This document shows, piece after piece, positions 1 to 64,000 of a DNA stretch of 64,000 nt; position 1 is the stretch's first letter; each line of letters begins with the position of its first letter. Made by a program: the position numbers and the translations under genes. The notes beneath the pieces were generated by a model, which was not told the origin of the DNA, did no database searches, and saw only the letters and a list, made by a program, of their open reading frames with translations. Origin of the DNA: Actinostola sp. cb2023 (lineage: Eukaryota > Cnidaria > Anthozoa > Actiniaria > Actinostolidae); contig JAUJYZ010000245.1 in assembly GCA_033675265.1 (NCBI GenBank), forward strand, positions 154,001 through 218,000. The letters are read 5' to 3'.

Positions 1-291
1 CCATAATTTTTAGGGTTTGCATGGCGACGAGCCATGAAATCCAATTTTTCTTAAAGAGCTAGTATTTTTTAGGGTATGAAACTTGGAACAAAAAAATCAA
101 AGCTACAGATCTTTGGCACACTGGATTTAAACACATTTAAAATATGGGGTCATTATTTGGTATTTTTAGGGTGGGAAATTTCTCACGGTTTGGTATTTTT
201 AGGGTGATATTTTCGAGGTTTTCCGACGGTCACCCCTACACTTTTTACCTTGAATAACCCCCCTGGGGTGCAGAATTATCCACCTTATTCA
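1..291. other. Downstream flank of first BK-beta-like gene, no gene seen
   Basis: No coding feature is visible here. The stretch has four loosely spaced copies of a TTTTTAGGGT-like motif (near 9, 66, 160 and 193). It lies 3' of the minus-strand gene ending at 292, so it may include its 3' UTR. Confidence 0.4.
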
Positions 292-3200
292 CTAATCCCA
301 GACCAAATGTACTTCCTGGCCATCACTTGGTGTTTGCTGTTTCCTGTACAAGTACATACCCACCATCAACGTGATCATGCTAACCATGACAAGAAGTGGC
401 CATAATAGGCAATGCAGGATCACCAGTTTGAAATTCCCAGTTGTTGTAACGACTTCATCAGGCTTTCTGATGTTGAAATAGCACCGGTATTGATGGCCTA
501 CTTGTCCATAGCTGTCTTGAAAGCTGTCCACCCTCATAGCATTGACTTCTTCACTTCTCTCACACGGTGCAGTAGAACACTATCAATCAAATTAGAAATC
601 TTGTATCAAAACAATAGAGTCATTTTCGTACGAGTGGGAAATTTATGGTACCATGACACTCAAATGGCTTCCTTTCTGAACCAATCAAAAAGAGTGCATC
701 AAATGCAATCAAAGTCTAATTTCCAATACAGCAAGGTGTGGTGCGGGTTTTAGAGCCATAATATGTAGATAAGGTGTCAAATTTCCGGCTAAATTTCCTA
801 TATCCCCCCCCCCCCCCTCCCTCTACCTCTCCCTTCCCCACCCAAAATTGATTTTAGGCTTGAGGTATTTACATGTTCCAAAGATATTCGATTTTTGTTT
901 TGTTTGAATGTTTTGAAGTTTTATTAGAATTTTCTCTACTAAACAGTATGTATTGACAAAACCATGCTAAAATATGGCTGTCGTTAAAACGCGGACTGCG
1001 GATTGCGGATAGATTTTTGCGGACAGTCTCCAAAAAAATAAACTTAATACACGAATGCATTATTTGCATTAAGATTTCGAGGGAAATCTTATATTCTTTA
1101 CTCGTCAGAGCCGTTCGACGAGAAAGTCTTCAAACTTGAGATCGCTACACGAACTGAGACCAGCAATGCCATGAGCTTCGCTCGATCAACTATCAACATG
1201 CCGACTGATTCGCGAAGAAAAACGTACAGATACACATGGAAGCCTTGAAAGCTTTTATTTATCAGTTATACAAACTTGAACTAGTTAAACTGAAGCATTG
1301 TATAGACAAGCATTACAAAACTGGAGGTTGGATAACTGATCCGATCCCGAACGACAGAAGTCATTCAGCCGTTGAATCGAAAGCAACGCGAATGATAAAT
1401 ACTTATATAAACGCGAACAGCCGCGAACATAATCAAGATTATACAGTATGCATTTATATCTAACTTGTAGATGAATTGGACTTGAATTTGCGTTATTGCA
1501 TTTGTGAATTGATTGTCAGTTTGTACGCCTCTGTTGGGCATCACCTAGGACTAAGTGCCATCACTGTCCAAAACATCATCTTTGATTACCTAACTATGAT
1601 ATGACGTACCTTATTATTACGGCAAATGAGGCCTAATACTGCTGGATAGATGTATGATTTACGCCAAGTTCAAACGTCGCATTTGTGTCGAATATAATAC
1701 AGTGGAACTAGGCCTTACGGACACCTGGTTAATAGGGACACCCGGTTATTATGGACACTGCGTCTCGTCCGGGCCCGATGGTGTCCGTATTAACCGCGTT
1801 CCAATGTACTCTATTTGAGTCGAATATAATTCATGAGCATCGTCATCTATCCAGCAGTATTAGGTCCCACAGTTTGATCCTATATATCTATACATTGACT
1901 CTATACTTATGCTGCTACCGTATCCTCAGGTTGAGTAATTACGGAACCTTATATTATTGAACTGAACTAAATATTTTAAAATACAGTCGAACCTCTCTAA
2001 CGGCCACTTCCCCACAACGGCCACCTCTCTATAATGGCCAGGGTATTATGTCGCGGCCAACACCACACAAAGTCTTTATTGAGTTGTGATGACAGATTAT
2101 AAAGCAGATAATAAATCAGAACCAATTTCTTTTTGCTTTTATTTCCATGTTTCTTGTTTGTTTTTCTTGTTTTTTTGTTGTTTTTATCATGTATTAATTT
2201 GTTATTATTATTATTTTTTTTTTATCGTGTATTAAGTTAATTTTTTTTGGAGATTGTCCGCAAAAATTTATCCGCAGTCCGCAAAAATGTATCCGCAGTC
2301 CGCAAAAATCTATCCGCAATCCGCAGTCCGCACCCCGTGTTTTAACGACAGCCCTAAAATATTGGAGTTTACGGCTCAGTGAGTTTGCAACCTGCTACTA
2401 GGACGATAAACGCCAATTCTTTTGCCATATATTAATTGGCATACAGTAGGTACCACTTACAACGAAAAACCTAAGTGATGAGACGTAGATATTTATGATA
2501 AACTGTCTGTACTGAGAGAAGGGAATGTCTTTTTAATAGGTGGGAACTTCCACACGTCTCAGTTAATCCGCGACATACAGTAATAATATTGATATATAAA
2601 GGAACTTTTAATTGCTCAAACAAGGGTTTTTCGCTATTAATACTTCCCCTCAAACTTTGGATTGAAAAAAAATATTATTTTCAGTCATCTTTCAGTCGTT
2701 TATACAAATAAACACATGAGTATTTGTTGAGAGACTAAATTCATGTGTTATTGATGAAAACACGAGATAAATAATTGATGTGTCATCATCAAAATACTTA
2801 CGAGGATAGAAAAATAGCTCTGGCAAATATTGAAAACGCGAAAACAGCTTTCGAATAAACCAGAACGAAAGGCATACAGAACATACAGAACGCTATATCC
2901 AATGGACATTTGTTTTGAAAGCACACCTTTCATTTGTCAGAAAAATCTCATTGACGTAAAAATATAAGCTTATACTCTCTGTTACAATATTGCGTGGCGC
3001 AACCGATTTAAATTGGATTTTAGAAATGTACGAAGTTGGTGTGAAACTTATATTTTTTGTTTTGTTTTCCTGTGAAATTACTCTAGTATTCAGCGATAAA
3101 TTCGTCTCACCTTACTGTAATCGTTGTGCTCGTACACTGTGGCATGTAATAAGACTTTTGTCACATTTTTCGAATGTGCCTGTGATGTGTAGCTCACGAT

Positions 3201-3470
3201 GATCTTCAAACAAGGGAACGAGCTACTGCAGTATTTACCACAGCTACAACTCTCAGAATCTCCCATCTCTGAACTCAAAGCCGTGCACGTTGCTGGCTTC
3301 AAACTCAATCCATCGATCGCTGGAGCCACTACGAAAACACCAAGCAAAATAAGAAGCACGAGAGCGACGAAGGCCAAGCTCGCTGAAAAACGATAACATC
3401 GCGACACGGTCCAAAAGCTACGAGAACAGATGGACTGCCTGACTGCCGGTGGTGCTGAAAGCGATTGCAT
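292..3470 (-). CDS. BK channel beta-subunit-like two-pass membrane protein (paralogue A)
   Basis: Two exons, 3470-3111 and 579-292, give 215 residues. The donor AAG|GTGAGA at 3110 and the acceptor GATAG| before 579 are both phase 0. Residues about 28-52 form a first membrane segment. The extracellular loop carries the cysteine series C..CSC..C..PC, and the second exon starts with Cys-Ser-Thr, where vertebrate KCNMB proteins have CSYIP. A second hydrophobic stretch (FKLVILHCLLWPLLV onward) is followed by a short tail. This two-TM, Cys-rich-loop layout is that of the CaKB family, which modulates Slo1 BK channels. That this protein binds a BK channel is inferred from family membership. The 2.5-kb intron carries a transposon at 976-2353. 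Two paralogues lie at 8206 and 15010, and this copy is head-to-head with the first of them. Confidence 0.8.
580..975. other. Intron 3' part of paralogue A, before a transposon
   Basis: Intronic DNA. At 616-645 it has one end resembling the inverted repeat of the foldback element at 6036-6250 (AGAGTC.TTTTCGTA.GAGTGGG). A C-run sits near 807-818. No exon is recognisable. Confidence 0.4.
976..2353. mobile_element. Non-autonomous DNA transposon with 9-bp target duplication
   Basis: The ends are inverted copies starting GGCTGTCGTTAAAAC, with arms of roughly 70-118 bp built from a repeated TGCGGATAxATTTTTGCGGAC module. The right arm has extra modules. The flanks carry the perfect direct repeat CTAAAATAT at 967-975 and 2354-2362. 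A 9-bp duplication fits Mutator-like or Merlin elements. No transposase is visible inside. Within it, near 1697-1800 and 1984-2055, lie stretches resembling pogo/Tigger-type ends (ACAGTCGAACCTCTCTAA). The element sits in the intron of paralogue A. Confidence 0.75.
2363..3110. other. Intron 5' part of paralogue A
   Basis: AT-rich intron sequence between the transposon's target duplication and the donor site. No repeat or exon was recognised. Confidence 0.4.
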
Positions 3471-5070
3471 TTTGGCTCGTAACTTCAGTCAAGTGCGTTT
3501 TACTAGTATAGTACAAGTAAGATTCACCACGTCGGGACGTTGGGCTTAAAGACGTCACTCTAAGACATGATTGGCTTACTGCATTTTGACTTCTCTCAAC
3601 CCGCGGGTTGTCTCGGGGGTAGTCTACTACTTTGTTTCAATATTCTGAGTCTAATTAGTCAATACTTGTTGCAAGACGAAAAGTTCAAAATCACTGACCA
3701 GCAGTTTAGATTCTGAAGAGGAAATCGAGGACACATGCAATGTCGGTTGTCATGGAAACCAAATTGCGCAACACACATTTTGTCACGCAGGTAAATGAGG
3801 GTTTATTATTGATTATACAGTGTTTGTCTCTGACTTCTGTTTTTTATATAGACGTTTCATATATACATACACTGTATAATCAATAATGTATCGTAAACCT
3901 GACTGCAACTTCAAGATATAATATATAAATGAGGGTTTATCATGTAATTTCAAAACTCATAGGACAAAAAATGATTATCAAAAATCGAAATTTTACATGA
4001 AAACCTTTGGCAGTGTTTGGAAATTTACGCTTGGAGGCAACTCTTGCCTACCAACAAAGGTTTTCATACAAAATTTCGATTTTTTGAAAATTCATATCTT
4101 CGCCATTTTCGAAGCGATCTTTTCCAAACTTCACAATTTTACTAATTTCAACGAGCTCTTTCCATCTATAATCATTTTTTTGTCCTATGAGTTTTGAAAT
4201 TACAGGATAAACCCTCATTGCCAGTCCCAAAGTGTGGAAAGATTCAGAAAAATAGGAGTGGCCATAAAAGATAAAATTGCTATGAATACTACAGCCAGGT
4301 GCAAAGTCTTCGATTTTGCCAACAACAATTAACGGTATCTCGTTCATAAAGGTGTTTTTACATTTTTGTTTTGTCTTCATAACTGCCCTGGTTTTCACTA
4401 TCGACACAAGCACAAGCAAACACAAGAATTTGTGTCGTGCGAAAACGGGAAAGACGCAAGAATAAGCACAAGAAATGAAAAAAGGATCCTTGCCTTTGGG
4501 CTTAATTCTGCTTGCTACAGGTACGTTTTCACAGCATATGTTAAATAACGCCTAGCCTTTGTTGCGTCGCTACATACGAACAATACTTCGGATTTAATTC
4601 GATGCGCGCTCGGAATCTATTCGACCCGTTTGTGGCCAACGAAAAAAAAAAGTCCATTTTATAACTCGGGCTTTCTCCGGAAGTGCCCGAGTAATGAACC
4701 ATGATGGTAGCCAGTTACATTACATGTTGATGTGGGACCTCTCCAGAGTCCATTACCTAAACTGATAGGGCAAACAGATGGATGTCATAGAGATTACGCA
4801 AACTATCTAACGTCACGCAAAGCTCGTTTGTAGGAGTTTTTATACAGAGAATTTGATAAAATGATTTTGTGAGAATTATTTTTGAATTGTATGAAAAAAT
4901 ATTTCGTTTTCTTTTGATTTGAGATGAAATCAGCCGAACTGATAAAAACGCGTTTTGTATTACTTACAGCTGTATCTTTTCACGCATTGTACACAAATAG
5001 TCTTGGGATATGATTATCCTTGAAATGACTGCATCATTCCCCCCGTAAGTCCCGTAAGTCCTTCACAAAG
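3471..5070. other. Intergenic DNA between divergent paralogues A and B
   Basis: It should contain the promoter of paralogue A at its left end. No gene is seen. It holds the foldback element at 3928-4219 and a related single end near 3790-3830. Confidence 0.4.
3928..4219. mobile_element. Foldback MITE, about 292 bp
   Basis: About 50-bp inverted ends begin AATGAGGGTTTATC, and each contains the AAAACTCATAGGACAAAA stretch. The centre also has short inverted segments around TTGGAGGCAACTC. There is no coding capacity. Confidence 0.7.
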
Positions 5071-5455
5071 GAGATAGGGTTTTCTTCGAGTTACGAACTT
5101 CGAGTTACGAACTTCGAGTTACGGATTTTCGAGTTACGCGCTCGGACACACCCATAATTTATAGCCAACGCCCACTTTGACATTTACGCGTAACTCGATG
5201 ACAAACATCGGTGAAATCAAAATCGAGTTACGTAACTCGAAGTCAACGAAGCGAAACTTTATTTTCGAGTTACGCGTTAACTCCGTAACTCGATCCTAAA
5301 ACTCGACAAACACGTTTTCGAGTTACGTACTACATATATATGCAATAAAATCTATACTACATATATATGCAATAAAATATGCAACTTTCATATTTTTACT
5401 TTTTTCTGATTTATTAATATATTATTATTATCAAACTAGCTTACACGGGCTGATA

Positions 5456-5592
5456 GCGTGCAACTTAGAAAAGCGTGAAAGATTAGTGACTAAATAGTAC
5501 TAAATAGTGGTAATTAAACAATAGAAAACAAAGGATTTTTAACAAATTAGGTTTAGATTTAGTTAGTTTTCACGCTTTTCTAAATTGCACTC
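5456..5592. mobile_element. Foldback MITE (GTGCAA..TTAGAAAAGCGTG family), copy 1
   Basis: Inverted ends carry TTAGAAAAGCGTGAAA and its complement, with GTGCAA/TTGCAC at the outside. A second copy is at 22686-22828 in an RRP36 intron. This copy is nested in the long-TIR element. Confidence 0.65.
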
Positions 5593-5728
5593 TCACGAAA
5601 ATACGCTATTTTGTCTTGTATAGTTGACATTTTAGCATCGAATATTTAATACCTCTTCTACGCAGATGTTTATATATTGACAGTTGAAAGGAATATTTGC
5701 TACACTGATGGGAAAACGAAACTCCTTT

Positions 5729-5916
5729 TACTGCGATTCTCAGTATTATGCGAACTCAGGCATTTAAGCAGTTGGCTTGTAATTTGGTTTTTCGAAGAAT
5801 GTATTTAGTTTTGAATTTGTTTGAGTTTTGAATTTTATTGACAGAAGCGAAAAACCAAGTTCCAGCCGCCCGACTGTTTGAATGTCTGAGTTCGCATAAT
5901 ACTGAGAATCGCAGTA
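5729..5916. mobile_element. Small foldback element
   Basis: TACTGCGATTCTCAGTATTA at 5729 is repeated inverted at 5916, with arms of about 36 bp around a loop of about 115 bp. Nested in the core of the 5071-7992 element. Confidence 0.6.
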
Positions 5917-6035
5917 TTAAATTAAAGCTTTGGTATTCATGTCACTATATAATATGAAAAATATTAAGCCTAGATTTGTTGAGCTGAACCGGTTCGCTGT
6001 AGTTAATTGTTGATTCCTTGCTAGATAACCATTGG

Positions 6036-6250
6036 CATAGAGTCGTTTTCGTATGAGTGGGAAGTAGTTACGGTACGGCTTGTGCCGTGCAGTGACCGTA
6101 TCGCGCCATCATCGTGCGGTATCCAAGCATTCTGATTGGTTGTGAAATGATTTCGCGCGCTGTGATTGGTTGAATACAATGTGTTCGATTCCGTACCGTG
6201 ACCGTAACTCCGTACCGTAGGTTTCCCACTCATACGAAAACGACTCTATG
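6036..6250. mobile_element. Foldback MITE with CATAGAGTCGTTTTCGTA ends
   Basis: The inverted ends are about 35 bp. The inner part has repeated GGTACGG/CCGTACC motifs that fold on themselves. One degenerate end of the same family lies near 616-645. Confidence 0.65.
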
Positions 6251-6464
6251 GCCAGGTTACAAATAGTATATGGGATATATCAGGCTACTGTATTCATTAA
6301 ATAAATTGTAACGGCTTCCAGTGCGCATTAATTATATAGAACGGAATCTTAAGACTCACACGCAGTACGACTCCGAAATACTTATACTTGAGCTATGCAC
6401 TGCCGACTCACGAATGTTGTGTAAGAGATCTAGATATCCATCTCATTATTCGGCATGCATATCA

Positions 6465-7277
6465 GGCCCCGGTTCCTGAAAGCCCGATTAGTGCTAACCC
6501 AGGATTAAACCTAGGGTTAACTTTAACCTGAGATAAGTTTCTGTTCCTGAAAGCCCGATTAGCGCTAACCGAGGATTAAACCTAGGGTTAAATTTAATCC
6601 ACCTAGCGAGGAGGATTAAACTGTTAATCCCCGATTAAAGTTGACGAAACCAAAACAAAATGGCGGCTCAAGAAAACAATTTTCATCGAGTTCGAATATC
6701 CGTTCCGTTTGAGAAATTTTCATGTGAAAACTTCTAAAAAAGTATTCGAAAATAAAAGAGTGATAGTTATTGAAGCTTTCTGAGTGGTTTTCTTGATAGT
6801 TTTGAATTGATTTGAGTGTTTTTTGGGGCGGCGATTTTGACGTTTGTTCGTAGTTCAAGGATCAAAAAAAAAAATTAAATACCCCAAATTCATGTTGTAT
6901 GGACGTAAAAAACCCCAAAAAGGGAACAAGTACACCAAATGTATGTTGATGCAAGCAAATTAAGCTATAAAAAAATTCAAAATTTTCAAAATATACGCCA
7001 CAAATGCAGAGCTTGGGCTTCCTGTACCCGTAAAAACAGCGCGTGTGCGCGAGCAAATTTGAAATTATCACGTGTAAAAACTGGTTTAACCAGTTTAATC
7101 CACGTTTATCTAGGTTTTAAAATCTTGGATTAGTTAATCCAGGGTTAAATAAGGTTAAATCGTGCTTTCAGGAACAGCTATTTAACCGAGGATTAGCTAA
7201 TCCTGGGTTAGCTGAGTTAACCCTGGGTTAGCACTAATCCTGGGTTAAAGTTAATCGGCCTTTCAGGAACCGGGCCC
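6465..7277. mobile_element. About 0.8-kb element with CCGGTTCCTGAAAG ends
   Basis: The left end CCGGTTCCTGAAAG..CGATTA is repeated inverted at the right end, with arms of about 39 bp. TAACCCAGGATTA-like modules recur near both ends. No clear target duplication and no credible ORF was seen. Confidence 0.6.
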
Positions 7278-8205
7278 AGATGTTTATCTATCTACCGTAG
7301 AATTCCGATATAGTAACGGACCCCGTTACTTTCGAATTTAGCAGGCCAATTAAGGGGCAGTTACTTTCGGGTAGCCGTTACTATCGGATGGTTAAAAAAC
7401 GTTTGCAAACACAAAACAACCCCCCTTTGCTACCCTGACAAAACAGAACAAGATATATATTATGTCGAAAGGTCATCCACATGCTAAATTATAGGCGATA
7501 TTTATTCACAACAATCTACAAGATTATAAAGTAAACTGTAACAAATACCGGTATATACTATACAGGTTGTCAGGCTGAACTGGTTCTTATATTATATGCT
7601 TAATTGGCTAAATTTCAGCCTGGAGGTTCTTAATCCGCAGTTTCTGTATGAAAATCGTCAGTCAAAAACATTATTAATGGTACAGTATAAACTGATTGAG
7701 TGTAAAAAAAAATATAATGATAAATAAAAAATGTACGTAACTCGAAAACGTGTTTGTCGAGTTTTAGGATCGAGTTACGGAGTTAACGCGTAACTCGAAA
7801 ATAAAGTTTCGCTTCGTTGACTTCGAGTTACGTAACTTGATTTTGATTTCACCGATGTTTGTCATCGAGTTACGCGTAAATGTCAAAGTGGGCGTTGGCT
7901 ATAAATTATGGGTGTGTCCGAGCGCGTAACTCGAAAATCCGTAACTCGAAGTTCGTAACTCGAAGTTCGTAACTCGAAGAAAACCCTCCCTCTTCACAAA
8001 GTACTGGCGCCTCCGTCAGTTCTCCGTTTTTCCATGGTTTCCATGGCAACAGCATACATTATGTCAATAGGCCAAATTCCGATCATAGCATGTACGTGCG
8101 ACATGCGCGCATCTCCCATCGTGGAACACCGAGATCATTGTGCTACCGCATCTAATGTAGTTCTTGTTGACTTAGCGGAACCTTTCTCACTGATGTCTCT
8201 GAGTA

Positions 8206-10421
8206 ATGATGAGTAACACGGACAGACGCCCATTAGCGGTGCTCGCCGTAGCGACATCGATTATCACTGCCATAGCGGGAGGAGTGTTTGGTGTTTGGGC
8301 CAAGTACGATGTGATACCGTCGAGTTTAGATAATAGTTTCGTAAGTACGACGTGTATTGTGGAAAGCAGTCGAGTGATCAGTTGGACAGAGCGATGCTCA
8401 TGCTACGACGAAGGGTTGTCTTGTTCAAATTTGTACCCATGCATTGTCGTCAGGGTTCATGTGGTCGGTTCAACACCAAGGAAAACTCTCGTTCTCTACA
8501 AAGACTTGACAAGCCACACATTCTCTTCAAAGGTAAGCTTGCATGCCTGCATTTGACCCCATGATCGAATCACAGGGGTCGCCAACTCAGTGCATGACGG
8601 CTTCTGAGCTTCCCAATTTTGCAGGTTCGAAAAGTCAACAATAACAAAAAGTCAACAACTGAACAACTGCAAAAAAGTAAGAAAACGGAAAGAAAGAAAA
8701 ACGGAAAACAAGTCGACAATCAATGAGTAGCACAGAAGGACAAATTGCTGGACATTTTGTCTCACTATTTGCGCAGTCATAGTAATAATTGAATTGTTGA
8801 GGGTTTCAGTTAAGTGTTTTCCTTGTTACATAGCCAGGCTGTCTGCAAACATTGATAGTCATGTCAGTAAATTTGACAGTTTTTTTTTTGCTCGGTCGAT
8901 AATCAGTGCATAAATTAAGGCACATGCAGTTTAATTCTCAACTGACATAAGGTTTTATGGTTTTATTTCATTATTTCCTTTGTCATGTCTTTGAATTATC
9001 TTCTCCATGTGCGCAATCAGTTAATGTTTGCGCCATTACACATATAATGGGTTAAAAAAGATAAAAATATAAACATGATTCTTTATTTTAATTACGTCAG
9101 ATAGAGGCCACCCCTAAACGATGTACTAGTAATTTCCATTAGAGAGATAATCATCATCCTTTCTCAAAACATAATTCGTTTGTTTTTATTTTATTGGTTC
9201 ATTCAAACGAACACAATGGTCTCTTGATAGGCACCAATTGTGATTGGTCAATTTATAGTGGAGATGAACAGCTAGATAGAAAACCAATTGTAATTGGTCA
9301 ATTTATAGTGGAGATGAACAGCTAGATAGAAAACCAAATTGTGATTGGTCAATTTATAGTGGAGATGAACAGCTAGATAGAAAACCAATTGTGATTGGTC
9401 ATTTTGTAGTGGCCGGATAGACAGATATAAAGCCAATGATAATTGGTCAATTGATAGTGGAGATGAACAGATAGATAGAAAACCAATTGTGATTGGTCAT
9501 TTTGTAGTGGGGATAGACAGATATAAAGCCAATGATAATTGGTCAATTGATAGTGGATTGGACAATTTATAGTGGGGATAGACTGATATATAAAACCAAT
9601 TGCGATTATTGGTCAATTTATAGTGGAGATGGATAAATGTAATACCAATTGCAATTCGGTGATTGGTCAATTTATAGTGGAGATGGATAAATGTAATACC
9701 AATTCGGTGATTGGTCAATTTATAGTGGAGATGGATAAATGTAATACCAATTGCAATTCGGTGATTGGTCAATTTATAGTGGAGATGGATAAATGTAATA
9801 CCAATTCGGTGATTGGTCAATTTATAGTGGAGATGGATAAATGTAATACCAATTCGGTGATTGGTCAATTTATAGTGGAGATGGATAAATGTAATACCAA
9901 TTCGGTGATTGGTCAATTTATAGTGGAGATGGATAAATGTAATACCAATTCGGTGATTGGTCAATTTATAGTGGGGTTCAGGTTAATCATGCTCTTGAAT
10001 TAAATTCAGTATCTCATTCGCTTTTTCTCCCATTTCTTCCCAGTGTTCCTACTATCCAACTGGTAAACTATGCAATGGAAATGCCATAAATACCACAGCA
10101 TGGGCATTGATCTTCAAGGAACGAAAAGGCCAAGTGGGCTCCAACTTTACATGCTACGTGAACGAACTGCAAAACCCATACGTTGTAGTGACCGAACTAA
10201 ATGACAAAGATACAGCGAAATTTATTGTCTTTGTTTTTAGCATTTTGATTTTCTTTCTGCCTCTTGCATTCGTAAACTGTTTTTTCCTCTATAAATGGAG
10301 AGTGTTGCCATCCTTAGGGACGTCTTTCAAAAGACACAACAGAGTCGCGAGCACGCAGAGGAGTGCATCGACAGGAGAGGCGAGACGTGGAACTGCATTT
10401 ACCGGAGTTGAGACTGATTGA
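8206..10421 (+). CDS. BK channel beta-subunit-like two-pass membrane protein (paralogue B)
   Basis: Exons 8206-8532 and 10044-10421 give 234 residues. The splice sites AAG|GTAAGC and TTCCCAG|TGT are phase 0, the same position as in paralogues A and C. Membrane segment 1 lies at about residues 9-32. The loop has C, CSC, C and YPC cysteines. Exon 2 opens with Cys-Ser-Tyr-Tyr-Pro and carries an FTCYVN motif and a strong second membrane segment (FIVFVFSILIFFLPLAFV). A basic, Ser/Thr-rich tail of about 45 residues follows and is longer than in A and C. An ATG pair (8206, 8209) offers two starts; I took the first. The function, modulation of a Slo-type potassium channel, is inferred from the family. 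The intron contains a CCAAT-rich minisatellite. Confidence 0.8.
9228..9975. repeat. Minisatellite of about 48-60-bp units rich in CCAAT/ATTGG
   Basis: Units are built around GGTCAATTTATAGTGGAGAT. The left part has longer, more diverged units, and the right part has about seven near-identical units of 48 or 54 bp. Each unit carries ACCAATT followed by ATTGGTCAAT, an inverted CCAAT pair. Because 48 and 54 are multiples of three, false long ORFs run on both strands. It lies in the intron of paralogue B. Confidence 0.85.
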
Positions 10422-10718
10422 ACTGCGTGCAGTTTATTCCGCAACTGATTTCCGTCTAAAGCTAAGCTATGGTCTTCACTACCGACGCATGCATAAGCGC
10501 AAGCCCCAGAAGCCTTCTTGGGCCTGACACAAGCAAGCGCATAAGCATGCACCGGCAAGGATCACAATGTTCCCATTTCTTTTTCTTCAGCTTATGCTTC
10601 GGGTTGGGCTCGTTTTCAAAGTAGAATAGGTTCACTACGTGGTTGCGCTTTTGCTTACGTCGCTGGTGTAAACCAGGCTTTATGACTGAGTTTCTTGTTG
10701 TGTGATGCGGTGGCTCGT
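10422..10718. other. 3' flank of paralogue B
   Basis: No gene or repeat was recognised before the foldback element. It presumably contains the 3' UTR. Confidence 0.35.
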
Positions 10719-10725
10719 GTCTATC

Positions 10726-11034
10726 CACAGGCAGCCCAAGCAATTGTCTTGTACATACAGTAAATGTATGGGTCGAAAATATCGTAAAATTCGTTTGTAA
10801 TAAACTTGACTAACCTTTGTCTGTAGTTGTTTTTGATATTATGTAGATCCTTTCTAGCTGGTTTTTAGCCGTTTTAAGTTTTTTTTCGATTTTTCTCCAG
10901 CTAGAAAGGATCTACATAATATCAAAAACAACTACAGACAAAGGTTAGTCAAGTTTATTACAAACCAATTTTACGATATTTTCGACCCATACATTTACTG
11001 TATATATACAAGACCATTGCTTGGGCTGCCTGTG
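10726..11034. mobile_element. Hairpin transposon with CACAGGCAGCCCAA ends and 7-bp duplication
   Basis: A near-perfect palindrome has two arms of about 140 bp around a short AT-rich loop near 10862-10900. The ends are CACAGGCAGCCCAAG and its complement. GTCTATC is duplicated on both sides (10719-10725 and 11035-11041). A second element with the same ends and another 7-bp duplication is at 42059-42456. Confidence 0.8.
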
Positions 11035-11041
11035 GTCTATC

Positions 11042-11182
11042 GAATCTTCTGCCCCCGATCTGCTTTTAGATTTCTACAGCAAACTCAATGTCACGGCATT
11101 GACATCACACAACATGAGAAAACAGTCTGCGCCTCTCATTGCGTTCTTAGTTCCCTCAACCCCAAGATAGGTCAGACCCCGA

Positions 11183-11223
<41 letters not shown>

Positions 11224-14200
11224 GAGAACACCATGAGAGGCTGCTATATATTGTCTTAGACTAGATACAACATGGCATACCAACAAAATTGAGAACTGGA
11301 TTGGCATTAATCTGTATAGCAAAATAATCATTACTGTAATCGTAGATTAATCGTCCAACTGGTAAAGGAGAAGTTGGGATACTTCAACGAAATATTATTA
11401 TTTTTTCACGAAATCGTAATACTGTACATGCATACGAAACGCCTCTATATAATTAGTGAGATTATTTGTATTTCTAAATATGGAATTGTGCATTTCCAAA
11501 TAAGGACTCTTTAGAAATGTAAATTTCCAAATAGGGTAATCGTTGCCAAATAAGGAATGAATACGAACTCTTTCTCAATGAGTACTTCAATATCAGAAAA
11601 CGTTCGTTGATCGATATCTATACGTTTCCAGACCAAAGCACATTATCTACTGAGGAGATTTAGTTGCTTAAAGCCTTTCAAGGTTAACCAACATTGAACT
11701 GAGAAAAACAACTTAATCTCTTTCTAATTTCGTTTTTCTACTTACCCTAATGACTGCTACTCTCTAAATGTGTGAAGTGCATGCATGATTCTCTCAGTAA
11801 AACCACTTGAAAAGACTTGTGTTGGCTGAGAGGGTTTAAAGTCAGTGTTTCACATAAATTGCAGCGCTTTCAACAACATACTGACAAATGCAAAACAACT
11901 GTAGTTATACATCTTATATTATCTTATTATCAATTTTTCTTTTTTTCTCCTGTTATTTTGTATGGTGGAAGTTTAGTAAATAAATAAATAAATAAATAAA
12001 TAAATAGACCTTGCGTGGTTGTGCTAGCTATCTTCGCAATCTCTAGAAATCTAAAGAATGACACATTTTGTTTGATGTAATATCACGTACGCTCGACACA
12101 GTTAACCAATATGGCGTCATTGCTTGCGTTGCCGACCCGAGCACTCTGGTTGACAAAATATGCTTAGAGAGAACGAGAACGTAAGTCGATTCTAAAGATA
12201 ACTTTACACGATTAGTTCTGTGAGACGCTAAATCCATAATCTCAGTTCACCTGTAAAGGCGGATGCCGGTTTGTTGTTAATGACATACGTGTAGCCCTCG
12301 AAAGGGCGCGGTCTAAAATTACCTCCGTCTAAAATATAATTACTGGATTTTTCGTATAGCTATAGAGATTCAGTCGAGGTCAGTCAGTAATTGGGTTTTT
12401 CGTTCGTCACTAATGATCCCAGTTATTCTTTGATGAACGAGTACTCATCCAATTTAGGCGCCAAATTTCTGACCTGCAAACCCTGCCACTTACTTACGAC
12501 TCCTTTGTCATGTTGTAAGCTAGACGTATGCGATGGTTGTAGGCAAAAGTTGATCCTTCTAGGAGCCAATTAACCTGATTATCCGCGGCATTCTTATATC
12601 AATCATGGTTCGTTAATTCTCATGGTTATGTTTTATTTTTGGTTTTCACCACAGCCATTTTTAGTCTGATAATTCATGGTTCCTACAGCCCATAGTTACT
12701 GTTGCTACGTCCGTCCCACAAGCCGTCGGTCGAGTTTACCAACAAATCAGTACAAAACAGCACAAAACACTGGAACTGACACGGGCGCTCTTCAAGCCTT
12801 GGAACTCATTGGAAATTAAATGTCCCGAAAAAAATCTTGACGGTTTAATTTACAACAAAGTTCCAAGGTATGAAGAGCACGCACGTATTATTGATTGAAG
12901 CGATTTGAGTATACCAGATAGGTGACTCAACTTGCCACAACTGACGTCCTATAGTATGACATGTGTTATTGACCAACCTTTTTCCGCTTACCTCACAATG
13001 CTTTCCCTTGCACTTCCAACTTCATGGGATGAATAGTATTAGTTCAAAGAATTTCCATATCAATGTCTTTGTTGGCCCTTTGTTCGTGCGTTAAAAAAGA
13101 CATAATACTCAAGTCACATGGTCTGAAATATGGGACAACAAGAGGAAATGGTCAACTTATGACAGACTACTTCTCACTAAATATTACTGATATAGCACTT
13201 GGAAATTCTTATATCGTTTCACTGATACGCAGTATTTCTTTGATCGTTTTCCTGTTTATTCTTCACGTGCTTGCTAGCAGACCTTGACCATTGTAAACCT
13301 TATCGTTAGTTACTTTCTGTCAGAACTGGCTTCCTGAGTGAGTCTAATCACCTTTTTATTAGGATTTCAACCGGTAAAATGCCACGGACTTCAGCAGGTA
13401 CTCAGTCATTGAAGATTCCCCACTTTTGAACAACAATTCGGATACGGCAATAAACTATAGTCTCATGCAAAAATATATATATATAAATATATATAGTGAA
13501 GAGTAATTATGGACTACGTTTCGTTCATAAATATATATATATATATAGACTAGAAAGGAATTTTCTTGAACACTTTTAATATATTTTCGTGTTCTTCTGT
13601 GTAGTTATTCAATTTATTGTGTTTAGCATGCAAGATTACTTTCTAAGACTCTTATTTTATTGATAATCTGACTTACGACGAAAATGGACAATTATCTGGA
13701 GATTAATTACCGTTTGTCAGTCGATCAGTGGAAAATAGAAATGATCATGCACGGGGATTAGAAGCAGTGGGTTGACGGACGGACGGAAGCGGGCGATAGA
13801 CCGAACGAATTTACGAACGGATAAATGAGTGAATGTTTGAATGGATGGATGGACAGGCAAATAGATGAATGGATAGTTGGACGGATGGTGTAGTGGATGC
13901 ATGACAGATGCATGCATGTAGACGGATGGATAGATGGACTGATAAAAGGGATATCGTTCAGAAATGGATCATATTCTACTTTATTGAATTGTACACTGGT
14001 TCAACTAATCTGAATACACAAGGTGTGATGTCGAACATTTGATAAAGTCACACACTTTTAAATTTGTTATCTTATAAAATTTTGTTGGCGCCAGGTCTTC
14101 ACTATAAAATGACCGCGTTGGCAACATAAATCAGCTACGAGAAACGCTTATCAGATTGACGTTGACATAACAAAAAACAATTCTACCACGCGCAGGTTGA

Positions 14201-15009
14201 AACTGAGATAAAGGTATTGAGAGGGATAGCTTGGCCATGGTAAACAAGCAGTAGCTCCCTCAGTTTGCCGCCACGTTTGTTGATGACGTTGATGACAGTA
14301 TCTGAGTGTTTTTAAAGTGTTTTGATGCCTTTTTACTCGATCATTTATCCTTTCATCTTTCACGTTCATCGTCTGCTGGGATGTTTTCACTTTGGTTGGT
14401 TCACGTGCTATGTGAGTAATTTGATAGTTTCTGTTTTTACCTTTGCCCAACAATTAATCAATTGTCACGTTACTACGTCCGATAAGAAGCGACAATACAC
14501 GACATAATTTTAATATGAATGGCCCAAGCGACATGGATGGCCAGTCAAACGCAGACAAACCTACTTTTGAATAACCTAGCCGCATTATCGAGAAGCGGAG
14601 AGCCTTTTATTGATTGTATTAAGAGTCAGGAAGTTTTCGTCTGCCTATCCTGTCTGGCGTACAATACACAATCTACGTCAATACCCGATACGATAGCTCC
14701 AGAAACGTTGCTAGCTCCAGGAACTCTTAAAAACAAATTACATTTCGTGTCTCAGTTAGGAAACTGTTGAATTTTAATTCAGCTCGAAGGGGCGTGACGT
14801 CAGTATGACTTAAAATACATCTGCCACAAGTTGCAAGGCCAGTGTGGGGTTATCATCATCTTCGTATAAACTGCTGTATAGACTCTTAATATTCGGCCAA
14901 GATAATCTTCCCAAGTTTTGAACTTCAAAGGAGTTGATTCTCTACGGTTTTGGATATACGTCGAGGAAGGCGCCGGATAGAATATATTCAAGATCAAGTT
15001 AAAAGTTCA
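11042..15009. other. About 4 kb between paralogues B and C with no supported gene
   Basis: It holds a 37-base G run (11184-11220), an (AAAT)n tract near 11981-12006 and AT-repeat tracts near 13470-13550. Nothing here shows convincing coding similarity. A weak hydrophobic ORF at about 13063-13287 was examined and rejected as a fourth paralogue. The right end should contain the promoter of paralogue C. Confidence 0.45.
11184..11220 (+). repeat. Uninterrupted run of 37 G
   Basis: A homopolymer G tract. Its true length is uncertain in most sequencing data. It could form quadruplex DNA. Confidence 0.85.
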
Positions 15010-16085
15010 ATGAATCGCGAAAAGAGCGTCAAAATTGTTGAGTATCATCAACACCAAAAGAACTACAAAAGACTGTCCTTTCGTCGTGAAATGGCCAATG
15101 TTAAGTATAATTCGTATTTTTTCTGGACCATCTTTGGTGTTTTTATCTTGGCTCTTTGGATTGGTCTTTACGTTGGCTTCGTCGTTCCTATTGAGAACAG
15201 CGTGTTATTCCACCAAACACAGTGTACAACGGTTCACAGTACTCCAGGATACAGCGTTCATTGTCCGTGTAAGGCATCCTCGTGTCCTGAGTCAAAATCT
15301 TACCCGTGTGTTCAAATTTACGTTAACTACACTTTAACACACGGTGGGGCTTCAAAGTACGGTGTCAAATACTCCCAGTTGCACTTCTCTGAAGCTGTTC
15401 TTGGCTATAACGTAAGTCTTTTTGGAAATATTTTGTCATCGCGTAATCCAATCGATATCTGCCGCGCGCCTTAATGATAACATCGAAATAACTCGCCAAT
15501 ACATACTATACACATGGAAAGTATCTTGAGAAAATACGAGTTCTCGCGGTAATTCCTTCACGGTATATAGCAACAACAGAGTATATTCAAACTGACTTAG
15601 TGCTTTCATTTCGGTTGTGACCTCTATTCGTCGTCGAAATCATCGATGCATCTTGCACCGAGACATCAAATATTTATTGCCACGCTATGAATGATATACC
15701 GATGTTATCTCCCCCAAACTCATCATAATTAAGGTCATTTGAAGGTGTCAGTCTCTTGACAATTTAATTGATTACTTTTGATGCTCAGTTTAATTTGTTC
15801 TGATTGACTTTCAGTTCGGCTCGCGTTGGTTCTGTTCAAGTTGATATAGTTGTCCACTATCACAAGTTGAACGCATTACTAAAATAGCTTTCCTTTAATT
15901 TCCCAATAACAAGAATAGTCGACGCAAGTGATTTGTCTGGAGTCGATGACAAACTAGGAGGAAACTGGATAGTTTTTATTTTATAGCACTTGGTGGTCCA
16001 AACTACTAAAAATATATACAATGATATAGAATTTCTACGCAAAGGTCAACAATTTGGGTTGCGGTCTGTATATAATGATCAAACG

Positions 16086-16168
<83 letters not shown>

Positions 16169-17443
16169 CAACAACGTCGGAACTTTGCAATCTTAAATTT
16201 TATCGTAAAATAATAATAATAATAAAAATAATAATTTTATTCGATTAAGATGATTGACTATTGAAACTATATACAAAAAATAGGAAAACTATTTACGATT
16301 TCATTAATGAACACATGCAGTTTCTAGAGGAAATAAGACGAACAAACAAACGTATATGGCCTTGTTGTCGCCGTCTTGTGTATCCGAAAAATGGGTTAGT
16401 TTTTGGAAATAGTAAATATTGTTGTGATAGAATTACAACAGAGTTCTACCTTTTTTGAAATTCCGATTATACCTTTATGTTTATATAGCCGGTTTCATGA
16501 ATCATGCATTTTGTACAATTTGTACACTTCAGTTGTGTCACGATACGGTTTTCCCCAATTCTACCTCATTATAATGAAAGCTTGTTAGTCTGTTTTTCCC
16601 AGCTCTGTTTGTACAAATAATGCATGAATATACCTTCATTGAACAATGAGTGGAGACACTAGATCATCAAAGGTGACAATGTTATTAGGTTATAATAATT
16701 CTATTATTGGATCGATAATTATTCTGTTTGCGCCAAAGAATTAACGACGAAATTAAAATTCATGACACACTGGTAGCTTTGTAAATAAACCTTTCACTTT
16801 GATTTTTTTTTTCGTTTTTGGAGATGAATTTATGTTTCCTTTTGGTCTTAAAAAGTGTTTATCTATTTTCGTCTATAATTTGAAAATATATATATATATT
16901 CTTCGGTTAATCGACTCCTTTGTGAGAAAGAAACAAATGCAAAGACAAAGAAACAAAATCATTTCTCGACTCTTTTTTTCTTTTTGAGAAGAGAGAAGAT
17001 GAACTGAAAGACAGCCGGAGAGTGCGGGACATTTCTAAACTGGGAAAAAGAAAAACTGTTTCAGTGAAACTGCCTTGTTCTGTCTGAAAGAATAGCTTTT
17101 TCAAGCAGTGTTCTAACGTTTTTTTTGTTTGTTATTTCCACAGTGCTCATACATCCCATACTGTAAACAAAGCCAACAGCATATCACTTACGACGTCTTT
17201 TCCTACCTCGCTGTTCGTACACAACCACAAACTACTTTCAAGTGCTACTACAACCGAAACAACGAAAGCCAAGTTATCGACGTAAACCACAGCAGCAAAA
17301 GACTGGTTATTATGCTGCCGTTTGCTGCAGTTTTGCTGGTTTTGATTTCTGCTGCTTCGTTTTCTCTCTATCGCCGTGGTTGTGGATGTCATGCGAAACG
17401 AAGACCATCGAGACTTAGTTTTCTGTCATCCGTGGACGAATAA
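15010..17443 (+). CDS. BK channel beta-subunit-like two-pass membrane protein (paralogue C)
   Basis: Exons 15010-15411 and 17144-17443 give 233 residues. The donor AAC|GTAAGT and acceptor TTCCACAG|TGC are phase 0. The first ATG in the open frame is at 15010; upstream codons in frame lack ATG. The N-terminal tail is about 38 residues and basic. Membrane segment 1 runs FFWTIFGVFILALWIGLYV. The loop has C, CPC, C and SYPC cysteines. Exon 2 begins with CSYIP, the same pentapeptide that I recall from vertebrate KCNMB1. A second membrane segment (LVIMLPFAAVLLVLISA) and a short basic tail end the protein. This is the copy with the clearest family signature. The BK partner is inferred. Confidence 0.85.
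16088..16166 (+). repeat. (AAT)n microsatellite
   Basis: About 26 uninterrupted AAT triplets, then AAC triplets, in the intron of paralogue C. Confidence 0.9.
16338..17068. repeat. Source copy of a duplicated segment, in intron of paralogue C
   Basis: The sequence from AACAAACAAACGTATATGG to CTGTTTCAGTGAAA recurs at 18329-18995 in the same orientation with small indels and substitutions. No flanking duplication was seen for this copy. Confidence 0.75.
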
Positions 17444-18315
17444 TGGATGTCGATCAAATGCACCGTTCGTTTGACCCTATTCTCGCCATTTCCTAATGTA
17501 AATACAAAATATATAATTTATTTATGATGGCAGCCAAGACCCGATAGCAGCCTAGTAAAATTGGCTGTTGTAGCACGAGAGTGAGGCTATCGGGCCAAAA
17601 CAGCTAGAAGACAAAAAAGAGGTCTGTATGTCTTCTGTTATTACAGAAATCTCGATTATGAACTGAATATTTTATCGCCCTGAATGCAGAATAACGAATT
17701 TTCTGTATTCACAGAGGAAAGCTACTATTCGAAACTTGTTCAGCTTTTTTCATTTCTCAGCTTTTGGCCAGATAGCCTCGTTCTCATGCTAATCGTCATC
17801 GACATTGCCGGGTGAGAAATACCCCCAAAACATTCATAAAATAAACTGACAATCGGCTCTGTTTGGCTATTTACTGATTAATTGAGTTAACCAAAATACG
17901 AGTCAAACAGGCGAGAGAGTAAAAACAGGTGGAAAACAGACTGATCACAAGTGAGGAAACTAATGACTCGCGTTAAAACAAGACCCCGAGCTTTGAAGAC
18001 CCTGTGAAGTGTCTTTATAACAAATGGTGGCGGTTTCGCGAGCGCTCTAACTTTACGCTCCCACTCAAGACAATTAATGTCATTTCACTAATTTGACGAA
18101 TTATTTATATTTAATGTACATATATATACATCGTGTAAAGGTTCAGTTTCTGTACAAATCGAGACTATTTCATCGATCCATAATGGATGGGTAGAAAGTG
18201 AGAAAGAGAAGTTTGTCTGACGTTAATGAAAATGGGCGACCTTAGTTATATAATGTGAACCATTAAACTTGAACAAAACCTCTTAGTGCGGTATATTTGG
18301 TTTCTCAATGGTTGG
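17444..18315. other. 3' flank of paralogue C
   Basis: No coding feature was seen. It presumably includes the 3' UTR just after 17443. Confidence 0.35.
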
Positions 18316-18328
18316 GACGGAGGGTCGC

Positions 18329-18998
18329 AACAAACAAACGTATATGGCCTTGTTGTCGCCGTCTTGTGTATCCGAAAAATGGGTTAGTTTTTGAAAATAG
18401 TAAATATTGCTGTGATAGAATTACAACAGAGTTCTACCTATTTTGAAATTCCGATTATACCTTTATGTTTATATAGCCGGTTTCATGAATCATGCATTTT
18501 GTACAATTTGTACACTTCAGTTGTGTCACGATACGGTTTTCTTCAATTCTACCTCATTATAATGAAAGCTTGTTAGTCTGTTTTTCCCAGCTCTGTTTGT
18601 ATAAATAATGCATAAATACCTTCATTGAACAATGAGTGGAGACACTAGATCATCAAAGGTGACAATGTTATTAGGTTATAATAATTCTATTATTGGATCG
18701 ATAATTATTCTGTTTGCCAATTAAAGAAACAACGAAATTAAAATTCATGCCACTTTTTTTTCATTTTTGGAGATGAATTTATGTTTCCTTTTGGTCTTAA
18801 AAAGTATTTTTTCTATATATATCCTTAATTAGGTTAGTCGACTCCTTTGTGAGAAAGAAACAAATGCAAAGACAAAGAAACAAAATCATTTCTCGACTCT
18901 TTTTTTTTTTGAGAAGAGAGAAGATGAACTGAAAGACAGCCGGAGAGTGCGGGACATTTCTAAACTGGGAAAAAGAAAAACTGTTTCAGTGAAAACGA
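18329..18998 (+). mobile_element. Inserted second copy of intron segment with 13-bp target duplication
   Basis: A copy of 16338-17068 is flanked on both sides by GACGGAGGGTCGC (18316-18328 and 18999-19011). A 13-bp duplication suggests retroposition by a LINE-type machinery or an unrecognised element. No poly-A tail is present at the right end. Confidence 0.6.
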
Positions 18999-19011
18999 GA
19001 CGGAGGGTCGC

Positions 19012-19612
19012 GCCGGCAGTCAAACAGTGACGTCATTCACTCACGTTTGACCCAACAACACGATCACTCGGATCATGAAAAACAATTTTAGACCCAAGGT
19101 CACAGATTCCAACTAAATTTAGACGAGCTTAAATAGATGAGCTTAAAATTTTATTGATCTCTTATAGCTTACACTTATGAGACGGTAATCAAAGTATCCT
19201 GACTCGTTCCCAGTCGCTTCTCCGAGGTCCTCGATTCACGCGCAGTTTACATGCTTTGGGCTTCCTGTGGCAACCGGTTTGAAATCGAAGCAAAATTTAA
19301 GAAAAGTTCATTTTCTTCGATCGTAGCTAAGGACAACGTGTTGGTTCCTAAAGTTACTTTTTAATGAGCTTAATTAATATGTTTACAATCTGCAGCTTTT
19401 CAATCCATTAAATAAAATATTTAAACTGATATGAAAAAGCACGCCGATTTAGTCGTGAAACAAGATTAATTAGTTAAAGCGAGGCGTTCCCGAACATTTT
19501 CTTAATTTAAAATTGATTACCGACTCAAAATATCTACGTTTGGGTCATTAGTTATGAATTTAATTCAGGGTTGGAAATAAAACTCCAATTTGGAACAGTG
19601 ATTATCAAGGAT
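19012..19612. other. Intergenic DNA upstream of tRNA
   Basis: No gene was recognised. At 19258-19272 is a TTGGGCTTCCTGTGG motif, a degenerate single end of the CACAGG element family. Confidence 0.35.
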
Positions 19613-19685
19613 GTCACCGTAGTGTAGTGGTTATCACGTGCGCCTCACACGCGCAAGGTCCCCGGTTCGACCCCGGGCGGTGACA
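19613..19685 (+). tRNA. tRNA-Val-CAC: tRNA-Val (CAC)
   Basis: A complete 73-nt cloverleaf. The acceptor pairs GTCACCG with CGGTGAC, with discriminator A at 19685. The anticodon stem TGCGC/GCGCA encloses the loop CTCACAC, with anticodon CAC at 19646-19648. The T arm is CCCGG-TTCGACC-CCGGG. The A box (TAGTGTAGTGG, 19620-19630) and B box (GGTTCGACC, 19664-19672) are intact, there is no intron, and CCA is not encoded. TTTT at 19686-19689 plus following T-rich DNA gives a pol III terminator. Confidence 0.97.
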
Positions 19686-20033
19686 TTTTGTTTCTTTTTT
19701 TTCTTTTGCGTTGAAAAAAGCGATGACTTTCTTTTTTTCCTTTTGCATCAACAAATTTTCTCCACATTATAGTCTCATAAAATATCATTTGTAGAAATAA
19801 TTTATTTCCTTTTTAGTAAAATAAATTAAAGAATGTAAAATTACATTGATTCATAATAACATAAAAATCAATGTACATAGAATACATATTTTGAAGAGTG
19901 AAAATGATTTTTATTTAGAATTAAATATTTTTTTCTTTCATTCACAATCTGGTGGTATTTGGACTCCTGTTTCTACAGGAAATATTGAAAATTATTATAA
20001 TTGTTAACTATCACAATACAGTGTTGTATTAAT
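19686..20033. other. Gap between tRNA and RRP36 3' end
   Basis: T-rich pol III terminator region at the left, then the AT-rich 3' flank of RRP36. No other feature was seen. Confidence 0.4.
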
Positions 20034-23000
20034 CTAATTTGGAGCAGCTTCTCTTCTCTGTGGTATATGTTTCCTGTCTTTACTTGCAGTCTTTTTTCTT
20101 CTCTTACTAAGATAATTTTGAAGTTTCCCAGATGATTTTAGCTTCTTATATGTTTCTGCCAACTCTAACTTTTTTTGTTCAGCTAAAAATATGAAAAATA
20201 AAAAAGTGAACGATTAGTGAAAAAGCAATAAAAAAGCAATAAAATAATACATAAATAAAATAAATAAATAAATAAAATTATAATAATAAATATATATAAA
20301 ACATCAGTGTTTGCAAACTTACATTTCTTGAGATAGTAGGGCCTCTTTCCTTGCTTTATCAATTCAAGTTCTGCTTTCTTTCTTATTCTCTTTTCCTCTG
20401 TTCTTTTATCTTTAACCTTCTTCATTTTGTCATCGTAGTCCTATACAAAAAATAAACGTTATAAATCGACATTATTATCAAACATTATTCCTAAGGTGGC
20501 CATCTTGTGGGAACAAGTAGAAACCCTCTATATTGAACAGAATTTTCAACCTACTATTCTTTTTAGAAGCTTTTGAAGTGTTTCTTTCCTTTCCTTGTTT
20601 GTGGTCTTCTTCAATTGTTTTTCAATGTCCTAATTAATGGGAAAATATCAAGCTTAAAAGTGTTTCATGCAAAACATCCAGAAAAATGGAAATTGAAAGA
20701 TCTTTATTTATACATGTAATAATAATGATAATAATGTTTATTTATTGATATAGCGCTATTTCCGGTAGTCCAATAGTGCCAAATGTGTAAAAATAATAAT
20801 GATTAATTAATTAAATAATAAATAATTAAATAATAAATAATAAAAAAGGTTGGTGCTAAGTCGCCTTAGCCCAACATAATAACTATCCTAAGGTACTGAG
20901 GTTAGAGTTAGGGTACTGACCTTTTTCTCTTTGGCTTTGATTTCATCAACAAATGTATATGATTTATGAAATAATTCTTCATTATACTTTCCTGAGAGAT
21001 CATCAAAACGAGGATCTCTGGCAGCCTGAGGCAAATAAGAAAGCACAGATTATAAGGTATTACAGCTATGTTATGTCACGCGTAACCAGTAAATCGGAAC
21101 ATTCAAATGAAGTTTTGAAGTCTAGAATCGAGTCTCGAACATTCAGACAGAAAAATCAAATCCCCGCTAAATATTTTCTCAAAAACGTTCATAAAATTAA
21201 AATTAAATTGGATGAAAATTTGTGTCAGCTAAGCCTAGTACATACTCTGCAATCACAACAGCCTGAGTAAACAGATATCTGATACTTTTTTCTTATAGAT
21301 ATATTCGTGGAGATTTGATTTTTCTGTCTGAATCTTCGAGACTCGAGTCTAGACTTCAAAACTTCATTTGAATGTTCCAATTTACTGGTTACGCGTGACG
21401 TAACATAGCTGTAATATTATATTAGATTATATTAGAAACAGAAAAATAGGAATACAAGTAAATTCAAAGGGGTCCGTGCAGAACAATGTAAGGGACCAAT
21501 GACCAAAATCTAAATTCCCTTTTAGGCTCTTTGAATTTGAATTTGGATTCTGATCACAATTAAACACTTAAAATTGTTCTTGCATAAGTATAGACCTCTT
21601 CAATTTCTAACCTTTTTCTTTACAGGAACAACTTGTCTTAGTTTTGGTGCTTTGTGCTTTGAAGAGATTTCTAGAGGTCTGACGGTACATAAATATAATG
21701 CATGTACATGTAAGTAAGTACAGTGCACATGTAGGTGAATAGGTGAATAGACCTTTGGCTCGTGATTGTATATCTTACACAACACGGCCACTCATATTGT
21801 ATCTATTACATATTTGCTCTCTCTCAGACAGACACCTTTTTCTGGTCTGTGATGCATTATTTTACTATAAAATCGCTCTCTCTAACATGGTCAGCAAAAG
21901 TCGCTAAGTTGGACAGCAAAAGTTGGTTCCAAGGGTGTCTTTCTCAGAGAGAGTTAGAGCTATAGAATGGTCTCTGAAAAATCCTGGGTCTTGGCAAAAT
22001 CTGAGTGAGTCTCGAAATCTTGGCATTCCAGGAAAGAGTCTTGGATTCCAGATTTCGTAAAAATCAAAATGTGGCTCGAAATCTAGAATTTTCAAATTTC
22101 AAACAAAATAGTGAAGTCTCGGGCTTGGATGTTAAACAACTGTCTCAGCATCTCCGCGAGTCATGGATTTGACCATTCTATAGCCGTAGAGTTGACTGTA
22201 TATCACCTTATAAAAAGAACAAGAAAGAAAATTATGTTCATTTTCAGGAAGTCACTAACTTGTTTTTGTTTTTCTTCTTATTTACATCAGATTTTTCAGT
22301 TTTGCTTTTTCTATGTTCAAGGACTCCATAAATGGCTTGATCATACCTGGAGATTAGTATTTGCATTAAAAAAAACGACAATGACAACAACAACAACAAC
22401 AACAAAATCAGCTTCCAGTCAAGTACAATGCTCAACAACAGCGATGCTCAATGTGATGTAAGCCATTGTTATTAATGTGCTGACATGCAGGTCCAGAGAT
22501 AGATTGGCTGTATCATAATGATGGTTGGCAAATTAACATTACAAAGGAAATGTTTATATACTGCATACATTTACATACTTCTTTGATCCTACTTTATCTC
22601 TCAAATCTTGCAATTCGCAAAATGGAATCTGAGAAAGCTCTAGAATGACATTAAGCTTAGTTATTAACACAATGAAATTAACAGTAGAGTGTAATTTAGA
22701 AAAGCGTGAAATAGTACTAACTTTAAATAGTACTAAATAGTGCTATTTCTATTGTTTTCTATTGTTTCATTAGTGCTATTTAGTACTAATTAGTTATTTA
22801 GTTTTCAAGCTTTTCTAAATTGCACTCTAAGCTTATTAACAGAGTAAAATAAACAAACAGGCAATAAACAAAAGAGACTGCAATGAAAGCAAATATAATC
22901 AAAATATCTTCTTTTATTTGTAGCATTTGTTCAATAACATGTCCTACCTTCTTTTAGATGGCCCTAAAAAGCAATAGAACACAAGATTATATTAGTTCTC

Positions 23001-23147
23001 AGTCATCAATGCCAACAAACGCAGAGAGTAGTACACGTGTGATCAGACTTACGACTCCATCGTCGTCTTCTTTAGAATCCACGGCGTCTCTTCCAAATCA
23101 CTGTCATCACTACTTGATGAATCTTTTTGCTTATCAACGGAAGTCAT
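20034..23147 (-). CDS. RRP36: Ribosomal RNA processing protein 36 homologue
   Basis: RRP36 is a nucleolar factor for early pre-rRNA cleavages in 18S maturation. Exons: 23147-23053, 22963-22948, 22639-22579, 22346-22260, 21678-21612, 21025-20921, 20629-20555, 20440-20323 and 20182-20034, about 255 residues. Family landmarks appear in order: an acidic N terminus, a VGSKKYDQ stretch, KLRQVVPVKKK, the signature ARDPRFDDLSGKYN, KAKEKKDIEKQLKK, GKRPYYLKK, and a Lys/Arg-rich C-terminal coiled region ending KDRKHIPQ. Splice phases agree from the 16-nt second exon to the stop. Exon 1 is the problem: the frame from its ATG ends one base short of the frame needed downstream, so either one base is missing in the sequence or the 5' model differs. 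Divergent with ALKBH1. Confidence 0.9.
21046..21425. mobile_element. Foldback MITE in RRP36 intron
   Basis: Arms of about 120 bp (21046-21165 and 21305-21425) contain GTTACGCGTGACGTAACATA-like sequence at the outer ends and CAGACAGAAAAATCAAAT at the inner ends. A false ORF spans the left arm. Confidence 0.7.
21760..22200. repeat. Foldback-like DNA with CTCTCTxAGACAGACACC motifs in RRP36 intron
   Basis: Inverted segments around 21810-21900 and 21930-22200 contain CTCTCTCTAACATGG, TTCTCAGAGAGAGTTAGAG and TTGACTGTAT. They resemble the ends of the element type that seeds the satellite at 36905-37555. No exon is predicted here. Confidence 0.4.
22686..22828. mobile_element. Foldback MITE (TTAGAAAAGCGTG family), copy 2
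   Basis: Same ends as 5456-5592: AGAGTGTAATTTAGAAAAGC and its complement AAATTGCACTCT. The inside is rich in TAGTACTAAATAG. It lies in an RRP36 intron. Confidence 0.7.
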
Positions 23148-23355
23148 CTTGATCGACTTTATGGCTAAAATACGAAGAAAAACCAGAAGAAACTCTGACA
23201 CTTACAAAAGTCAGGACGCCATTTTCTGTTGATAACAATAACCGCTGGCTAAAAATACAGCCAGCTCATGCTTATATTGGCGCGTAACTTAAAATTCCTG
23301 GGAACGAGCATGGCTGTTTGGACAGGAAGGCAGGAAGGAGTATTTGTGGAGGATA
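23148..23355. promoter_or_regulatory. Shared divergent promoter of RRP36 and ALKBH1
   Basis: Only 208 bp separate the two predicted start codons. It has a YY1-like CGCCATTTT (23217-23225), an E2F-like TTGGCGCG (23277-23284) and a small dyad GCTGGCT/AGCCAGC (23244-23265). No TATA box was seen. A bidirectional housekeeping promoter is inferred from the geometry. Confidence 0.55.
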
Positions 23356-26300
23356 ATGGACGCTTTTAAGAAAGAATTCAAACGTTATAAACAAAGAAAG
23401 CCTCCTCCAGACTTATCTGATGTCATTGACTTCCAAACCCCGGAAAAATGGAAAGAACAGGTCGGGTCAGCAAGACCAGCTGAATATTGTGGCTCTTTCT
23501 CAGTATATCACTATCCTGAAAAACCTTTGTTATTCAAATCAAGAACTCTTTGTAGAACGAGGCATACAACAATATGAACTATTGTTATTCAAATTTTCAG
23601 GAATTCAGGACGGTGATATACTGAGAAAGCCCCAATATTTATTGTAGTGTGTTGTCTATGTTTATGTTGGCAATGTCTTCTTTTAGGTGTGTCCTGTTTC
23701 ACTGCATTGTTCTCATAATGAAGAAACATTCAGTAGTCTTGGATTAACAAGCTGTGGGGAATGGAAGGTGTACTCACTCAAAGACTTCCCAGGTTATTTT
23801 AACAAGCATACCACAACAATAACAACTATCATTGATAACAACAACCACTATCACCACTACCAACAACAATACCAACTAAAACAACAAACACAACTACTGG
23901 TACCTCAAGCAGCACTACTACCACAACCACTTTCACCAACATCACCACCAACACTATATCCCTACCAACCATCATTATAACCGCTATCACCACCAACTGT
24001 CATCTACAGTTCATCTACATTTGTACATGTTTTCACATGACAAACACAATACCAGCACAGGCAGCTGAGTAACGTCAGAAGTACATAACTAGAAGTGTCC
24101 ATCTGCATAATAGATCTGTCATACATCAGATTAGCGAGTGAGCTATTTTTAGAACTGAGTTCAAGCGCGCGCTCGATGATGTGTTGGCACATTGCACTGC
24201 TAAAATGTATTTAAAACCAGTCAAATCCTTTTCTGTTTTGACATTTTTCTTGCTCCTTCATGTTCAAAAATGCATAGTTTTGATGCTTATCATTGTGGAT
24301 AGTAGCCGAGTGTCAACAAAAGTTTAATTCTACTGAGAATAAATAGAAATATCATTGTTGTTTATGATTTTGCTTGTTACGGATTAATTGTAATTAGACT
24401 TCAACTAATCAGACAAAAGTTTGAAATTTCATGCATTTTTGATCATGAAGGATCAGGAAAAATGTCAAAGCAGAAGAGGATTTGACTGGTTTTTGAATAT
24501 ATTTTAGCAGTGAAATGCACGCGCTGTTGCCAACGCCACCACACATCATCGAGCGCGCGCTTGAACTCAGTTCTAAAAATAGCTCACTCGCTAATCTGAT
24601 GTATGACAGATCTATTATACAGATGGACACTTCTAGTTATGTACAATGTACTTCTGGTAACGTCCTATGTTGGGCTCCCTGTGTGCGTCCTGCAAAAAGC
24701 GCCTGCAGAGAGTGCATATTGCCTGTGTACATGTACTACCACCACCAAAAACAATAATAACAACTATATTTGTTTATTCACTAAGAAATCCTGTCATGTC
24801 TTTAGGTTTTTTGTTTATTACAAATCCATTCACAAATGGAGGTCAGTGGCAGTTGGTCAAAAAGTGTATCCAAGTTTATTCCTGCAAGCCAAATATGTCG
24901 AACCTTGATGCACACATAGAGTTGAAGGACAGTATTTGGGACATGAGTCTTAGTAGGTAAGAAAGAATACCTTCTGTAAAAGTCTTGAACATTCCTTAAA
25001 GTGCTACTATGACGAAATTTGTACGATTGCTAAATAAATCATTTATTCGTAAAATAGTCTTTTTTAAAAGCTCCAAGATCGCAGTTTTAGTTGTTTTTAA
25101 GTCGATATGAGAATAAAGGAGTGAAATATTGGACTTTCAAAACAGGCAAAAATACGTCCACCATTACTAAATCGTGTTCCTGCGAACAATAGACTGTGAC
25201 GTCAGTTTCTCAATGTGAACGCGTCGCTGCACGGCTCGCTGCACTGTATTTCTAGTTTAATATTGATTAAAACATTTGAACAAGAAATAGTGTCTTGAAT
25301 CGCCAAACAATCGCAGTGTTGATGCGTGTAAATTAGCCATGCGACGAATTTGCGACGAACGATGTTGAGAAACTGACGTCACTTCTATTGTACAATTAGT
25401 CACCGGCCAGGAACCAGTTTGAATAATGGCGGGCGCGAAATTTGTACAAAATGTGTACATTTTGTGGAAGATATTTTTATCGTAGCGAAAAACGGTTTGG
25501 ATTTGCTAATAAACATACTACCAGGATACTAAAAATGCAAAAACATCAACCTCGCAAAATTTCATCATAGTAGCACTTTAAAAAATTACGGAGTTACAAT
25601 GTACATGTACTAGAATTTAAATATAATTATTGTTAGTTCAAGGTCACAGGCTAGTAATATGTTGGTTTCAGCTTATCCATTATCCTCACCAACAGAAAAC
25701 CAAGGCTAGTTGTATGCTGAATTGTCTTTTGCCTTGATTTCAGTGGTTGTGATAAATCATCGCCTCTGTACAAGCTACGGTGGGTCACACTTGGCTATCA
25801 CTATGATTGGAATACCAAGGTATAGTATGGGCTCCCTGTGTCACAAGGGATTGTTTGGGGACTGGGAGAGAGCAAAAGAACTATAGTCATTAATATTAAA
25901 ATTTAAATCTTATTTGACAGACTTACAGCGAAGATGCTCATTCAGAATTCCCTTCTGACTTATCCACACTTTTCGTCACAGTAGCAGATACTCTGGGATT
26001 TAAAAAGTAATCATTTTTTCCCATTTTATCCATTCTTTTCCATTATCATCCTTAATGTTATCCTATCTTTTAGTTTTACACCAGAGGCTGGAATAGTTAA
26101 TTATTACCATTTGGACTCAACACTAGGTGGACACACGGACCATTCTGAACTTGATTTGAGTGCTCCATTGTTTTCTCTCAGGTGGGTACACATCCATTGT
26201 CATGGTCAAGTTGAATAGCGCATTCATAGACTGCTTGGTTTTACAGGGACTGTGGAGAGGGGGGTGCTAAAGGGACTTAAGCCCCCTCAATAAAGGCAAG

Positions 26301-27150
26301 TTTCCCATACATTTTCTATGGAAATTCAGGTGTTTTGAAGGCTTCAGTCCCCCCCCCCCCCCCCCCCCCCCCCCAATATGAAACTCGCTCCGCAGTCCCT
26401 GTTTTATTATAAACTTATTTTATTATAAATTTCTTGAATTTAGACTTTCTTGGTTACTTCCTTGTTTGTTTGATCTTCTCTGCTCTCTGGTCAGGGCTGT
26501 ACATAACTCAAATGTTAATTATGATATGATAATGATATAAAAGCAGTATTTAACTTATTAAAAGACAAGATTCTAAACAATTGCCAGAGGTATGTCCCGG
26601 CCCTCCCTTGCGTCTATGCTAAATGTACATGTATGTACATCTCGATATCTTTTGTTCTCAATCTTTCTTCTTCAGTCTTGGCCAATCAGCTATCTTTCTT
26701 CTTGGCGGGAAAACTCGCGCCGACGCGCCGATTGCTATGTACATTCGTAGTGGTGACGTCATGGTTATGGCGGGAAATTCGAGACTGGCGTATCATGCCG
26801 TCCCGCGTATTTTGGCGCCAAATAAGGACCATCCAATTCCTACATGTTTAGAACCGCATTTCAACACGAGTCCAGAATCATTTACGGAAAAACGTAAGGA
26901 AACGTCGCTTTCAACTATCGACAAAAAAGAAGGGACAGGATGTAGACGATTTCTCGTTGAAGAATGCGAAACACGGTATAAACGGACAAAATACGATGCT
27001 GATGTATCAGGCGAGTATGGTACGGACTCTTCTGCTAGTTCGTTTATAGAAACAACAGAAACAAAACTCGTACGACAATATTTATCAACATCGAGAATAA
27101 ACATAAATATTAGGCAGGTTCTTGCTGCTGGACAGACTTTTCCCAATTAA
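23356..27150 (+). CDS. ALKBH1: Alkylated nucleic acid repair dioxygenase, AlkB homologue 1
   Basis: An Fe(II)/2-oxoglutarate dioxygenase whose known substrates in animals include m1A in tRNA and C34 of mitochondrial tRNA-Met; a DNA role has been reported. Exons: 23356-23460, 23687-23792, 24806-24956, 25744-25819, 25921-26006, 26074-26181 and 26676-27150. Phases agree throughout and give 368 residues, close to the usual length of about 390. Conserved landmarks are the N-terminal [56 protein letters not shown] with the metal-binding His195 and Asp197, [20 protein letters not shown] with His251, and NIRQVL with the 2OG-binding Arg357. All catalytic residues are present. The weakest splice site is the exon 1 donor CAG|GTCGGG. 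Introns hold two DNA elements. Confidence 0.93.
24056..24683. mobile_element. Foldback element of the CACAGG family in ALKBH1 intron 2
   Basis: Arms of about 230 bp are inverted copies, so the same false peptide reads in both (minus near 24190, plus near 24545). The ends are CACAGGCAGC at 24056 and GGGCTCCCTGTG at 24683. No flanking duplication was found, so the element may be rearranged. Confidence 0.65.
25000..25577. mobile_element. 578-bp MITE with TTAA target site, ALKBH1 intron 3
   Basis: The inverted ends are AGTGCTACTATGA and TCATAGTAGCACT. Both are flanked directly by TTAA (24996-24999, 25578-25581). A TTAA duplication fits piggyBac- or Kolobok-type non-autonomous elements. The interior has further inverted segments with CTGACGTCA near 25200 and 25375. 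Confidence 0.75.
26182..26675. other. ALKBH1 intron 6 with poly-C tract
   Basis: It holds a 26-base C run (26349-26374) flanked by AGGGACTG and CAGTCCCTG, a small foldback at about 26246-26402. The rest is AT-rich intron. Confidence 0.5.
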
Positions 27151-27404
27151 ATATTAAATTAACTAAAGTCTAAACAAATTTCTGATATTTTTTATTTTAT
27201 TTTAAGGGGACTCAACGAGAACACTCAATTTGTTTATGATATTTTATTGAGCCTTCATAACTAGTTATGTCATTTCCGGGTTTTATATCTTGTGAACACC
27301 ACATTTTTAGAAGGAAAATACTTTTTTTCACAATGCGGCTGTGAACTATTCCGTACGAGGAGAGTTTAGGGATTGATTTACGTCTTACTACGAAGGCTCT
27401 ATTT
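27151..27404. other. Convergent 3' ends of ALKBH1 and the disintegrin gene
   Basis: 254 bp between the two stop codons. ATTAAA-like polyadenylation motifs follow the ALKBH1 stop at 27150-27170. No other feature was seen. Confidence 0.4.
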
Positions 27405-28241
27405 CTACTTTCCCACATCGATTGTTACTGAAGGATCTTTAATCTTACTGACGCCCTTCGATATGTGTCGTCGAGATTTCTCCACTTTGATTCGCTCTTG
27501 GAACTGACGCGCTTTTAGTTCTGATTGGTAGAGCGCGGTTGCCCAGCCACCGAAGATGACCAGAATCACAAACGCGACTATGGTGATGGCGATTGGAAGA
27601 AAGAGTGGGTGCTTCCTGTATCTTGTCCACGTGTCTTCAGTGGGCGGGTCTTCTATGGTGCGTGGTAGCGCTACTGGTCTATAGACATGCTTGTGGTGAA
27701 TAGAAGCTGGAGCAGAGTGCTGGTGGTTGCCGTGGTGATGCTTGTTCACTGTGGAGCGACGGCGTCTTTTCGCGATGATTGAATTCAGGATTTGTACGTC
27801 ACGGTCCGATTGGTCGTCAGTAGTCCCGTCGAAGTTACTGCTGATATTACACTGTGGTGGGTATTTCCAGCTTTCGTAGCAAACACAAGTACCGTTTTGA
27901 CTGCAATTCCCATTCTCCTTCGAGCATGTCTCTGTACAGTAATCTACTCTAGCTTTGACGGCCGCTGTCCAGCAGAAACCGTCAACGCAGTTCCCTGGAT
28001 TTGCCGTACCTCCTCCACATTCTCTTCCTTCTTCAATACTGATATCGAGTGGACAATCGCTCGAGGTGCCGGTGCAGTGTTCAGCTACATCACACTCGTT
28101 TTGTGCTGATCGACAGAGTATCTGGTTGGAGAGCAGTTGGCCATTTTTACAGCAAACACCTTCGGTACAAAATGGCTCCAAGCAAAACACAGCAGACAGC
28201 GTCACCAAAACGAGAATCGTTACAGTTACGCAGTTCTTCAT
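27405..28241 (-). CDS. Membrane-anchored disintegrin/EGF-like protein without protease
   Basis: A single open frame of 278 residues starting at a genuine ATG (28241). Residues 1-20 are a signal peptide ending in AVFC. Residues about 25-75 match the second half of an ADAM-type disintegrin domain: paired Cys, GQLLSNQILCR, then NECDVAEHCTG and SSDCP. The tip tripeptide is Glu-Cys-Asp, not Arg-Gly-Asp. A Cys-rich stretch follows, then an EGF-like CSQNGTCVCYE motif near 110. Next come a basic RRRRS site that furin-like proteases could cut, a His-rich linker, a membrane segment near 218-242 (LFLPIAITIVAFVILVIFGG) and a charged tail of about 35 residues. There is no propeptide and no HExxH metalloprotease. 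It could bind integrins or act as a decoy ligand; that is inference. The gene lies 179 bp downstream of the channel gene's stop on the same strand. Confidence 0.8.
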   Translation of the reverse strand: MKNCVTVTILVLVTLSAVFCLEPFCTEGVCCKNGQLLSNQILCRSAQNECDVAEHCTGTSSDCPLDISIEEGRECGGGTANPGNCVDGFCWTAAVKARVDYCTETCSKENGNCSQNGTCVCYESWKYPPQCNISSNFDGTTDDQSDRDVQILNSIIAKRRRRSTVNKHHHGNHQHSAPASIHHKHVYRPVALPRTIEDPPTEDTWTRYRKHPLFLPIAITIVAFVILVIFGGWATALYQSELKARQFQERIKVEKSRRHISKGVSKIKDPSVTIDVGK

Positions 28242-28311
28242 GCGAGGTCCTTAATGTTCTTTCTCTCCTTCCACGAAAATACGGTGCATTCTAGAACTCA
28301 CGGAATCTGAC

Positions 28312-28383
28312 AAGACGTCATAATGACAAATTACGTCATAATAGACATAAACGTCATAATACCTCTCTATGACGTCTTATGAG
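28312..28383. promoter_or_regulatory. Cluster of four CRE-like ACGTCATAAT motifs
   Basis: GACGTCATAAT, TACGTCATAAT and AACGTCATAAT at about 28314, 28332 and 28350, then inverted ATGACGTCTTAT at about 28370. They lie 71-142 bp upstream of the disintegrin start codon, where promoter elements would be expected. They resemble CREB/ATF sites. Confidence 0.5.
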
Positions 28384-28420
28384 TTCCAGTCCTTTTCTTC
28401 AAATCCGAAGGGCCTGGTGA

Positions 28421-30938
28421 CTAAGTGCCTTTTAAAAATAAAGACACGTTTATCTCGGGTGAGTCGTTGCGATATTTGTGAAGTGCAACCATTTGCTTGA
28501 CGAATCTTTTCCTTTCTTCTACGTGTCTTGCCTTCATTTCTTGATAAACGAACGAAAATCTATCGTGGAATGATTCAGTTATTCTTTTCATATCTCTGAT
28601 TGTTTTTGCTCTGGGATTGAATTCTGCAATCGAAAAAAAGTATTTAATATGTTGTAATTAGTATTGATAACTCTGATATAGACATCTTTGTAGTGAAGCA
28701 GATTTGTACTGCTTTTTTTTGCATAATAATTAAGTGCGTTCGTGTGTGCGTTCGCGTGTGCGTTCATCCGTACTTTCGTGTGCGTGTGTGTGCATGCGTG
28801 CGTTAGTTCGTATGGGTGTGCATTCGCGTGTGTGTGCGTGCATTCGCGTGTGCGTGCGTGAATGCGTGTGTACCTATTATGACGAGGTCCAACGAAAACG
28901 CGCGCGCAACCGCGTCACAATGGCTAAAGCTCAAAAGCAGCCAAACATTATCCGTGAATCTTGCACGATGTGCGAATTCTAATCGTGGTAGTCCAATCTG
29001 CATCCAATTATTTTAGAGGTAAGAATTTTAATCTGCCCTATCGGTCTGTTCTCCATATTTCTAGCTTAAAGCTCAAAGCTGCATGTCTTCTTGTGTTTGA
29101 AAAGGGACAATTTTGTCCATTATTTACAAAGTAATTTTGAATCCGACTTGCGTTACTATAGTCTTGCGTTACTCAGTATAGGCTATTGTGTTGCGTTACT
29201 GTAGTCTTGCGTTACTATAGTCTTGCGCTACTACATGTATGGTCTTGCGTTACTATAGTTTTTACTATGGTCTTGCGTTACTATCAAGTTGCGTTACTAT
29301 CAGTAGTCTTGTGTACTATAGTCTTGCTATATAGCTGTAACTGGTTCTTTTGTCACAAAATCCCTTTACCCTATAGTAAATTCAGCAAGGTTACCTTGAG
29401 ATGGTGCCACAGTGAATTTTTTTCGTAACCCAAATACTTTGGCAACCAGTGCAATCATGGCGCATGTGAGTATAACTAATCCACCATACATCATCATGTC
29501 CTGATAAAACTGCGAGTCTGAGTCGACACCTGCTGACACCTGCTCTGCTGCGCTTTCTTTAGGAATCTAAAAGGAAATTTAGTGATGGTCAATTTCTTGA
29601 TGTCTGATCATTTGACGGCGGCCATGTTGGATGACATGGGAATTCGAACGTTGTTGGTAACCCAACGAAACCGGGTTGTTCTGTGTTCTACAAGGTCGGT
29701 TTTCGAGGAATAAACTTCACAGCAATGTTGGATGACAAACATTTAAGTAAAAAAAGGTGCTGATATTTAACATCCGCAACCCCTTCAGTCGAAACTGATC
29801 TCCCAGGAGGTGGACGGTGTGCCCTTTTACCCCCTCCCTCCATCAGTGCTCCGTTCTACGGGTATTTAAAGATGCACTGAGCTACAGGGATTGGAGGAAA
29901 GTCGAAACAAGGATGTGAGGTCACAAAGCTACCAAACATGGCGGCACCTCTTGAATCAATAAAAGAAATATCTCTGTTTCTAAGCCATCCTTGGTCACTT
30001 AAGGCAACGTGTCCTGTTCAAGTGTGCAATCTTTTCTTGGGGAACGAACTAATCGAGAACTGTGACGGCCTATATTTTCGAATGTATAACTTGTAAAATG
30101 TGTCTATTGCTCCATTTTGATATCAGAGGCTGCTAGCCACTGACTTGTTTTTCCGATGTTTTCTTAACATTTGACGTTTAAAATAACTGTGGTGACTATA
30201 CTGCATGCATGACACACGTACATCCCTTGGACTCACCTTTGGTTGTGACACTGTCGAGTCTATTATCTTAAAAACATTCTCTCGTTCAAAGTTAATATAG
30301 TCAATGAAGCACTTCTGGAGTTTCTTGGATCTTCCTCCGAGCGCAATCCCGTAGATGTTGTCATACTTCAACAGCTTGCTTATCTTGGCAGATCCCTGAG
30401 GTAGTTTGAATAAGTCTTGGTGATTAGCGGAGACGTAGAGATCGACGAGTATACCCTGCACTTCTTCAGATATCATTGCCCGACGAAGGTCTTCAAAGCT
30501 GTGGTATTGTCCATCTGCATTTATCCAAAAGATGAAAATATGTGCTTTAATTTGTATGAGTTCGTGTGGGAGACAAACTTATGTGCGTGACGTCACGCTA
30601 ACGGAATGTTCATGACGTCACGCTGATGGAATGTGTGTGACGTCACGCTAGCGAAATGTGCTTGACGTCACGCTAGCGGTTGACGTCACGCTAGCGGTTG
30701 ACGTCACGCTATCGGAATGTTCTTGACGTGACGCTAGCGGAATATGCGTGACGTTACGCTAGCGGAATGTGCGTGACGTCACGCTGATGGAATGTGTGGG
30801 ATGTCACGCTAATGGAATGTGCGCGTCCCCAATGCGCATGATTAATTCCTGCGTACGTTCTGAAGTCTTACCTGTGTTAACCAAGGCGTTGCGACGTATG
30901 CCTACTCGGTATTCAAAGGAATCAGTTATGGCGCCAAT
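28421..30938 (-). CDS. Channel gene, exons 21-24: S2 lobe, M4 and tail
   Basis: Four exons of the gene above. Exons 21-22 encode EYRVGIRRNALV, then YHSFEDLRRAM, GILVDLYV and YDNIYGIALGG. These parallel the second half of the iGluR ligand-binding domain, where a strand of this kind carries the acidic ligand residue (here Asp in GILVD) and YGIA-type sequence precedes M4. Exon 23 encodes MMMYGGLVILTCAMIALVA, the M4 helix, after an acidic linker. Exon 24 gives a basic, helical tail of 66 residues before the TAG at 28423-28421. Confidence 0.85.
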
Positions 30939-33900
30939 CTGTTGGACAACAGAAGACTTTGTCATTACAAAAAGAGAGACAAAATGTACTCGTGCTATGA
31001 AATTCCGTTGCCAATCTCTACCTTTGTCATGTAAAGGCTTTGTTTGTCGGCCATTACAGTCGTGACTACCAGATCGTTGCTTAAGTTGGCGGTTATTAAA
31101 GAGACCAATACGAACCCCATAAGGGCATTAACTATTGTCAGAACACGCGCGCAGACTCCTTTGGGGACGCAGTCGCCATAGCTGAAATATAATGAGACAA
31201 GAATGGTTTCTTTGAGATGCAGCGACATGAAGTATTGCTAGGTTGGTAAAAGCTGGTAAAAGCTGGTAAAAGCCCACGAATGTCTCATTAACTGTCCTCA
31301 AATGGTGGTCAAACACTGCCCTCCATGCTTCACCAAGCAGTGAGAAGTCTATTGAGAACTTGTTATTCAGCTAATAAAAATTCCTCACGAGACCGGAAAA
31401 GCGGGATGTCTTCTGAAATCTAGCAATAGTGAAGTATTGTACATAACTAACTGCTTTATTTAAAACCAATTAGTTTTATCTTACCCTACTGTAGTAATGG
31501 TAATGAATGCCAGCCAACATCCGTTGTATGCTCCCTTGATGAAAGATGCTGGAAAGTTTTCAGGATTGTGCTTCTTATCCTATCGAAATAAATGAAACTC
31601 GGCTCGAATTTCAGAAAATTTATTCTAGAACAAGCAGTGTATCGATCGAATAACCAACAGCGTAGGGTCTGGGGTAGGAGGAAGGAGTAGATGCGCTGAG
31701 GCAGGGGGAAGAACAAAGTAGGTAACGCCGTTCCCTCCCGGCCTTCTACGTCTTCTCCACCAACCTCTCGGTTCTCTACCAACTTCCTGGATCTCCACCA
31801 ATTACCTCTAGAATGTCTACCAACTTCCTGGATCTCCACCAACCTCCCAGATCCCCACCAACCTCCCGGTTCTCCATCAACCTCCCGGTTCTCCACCAAC
31901 CTCCCGGTTTTCCACCAACCTCCCGGTTTTCCACCAACCTCCCGGATCTCCACCAACCTCCCGGTTCTCCACCAACCTCCCGGTTCTCTACCATCCTCCC
32001 GGTTCTCTACCATCCTCCCGGTTCTCTACCAACCTCCCGGTTTTCCACCAACCTCCCGGATCTCCACCAACCTCCCTGTTCTCTACCATCCTCCCGGTTT
32101 TCCACCAACCTCCCGGTTCTCTACCAACACCTCCCGGGCTCCACCAACCTCCCGATTCTCTACCAACCTCCCAGATCTCCACCAACCTCCCAGATCTCCA
32201 CCAACCTCCCGGTTCTCCACCAACCTCCCGGTTCTCTACCAACCTCCCACAGTCTCCCCCAACCTCTCCGATCCCCACTCCTGCAGCGGCTATGCAGATT
32301 ATCAAATAGAAAGCCTCTACATCTTAGAGCTACTGACTTACCAATATCCATGTTAGTATGCCCACCAAGCACACCAACGTCAGCATGAGAGCAATCACAG
32401 TCCAGCTATTAAGGACTGCTCGTAGCAGGGCCCCAGATAAGACCGAATTAGTGAACCCGCTCGTGGTGATGAACGCTACCCCTGGTGACGTCACAATCCC
32501 CACATACGAGTTCTCACCATGCATAACCTTCCCATCAAAGCCGTTGACCGGAAATATCAAGTCTGTGTTTAGACCGTCGAACCCTAGGAATTCTGTTATG
32601 TTGGTCTTCTTTGCGCTGTTGCCTTGATCATCGCGGTGGTAATCGATGTGGGAACGCCCGTGGCCGTTATAGCAGTTACCACAGCACGAACTGATTACGG
32701 GCTCAAGGATTGAGGGAATCAAGCCTGACGTCACCGACGTGGATTCGTTGTGAGTGACGTAAGGGCCAATCACGTGCCAGGATGTACGGAGTTCCTTACT
32801 GCAAGGGCAGGTTTCTATAAGTGGAACGCATGATATCATTTTATGACCTAATATGGAGTGTCGATCTGCCTGCTACAAATCATGGATCTGCAAGGGTATA
32901 CTGACTTTTAACAGACTCTGGGGTAGCAAAGCATTACTGGGTAACTGCCTTATATGGATCAATGATTGTGGACAAATGGAAATGTCGTCGCTCTTCTACT
33001 GTCTTCTACTATTTGGTCAAGAGATTCCATATTTGGTCATGAAGTTCCAAATTTGGTCAAGAAATTCCATATTTGGTATAGATAGACGTAGCTTCCAGGC
33101 CTATTGACCGCTCAAAGAGACCTACCTGCATATACTGGATCACTAGTTACTCCATCCCCTTTTATGGTAAACCCAAGCACCTTAATCTGATACACAGCGA
33201 AATTATCGAGGTTTCGAATCACTATAGACAATACAGATGGTCCCACTGTTAGAACTACTACTTGATCTTCCACGATCTCCCCGGCCAACTGGACCTGTTT
33301 ATAAAAAACTCGGTAACCACGCAGAATTCCACGGGCATGGCCGTAAGGGATTGAAGACCAAGATACGGGGATTGAAGTATCACTGCTGAAGTTTGTTGCT
33401 GTGAGGTTTCCTGGCGCTTGACTGGGAACTGGAAAAGGTTTTGGAAATAAGTATTCCAGGTATAAAGGGTGCAATTCAGATGCATGAGAGAATTCCAGAC
33501 TGGCGGGCGTTATTGCCATTTTCTAAGCAAATAAGATACATCATGTACGCTCTAAACGGTTCACTTTCTCAATATTCACTGGAATAAGTTCCAAAGGCCA
33601 CATGGAAATGGTGAATATTGGGAATGGTTTTTAGTGAATCCATGCATGTTTTTTGGAACTTTTTGCAATGGTCCCTGTGGTCACATGGTCCCGTGCTCTT
33701 CGTTACTAGAACTACTTACCATCCTCGTCAGTGGTCCCCAGATGAACGCTACTTGTTGCACCATGTCCTACCGCCGTGTAACCCAGCATCCAGAACGAGT
33801 AGCTTGTAGAAGGAGCTAAGTTCGTCACTTCGTATGAAGCAGTGTTGGTTGGCAGAATTACGGTATTGTTTGGCCCTGATGCAAATTCATTGGTCTTTTT

Positions 33901-36900
33901 GTAGAATATCACCAGTCCCCGTAGGATACCATTGACGGAGGACATGGGGATTGGGGACCAGGACAGATTTAGACTTGAGAAACTTGTCGTTGTTCGTTGA
34001 AAACTGATATTTTGCGGCGCCATGTCTGGTGCTGTGAAACATGTCAAGAATTACTTTAGTTATTTCACTCTTCTATTTATGGGCTCCCTTTTCTTTTTGA
34101 GGCCGAGGGGGGACTTGGCCCTAAGGGGAAATTAGTTTCTAGTCTCTCTAGAGATCAGCATGCGGAGAGGGGGCTGTTAATTAGACTGACGAATATACAT
34201 AACTGCAAAATCCTTGGAGGTATTTGGGCGTTGAAGGATGACATGGGCCTGATTCAGACGTTTACATGAGCCTAATCAATTTCATCAAACAAGACCGTCC
34301 ATTGTTTCAAAGCCGATCCATTGTTTCCAATGTGGTACATGGAAAGTTCAACGAATGCATAGAACGAGTAGATAAAAGCCGAATGTTTGTATTATCCATC
34401 ACAAGTTTTCCTTGACGAGGACAAAACTTGTTCAATGTGGTACATGGAAAGCTCAACAAATGCATCGGGCCTAAAGCCGAATCTACACCAGCAAGTTTTC
34501 CTTGTCAAGGAAAACTTGTTCGTGTAGACGACAAAAACATCGCCAATTTTTCCTTGTCAAGGAAAACTTGTTCGTGTAGATGCGGCTTAAATAGTCTATA
34601 TAGATCACCTACTATCTTCGCTTGTCCTGACAATAATCGGTTGACTCTCGACACCCACATCCTTCGTGACCCCACCGACAGTCACGCTGTAGTTCGTGTA
34701 CTTCTCTAAACCTGTCAGCTCGATACTCAGCCGTGATGCTGATACCGTGGCTTGCAGCTGGGTGGTTACGTTGTTTCCATACTTGTCTAACTGGACGTAA
34801 CGTACAGCGTATGATGTCATTACGCCTTTGACGAGTACAGCAGGGATGATTTGCCACGTGATGTTCAGTGACGTCGAACTTGTGTTGAAACCGGACACTT
34901 TTGGAGGAGGAAACTGAGGAACTGAAAAGAGAGGAGATATGGTTTGAGAAAGATATGGAATGATGTATGCCTCGTGCTTTTTCTGCATTCCCTGGTCACC
35001 TCGCCTCTACACTTTGTGTTAGCCAATGTCTTCTTGTATTTTTCCAATACTGTATACTAGCCGGTTTTCTTGTTTTTTTTTGACCCCATCCTCGAAGACT
35101 GCTCCCTTTCGCGCGCGTCTATCTCTCCCTCGTGTTTCTTTGGAGGCTTCGGGTCTAATGCTGGCTGATTCGTAGATAAACTGGGCAGTTTGTTACTAAT
35201 TCATTAAATTCACTAGAAAGCTTTTATTAAGGTCTGTGGAAAATGTTGGAAGACTGGGTTCGAGAGTGGATTGGCTGAATTAGTCGCAAGTTTTTCGAGG
35301 TGTTTGTCCCGATTCCCTAGTCGTGTCACTTGAATGGATTCAACGTGGTTCTTTCTCCAGCACATTGGATAGGTATACAGTTTTTAAATTGGAGATAATA
35401 TTGTCAAAATTTAAGAGCTTTTATCTCATGGTGAGATACTCGATTTTTTTCCAACATTTTCCACAGGTCAGGTTTATTCAGGTGAGATGCATAAACGTTC
35501 CTATATGCATTTTCGACTCACCCTCTTGGTCCGTCCTGATATAAACAACAGGGCTCCAATGACCAATCCCTTTCAAAGTATAAGCAGCCATGATTACACT
35601 GTACACTGAATAAGGCACAAGTCCTTGAAAGGTGTAATTTCCTTGGGCCACTGGTACTTTAACTGTTACCGAAGCAGTTCCGACGGAGCGACGTTTACGT
35701 CGTACGTTGTTCGTCGTATTAATCCTTTTGTATGTTATATAGTAACCTAGTATATGACCGTTTGCACTAATTTGGGGGACTGGGTCCCATTCAATTAAGA
35801 TGCTTTGCTTGCTTGTGTTGAAGCCTCTTAGATTAACAGGCGGCACGGTTGGTACTAGAAAGATAATAAAAGATTAGAAGAAGAAAAAGAAGAAGAGGAG
35901 ACTGTTACAGAGTTAGAAGAAGAAGAAGAAAAAGAAAAAGAAGAAGGAGATTGTTACAGAGTTAGAAGAAGGAGAAGAAGAAAAAGCCACCAAGAAGAAG
36001 AAGAAGAAGAAGAAGAAAAAAGAAGAAGAAGCAGTTTGTTACAGAACGTCGTCTTGCAGATTCTACTGTAACCGCCATCTTGGATTGCAACCAAGCCTTT
36101 GCATGACGTCAAGCCTCGACTCCAGTCTCACTCTTCTGTTTGGCCGAATTGCAGTGAGCTTTGAAGATTCACAGAATATATATTATTTCATTGTAGTTAT
36201 TAATTCTTTCTTACCGTCTTCGTCTGTTTTGCAAAGTACGGACTGACTGGCCGGGCCAAAGCCTTCTCTGTTTAAAGCCTTGACGCTGATGTTATAAAAG
36301 GTAAATTTGTCTAATTCTTCTATTTCCAGTTTCGTCAAATTGCACGTGAAATAATCACGGGTTTCTGTTGTGTTGTTATCAGCTCGTTTGTAGGACAATA
36401 GATATGCTATCACAGATGTGTCGTTTAGTGGTTCCCAAGTAACGAACAAACTTGTCGAGCTCGTGTTCCACGCCATTAAAGACGCAGGAGCCTGTTTGAG
36501 AGCTAAAAGGGAACAAAAAAGCATCAGAGTTTTACTCACTTCAGTCCCGCATATTGATCGGAGATCTAAGCATTAATTTGGGGCGTCGGTCACCAACTTA
36601 TCAGTAATAGCTTTACGAGCTGAGGAGAGTTCAAAGATGTTGCCTCATTTTGCATTAGCACATTGTTGGACGTTTACGTAGCCTTGTTTAACCACATAAG
36701 TTAACCACATCATTGGGTACATAGAGCCCACGTCTCTATGTAAACTAAAAGAGGGGAACCGGCATTCATTCAGTTTATAAAACAATTTGGTGTGTCAACG
36801 GGATTTTTAGCGAACGAACATGAAGAAAAACCTTCGCTTTTCTTCATCAATGATGAAAATGCAATCAACTTTCTTTAAGCCGGACACTTTCGCGACCAAC

Positions 36901-39900
36901 TTTTGCTGTCTGGCTTAGCAAGGTTTCCGTCTCAGAGAGAGTGGATTTATAGTGAAAGAGTGTAGCAAAGTGTCCGTCTTAGAGAAGTGTCCATCTTAGA
37001 TAGATGTCCGTCTTAGGGAGGTGTCCGTCTTGGAGAGGTGTCCGTCTTAGAGAGGTGTTCGTCTTAGATAGGTGTCCGTCTTAGAGAGGTATCCGTCTTA
37101 GAGAGGTGTCCGTCTTAGAGAGGTGTCCGTCTTAGATAGGTGTCCATCTTAGAGAGTCCGTCTTAGGGAGGTTCGTCTTAGAGAGGTGTGTATCCGTCTT
37201 AGATAGGTGTCGTCAGGTGTCATCTTAAAGAGGTATCCGCCTTAGAGAGTGTTCGTCTTAGAGAGGTGTCCGTCTTAGAGAGGTGTCCATCTTGTCTTAG
37301 AGATTGTTTGTCTTGTCCGTCTTAGGGAGGTGTCCGTCTTAGAGAGGTGTCCGTCTTAGAGAGGTGTCCGTCTTAGAGAGGTGTCTGTCTTAGAGAGGTG
37401 TCCGTCTTAGAGAGGTGTCCATCTTAGAGAGGAATCCGCCTTAGAGAGTCTTAGATAGATGTCCGTCTTAGGGAGGTGTCCGTCTTAGAGAGGTGTCCGT
37501 CTTAGAGAGGTGTCTGTCTTAGAGAGGTGTCCGCCTAGAGAGAGTTGACTGTATTTCAAGTGACATACGTCCTCTTCTTGTTTGAGCAAACACCATGTAA
37601 GAGAAACCGTCGCCATATTTGTTGAAAGCCAATAATTCGAAAGTGTACTGAGTAAATTCCTTGAGATCATCAAACAACGTCGTTCTTCGGTTAGCGCCCA
37701 GAGTTCGCTTAACTGTGGCTGAGCTCGGTAACAATTCAGATAGAGTGAATTTGTAACCCAGGATCTCGCCGTGTCTGTAGGACTTGTCTACTTCTCCCCA
37801 CTCTGCTCGAATGGTTGTAGAGCTTGTGTTGTAAGCTTTGATTGAAGATGGTGGCTTCCCAGGGGCTAGAGGAAGTAAGAGTAACATTGTTAGAATCCCT
37901 TATGGAAACGAAATAACACGTGTATACTGGAAGAGGAACTGATCATCGGATCCTGCATAGGTAGCCTCATTTTCATGCTAAGGCCAGGTTACATTTCAAT
38001 ATGGCTGCCTCATCTGTGAAGGTTTTTACTAACTAACCTTCTCCATTGGTTCTTACGAGTATACTGCTGGCGAGTCCAACGCCTACTTTTGTAAAACCCG
38101 CCACAGAGATGTTATACACCGTGTAAGGCCATAGGTTGTCGATGTTAGTAGAGCTGACATTAACACAGAAATAGTGGTTTCTGAATGCGAAGACAGGGTC
38201 ATTATCAGCCCAGTTTAAGAAGACGCGATATCCCAGTAAAACACCTGAAACCCTGTAATCTTGAGGGTTGATTAAGCTCCATTCGATGTAGATGCTGTTA
38301 CCCGTAAGGTTCATTCCGAAGACGTTGGACGGTGCAATCCAAGGAACTGTGGAAACCAACGTAAATCACAGATAAACCAAAGGACTTCACTGTATTGTAA
38401 AACATGTCGGATGTCGGCCATTTTGATGACATCATGGCGGCCATGTTGATGGCGACCATGTTGATGGCGGCCATGTTGGTGCCCGATAACAAAGCATTCC
38501 TCATTAGCTACTCTTGTTTTTACCACCAACATGGCCGCTGCGCGTGTTTGTACTCGACATCTCCAGGGATTGATTGCAATCCAGCAATAGCGTGAAATAG
38601 CATACTTACCAGATTCGTCCGTTCTGGCAAACACCTTAGGGCTAAACGGACCATACGTGACAGCAGTAAATCCAAGTATTTCTAAGCTATAATTGTGGTA
38701 ACTCTTGAGGTTGTGAAATGGCTGCTGTCTTGCGATAGAGCATACCATGCGACTCTCAACGATTTGGTTGGCTACGTCATAAAGCAAGAGCATAAATCCC
38801 CGGATGATGCCTTTGCGTTGTGATTGGGAGATGTCAGACCACGTGACATTCAAACTGTTATGGCTTGTTTTAAAGAAACTAATGTTGGCTGGGAAACCAG
38901 TAGGAGCTGTTGGAATAAGAGTGACGTTATCTGATCGAAGTTTTGATGGATTAACCTGCAACCCTTCGACTTTTATCCACTATTCCTTCATTTTCTTCCT
39001 TCCTCACTTCTTCGAGCTTCCTTCTCTCCCTCGCTTCCTTCTCTGCCTCGCTTCCTTCTCTCCCTCGCTTCCTTCTCTCCCTCGCTTCCTTCCCACTCTC
39101 GCTTCCTTCCTTCTTTCCTTTGTTGATTCCTTTCTTCCTTCCTTTCCATTTTCTCCCTTCCTCACTTCCTTCTCTCCCTCGCTTCCTTCCCACTCTCGCT
39201 TCCTTCCTTCTTTCCTTTGTTGATTCCTTTCTTCCTTCCTTTCCTTTTTCTCCCTTCTTCGCTTCCTTCTCTCCCTCGCTTCCTTCCCACTCTCGCTTCC
39301 TTCCTTCTTTCTTTTGTTGATTCCTTTCTTCCTTCCTTTCCTTTTTCTCCCTTCTTCGCTTCCTTTCCTCCCTCACTTCCTTCCATACTTCGCTTCCTTC
39401 TCTCCCTCACTTCCTTCCCACTCTCGCTTCCTTCCTTCATTCCTTTCTTGATTCGTTCCTTTCTTCCTTCCGTCCGTCTATTTCTTCATTTTGTAATTAG
39501 TATGATGCTCCTAATGCCTTTATTATTATTTATTATTGTAATTACTTCCTATACTCTTCTCCTATACTTACATCCTTCCCCTGTAATGGCATTGAACACA
39601 ACAGGCAGACCTGGTCCCACGCTAGTCACACCACTAACACTAATAGTGTACACCGTATAGACTTGAAGACCAGTAATATTATATGAACTCTGGTTAACAC
39701 CAACAGTTTTGTTCCCAGTCCCCCAGTGGACAAAGTAGCCCACAGGTATCCCATTCCATCCTTCAGTGGGGATTGTATGGTTCCACTTCACGTTGATAGT
39801 CGTTTGGTTTATGCTGCTCGCAGCGATGATGGTCGGGGCGATGCTTGGAACTATAGTAACGAAAACGAATCAACTTATTGATTACTGGACCATGGCGCAC

Positions 39901-42900
39901 GCTTGTGACGTAATCACAAACACGACACAGGGTACCCAATATCAAACTATCAGCGTGCGCTTGATTTATTTGCATACCCCTTCCCTGGGCAGTTTCCATG
40001 ATGGTTTCATATACTACAAGTACCAGAATGCTTTGCATTAATTGTCTTACTATTATCGACGGGGAATAAAAGTCTGAATAAGAAAGAAGATTTCCATGGA
40101 CCATTTCGTAGTTTCCCAGAATGCTTCATGATTCTGCGCGTGCAAGCGAAGTCAGGGATAAAAATATTTAGAATTGATCGTACATTGAGGAAAATATGAC
40201 TACTGTAACTAATCAAGAACAGAAATGTTTTTTTTTTGCTTGAAAATTTGCATCTATCTTTATAATTCTTCTTACGCACTTTCAACTTAAAAGTCTAAGT
40301 TTTCTACTGAATTTCTTCGTTCTCTCTTAATATTTTCGATCTATTTTGCACCCTGACCTCGCTTGCGCGTGCAGAATCATGAAGCATTCTGGGAAACTAC
40401 GAAAAGGTCCATAGCATTCTTGTACCTTTCGTTTCACGCATCCCGAACAGTTCTTACCTGCTTCGACAGTCCTGGCGCACATGGGTTTTGTGAAGAAACC
40501 GCCGGATTTAAAGCTTTGCCTTCCAACTTGCACACAGTAATATGTATATGGCTTTAGCGATTTTAAGCGTTTTATTAGCGTTTCAGAGACCAAGTCTATC
40601 TTTTTCGTTATTTCAAAAATAGTGCTGCTAATGTTATAAATGAATACGTTGTGCCTAAAGAAGCCATTGTCCAACATTCCCGTAAAGTTGGACGTGTATT
40701 CGACCTGAAGCGAGTATGGATTGTTAGCAATCGGATTCACTCCTACAAGCGTCGGCTTCTCGCAGAAAACTGTCGATAAATAATAACATCAAGAAAAGTG
40801 TTTTAATAGCGTTAATAAAATATTTGTAATATAATTAATGCGCGCGCTCTGATTGGATGGCTACCGTGTTTATTACTGGAAGAAACGCACGAAAAGTTCT
40901 AATTAATTTCCAAAATTTGGTGCGTTTTTTTTTTAATACGCGTATGCGTGCGTATTAACGTTTCTATTGCTTAAAAGACAAGAAAAAAGTACGCTTGGAA
41001 TTCTGTTAATGGTTGTAGGAGTAGTAATGGTGGAACGAAGTATATGACAATCACAATCACAATTTTATATTTGGCACCTTTAGAATATGCTACAAAAAAA
41101 TATACAAAAACTGATACAATAAAATATACAATAATACAGTATAATAATCATATCTCAATATTATAGTAATGCTTAATTGGCCATTACAAAAAAGAGCAGG
41201 GGACTGGGACCAAGTCCGTAAAACTAATTCAATAAGAAACTAGCAAAAGTGGGCAACATTTTCTGACAGAGCAGATCAAACTTAGCTAATCTGGAAAGTT
41301 TGGTGAACTTTGGCTTAATATTGACGATGCTAGAGGGCATCAAAGATGTACATTTTCCCATACAAACTCTGTAAAATTTCAACATTTCAAAAGTTTATAA
41401 TTCCGACAGGATTCACTCAAATCACATCAAACTTTACACATATGATAATTTCAACATGTTGTATCATGTCATAAACTTAATTTCGTAATTACATTAATTC
41501 TAATAAACTCGTTCCCAGTCCCCTGCTCTTTTTTGTAGTGGCCAATACAGTCGAATCCCCTCTGATCGTACACCTCGTAGTCGACTCGCAGTCTAGGTCA
41601 TTTGATGTAACCAATACCTCTTGTAAGCGACCATGCATCCGCATCAAAGGTGGTCGCTTTCAAGAGGTTAAACTAGTTTATGCATTGAATACTTACAATT
41701 ATCGTCTGATGCACATTTTTGTATTTCTATTTTATCGTTATCAGTAATCGCTAGATCTTCAATCTTCTTCTGTAAGAAATACGCAGTAAAGCCAGTGAGA
41801 ATCGAGAATATGACTTTGATGTGTGCCGCGACAATCAGTCCTCCTTTGGGCCGAGTGGTTTGGCTGCGAAAACAAGTACGATATTTGTCAGTTCATATCA
41901 AGAGCTTTGGAGAACACACAGGCCCGAGGAGAGACTGGGAAGGAGAGAGAGAGAGTAAAGTCAGTAAAATATGACCTTCCCATCTCTTCTCGGGCCTCTC
42001 ATCTGACAAGGATAGCCATGCAGCACGTATCAGTTGCGGTCATTATATACGGTAGAGACACAGGCAGCCCAACCATTGCTTTTGAGGCTAATAAAAATAT
42101 ATTTGCGTCGTTTTTTAAATGGGTTTCCTGTGGTAGAGAGCGCGCACGCGCAATACGTAAGGTTGGGTTCCCTGTGCATAAAAATGTATTATGTTGGGCT
42201 CCCTGTGCGAGTCCCGCAAGAAGCGCCCGCAGCAATGTACACATGTACTGCGGGACGCGCGGGACACGCACAGGGATCCCAACATACATTTCTATGCACA
42301 GGGAACCCAACATAATACGTATTGCGCGCGCGTGCACTCTACCACAGGAAACCCATCAAAAAAGATGCAAATATCATTTTATTTCATTAGAGACCTTTAG
42401 ATTGGAGTACGAGTTTTCGCCGTTACGATTAGTGCGCAATGGTTGGGCTGCCTGTGGTAGAGACCACTGAGAAATCGCATAGCAATAGCACAGCAACTGC
42501 TTTTATGGGTTATGAAACGGATCCAATATTGTTGAGAGCGTCTGCACGGGCCCTATTTCTTACCTGAATGAATCCACTAAAGTTTCGATAAAAAACTGAT
42601 TAGATGGAAGTTTTATCTGCAATGAAGAAATAGCAATGAGATTGAGTCCCTTAATTATCAACTCTTGACGTGAAACTTTTGCAGGGAAACCAAAAAGGAG
42701 TTGTGGTTGGAGGAGGTTACGGTGCATGAGCGATACACAAGCATTAGAATACTACTCACAGCCCAAAACTCACACGATGCAACGTTTCTTACAACGTTGC
42801 GAGCAACAAGGTTTTTCTGGGGTGTCACACGATACAACGTTGCGCGCAACGGTTGCAGAAGTAGAACTCAATCCTACTTCTGCAACTGTTACGCGCAACG

Positions 42901-45900
42901 TTGCAATTGCAAGAAAAGGGGTGTTTCTTGGTGTTGCAGTCTGCATTGTATTCTTGGTTAGGTTTCTTTGTATGCAGGGTATTGTTTTGGTTCAAGTTCA
43001 TTCTTCTCGTTCTTTGTGTTCATTGTCTAACGTCATCTGGTGTTCTGCAACACCAAGAAACCTCCAAGAAAAGTTGCACCGTGTGTCTGGGCCTTTAGTT
43101 CTATTTCGGTTGATTGGATGTTTGATCGAATCCCAAGATGGAGTTTACTCCTATATATAAGTGGTATGAGTATGTGTCGTTTGTCCATCACTCAAACAGG
43201 GTAGCAAATTCGGCAAGTTTGTAATCAGATTATGGTACGAAGATCGACATTTTTGCACTAAAACAGGGGCAGGATGGGTTCAGAGGACCGCGTTTGGGCA
43301 GGGGGTGGGGAGATCTATATTATGGTGGGTACCCAATCGATCCTCGCCCCTTATACTCACATATTCAACCAACAGATCTTTGGTCACATTGTATAGACTA
43401 CTCTGTATGACCAAGTAGTCAGGATCCCAAGGTATTCCATAAAGATTAAGCGATAAATCCAGCGTAGTTTTCCCTCCGTTATCTTTCAAGAAATAAATTG
43501 TCGACGTCAGTAGTAGTGTACAGGTATAAAGGTATAAAATGATGATGATATTATTATTTTTATTTTTATTATATTATATGTTAGTAACGAATGCTCTGAT
43601 TGGTTGGTGAATGTCAGAAATATACTTCTTCATTTAGAAACATTACGCGCGCTCTGATTGGCTAGTCAATGTCAGAAATATACCTCTTCATTTAAAAACA
43701 TTACGCGCGCTCTGATTGGCTAGTCAATGTCAGAAATATACCTCTTCATTTAAAAACATTACGCGCGCTCTGATTGGCTAGTCGATGTCAGAAATATATC
43801 TTCATTTAAACACATTACGCGCGCTCTGATTGGCTAGTCAATGTCAGAAATATATCTCTTCATTAAAAATAATTACGCACGCTCTGATTGGCTAGTGAAT
43901 GCCAGATATATATATCTTCATTAAAAAAACATTATACGCGTTCTGATTGGCTAGATATAGTGTTGATATGCCGCGAAATTATATAATAATCATTCAGAAA
44001 CCAACCCGGTACCGGTGATTGGTCTAGATTCACAAATGTACGCCAGGAGGCAGGGGAATACTTCTATATATGGTATGGGTATGTGCCGACCTACAGGATC
44101 GGGTTTTCGAGCCTTGCAGCACTGAAAAAGTAATTTGCACTGAAACAGAGCGATAAGTATATAGGTAATCAGCCAGTATGAAAATCGATTTTCTGTAATG
44201 AAACCGAGTTCGCGCAGAGTACATCACAGTACACCCCCCGTCACCGGGCTCAAGAGATCGAGAATGGTCTGGAATGGGACAATGCAACATCGATCGAAGC
44301 AAACATATTCACCTGTCATTAACGGCCACAAGATGTTCAGTTGCGTCCAAGAAACTACCGAATCCCATATTGCCAATATATCATAGTATGACCACAGCGT
44401 TGTAGAACTACCCAGATAATAATTGTTTTGTGCCATTCCATTGAGAGTATGAAGGTCACAGCTGTATGTTTTGTTGATGTAAGCGTTGTCAAGGTAGACT
44501 TTGAGTGAGTGATGCATCGGGTCCCATGTAAACACAAAGTAGTACCAGCGGTTTTTGGGCAGCCAGTAGTACCAAGAACATTTTCGTTGCGCTCCAATGA
44601 CGAATACTCTTAATTTGTGTTCAGAATATAACACTCTCACCCCAGGCCTATCAACTGTTAAATAAGGAAAGAAATATATATAGACGAGTGTTATCAGCGC
44701 GCATAACCATGCTTTTGTCTTTATATGGTCAATGTGTCCTTATATGGTGTGACGTCACCACACGCACGGCTTTCATGAAAAGTCAAAAATTAAAGATATT
44801 AGTATTGCATTGTATTGTAGCAAATCTTCTCGACTTCCTCTAACATTTTATAAACTTTAACTTCAAAAATTCAGTAAAGGATTTTACCAAGTTTTCCTTT
44901 GTGGATTTGACTGAAATTATTGTGAATTTGGGACACTTGAGAGGATTCTAAATAGAGGAAAACAGCCTCACTCTGCCATGTGCCCGATAAGTTCAATACT
45001 ACATTAATTTATGTGGGAGCCGTGTCTTGCGAGAAGCGCACAGGGAGCCCAACATAATACATTTCTACGCACAGATCGAGTATTGCGCGCGTGCTCTACC
45101 ACAGGAAACCCATCAAAAAAAGACGTGCGCATACTAACATTTTTTTTATTAAGAGGATATTTATTTCAACATCGCGTAATATCCGCAAAAAGCGCCAAAA
45201 ACCAGCCCTTTTGGACAGTTTGAATTTCGATTTTCGCTTTGGATTAACACTCTAATTTTATTTTAACCAAGCACAAACTATTAAAAACAAAGTAAAATGT
45301 CTGCCTAAAACTGTTTTAGCGTTGTACAAAGCCATTTTCCTGCTTTTTGTTTCAAATTTGAGGTAATTAAGGGGAAAACATCGGCAACAATAGTAAATAT
45401 ACAGATCTAGCCCATGTGGACAGTTTTCAAATCAAAATTTCACTTTGGGTTAACACTCTAATTTCACTTTTACCGGTCAAAAACCATCACAAATACCTTG
45501 ATCATGAACTCTTTACCAAAGCAGTTTTAGCCTTGTACAAAACCAAGAGAAAATGAGGCAAAACGTATTTTCCAGCCTATTGGTTTTTGGCGCTCACTGT
45601 ACGCGCGCCATAGTTCGTAAAAAATATCCTCTTAATTATAACCGAGCATCAAAAGCAATGGCTGTGTATGAGTACTATATTTTATCAGCTTACACTTCAA
45701 TCCCGTTATACCGTTGTACAGGTAAGAAAAATATAATGCTTGATGACGTCACCCGGTAACGCTATCGTCGTTGTGACTGTGTAATCAGTTACCAGTTTAC
45801 CCGTCTCCATTTACATATATACCAGTAACTACCACATTACCCATTTACCAGGATACGGGGGTTTACCTATATGGTATCACCAGACTATACCCGTACCTAT

Positions 45901-48900
45901 ACCAGTAACTACCACATTACCCATTTACCAGGATACGGGGGTTTACCTATATGGTATCACCAGACTATACCCGTACCTATACAAGTAACTACCATCACCC
46001 ATTTACCAGGATACGGGGGTTTACCTATATGGTATCACCAGACTATACCCGTACCTATACAAGTAACTACCACATTACCCATTTACCAGGATACGGGGGT
46101 TTACCTATATGGTATCACCAGACTATACCCGTACCTATACAAGTAACTACCACATTACCCATTTACCAGGATACGGGGGTTTACCTATAGGGTATCTCCA
46201 GACTATACCCGTACCTATACAAGTAACTACCACATTACCCATTTACCAGGATACGGGGGTTTACCTATAGGGTATCACCAGACTATACCCGTACCAATAC
46301 CAGTAACTACCATCACCCGTTTACCAGGATACAGGGGTTTACCTATAGGGTATCACCAGACTATACCCGTACCAATACCAGTAACTACCATCACCCGTTT
46401 ACCAGGATACAGGGGTTTACCTATAGGGTATCACCAGACTATACCCGTACTATACCAGTAACTACCATCACCCATTTACCAGGATACGGGGGTTTACCTA
46501 TAGGGTATCACCAGACTATACCCGTACCTATACCAGTAACTACCATCACCCGTTTACCAGGATACGGCGGTTTACCTATAGGGTATCACCAGACTATACC
46601 CGTACCAAAACCAGTAACTATCATCACCCGTTTACCAGGATACGGGGGTTTTTACCTATAGGGTATCTCCAGACTATACCCGTACCTATACCAGTAACTA
46701 CCATCACCCGTTTACCAGGATACGGGGGTTTACCTATAGGGTATCACCAGACTATACCCGTACCTATACCATGCAGTAACTACCATCACCCGTTTACCAG
46801 GATACGGGGGTTTATCTATAGGGTATCACCAGACTATACCCGTACCTATACCAGTAACTACCATCACCCGTTTACCAGGATACGGGGGTTTACCTATATG
46901 GTATCACCAGACTATACCCGTACCTATACAAGTAACTACCACATTACCCATTTACCAGGATACGGGGGTTTACCTATATGGTATCACCAGACTATACCCG
47001 TACCTATACAAGTAACTACCACATTACCCATTTACCAGGATACGGGGGTTTACCTATAGGGTATCTCCAGACTATACCCGTACCTATACAAGTAATTACC
47101 ACATTACCCATTTACCAGGATACGGGGGTTTACCTATAGGGTATCACCAGACTATACCCGTACCAATACCAGTAACTACCATCACCCGTTTACCAGGATA
47201 CAGGGGTTTACCTATAGGGTATCACCAGACTATACCCGTACCAATACCAGTAACTACCATCACCCGTTTACCAGGATACAGGGGTTTACCTATAGGGTAT
47301 CACCAGACTATACCCGTACTATACCAGTAACTACCATCACCCATTTACCAGGATACGGGGGTTTACCTATAGGGTATCACCAGACTATACCCGTACCTAT
47401 ACCAGTAACTACCATCACCCGTTTACCAGGATACGGCGGTTTACCTATAGGGTATCACCAGACTATACCCGTACCTATACCAGTAACTACCATTACCCAT
47501 TTACCAGGATACGGGGGTTTACCTATATGGTATCACCAGACTATACCCGTACCTATACAAGTAACTACCACATTACCCATTTACCAGGATACGGGGGTTT
47601 ATCTATAGGGTATCTCCAGACTATACCCGTACCTATACAAGTAACTACCACATTACCCATTTACCAGGATACGGGGGTTTACCTATATGGTATCACCAGA
47701 CTATACCCGTACCTATACAAGTAACTACCACATTACCCATTTACCAGGATACGGGGGTTTACCTATATGGTATCACCAGACTATACCCGTACCTATACAA
47801 GTAACTACCACATTACCCATTTACCAGGATACGGGGGTTTACCTATAGGGTATCTCCAGACTATACCCGTACCTATACAAGTAACTACCACATTACCCAT
47901 TTACCAGGATACGGGGGTTTACCTATATGGTATCACCAGACTATACCCGTACCTATACAAGTAACTACCACATTACCCATTTACCAGGATACGGAGGTTT
48001 ACCTATAGGGTATCACCAGACTATACCCGTACCTATACAAGTAACTACCACATTACCCATTTACCAGGATACGGAGGTTTACCTATAGGGTATCACCAGA
48101 CTATACCCGTACCTATACCAGTAACTACCATCACACGTTTACCAGGATACAGGGGTTTACCTATAGGGTATCACCAGACTATACCCGTACCTATACCAGT
48201 AACTACCATCACCCGTTTACCAGGATACGGGGGTTTACCTATAGGGTATCACCAGACTATACCCGTACCTATACAAGTAACTACCACATTACCCATTTAC
48301 CAGGATACGGGGGTTTACCTATAGGGTATCACCAGACTATACCCGTACCTATACCAGTAACTACCATCACCCGTTTACCAGGATACGGGGGTTTACCTAT
48401 AGGGTATCACCAGACTATACCCGTACCTATACCAGTAACTACCATCACTCGTTTACCAGGATACGGGGGTTTACCTATAGGGTATCACCAGACTATACCC
48501 GTACCTATACAAGTAACTACCACATTACCCATTTACCAGGATACGGGGGTTTACCTATAGGGTATCACCAGACTATACCCGTACCTATACCAGTAACTAC
48601 CATCACACGTTTACCAGGATACGGGGGTTTACCTATAGGGTATCACCAGACTATACCCGTACCTATACCAGTAACTACCATCACCCGTTTACCAGGATAC
48701 GGGGGTTTACCTATAGGGTATCACCAGACTATACCCGTACCTATACCAGTAACTACCATTACCCGTTTACCAGGATACAGGGGTTTACCTATAGGGTATC
48801 ACCAGACTATACCCGTACCTATACCAGTAACTACCATCACCCGTTTACCAGGATACGGAGGTTTACCTATAGGGTATCACCAGACTATACCCGTACCTAT

Positions 48901-51900
48901 ACCAGTAACTACCATCACACGTTTACCAGGATACGGGGGTTTACCTATAGGGTATCACCAGACTATACCCGTACCTATACCAGTAACTACGATCACCCGT
49001 TTACCAGGATACGGAGGTTTACCTATAGGGTATCACCAGACTATACCCGTACCTATACCAGTAACTACCATCACACGTTTACCAGGATACGGGGGTTTAC
49101 CTATAGGTATCACCAGACTATACCCGTACCTATACCAGTAACTACCACATTACCCATTTACCAGGATACGGGGTTTACCTATATGGTATCACCAGACTAT
49201 ACCCGTACCTATACCAGTATATCACCCGTTTACCAGGATACGGGTTTACCTTTATCCAGTAACTACCATCAGACCATACGGAGGTTTACCTATAGGGTAT
49301 CACCAGACTATACCCGTACCTATACCAGTAACTACCATCACACGTTTACCAGGATACGGGGGTTTACCTATAGGGTATCACCAGACTATACCCGTACCTA
49401 TACCAGTAACTACCATCACCCGTTTACCAGGATACGGGGGTTTACCTATAGGGTATCACCAGACTATACCCGTACCTATACCAGTAACTACCATCACCCG
49501 TTTACCAGGATACGGGGGTTTACCTATAGGGTATCACCAGACTATACCCGTACCTATACCAGTAACTACCATCACCCGTTTACCAGGATACGGGGGTTTA
49601 CCTATAGGGTATCACCAGACTATACCCGTACCTATACCAGTAACTACCATCACCCGTTTACCAGGATACGGGGGTTTACCTATAGGGTATCACCAGACTA
49701 TACCCGTACCTATACCAGTAACTACCATCACCCCGTTTACCAGGATACGGGGGTTTACCTATAGGGTATCACCAGACTATACCCGTACCTATACCAGTAA
49801 CTACCATCACCCGTTTACCAGGATACGGGGGTTTGCCTATAGGGTATCACCAGACTATACCCGTACCTATACCAGTAACTACCATCACCCGTTTACCAGG
49901 ATACGGGGGTTTACCTATAGGGTATTACCAGACTATACCCGTACCTATACCAGTAACTACCATCACCCGTTTACCAGGATACGGGGGTTTACCTATAGGG
50001 TATCACCAGACTATACCCGTACCTATACCAGTAACTACCATCACCCGTTTACCAGGATACGGGGGTTTACCTATAGGGTATCACCAGACTATACCCGTAC
50101 CTATACAAGTAACTACCACATTACCCATTTACCAGGATACGGAGGTTTACCTATAGGGTATCACCAGACGATACCCGTACCTATACAAGTAACTACCACA
50201 TTACCCATTTACCAGGATACGGAGGTTTACCTATAGGGTATCACCAGACTATACCCGTACCTATACCAGTAACTACCATCACACGTTTACCAGGATACAG
50301 GGGTTTACCTATAGGGTATCACCAGACTATACCCGTACCTATACCAGTAACTACCATCACCCGTTTACCAGGATACGGGGGTTTACCTATAGGGTATCAC
50401 CAGACTATACCCGTACCTATACAAGTAACTACCACATTACCCATTTACCAGGATACGGGGGTTTACCTATAGGGTATCACCAGACTATACCCGTACCTAT
50501 ACCAGTAACTACCATCACCCGTTTACTAGGATACGGGGGTTTACCTATAGGGTATCACCAGACTATACTCGTACCTATACCAGTAACTACCATCACACGT
50601 TTACCAGGATACGGGGGTTTACCTATAGGGTATCACCAGACTATACCCGTACCTATACCAGTAACTACCATCACCCGTTTACCAGGATACGGGGGTTTAC
50701 CTATAGGGTATCACCAGACTATACCCGTACCTATACCAGTAACTACCATCACCCGTTTACCAGGATACGGAGGTTTACCTATAGGGTATCACCAGACTAT
50801 ACCCGTACCTATACCAGTAACTACCATCACACGTTTACCAGGATACGGGGGTTTACCTATTTGGTATCACCAGACTATACCCGTACCTATACAAGTAACT
50901 ACCACATTACCCATTTACCAGGATACGGGGGTTTACCTATATGGTATCACCAGACTATACCCGTACCTATACAAGTAACTACCACATTACCCATTTACCA
51001 GGATACGGGGGTTTACCTATATGGTATCACCAGACTATACCCGTACCTATACCAGTTACTGCCATCACCCGTTTACCAGGATACGGAGGTTTACCTATAG
51101 GGTATCACCAGACTATACCCGTACCTATACCAGTAACTACCATCACACGTTTACCAGGATACGGGGGTTTACCTATAGGGTATCACCAGACTATACCCGT
51201 ACCTATACAAGTAACTACCACATTACCCATTTACCAGGATACGGGGGTTTACCTATAGGGTATCACCAGACTATACCCGTACCTATACCAGTAACTACCA
51301 TCACACGTTTACCAGGATACGGGGGTTTACCTATAGGGTATCACCAGACTATACCCGTACCTATACCAGTAACTACCATCACCCGTTTACCAGGATACGG
51401 GGGTTTACCTATAGGGTATCACCAGACTATACCCGTACCTATACCAGTAACTACCATTACCCGTTTACCAGGATACAGGGGTTTACCTATAGGGTATCAC
51501 CAGACTATACCCGTACCTATACCAGTAACTACCATCACCCGTTTACCAGGATACGGAGGTTTACCTATAGGGTATCACCAGACTATACCCGTACCTATAC
51601 CAGTAACTACCATCACACGTTTACCAGGATACGGGGGTTTACCTATAGGGTATCACCAGACTATACCCGTACCTATACCAGTAACTACCACATTACCCAT
51701 TTACCAGGATACGGGGGTTTACCTATATGGTATCACCAGACTATACCCGTACCTATACCAGTAACTACCATCACCCGTTTACCAGGATACAGGGGTATCT
51801 TTATAGGTCTATATTGTATTTACCTGTTGTCATTCCATAAGGTCCAAACAGCTCTGTTCCATCCTTAGTGTTGTCTTCCCCTACTTTAAGCAACATGGCC

Positions 51901-54900
51901 ACCGTAAGACCACCTGAGCAGCTGAAGGGATCATAAAGACATGTTCCACTACTTGGAGTAAGTTTTAAATCCACGCGTGTACTCGCGTCTCGAATTGAAA
52001 TGCCGTTGTTCACAGGCGAAGGAGTCGACGTTACTTGTGCGCCAGCAGTCCATATGGTATTTCCTGTTTTGTGGTGTTTTATTGAGGCCAGCGGTATTTG
52101 GTCAAAATCCCAGAAGTGATTTGCGGTCATAAATAGAGCTACGACGTCTGTTGCAAAAAAAGAAGCGAAAAGTTTGTCAAGTAGGCACTGACTAAAAAGC
52201 ACTACCTAAAAAAAGATGGCGTATCGTTATATTTTACCCAGTAATCCTTTGCGTGCATAAACCACTACCGACTAAGAAACTTTAGAACAGACAGTCAAAA
52301 AGTTTGTAGCTGTTAACTGTTTTATTTATGTGAACGTGTTAGACAGGGTGTAATGTGAGTAGTACTGGGTTCGCAAAGGATTATGGGAACTGTACAGCAG
52401 CCATCTTTTTCTGTAAAGTGGATGAAATCCATCATAGATAGACTTTATTTAAATATCGTCATTATCATTAGCTATCGTTATTATCATTAGCTATCGTCAT
52501 TATCATTAGCTATCGTCATTATCATTAGCTATCGTTATTATCATTAGCTATCGTCATTATCATTAGCTATCGTCAATATCATTAGCTATCGTCATTATCA
52601 TTAGCTATCGTCATTATCATTAGCTATCGTCAATATCATTAGCTATCGTCATTATCATTAGCTATCGTCATTATCATTAGCTATCGTCATTATCATTAGC
52701 TATCGTTATTATCATTAGCTATCGTTATTATCATTAGCTATCGTCATTATCATTAGCTATCGTCAATATCATTAGCTATCGTCAATATCATTAGCTATCG
52801 TCATTATCATTAGCTATCGTCATTATCATTAGCTATCGTCATTATCATTAGCTATCGTTATTATCATTAGCTATCGTCATTATCATTAGCTATCGTCATT
52901 ATCATTAGCTATCGTCATTATCATTAGCTATCGTTATTATCATTAGCTATCGTTATTATCATTAGCTATCGTCATTATCATTAGCTATCGTCATTATCAT
53001 TAGCTATCGTCATTATCATTAGCTATCGTTATTATCATTAGCTATCGTCATTATCATTAGCTATCGTCATTATCATTAGCTATCGTTATTATCATTAGCT
53101 ATCGTTATTATCATTAGCTATCGTTATTATCATTAGCTATCGTTATTATCATTAGCTATCGTTATTATCATTAGCTATCGTCATTATCATTAGCTATCGT
53201 CATTATCATTAGCTATCGTTATTATCATTAGCTATCGTTATTATCATTAGCTATCGTTATTATCATTAGCTATCGTTATTATCATTAGCTATCGTTATTA
53301 TCATTAGCTATCGTCATTATCATTAGCTATCGTCATTATCATAGCTATCGTCATTATCATTAGCTATCGTCATTATCATTAGCTATCGTTATTATCATTA
53401 GCTATCGTCATTATCATTAGCTATCGTCATTATCATTAGCTATCGTTATTATCATTAGCTATCGTTATTATCATTAGCTATCGTCAATATCATTAGCTAT
53501 CGTTATTATCATTAGCTATCGTTATTATCATTAGCCATCGTCATTATCATTAGCTATCGTTATTATCAGTAGCTATCGTTATTATCATTAGCTATCGTTA
53601 TTATCATTAGCTATCGTTATTATCATTAGCTATCGTTATTATCATTAGCTATCGTTATTATCATTAGCTATCGTCATTATCATTAGCTATCGTTATTATC
53701 ATTAGTATTCTATTACATAACACTCTCATTCATGCTCAGCTGAATTAAGGTATGGGATAAAATATTGATCAGCGGTCTAAGCCAAGCTGGAACAGCTTGG
53801 CTTAGGTGGTCAGGAGAATACGACCCACGCGAATCTATTGGGCGGGTGGGTGGGCCGTTCATCTGACCACTGTTCCGCTGGAACTGAGCAAGAAGGGAGT
53901 GTCCTGCCTTTGATGCCGTATATATTGCCACTGTGCACGTGCACACGTGCACGTGGGTGTTAACGAGGCATTATAATACCGTATTTCATCTTTGCATCTC
54001 ATTAGAGTGTTATGAATAGTATTCTATTACATAACACTCTCATTCATGCTCAGCTGAATTAAGGTATGGGATAAAATATTGATCAGCCGCCCTTGCACCT
54101 GTCTGTTACAACTTTGTTGCTGTGAGTTCCACAAACCCTCAATTCTCATATCAGTTCCTTCTCCCAAACCTTATTTCACTAGAAATAATACCCCAATCCT
54201 CATAACTCCCCAATCCTCACCCAAAACTAAAACCACAAATATCGGGGTAAAAATGCCTTAGCTGCATGTATACTTTATGATACTCATCCTGGCTGGCGAG
54301 TTTACGCCAGATTGGCATTAGGAAACACACACACAAAGCGTTTCAGTTCATTGGTATCCTGTCAGGGATTAGTAACATGACAGAGGTATCAGTCAGGGGG
54401 TGCCCCACGGATACCCCCTTCGGCTGATCTGAGGTTTTTCTTTTCACTTCCAAATGTTTTCACCTCCACCCCTCAAAAGAAGAAAGAAAACGAAGAGACG
54501 GGAAAATAATAATATAACTAGATGCTCTACTAGCGTGAAGTCGGGCTTCTAACTGATATGTAGCCTATTTCAGAACTAAATATAGATATCTTAGTGCGAT
54601 TAAAACAGCGTTTGGTCGCTCGTTGCGTGACTCGATAGAACATGTTTTCTTTGCAATTTCAGTACTGCGATTTCACAAACTCAGCGAATCATGAATGACA
54701 ATGACATAGATTAATTGGTACCATAAATATATCCATACAAATTATGCAAATACCGTATACATAAACTAGGCATCGCAAAGTGATTAACAATGTTTAGAAT
54801 TAAGTGTAAATATGGGTTTACCTCTGCTCGCATTGCTTTTATTTTCAGTTCTTCACTGCGTGTATCAACTCACTTTATTCTAAGGATCTCTAAACCCTTT

Positions 54901-57900
54901 GAAGTACTAGTATTGGATTGATATATCCATATCTCTATGAATTATTGTGGTTATTTTGAAAACAAGACGACATAACCTTCCTCCAACAATGTTTGTGAAT
55001 TCAGAAGCAATGTCTCGTGTTGATAAATCATGTTGTTAGAGCCTTCGCCCTTCGGTGATTATCTTTAGATCCAATACGTTAACAAATAAAAAAAATAAAA
55101 AAACGAGATGAAAATTAGGCTAGACAAACAAGCCAATTCTGCGTTACAATAATTAACTGTCTGATATGCCGAGCTTTTGACACGCTGCTGTATCGTTCAG
55201 TCTTCAGTTCTTTTGACGAGAATTAAATAATTCAAATATATCATAAAAAAGAGCTCGTGCTCCAAAACAGCGTTCCATTCTGGAAACTTTTAACAGGTAC
55301 GTTCATCGTAGCGTGAACACTAATTGAGTTGCTCAACTGAATGGATTTAAATATCAGATTAGTTAGTGTTCCAAGCAACGGTTGCCGTTAGAAACATGAT
55401 GGACACATCCGAGAAAGTTGTGCTATCAGCTTCAACAATTCACCAAAAAGAAACAAGACCTGCAGGAGTGGATAAAGGAGGTCCTGTCAGATGCAGAAAG
55501 GAAACGCCTTCTTGACACGCGTCATACCAGGTCTGTAGAGGCACGACAGTTTCGAAGTATTTATATGCGAGCTATCCCCTGCGATTGAACGATCTCTTGG
55601 AGAAATGGCAGCTGACAGGAGCTACAACAGAGATACTATCGGAGTGTCATCTTGTGAGACCGAGAGAGCCAACAGTGAGCTCACCTACTTTTAAAAAGAC
55701 CTACATGAGAAGCATTATGGGATAGGACCGACGTAACGATCTAGCGTTAACGCATGTCCATTATGACATGCCCATTGACATTAAAACCATAATAACGAAC
55801 TTTGCCAGGAAGCATCCAAGACGTCTTACGCTGGTGGACATGCTCTTCTAAGCGCCAATTGGTGGCGTGGTGGGACGCTTCAAAATTAGTAAACTCGAAT
55901 TAGCCTCGAAGACAATAGCTACCTCGAGAAACCAGGAATCGTGTAAACTGATAAAAACAGTTTCCGATTTTTATTTTTATTTGGACACCCCCTCACAAAT
56001 TTCTGGATCCGGCCCTGACCTGTGTCATCTATCTGCCGACATTGACGGGGTTTGGCACATGATCATTTTCCGTTATTTCTGCTTGCGCGGTGATCCGTAT
56101 GTGAAAATTGAACATCACGTTCCCCAGGCCAGGATATACTCTCCTGGAATAAAAGATCAAGAAACGGGATGACGTGTTACGAGAACAAACCCCGACAAGT
56201 CAGCAGAGAGATAACAGCCAAGACCCAGTATTACCGGGGGGGTTGATTTAGATACCCCTTTTTCAAAGCTATCAAAACTCTGAGACTTAATTCGTTTTAT
56301 TGTATATAAATATGTTGAAGCTATTAAATCTTACACGTATATACACTGTTTATTGGTAGGTCAAACTCATTTTCATGACTCCGTGCACCAACAGTCGAAC
56401 TTTATTATTTTTTGCGCCGAGAGTGATCAAATCTTTCAGTACGTACTGTTTGAAAGTAGAAACAGGTACTGATTGAAAGTACAAGCAGCAAACACCCGTG
56501 CCCTGTGATATACATTTTCCTCAGTAACTTTATCCCGGAGTGTCTCATAGGTAATTCGGTAGTAGTTACTCTTTCCATTATTAGTATCATGAGCTGCGTT
56601 CTTTCACGAAACCACCAACTCCAACGCTTCATATTTGTTAAACTCGGTATGTAAACTCGGGCCCGGGAAGTCCGGAAGCCGGGTTCATAATTATTCTCAG
56701 AAAGCTCTCAACCGATGGCTTTGTCAAATTAAGTATCCATCGCCTTGTAAGGTTTTAACAGCTTGTCATTCCGTGTCTGAATCCATAAATGACAAGCCGA
56801 AGAGCTACTAGAAATTCAAATTTGCTTCATTACAATTGCAATCTCTTCTCGATCGGACACCCCGCCCGAGCAGTCATTTAGCCAATCAAGCGACGGCATA
56901 TAGTACCCGATTACACAGAACAGCTATTCCCAAGAACTCATTTGCAGTCTTCTCTGAACCAACCCGACGAGAAGGTCATTTTATAAATTACCCACTGGTA
57001 TTGTCAAGCCTGTTTACAAAGAACAATAGCTATTCACAAGAACTAATTTGCAATATTCTCTGAACCAACCCGACGAGAAGGTAATTTTACAAATCAAACA
57101 CTGGTATTGTCAAGCCTGTTTTCAAAGAACAATAGCTATTCACAAGAACTCATTTGCAGTATTCTCTGAACCAACCCGACGAGAAGGTCATTTTACAAAT
57201 TACCCACTGGTATTGTCAAGCCTGTTTTCAAAGAACAATAGTTATTCACAAGAACTCATTTGCAATATTCTCTGAACCAACCCGACAAGGTCATTTTACA
57301 AATCAAACACTGGCATTTTCATGCCTGTTCACGCATAACTCATTTGCAATAATTCCTCGAACCCCCGCCGAGAAAGTCATTTTACAAATCAAACACTGGC
57401 AATTTCATGCCTATTCCCGCAGAACTCATTTGCAATCTTTCCTCGAACTCCCGCCGAGAAAGTCATTTTACAAATCAATCACTGTCAATTCCATGCCTGT
57501 TCACACTTAACTCATTTGCAATCATTCCTCGAACCTCCGCCGAGAAAATCATTTTACAAATCAAACACTGGCAATTTCATTCCTGTTCACACAGAACTCA
57601 TTTGCAATCATTCCTCGAACCTCCGCCGAGAAAGTCATTTTACAAATCAATCACTGTCAATTCCATGCCTGTTCACACCTAATTCCGATTTGCAATCATT
57701 CCTCGAACCTCCGCCGAGAAAATCATTTTACAAATCAAACACTGGCAATTTCATTCCTGTTCACACAGAACTCATTTGCAATCATTCCTCGAACCTCCGC
57801 CGAGAAAGTCATTTTACAAATCAATCACTGTCAATTCCATGCCTGTTCACACTTAACTCATTTGCAATCATTCCTCGAACCTCCGCCGAGAAAGTCATTT

Positions 57901-60369
57901 TACAAATCAATCACTGGCAATTTCATTCCTGTTCACACTTAACTCCGATTTGCAATCATTCCTCGAACCTCCGCCAAGAAAATCATTTTACAAATCAAAC
58001 ACTGGCAATTTCATTCCTGTTCACACAGAACTCATTTGCAATCATTCCTCGAACCTCCGCCGAGAAAGTCATTTTACAAATCAATCACTGTCAATTCCAT
58101 GCCTGTTCACACTTAACTCATTTGCAATCATTCCTCAAACCTCCGCCGAGAAAGTCATTTTACAAATCAATCACTGTCAATTCCATGCCTGTTCACACTT
58201 AACTCCGATTTGAAATCATTCCTCGAACCTCCGCCGAGAAAATCATTTTACAAATCAAACACTGGCAATTTCATTCCTGTTCACACAGAACTCATTTGCA
58301 ATCATTCCTCGAACCTCCGCCGAGAAAGTCATTTTACAAATCAATCACTGTCAATTCCATGCCTGTTCACACTTAACTCATTTGCAATCATTCCTCGAAC
58401 TTCCGCCGAGAAAGTCATTTTACAAATCAAACACTGGCAATTTCATTCCTGTTCACACAGAACTCATTTGCAATCATTCCTCGAACCTCCGCCGAGAAAG
58501 TCATTTTACAAATCAATCACTGTCAATTCCATGCCTGTTCACACAGAACTCATTTGCAATCATTCCTCGAACCTCCGCCGAGAAAATCATTTTACAAATC
58601 AAACACTGGAACTTGGTTGTTGGTGTTCGGCGGCTGTTGCTGTTCAGGCTGTTCAGCTTGCGGGTCTTGTTGAGCTGGCAATTCAGGGAATTGTACATCA
58701 TAACCTTCGGCAATCATCAGATATAAATTTGTGCGGTATTCATCAAAGGACCCACGTTGCTGCTGACTTGAAATGAATCATAAAACGTAAAACTTTATAC
58801 CTCAAGTTCTCTTTCTTCTACCAGAGGAGCAGGTTCTATCGGCCTTCGTACTTCGGCCATGAATTCCTGAGAATGATTCGCGTGGGTCGTATCAAGAAAA
58901 AACAAAGAAGAGTTCATCTGACCACTGTTCCGCTGGAACTGAGCAAGAAGGGAGTGTCCTGCCTTTGATGCCGTATATATTGCCACTGTGCACGTGCACA
59001 CGTGCACGTGGGTGTTAACGAGGCATTATAATACCGTATTTCATCTTTGCATCTCATTAGAGTGTTATGAATAGCTATCGTTATTATCATTAGCTATCGT
59101 CATTATCATTAGCTATCGTTATTATCATTAGCTATCGTTATTATCATTAGCTATCGTCATTATCATTAGCTATCGTTATTATCATTAGCTATCGTTATTA
59201 TCATTAGCTATCGTCATTATCATTAGCTAGCTATCGTCATTATCATTAGCTATCGTCATTATCATTAGCTATCATGCACTGGCAACAGTTATCGTCAACA
59301 TCTTATTGATTATCATCGTTGTAAAATGCGAATAATTAATATTAAAATTTAAAAACATTCTTACCATTGTATGTGACTGCTGCCGATTTGGTGGACAATA
59401 TCTGCGAAATATAAACCGAGAGTTAGTGTTACCATTCCTTCCATAAGCTGTTTCCCACTTTAATTATTACTGACATTTTATGGAAATTTTTTTGTTTGAA
59501 TTTAAAAATACAATACAATAATACAAAAAAAGATGGCGATCAGTACATTTTACCCAGCAATCCTTTGCGTGCACGAACCACTATACCTTGTACTATGAAA
59601 CATTAGAACAGACTGTTTTGAAAACATCAACATTTGTCAGTGTGATCAGTCGAAGCGGTTACCTGCTTTAGATATGTGAACGTGTCAGATAGTTTGGCAG
59701 ATGTGAGTAGGACTGATTTAGGTTCGCAAAGGATTATGGTACAATGTACAGCCGCCATCTTGTCTGTACACTTATTCAGTCACTGGTAAAGTGTTATCCG
59801 GCCAATCCCTTATTTGGTATCAATGCGCCATATTTGGTAACTGGCTGAAATTTTCCTCAATGGGCTTGTGTCACCTGTCATGTGACTTTTTAAAATTTCA
59901 CCGAAGGCAAACGAAAATATCATAACTTGAAAGAGCATACTAAAATTAGTAAAAGTTGAAAATGTCAAAAGAATCAATCAAATAAGACAAAAGTTAAAGG
60001 CTTTCAAAGTTTCCCGCTTTGACAAAGATTTGTATGGGTTTTTCGCTTGGAGGGCAAGCGTTGCCCTCAACATCATTTCCATACAAAAAAGGCAAAGTTT
60101 GAATGCCTGTAACTATTGCCTTATTTACTTACTTCTCTTCAAACTTTCCACTTTTACTAACTTTGGTATGCTCTTTCCAGTTATGGTATTTTCGTTTGCC
60201 TTCGGTGAAAATTTAAAAAGTCACGTGACAGGTGACACAAGCTCATTGTCAACAGTTTCCCAAAATGCCCAAAACTAGACTGAAAGTTGGACATGTTGTC
60301 AGTTTAACTTACCGACACTAAGCCGATGTAAAAGACCAATAGAACGCCTTTTGCTATTGGCTGTTTCAT
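28421..60369 (-). CDS. Adhesion-type glutamate-receptor-like K+ channel (LamG-SEA-FN3x10-GluR core)
   Basis: 24 exons: 60369-60313, 59401-59365, 52147-51824, 44654-44313, 43482-43361, 42616-42564, 41863-41697, 40769-40458, 39850-39572, 38906-38610, 38346-38038, 37865-37569, 36502-36215, 35854-35522, 34921-34613, 34031-33720, 33428-33126, 32847-32342, 31579-31485, 31181-31022, 30938-30872, 30514-30237, 29566-29395 and 28623-28421. Total 5622 nt, 1873 residues; every junction is GT-AG and phases agree. Order: signal peptide (1-19), laminin-G-like (about 32-253), SEA (about 254-350), ten FN3 (368-1380), S1 (1381-1525), M1 (1527-1549), pore with TTVGYGD (1578-1584), M3 (1592-1614), S2 (1615-1770), M4 (1773-1796) and a cytoplasmic tail of about 77. 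A GluR0/AvGluR1-type filter predicts K+ selectivity. Ligand unknown. Confidence 0.87.
29567..30236. other. Intron between S2 and M4 exons
   Basis: No repeat array or exon was recognised in this 670-bp intron. Confidence 0.35.
30582..30832. repeat. Array of about ten CRE-containing units (TGACGTCACGCTAGCGG)
   Basis: Units of about 25 bp (two shortened to 18) start TGACGTCACGCTAGCGG and end AATGTGCG. Seven keep the perfect palindrome TGACGTCA; the others read TGACGTGA, TGACGTTA and GGATGTCA. The array lies in the intron between the two S2 exons of the channel gene. Each perfect unit is a full CREB/ATF site by sequence. Confidence 0.85.
31022..31579 (-). CDS. Channel gene, exons 19-20: pore loop, filter and M3
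   Basis: Exon 19 (31579-31485) encodes a pore-helix pattern, NFPASFIKGAYNGCWLAFIT, and ends inside the filter: ACT ACA GTA GG|. Exon 20 (31181-31022) begins C TAT GGC GAC, completing TTVGYGD. A hydrophobic M3, VLTIVNALMGFVLVSLITAN, follows and ends in TANLS, the counterpart of the TANLAAF gating motif of iGluRs. Every residue of the K+ channel signature is present. The intron between them is only 303 bp and holds a short GGTAAAAGCT triplet repeat. Confidence 0.92.
31741..32270. repeat. 19-bp minisatellite (CCACCAACCTCCCGGTTCT), about 28 copies
   Basis: Tandem units of 19 bp with small variants, in the intron between the M1 and pore exons. Proline-rich or Gly/Trp-rich ORFs on both strands are artefacts of the repeat. 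Confidence 0.9.
32342..32847 (-). CDS. Channel gene, exon 18: S1-like region and M1
   Basis: One exon of 169 residues. The pattern RTSWHVIGPYVTHN and a Cys-rich SSCCGNC recall the start of an iGluR S1 lobe. The later ENSYVGIVTSPGVAFIT lies where iGluRs have the strand leading to the ligand arginine. I cannot point to that arginine with confidence, so the ligand may differ from glutamate. The exon ends in M1 (SWTVIALMLTLVCLVGILTW), with donor TTG|GTAAGT in phase 0. Confidence 0.75.
33126..40769 (-). CDS. Channel gene, exons 8-17: ten fibronectin type III domains
   Basis: Ten exons of 279-333 nt, each one domain, each starting and ending in phase 1. From the N terminus: 40769-40458, 39850-39572, 38906-38610, 38346-38038, 37865-37569, 36502-36215, 35854-35522, 34921-34613, 34031-33720 and 33428-33126. 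Most show an N-terminal AP or VP, a W in strand B, a GxxxGY motif in strand C, and an L..YT.Y pattern in strand F followed by G..G..S. Domain 1 is the most divergent. Most end in a T-D-E-D-G-like linker. Many Asn-X-Ser/Thr sites fit an extracellular position. Symmetric 1-1 exons allow domain duplication without breaking the frame. Confidence 0.92.
34032..34612. repeat. Intron with short foldback repeats
   Basis: Near 34320-34590, TTTCCTTGTCAAGGAAAAC and GTTCGTGTAGA segments recur in direct and inverted orientation, and a GTGGTACATGGAAAG motif occurs twice. It is probably a decayed MITE. No exon was recognised. Confidence 0.5.
35866..36035. repeat. (GAA)n-rich purine tract
   Basis: Imperfect AAGAAG repeats with three GTTACAGA interruptions, in the intron between FN3 exons 13 and 14. 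Long polypurine DNA can form triplexes. Confidence 0.85.
36503..36904. other. Intron between FN3-5 and FN3-6 exons, left part
   Basis: No coding or repeat feature was recognised before the satellite. Confidence 0.35.
36905..37555. repeat. 17-bp satellite (GTGTCCGTCTTAGAGAG)
   Basis: Roughly 35 units of 17 bp with decayed and shortened members. At the right end the array runs into GAGAGAGTTGACTGTAT, the complement of an ACAGTCAACTCTCTC transposon-like end. The array therefore appears to be an amplified transposon terminus. It lies just 3' of the FN3-5 exon on the minus strand. Confidence 0.8.
38985..39475. repeat. Polypyrimidine repeat (CTTCCTTC/TCTCCCTCG)
   Basis: Higher-order direct repeats of about 97 bp (for example TGATTCCTTTCTTCCTTCC recurring near 39124, 39221 and 39318). 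It lies in the intron between FN3-2 and FN3-3. ORFs across it are artefacts. Confidence 0.85.
40091..40413. mobile_element. Foldback element between FN3-1 and FN3-2 exons
   Basis: TTTCGTAGTTTCCCAGAATG near 40103 is repeated inverted near 40400, with arms of about 60 bp containing TTCATGATTCTGCGCGTGCA. Confidence 0.65.
40770..41176. other. Intron between SEA and FN3-1 exons, left part
   Basis: It contains GCGCGCTCTGATTGG near 40841, the core motif of the tandem repeat at 43590-43960, as a single copy. Otherwise AT-rich with no feature. Confidence 0.4.
41177..41545. mobile_element. Foldback MITE with TTGGCCATTACAAAAAAGAG ends
   Basis: Inverted arms of about 35 bp also share GCAGGGGACTGGG. It lies in the intron between exons 7 and 8 of the channel gene. 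Confidence 0.7.
41697..43482 (-). CDS. Channel gene, exons 5-7: SEA domain
   Basis: Exons 43482-43361, 42616-42564 and 41863-41697. The translated segment runs TTLDLSLNLYGIPWDPDY, then SSLYNVTKDLLVEY, FIETLVDSFSQ and GGLIVAAHIKVIF. This order fits a SEA domain (strand, helix, strand, helix, strand), a membrane-proximal fold of mucins and adhesion receptors that often self-cleaves. The usual cleavage site GSVVV is not obvious. The 53-nt exon is needed to join the phases (0 in, 2 out). The acceptor of exon 5, TTGAAAG|AT, is the weakest splice site in the gene. Confidence 0.75.
42059..42456. mobile_element. Nested hairpin transposon with CACAGGCAGCCCAA ends and 7-bp duplication
   Basis: The outer ends match those of 10726-11034. 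GTAGAGA is duplicated at 42052-42058 and 42457-42463. Inside is a second palindrome (about 42121-42357) with GGGTTTCCTGTGGTAGAG, GTTGGGCTCCCTGTGCG and GCGGGAC..GTCCCGC steps. The inner module recurs in part at 45020-45122. Confidence 0.75.
42617..43360. repeat. Intron with inverted repeat of CAACGTTGCGCGCAACG motif
   Basis: Near 42770-42905 the motif CAACGTTGCGCGCAACGGTT and CTTCTGCAAC segments recur inverted around CTCAATCC. A cysteine- and valine-rich plus-strand ORF here has no support as a gene. Confidence 0.5.
43590..43960. repeat. Tandem repeat, about 59-bp units (ACGCGCGCTCTGATTGGC)
   Basis: Seven units, each with GTCAGAAATATA, CTTCATTTAAA and ACGCGCGCTCTGATTGGCTA. Each unit has one inverted CCAAT box (ATTGG). 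It lies in the intron between the laminin-G and SEA exons. Confidence 0.85.
44313..60369 (-). CDS. Channel gene, exons 1-4: signal peptide and laminin-G-like domain
   Basis: Exon 1 (60369-60313) encodes MKQPIAKGVLLVFYIGLVS, a typical signal peptide. Exon 2 (59401-59365) adds 12 residues. Exons 3 and 4 (52147-51824, 44654-44313), both phase 1-1, encode one concanavalin/laminin-G-like fold: GGLTVAMLLKV in the first half, then WYYFVFTWDP, LKVYLDNAYI and ILAIWDSVVSWTQLNILW in the second. The 7-kb intron between the halves is almost wholly satellite DNA. The domain may bind glycans or matrix ligands; that is inference. Confidence 0.78.
44655..45794. other. Left part of the intron splitting the LamG domain
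   Basis: At 45020-45122 is a partial copy of the inner module of the 42059-42456 element (CACAGGGAGCCCAACATAAT to CTCTACCACAGGAAACCC). Nothing else was recognised. Confidence 0.5.
45795..51795. repeat. 6-kb satellite of 78/80-bp units
   Basis: About 76 tandem units built on GGTATCACCAGACTATACCC, then GTACCTATACCAGTAACTAC, and TTTACCAGGATACGGG. Two classes alternate: an 80-bp unit with ACATTACCCAT and a 78-bp unit with ATCACCCGT. A one-base-deleted marker (CCCGTACTATACC) recurs at 46444 and 47313, 869 bp apart, which shows higher-order duplication. Long ORFs here come from the 78-bp period. Confidence 0.95.
52211..52411. mobile_element. Foldback element with AAAGATGGC and AATCCTTTGCG ends, copy 1
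   Basis: The left end AAAGATGGCG..CAGTAATCCTTTGCG is repeated inverted at the right end (CGCAAAGGATTATGG..GCCATCTTT). A second copy is at 59529-59762. Confidence 0.65.
52455..53705. repeat. 19-bp satellite (TCATTATCATTAGCTATCG), about 66 copies
   Basis: Very regular 19-bp units with mainly C/T and T/A substitutions (CGTCATT, CGTTATT, CGTCAAT). The same satellite continues at 59072-59275, so a 5.3-kb block (53706-59073) appears to have inserted into it. Confidence 0.95.
53706..54018. mobile_element. Short internally deleted transposon copy
   Basis: It begins CTATTACATAACACTCTC and ends GAGTGTTATGAATAG, near inverted copies of one another. Its right 163 bp match 58909-59073 and its left 67 bp match 54021-54087. 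It is therefore a deletion derivative of the adjacent 5-kb element, in tandem with it. Confidence 0.7.
55384..55851 (+). pseudogene. hAT-type transposase remnant
   Basis: The last part reads as the dimerisation tail of hAT-like transposases: a SSCETERANS stretch, MRSIMG, LALTHVHYDMPIDI and FARKHPRRLTLVDML. It is interrupted by an in-frame TAG (55723-55725). Upstream parts fit only with frame changes. It is non-functional. Confidence 0.6.
56930..58612. repeat. Tandem array of 106-bp then about 87-bp units
   Basis: Early units (to about 57290) contain CTGAACCAACCCGACGAGAA. Later ones contain ATTCCTCGAACCTCCGCCGA and CATTTTACAAATCAA, with two alternating subtypes (AATTTCATTCC and AATTCCATGCC). 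The open frames across the array are artefacts of the period. Confidence 0.9.
59072..59275. repeat. Continuation of the 19-bp satellite
   Basis: About ten units of the same TATCATTAGCTATCGT satellite as at 52455-53705, on the other side of the 5-kb element. Confidence 0.9.
59529..59762. mobile_element. Foldback element with AAAGATGGC and AATCCTTTGCG ends, copy 2
   Basis: Matches 52211-52411 at both ends and in part of the interior (GATATGTGAACGTGTCAGAT). It lies in intron 1 of the channel gene. Confidence 0.65.
59858..60248. mobile_element. Foldback MITE, about 390 bp, in channel intron 1
   Basis: Inverted arms of about 68 bp start CAATGxGCTTGTGTCACCTG and include CACCGAAGGCAAACGAAAAT. The centre has GGAGGGCAAGCGTTGCCCTC, similar in layout to the 3928-4219 element. 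Confidence 0.75.
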
Positions 60370-63098
60370 ATTCGTCTTGCAGTCCTATTGGATAAAAAGG
60401 TGATACTGATAAAACAAATTGCTACAGTAACAGATTTTTAGCTGGCATGCGCAACGGTCATCAGTACCGTTGAAATTACGATTTTCTGACATTTTTCTTA
60501 CAAATTCGGACATTCTTAGTCGTAGCTTGAGGTAGTCATATCACTGAAGACAATCTGCATTTCTCTTGCACTGTTGCAAGTATTTTGACAGCACATTGTT
60601 TCAGTAGCTATAGAACTAAATTAATTATTTATACAAAAAAAACGTACGGTTTAATGAATCCTTGAGAAATTTGCAGCAAAAAAATGAGATCTCAAATTTG
60701 ACAAATTATTGTTATCAAAGTATCGCGCGCTTTTCAGCGAATATAACGATTGCAAAACTATGACAAATGGTTTCTGCAAAGTTTACTTGTCGTTACGATA
60801 CCAAAAACTACACAGAAAGTCAGTTAAAAGCAGACAATCATGCATAACTTTTCTACAAAAATTATACAATGAAGACCCTGTTAGACGAAACTGCGCAACT
60901 TTTTATTTTATTCCAACTGACACTGGACTGCCGGCAAATTGCGTAGCTACTAGCGGTTTCCATAAAGTAGAGCGACCTTCTACTCAGTTTCGCAATGCTG
61001 CGTTCAGTCAGTTTTATCGTATAACACCTACTTTAATTTGCAACATGTCTCGTAATGATTTGCAAGAAAATGGCTCGTGTTTTTATTGTCAAATAGCCAT
61101 GTTTTCAGAATGGAAAACACACTGCATGACCCACTAAAACACGGTTAAATCTTTATTAATTACACAAACTCTCTCACAAAAATGCTTCCCGTTCACCTTT
61201 GCAGTATAGCAATAATAAAAACGTGGAATGTCGCGGGACAGTTTTGCTTCAACTGATTCCATCCCCTTCGTCGCTCAACTCTTTGTTGCAATGAAAATAT
61301 CAGTATAAAACAGTTGAATAACTTTTCCTTACAGTTTATGAAGCAACCGAAGTTTATATCTACTTCAGATGAAGCAATAAACTTCTTATTTCAGAAAGTG
61401 TGAAAAAAATACCATGAAACAAGATACAGCAACTTCTGAACGATGCTGCGTGTTTCATCTTTTCAATACCACCGAGTCAAGTTTTTCAAATTCTACTGCT
61501 AGAACTGATTTAATTACATAACTGTACCACATAGCTATTTACAGTCATTTCCTTCCTTTTATCGCAATTTGAATCCCAAAATATCACGTTTTTAACGCAA
61601 TTACTCACCTTGGAAAGTTGTGCGGAGGAGCTGTAAAGTTCCAAATACGCAGTTCAATTATTGGAAAACTTTTGTGTTTCATTGTGTCGCTATCCCGCCG
61701 TTTCCCTGATTCAATTCACCAAGTCGGTTTTCTTTGGTCTCAGCCGATTGTAGTCCTAATTTTCCTATATATAGAGATTCGTATATTTCATTGACTAAAC
61801 GAGTCACAGATAGACCGTAGATGATTGAAAAAATGGCCCGGTTTAGAAATCAAATCAGTTATTTCTTCTAAAATGACCAAAATTTATCACTTTAATGAAT
61901 CGCTAACTGGCATCAGGTCTGCACTAAAGCTTCATTACTTATGTTTATATTATTTAGAATTTAATATGTTTTTGCTTTAATGAAGTATACGGTATAATTT
62001 TAGCCGCTAGTGGTCGTCATGGTGATGTTTTATAATCCTAAACAAAGCTTATAATTATCATTCGAGGCGTGAAGTAAATGCCATTGTCTCTACACTTGCC
62101 TATTATATCTCCAAGGCCTTAAACCCATGAAAGTTTAATCTTCAAGTCGTTGTCAACAATAATTAAGTTCGTGAACTCATATAAAGAACTGAAGTGAATT
62201 ACAGAACAACTTCACCAACGGAAGACTACTTCAGTTGTAAACGTTTCTTCTTCATTGGACTGCACTGTACATCACTGATAAGTTGTGCCTGAAATCCAGG
62301 CAGCTTTTGGTTGGTTTATTTGTTCGTAACTCAGTCCAAAGTTGGCAGGTGAGTTCGGATAATGATAACAGTTATCAATTTTCCATTGGTTAGAGAAGTA
62401 ACCGCCTTGATATTTTGATGAAAAATGAGGAATTGTTTTGGTTTGTTTCACTGTCGGGCTCGCTCATTAACTCGATCGTTTTCGGGGTTCAGATCGTCCG
62501 ATCGCTTGAATTGAACATGTTTGTTTACGACCTATTATTTAAACAAATAATTCGGCGACTTTTGACTTGACCTTGGATTTGTTTGTTTGTTTGTTTATTC
62601 GTTTGTTTGTTTGCAAAGTTTACTTCAATATGTCGAACGGAGGCTGTTGTCAAGGCCCGGCTTATTTGTTTACGCGAGTTCGTGTATGCAAATTTACCAT
62701 CACAAAAAGGCATGAATTTGCAAACTAACTTCCTGCTGTTGAATTACTATTTCAGTGATTTTTGTTTCAAATTGCTCTGCAAGTTTATTGAGAGGGTTAT
62801 ATACGGAAATAGTGATAGAGCAGATTTCGCATGACTGTGAAAAATCACGACGCACGGCACGGTCACGGTACGAATTCATTCGAAATCCTAAATCATCACG
62901 GTCACCCGTGCCGTAAGTTCAGTCATTCGAAATCTGCTCCAATGATCAGTGATGATGTACAGTGGTCTTCCTGTGGTAAGGAGGGAGAGGAAGACTGAAA
63001 ACAATGAAATTGGACTCTTAATTTACCACAGGAAGCCCAACTGCGAGAGACACTTCATTTCTAATGCAATCTATTTTTTTCCACGGTAGTATTCAGAT
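60370..63098. other. Intergenic region between channel gene and roadblock gene
   Basis: It should contain the channel gene's promoter at its left end. It contains an unassigned ORF (60760-61137), a (GTTT)n tract (62579-62612), palindromic CACGGCACGGTCACGGTACG-type DNA near 62851-62935, and a small CCTGTGGTAA/TTACCACAGG foldback near 62964-63035. Nothing else was recognised. Confidence 0.4.
60760..61137 (+). CDS. Unassigned ORF, 125 codons, weak
   Basis: Open from an ATG at 60760 to a TAA at 61137. It is basic and Cys-containing. The last residues, CFYCQIAMFSEWKTHCMTH, have C-x2-C-x10-H-x3-H spacing, close to but not matching a C2H2 zinc finger. No family was recognised. It may be a decayed transposon protein, or chance. 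Confidence 0.2.
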   Translation: MTNGFCKVYLSLRYQKLHRKSVKSRQSCITFLQKLYNEDPVRRNCATFYFIPTDTGLPANCVATSGFHKVERPSTQFRNAAFSQFYRITPTLICNMSRNDLQENGSCFYCQIAMFSEWKTHCMTH

Positions 63099-63392
63099 AT
63101 GACATCGCTAATCGAGTCAACTCTCGCACGTATCCAGAACCACAAGGGAGTCCATGGTGTTATTGTAGTCAACTCAGAAGGCATTCCAATCAGGTCTGAC
63201 CTGGACAACACCACCACCCAGACCTACGCCAGCTCGTGCAAGCAACTCGTGACGTTAGCACAAAGCACCGTCAGGGACATTGACCCACGAAATGATCTGT
63301 CAATATTGAGAGTGCGGTCGAAGAAGTACGAAATAATGATCGCTCCTTGTGATGGCTATGTACTTATTGTCATACAGAACGACTCAGAGTGA
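63099..63392 (+). CDS. DYNLRB1: Dynein light chain roadblock-type
   Basis: A small light chain of cytoplasmic dynein, 97 residues, that dimerises and binds the dynein intermediate chain. The family pattern is clear: [19 protein letters not shown], a DNTTTQTYA stretch, [37 protein letters not shown]. The length equals the usual 96. The coding region has no intron. A pyrimidine tract ending CAG at 63096 just before the ATG suggests an intron may lie in the 5' UTR. All core residues are intact, so it is likely functional. Confidence 0.93.
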
Positions 63393-63444
63393 GGAAACCG
63401 CTTAATTTTAGAGCTCCATGTAATGTACCCAATGACACTTATAG

Positions 63445-63547
63445 ACCCCGTTTACATGAGAGAGAGAGATAACCCTAGCAGTAGGGACAATTCTATTGTT
63501 TTATCATCCACAGGGAAATCGAACATTAGAGTTGACCCTAGTGCTAG

Positions 63548-63591
<44 letters not shown>

Positions 63592-63602
63592 TAAACAGGG
63601 CC
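63445..63602. mobile_element. Foldback MITE with (CT)n arm
   Basis: CCCGTTTACATGAGAGAG at the left and TCATCTAAACAGGGCC at the right are imperfect inverted copies. Both enclose ATAACCCTAG, with an expanded (CT)n at 63553-63590. It lies just 3' of the roadblock gene. Confidence 0.65.
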
Positions 63603-64000
63603 TAAATTCCTCCTTTGTACTTTTTTTTCTTCCTCCCGTTTTCTCTCCTCCCATGAGTGGCGCCTGGGTTTCCGAGTGTGCATTGGAGACAGAGGCTTCT
63701 CGTGAGTTTATAGTTTCTGTACTTAACCGTTGTCTAAAATACAGATATTAAATATTAGTCTATGATTATCTTCAAATGATATAAATGCTAGTGATCAAAA
63801 TCTAGTCATTACTTATGGAGTTGAATTATAAACTATACGGAATCTCGCTCTCCCAGGAGCCCGTATTGTCAGGGTAGCAAAGAGGTTACACGTGTCGCCT
63901 GATTTGGCCCAAAAATGGCGCGTGAATCGTGACAAACACTTCATAAACAAAAGATAAAACCGTGATCCGTGAATTTGCAAGAAAGAAGTGCGTGAAATGG
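63603..64000. other. Right end of window
   Basis: No gene or clear repeat was recognised. Confidence 0.4.

Follow-up and report, generated by a model that had tools for sequence, protein, structure and literature searches.

Gene content of the window and structure of the channel gene

The window, i.e. the 64,000-nucleotide stretch of Actinostola sp. cb2023 contig JAUJYZ010000245.1 analysed here, contains a channel gene on the minus strand that runs from 60369 to 28421 in 24 exons, as delimited from open reading frames and splice sites (Table 1). All of its introns are GT-AG, the phases are consistent and the exons form one closed frame of 1862 codons. The 24 minus-strand exons, consistent phases and closed frame of the initial annotation are therefore retained, but not its count of 1873 codons, which arose because the exon 18 acceptor was taken at 32847 instead of 32814. 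The 11 extra residues that result before S1 are absent in P0001 and in 12 other family proteins, in which the preceding domain runs directly into the S1 start ([EKRD][TK]CxC). As first described, the translated exons contain the order S1-M1-pore-M3-S2-M4, with TTVGYGD in the pore and TANLS closing M3.

Like most of its relatives, the gene model is a prediction, made here from genomic sequence. P0001 ('hypothetical protein QZH41_013442, partial [Actinostola sp. cb2023]') is the product of the window gene and covers model residues 312-1738, save exon 8 and with 8 additional residues at one acceptor. Exons 1-6 lie outside P0001; the N-terminus of an Acropora relative backs exons 1, 3 and 4, while exons 2, 5 and 6 are defined by frame and splice sites alone. 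Exons 23-24 are backed by Actinia P0002, which is collinear with the model over the last FN3 domains and the whole channel, including M4 and the tail. The hydrophobic N-terminus encoded by exon 1 is likely a signal peptide, and the basic tail of exon 24 is presumably cytoplasmic.

Table 1. Exons of the channel gene and other features of the window
Feature	Position	Strand	Basis or remark
Exon 1	60313-60369	-	Start codon, then a hydrophobic 19-mer (residues 5-23) at the N-terminus
Exon 2	59365-59401	-	GT-AG, phase 0 to 1
Exon 3, LamG-like first half	51824-52147	-	Aligns with N-termini of Acropora P0018 and Dendronephthya P0019
Exon 4, LamG-like second half	44313-44654	-	Aligns with Acropora P0018
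Exon 5, ahead of FN3 run	43361-43482	-	Frame and splice sites
Exon 6, ahead of FN3 run	42564-42616	-	Frame and splice sites
Exon 7, ahead of FN3 run	41697-41863	-	Present in P0001
Exon 8, FN3-like domain 1 (weak)	40458-40769	-	Left out of P0001
Exons 9, 10, 11, one FN3 each	39572-39850, 38610-38906, 38038-38346	-	Phase 1-1
Exons 12, 13, 14, one FN3 each	37569-37865, 36215-36502, 35522-35854	-	Phase 1-1
Exons 15, 16, 17, one FN3 each	34613-34921, 33720-34031, 33126-33428	-	Phase 1-1
Exon 18, S1 clamshell half and M1	32342-32814 (M1 32342-32407)	-	Predicted structure, genome matches
Exon 19, pore helix and filter first half (TTVG)	31485-31579	-	Translation
Exon 20, YGD and M3 to TANLS	31022-31181 (M3 31079-31150)	-	Ion_trans_2 over pore region
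Exon 21, S2 start	30872-30938	-	Translation
Exon 22, remaining S2	30237-30514	-	Conserved acidic residue in LVDLY (30435-30449)
Exon 23, M4	29395-29566 (M4 29435-29491)	-	Aligned with P0002
Exon 24, basic tail and stop	28421-28623	-	Residues 1786-1862 match P0002, E 1.5e-9
Intron tandem array	45818-51796		Largest array
Intron tandem arrays	52454-53705, 56922-58609, 31753-32248		
CaKB-like frame	3090-3488	-	
CaKB-like frames	9999-10418, 14938-15471	+	
Disintegrin frame	27405-28250	-	281 residues
Roadblock/LC7 dynein light chain	63090-63392	+	76.6 bits

Large tandem arrays occupy introns of the channel gene, and the largest (78 bases x 75.6 copies) lies between both LamG-like exons. Elsewhere in the window, three frames resemble the beta subunit of BK channels (CaKB), one of them scoring 29.0 bits, over the cut-off of 25.1, and the others 20.8 and 16.4 bits, under it; they may be a small group of accessory genes for K+ channels. 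Immediately downstream of exon 24 follows an open frame that matches Disintegrin (36.6 bits, cut-off 35.1) and has a hydrophobic segment close to the C-terminal end. A dynein light chain frame lies near the end of the window.

The presumed extracellular arm

Exons 9-17 encode nine stretches that pass the Pfam fn3 model (E 2.8e-83), and exon 8 has a weak FN3-like match (Interfer-bind, 19.1 bits against a cut-off of 21); of the ten FN3 domains originally counted, nine are therefore firm and the tenth is weak. The status of the LamG domain is likewise mixed. Laminin_G_3 has no match in a Pfam scan of residues 1-1380 and reaches 20.2 bits, under the cut-off of 27.6, when residues 1-253 are scanned alone. 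However, residues 10-245 align with the N-terminus of Acropora P0018 across both LamG exons (E 1e-5) and residues 7-116 align with that of the octocoral Dendronephthya P0019 across the first (E 2e-5; both E-values computed for a set of 13 proteins), and the LamG_3 domain of the coral copies aligned to the window N-terminus passes the cut-off. We hence call this region LamG-like.

The proposed SEA domain is not supported in exons 5-7 and is rejected for the window: no Pfam family matches there, and an hhalign comparison with six such or similar stretches from relatives (SEA or SEA-like) yields a probability of 0.9%. In P0015, P0016, P0017 and P0019 the SEA matches ahead of the FN3 run are all under the cut-off; in P0004, three that exceed it lie between FN3 domains. 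With E values up to 1 allowed, Pfam finds no bilobed amino-terminal domain in residues 1-1380; LamG-like and FN3 domains stand there instead, in agreement with the proposal that this domain has been replaced. Judged by domain type, the ectodomain would have an adhesion role.

A cnidarian family with changing ectodomains

Protein searches with words of the channel part recovered 13 distinct family proteins, P0001 included. Ten of them carry a species label and belong to eight species, all cnidarian (two proteins each from Actinostola and Actinia, and one each from Oculina, Stylophora, Nematostella, Acropora, Dendronephthya and Pocillopora). The join of ectodomain and channel is shared by the ten labelled proteins of eight species and the three others. 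Ectodomains vary among FN3 only (over the length that the predicted protein covers), SEA + FN3, TSP1 + FN3 and LamG + TSP1 + FN3, and that of P0020 is CUB + Ig with the Ig domain directly ahead of S1, while the channel part remains constant. Between Actinostola and Actinia, identity is 70/112 in S1, 61/101 in M1-M3, 66/132 in S2, 393/789 in the FN3 part and 34/98 in M4 with the tail.

In a tree of the 13 genes, anemone and coral copies fall into three well-supported pairs or trios and the deepest forks are weak. Because anemone and coral copies pair, several lineages of the family are likely older than the split between anemones and corals. A channel-only profile search among proteins of 265-843 residues gave eight matches, which their Pfam domains mark as generic K+ channels and which include nothing like GluR0 (7997 candidates with the most shared words scored). 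At NCBI, family proteins are named 'sidekick', 'uncharacterized', 'hypothetical' or 'unnamed'. The channel part of the family suggests that several entries called 'sidekick' are ion channels, and the mixed naming fits a family that has been overlooked so far.

Family loci in the Actinostola genome

Actinostola sp. is described in PMC10803348 as a vent anemone from 2,971 m depth with a genome of 424.3 Mb. The P0015 channel gave 101 exon matches in the 424,152,321-base assembly. Near-complete S1-M1 exons number 19 on 14 contigs (E up to 2.1e-12), window exon 18 included. Our locus count of 21 comprises the window, the 18 other near-complete S1 loci and two loci with a split S1. It is a lower bound, because it excludes partial matches (e.g. 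C1081, C752, C420, C538 and C584:314433) and a twentieth near-complete S1 exon that scores weakly (C1285, E 1.4e-4). Among the weaker matches outside the count are long open frames, probably of ordinary K+ channels. Two of the loci (L034 on C1090 and L035 on C790) have identical channel exons and may be two haplotypes in the assembly, and L028 and L029 are close to each other; the number of distinct genes is therefore about 19. Contig C584 contains a run of several family channel genes at about 288-430 kb (5/21 loci).

An exon ending in TT[VLI]G is present in all 21 loci, and the following exon, found in 19 of them, starts with YGD in every case. Judging from these exon ends (L022-L041 and the window, 31485/31181), the filter is cut by an intron at the same place in 19 loci. 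In a further locus (L021) it lies inside one exon. A profile made from the FN3 domains of the window gene matches upstream of S1 in five of the eight loci that have an S1 exon and a 1.5 kb upstream flank (L010, L014, L017, L018 and L020); within that flank, FN3 was not found in L015, L016 and L019, and a TSP1 profile matched in none of the eight. One iGluR-like match (L004, C734:290615-291475) has five internal stop codons and is possibly a pseudogene or has unrecognised introns.

Pore, filter and membrane topology

Pfam Ion_trans_2 matches the pore region of the window protein with 43.0 bits (cut-off 22.5), and the TTVGYGD filter is split by an intron (31495-31485 and 31181-31172). Searched against solved structures, the family profile matches K+ channels throughout the best 60 of 512 hits, in each case at the pore. 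In hhalign, the family pore matches five K+ channels with 98.8% probability (E 1e-16) and three iGluRs of the same genome with 85.5% (E 5.7e-6, covering M1-M3 only), a comparison that leans towards K+ channels because those came from the family-profile search. Residue comparisons use a 12-row alignment without Pocillopora P0021, which misses the pore stretch. Eight of the 12 members have WW[AS]F in the pore helix; the window protein and Actinia have WLAF. At the end of M3, the window reads ITANLSND, not the SYTANLAA of animal iGluRs, and TANL occurs in two of the 12 members (Actinostola and Actinia). TANLS, to which the initial annotation had drawn attention, is therefore no mark of the family, and we reject it as proof.

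A hydrophobic M4 lies at about residues 1764-1785. The arm and S1 are taken as outside because the protein has a signal-peptide-like start and 36 of its 38 sequons lie before M1; M1 would then run inward, M3 outward, S2 would be outside and M4 would return. This topology predicts a pore loop that enters from the cytoplasm, i.e. an inverted K+ pore as in GluR0, whose pore is inverted relative to K+ channels. An additional hydrophobic stretch in exon 7 (residues 321-339) could alter the topology if it crosses the membrane.

A predicted clamshell and its putative ligand pocket

AlphaFold2 models based on the 12-row alignment place an S1-S2 clamshell around M1-pore-M3, so that a model lacking this fold, which the initial annotation had named as a refutation, did not arise. 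As it proposed, a potassium-type filter would thus lie inside a glutamate-receptor-like clamshell, fused to an FN3 ectodomain in one gene model. According to Foldseek, the predicted fold is that of ordinary iGluRs, with TM-scores over the whole chain that are low (0.36-0.52, rmsd 7.7-14.7). The modelled clamshells fit amino-acid-binding cores closely, with GluR0 cores either in first place or sharing it (VIA ranks that differ by less than 1 Z count as ties). A joined S1 + S2 profile found nothing significant among solved structures: the best match (E 0.025) is an unrelated protein, and two binding proteins align over S2 with non-significant E-values of 0.11 and 0.53. The clamshell is therefore a feature of the predicted structure, since S1 and S2 have no significant sequence match to solved structures.

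Pfam Lig_chan scores 22.5 bits on the window protein, under its curated cut-off of 30.8, and two of nine relatives scanned whole pass (P0015, 43.0 bits; P0019, 31.1 bits). Five of eight K+ channel proteins, drawn as controls from the family's own profile search, also match at E up to 1, the best with 24.1 bits. Because plain K+ channels reach this score, the Lig_chan match proves nothing for the window protein and was rejected as evidence.

The S1 arginine that contacts the ligand carboxylate in glutamate receptors is absent in all 12 aligned members. Its position, seven residues beyond the FP motif's first proline (in P0004 a Gly), is taken by Lys in the window protein and Actinia, Gln in seven members and Met, Val and Asp in one each; P0021, the thirteenth member, has Val. 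When the 12 members are aligned jointly with three iGluRs from this genome, each of which has R at the site, two of three modes give no R in the members; the third mode misplaces S1. Exon translations of the 21 genome loci, read by eye, show R in this register in one (L037). The S2 acidic residue, which holds the ligand amine in ordinary receptors, is conserved throughout the 14 alignment rows examined (13 genes) and, by the same reading, in 19 of 21 loci, namely those with an S2 exon found.

Glutamate as ligand is thus not borne out. With the acidic residue of S2 conserved but no arginine in S1, the ligand is probably other than glutamate in its ordinary pose. Conservation of the acidic residue suggests that the pocket is under selection. 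Absence of the arginine from all 12 members means that the clamshell might also do without any amino-acid binding.

Comparison with known receptors

To our knowledge, GluR0 carries no adhesion arm. The cyanobacterial receptor resembles the window protein in its S1-S2 clamshell (predicted for the latter) around a TXVGYG pore (pore: passages of PMC12332018), but it has two transmembrane segments (PMC12332018, same passages), whereas the window protein has an M4, a long animal ectodomain and no S1 arginine. The rotifer AvGluR1 is likewise an animal receptor of the iGluR plan with TXVGYG (passages of PMC12332018 and PMC3483616). By its description in those of PMC12332018, it has the ordinary eukaryotic iGluR architecture, whereas LamG-like and FN3 domains replace the amino-terminal domain in the window protein. 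Three cnidarian iGluRs of the same genome (L002, L005 and L008) share the S1-M1-P-M3 order and the predicted fold, but differ from the window family in retaining both YTANL and the arginine of S1 and in lacking a GYG filter. Sidekick has a similar run of FN3 domains and is a single-pass immunoglobulin-superfamily protein (passages of PMC7479261); the window protein differs in having no Ig match and, in place of one plain helix, M1, M3 and M4 with a pore loop.

According to PMC12332018, glutamate receptors are considered to descend from a K+-channel pore joined to a glutamate-binding sensor, with GluR0 and AvGluR1 named as links. Among the matches listed in the open-licence literature, a scope that leaves subscription papers mostly and bioRxiv entirely outside, no description of the present architecture was recognised by title or abstract start, and 'fibronectin' does not occur in the passages of PMC12226733. 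The pieces are known already; the combination and its cnidarian spread were recognised in none of the papers listed.

Proposed function and alternative explanations

The reading we favour, which we regard as evenly poised between right and wrong, has its sequence support in the filter motif, in a single gene model with this order of domains and in the recurrence of the join elsewhere among cnidarians: the gene would encode an adhesion-type receptor, a ligand-gated channel that is likely selective for K+ and is tethered where cells meet other cells or the matrix. Four subunits would assemble, the clamshell would close on a small molecule and pull M3 open, K+ would exit through the open pore and the cell would hyperpolarise. 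The LamG-like/FN3 arm would hold the channel in place at such contacts and may have a further part in loading the clamshell. More tentatively, and with clearly less confidence, cnidarians could possess a large unrecognised family in which a changeable arm (FN3, LamG, TSP1, Ig or CUB) drives a clamshell that opens an inverted K+ pore, so that touch plus a small-molecule cue silences the cell directly. A touched cell, matrix or settling surface together with a cue would then act with no second messenger.

The clamshell may instead bind no ligand and serve as a mechanical or allosteric link, the pull or binding of the FN3 arm gating the K+ pore. Such a link would fit the arginine missing from all 12 members and ectodomains that change (FN3; LamG + TSP1 + FN3; TSP1 + FN3; CUB + Ig) over a constant channel part; we consider it unlikely, however, given the acidic residue kept throughout the alignment and in every locus with an S2 exon, and the close fit of the predicted clamshells to amino-acid-binding cores. 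A pore that in practice lacks K+ selectivity, which would make the protein a depolarising, glutamate-receptor-like cation channel, is rather improbable. AvGluR1 carries the filter motif yet is reported as Na+-permeable in passages of PMC3483616, so the motif alone is no guarantee of K+ selectivity, and the WLAF of the window protein and Actinia departs from the prevailing pore helix. Against this stand a filter of K+-channel type that hardly varies over about 30 genes, the best 60 solved-structure profile matches, all K+ channels, and an hhalign pore nearer to K+ channels than to iGluRs, albeit in a comparison biased by selection.

An adhesion receptor with a non-conducting relic of a channel would be consistent with the unconserved M3 gate motif. 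The filter and its flanks are nevertheless conserved across about 30 genes, and between Actinostola and Actinia S1 and M1-M3 are more alike than the FN3 part, S2 equally so and M4 with the tail less, which makes a relic very improbable. Finally, an FN3 adhesion gene and a neighbouring channel gene could have been joined by error, the gene model and most relatives being predictions; but the same join in all 13 family proteins, a P0001 that spans the junction in the window gene itself and exon phases that fit leave this hardly credible.

The family unites a K+-type filter, a predicted clamshell and adhesion domains, with about 20 loci in one genome and members in anemones and corals. If the channels conduct K+, they would be receptors that inhibit the cell directly, in animals that stand close to the base of nervous-system evolution, and they might connect contact with electrical signalling at the molecular level.
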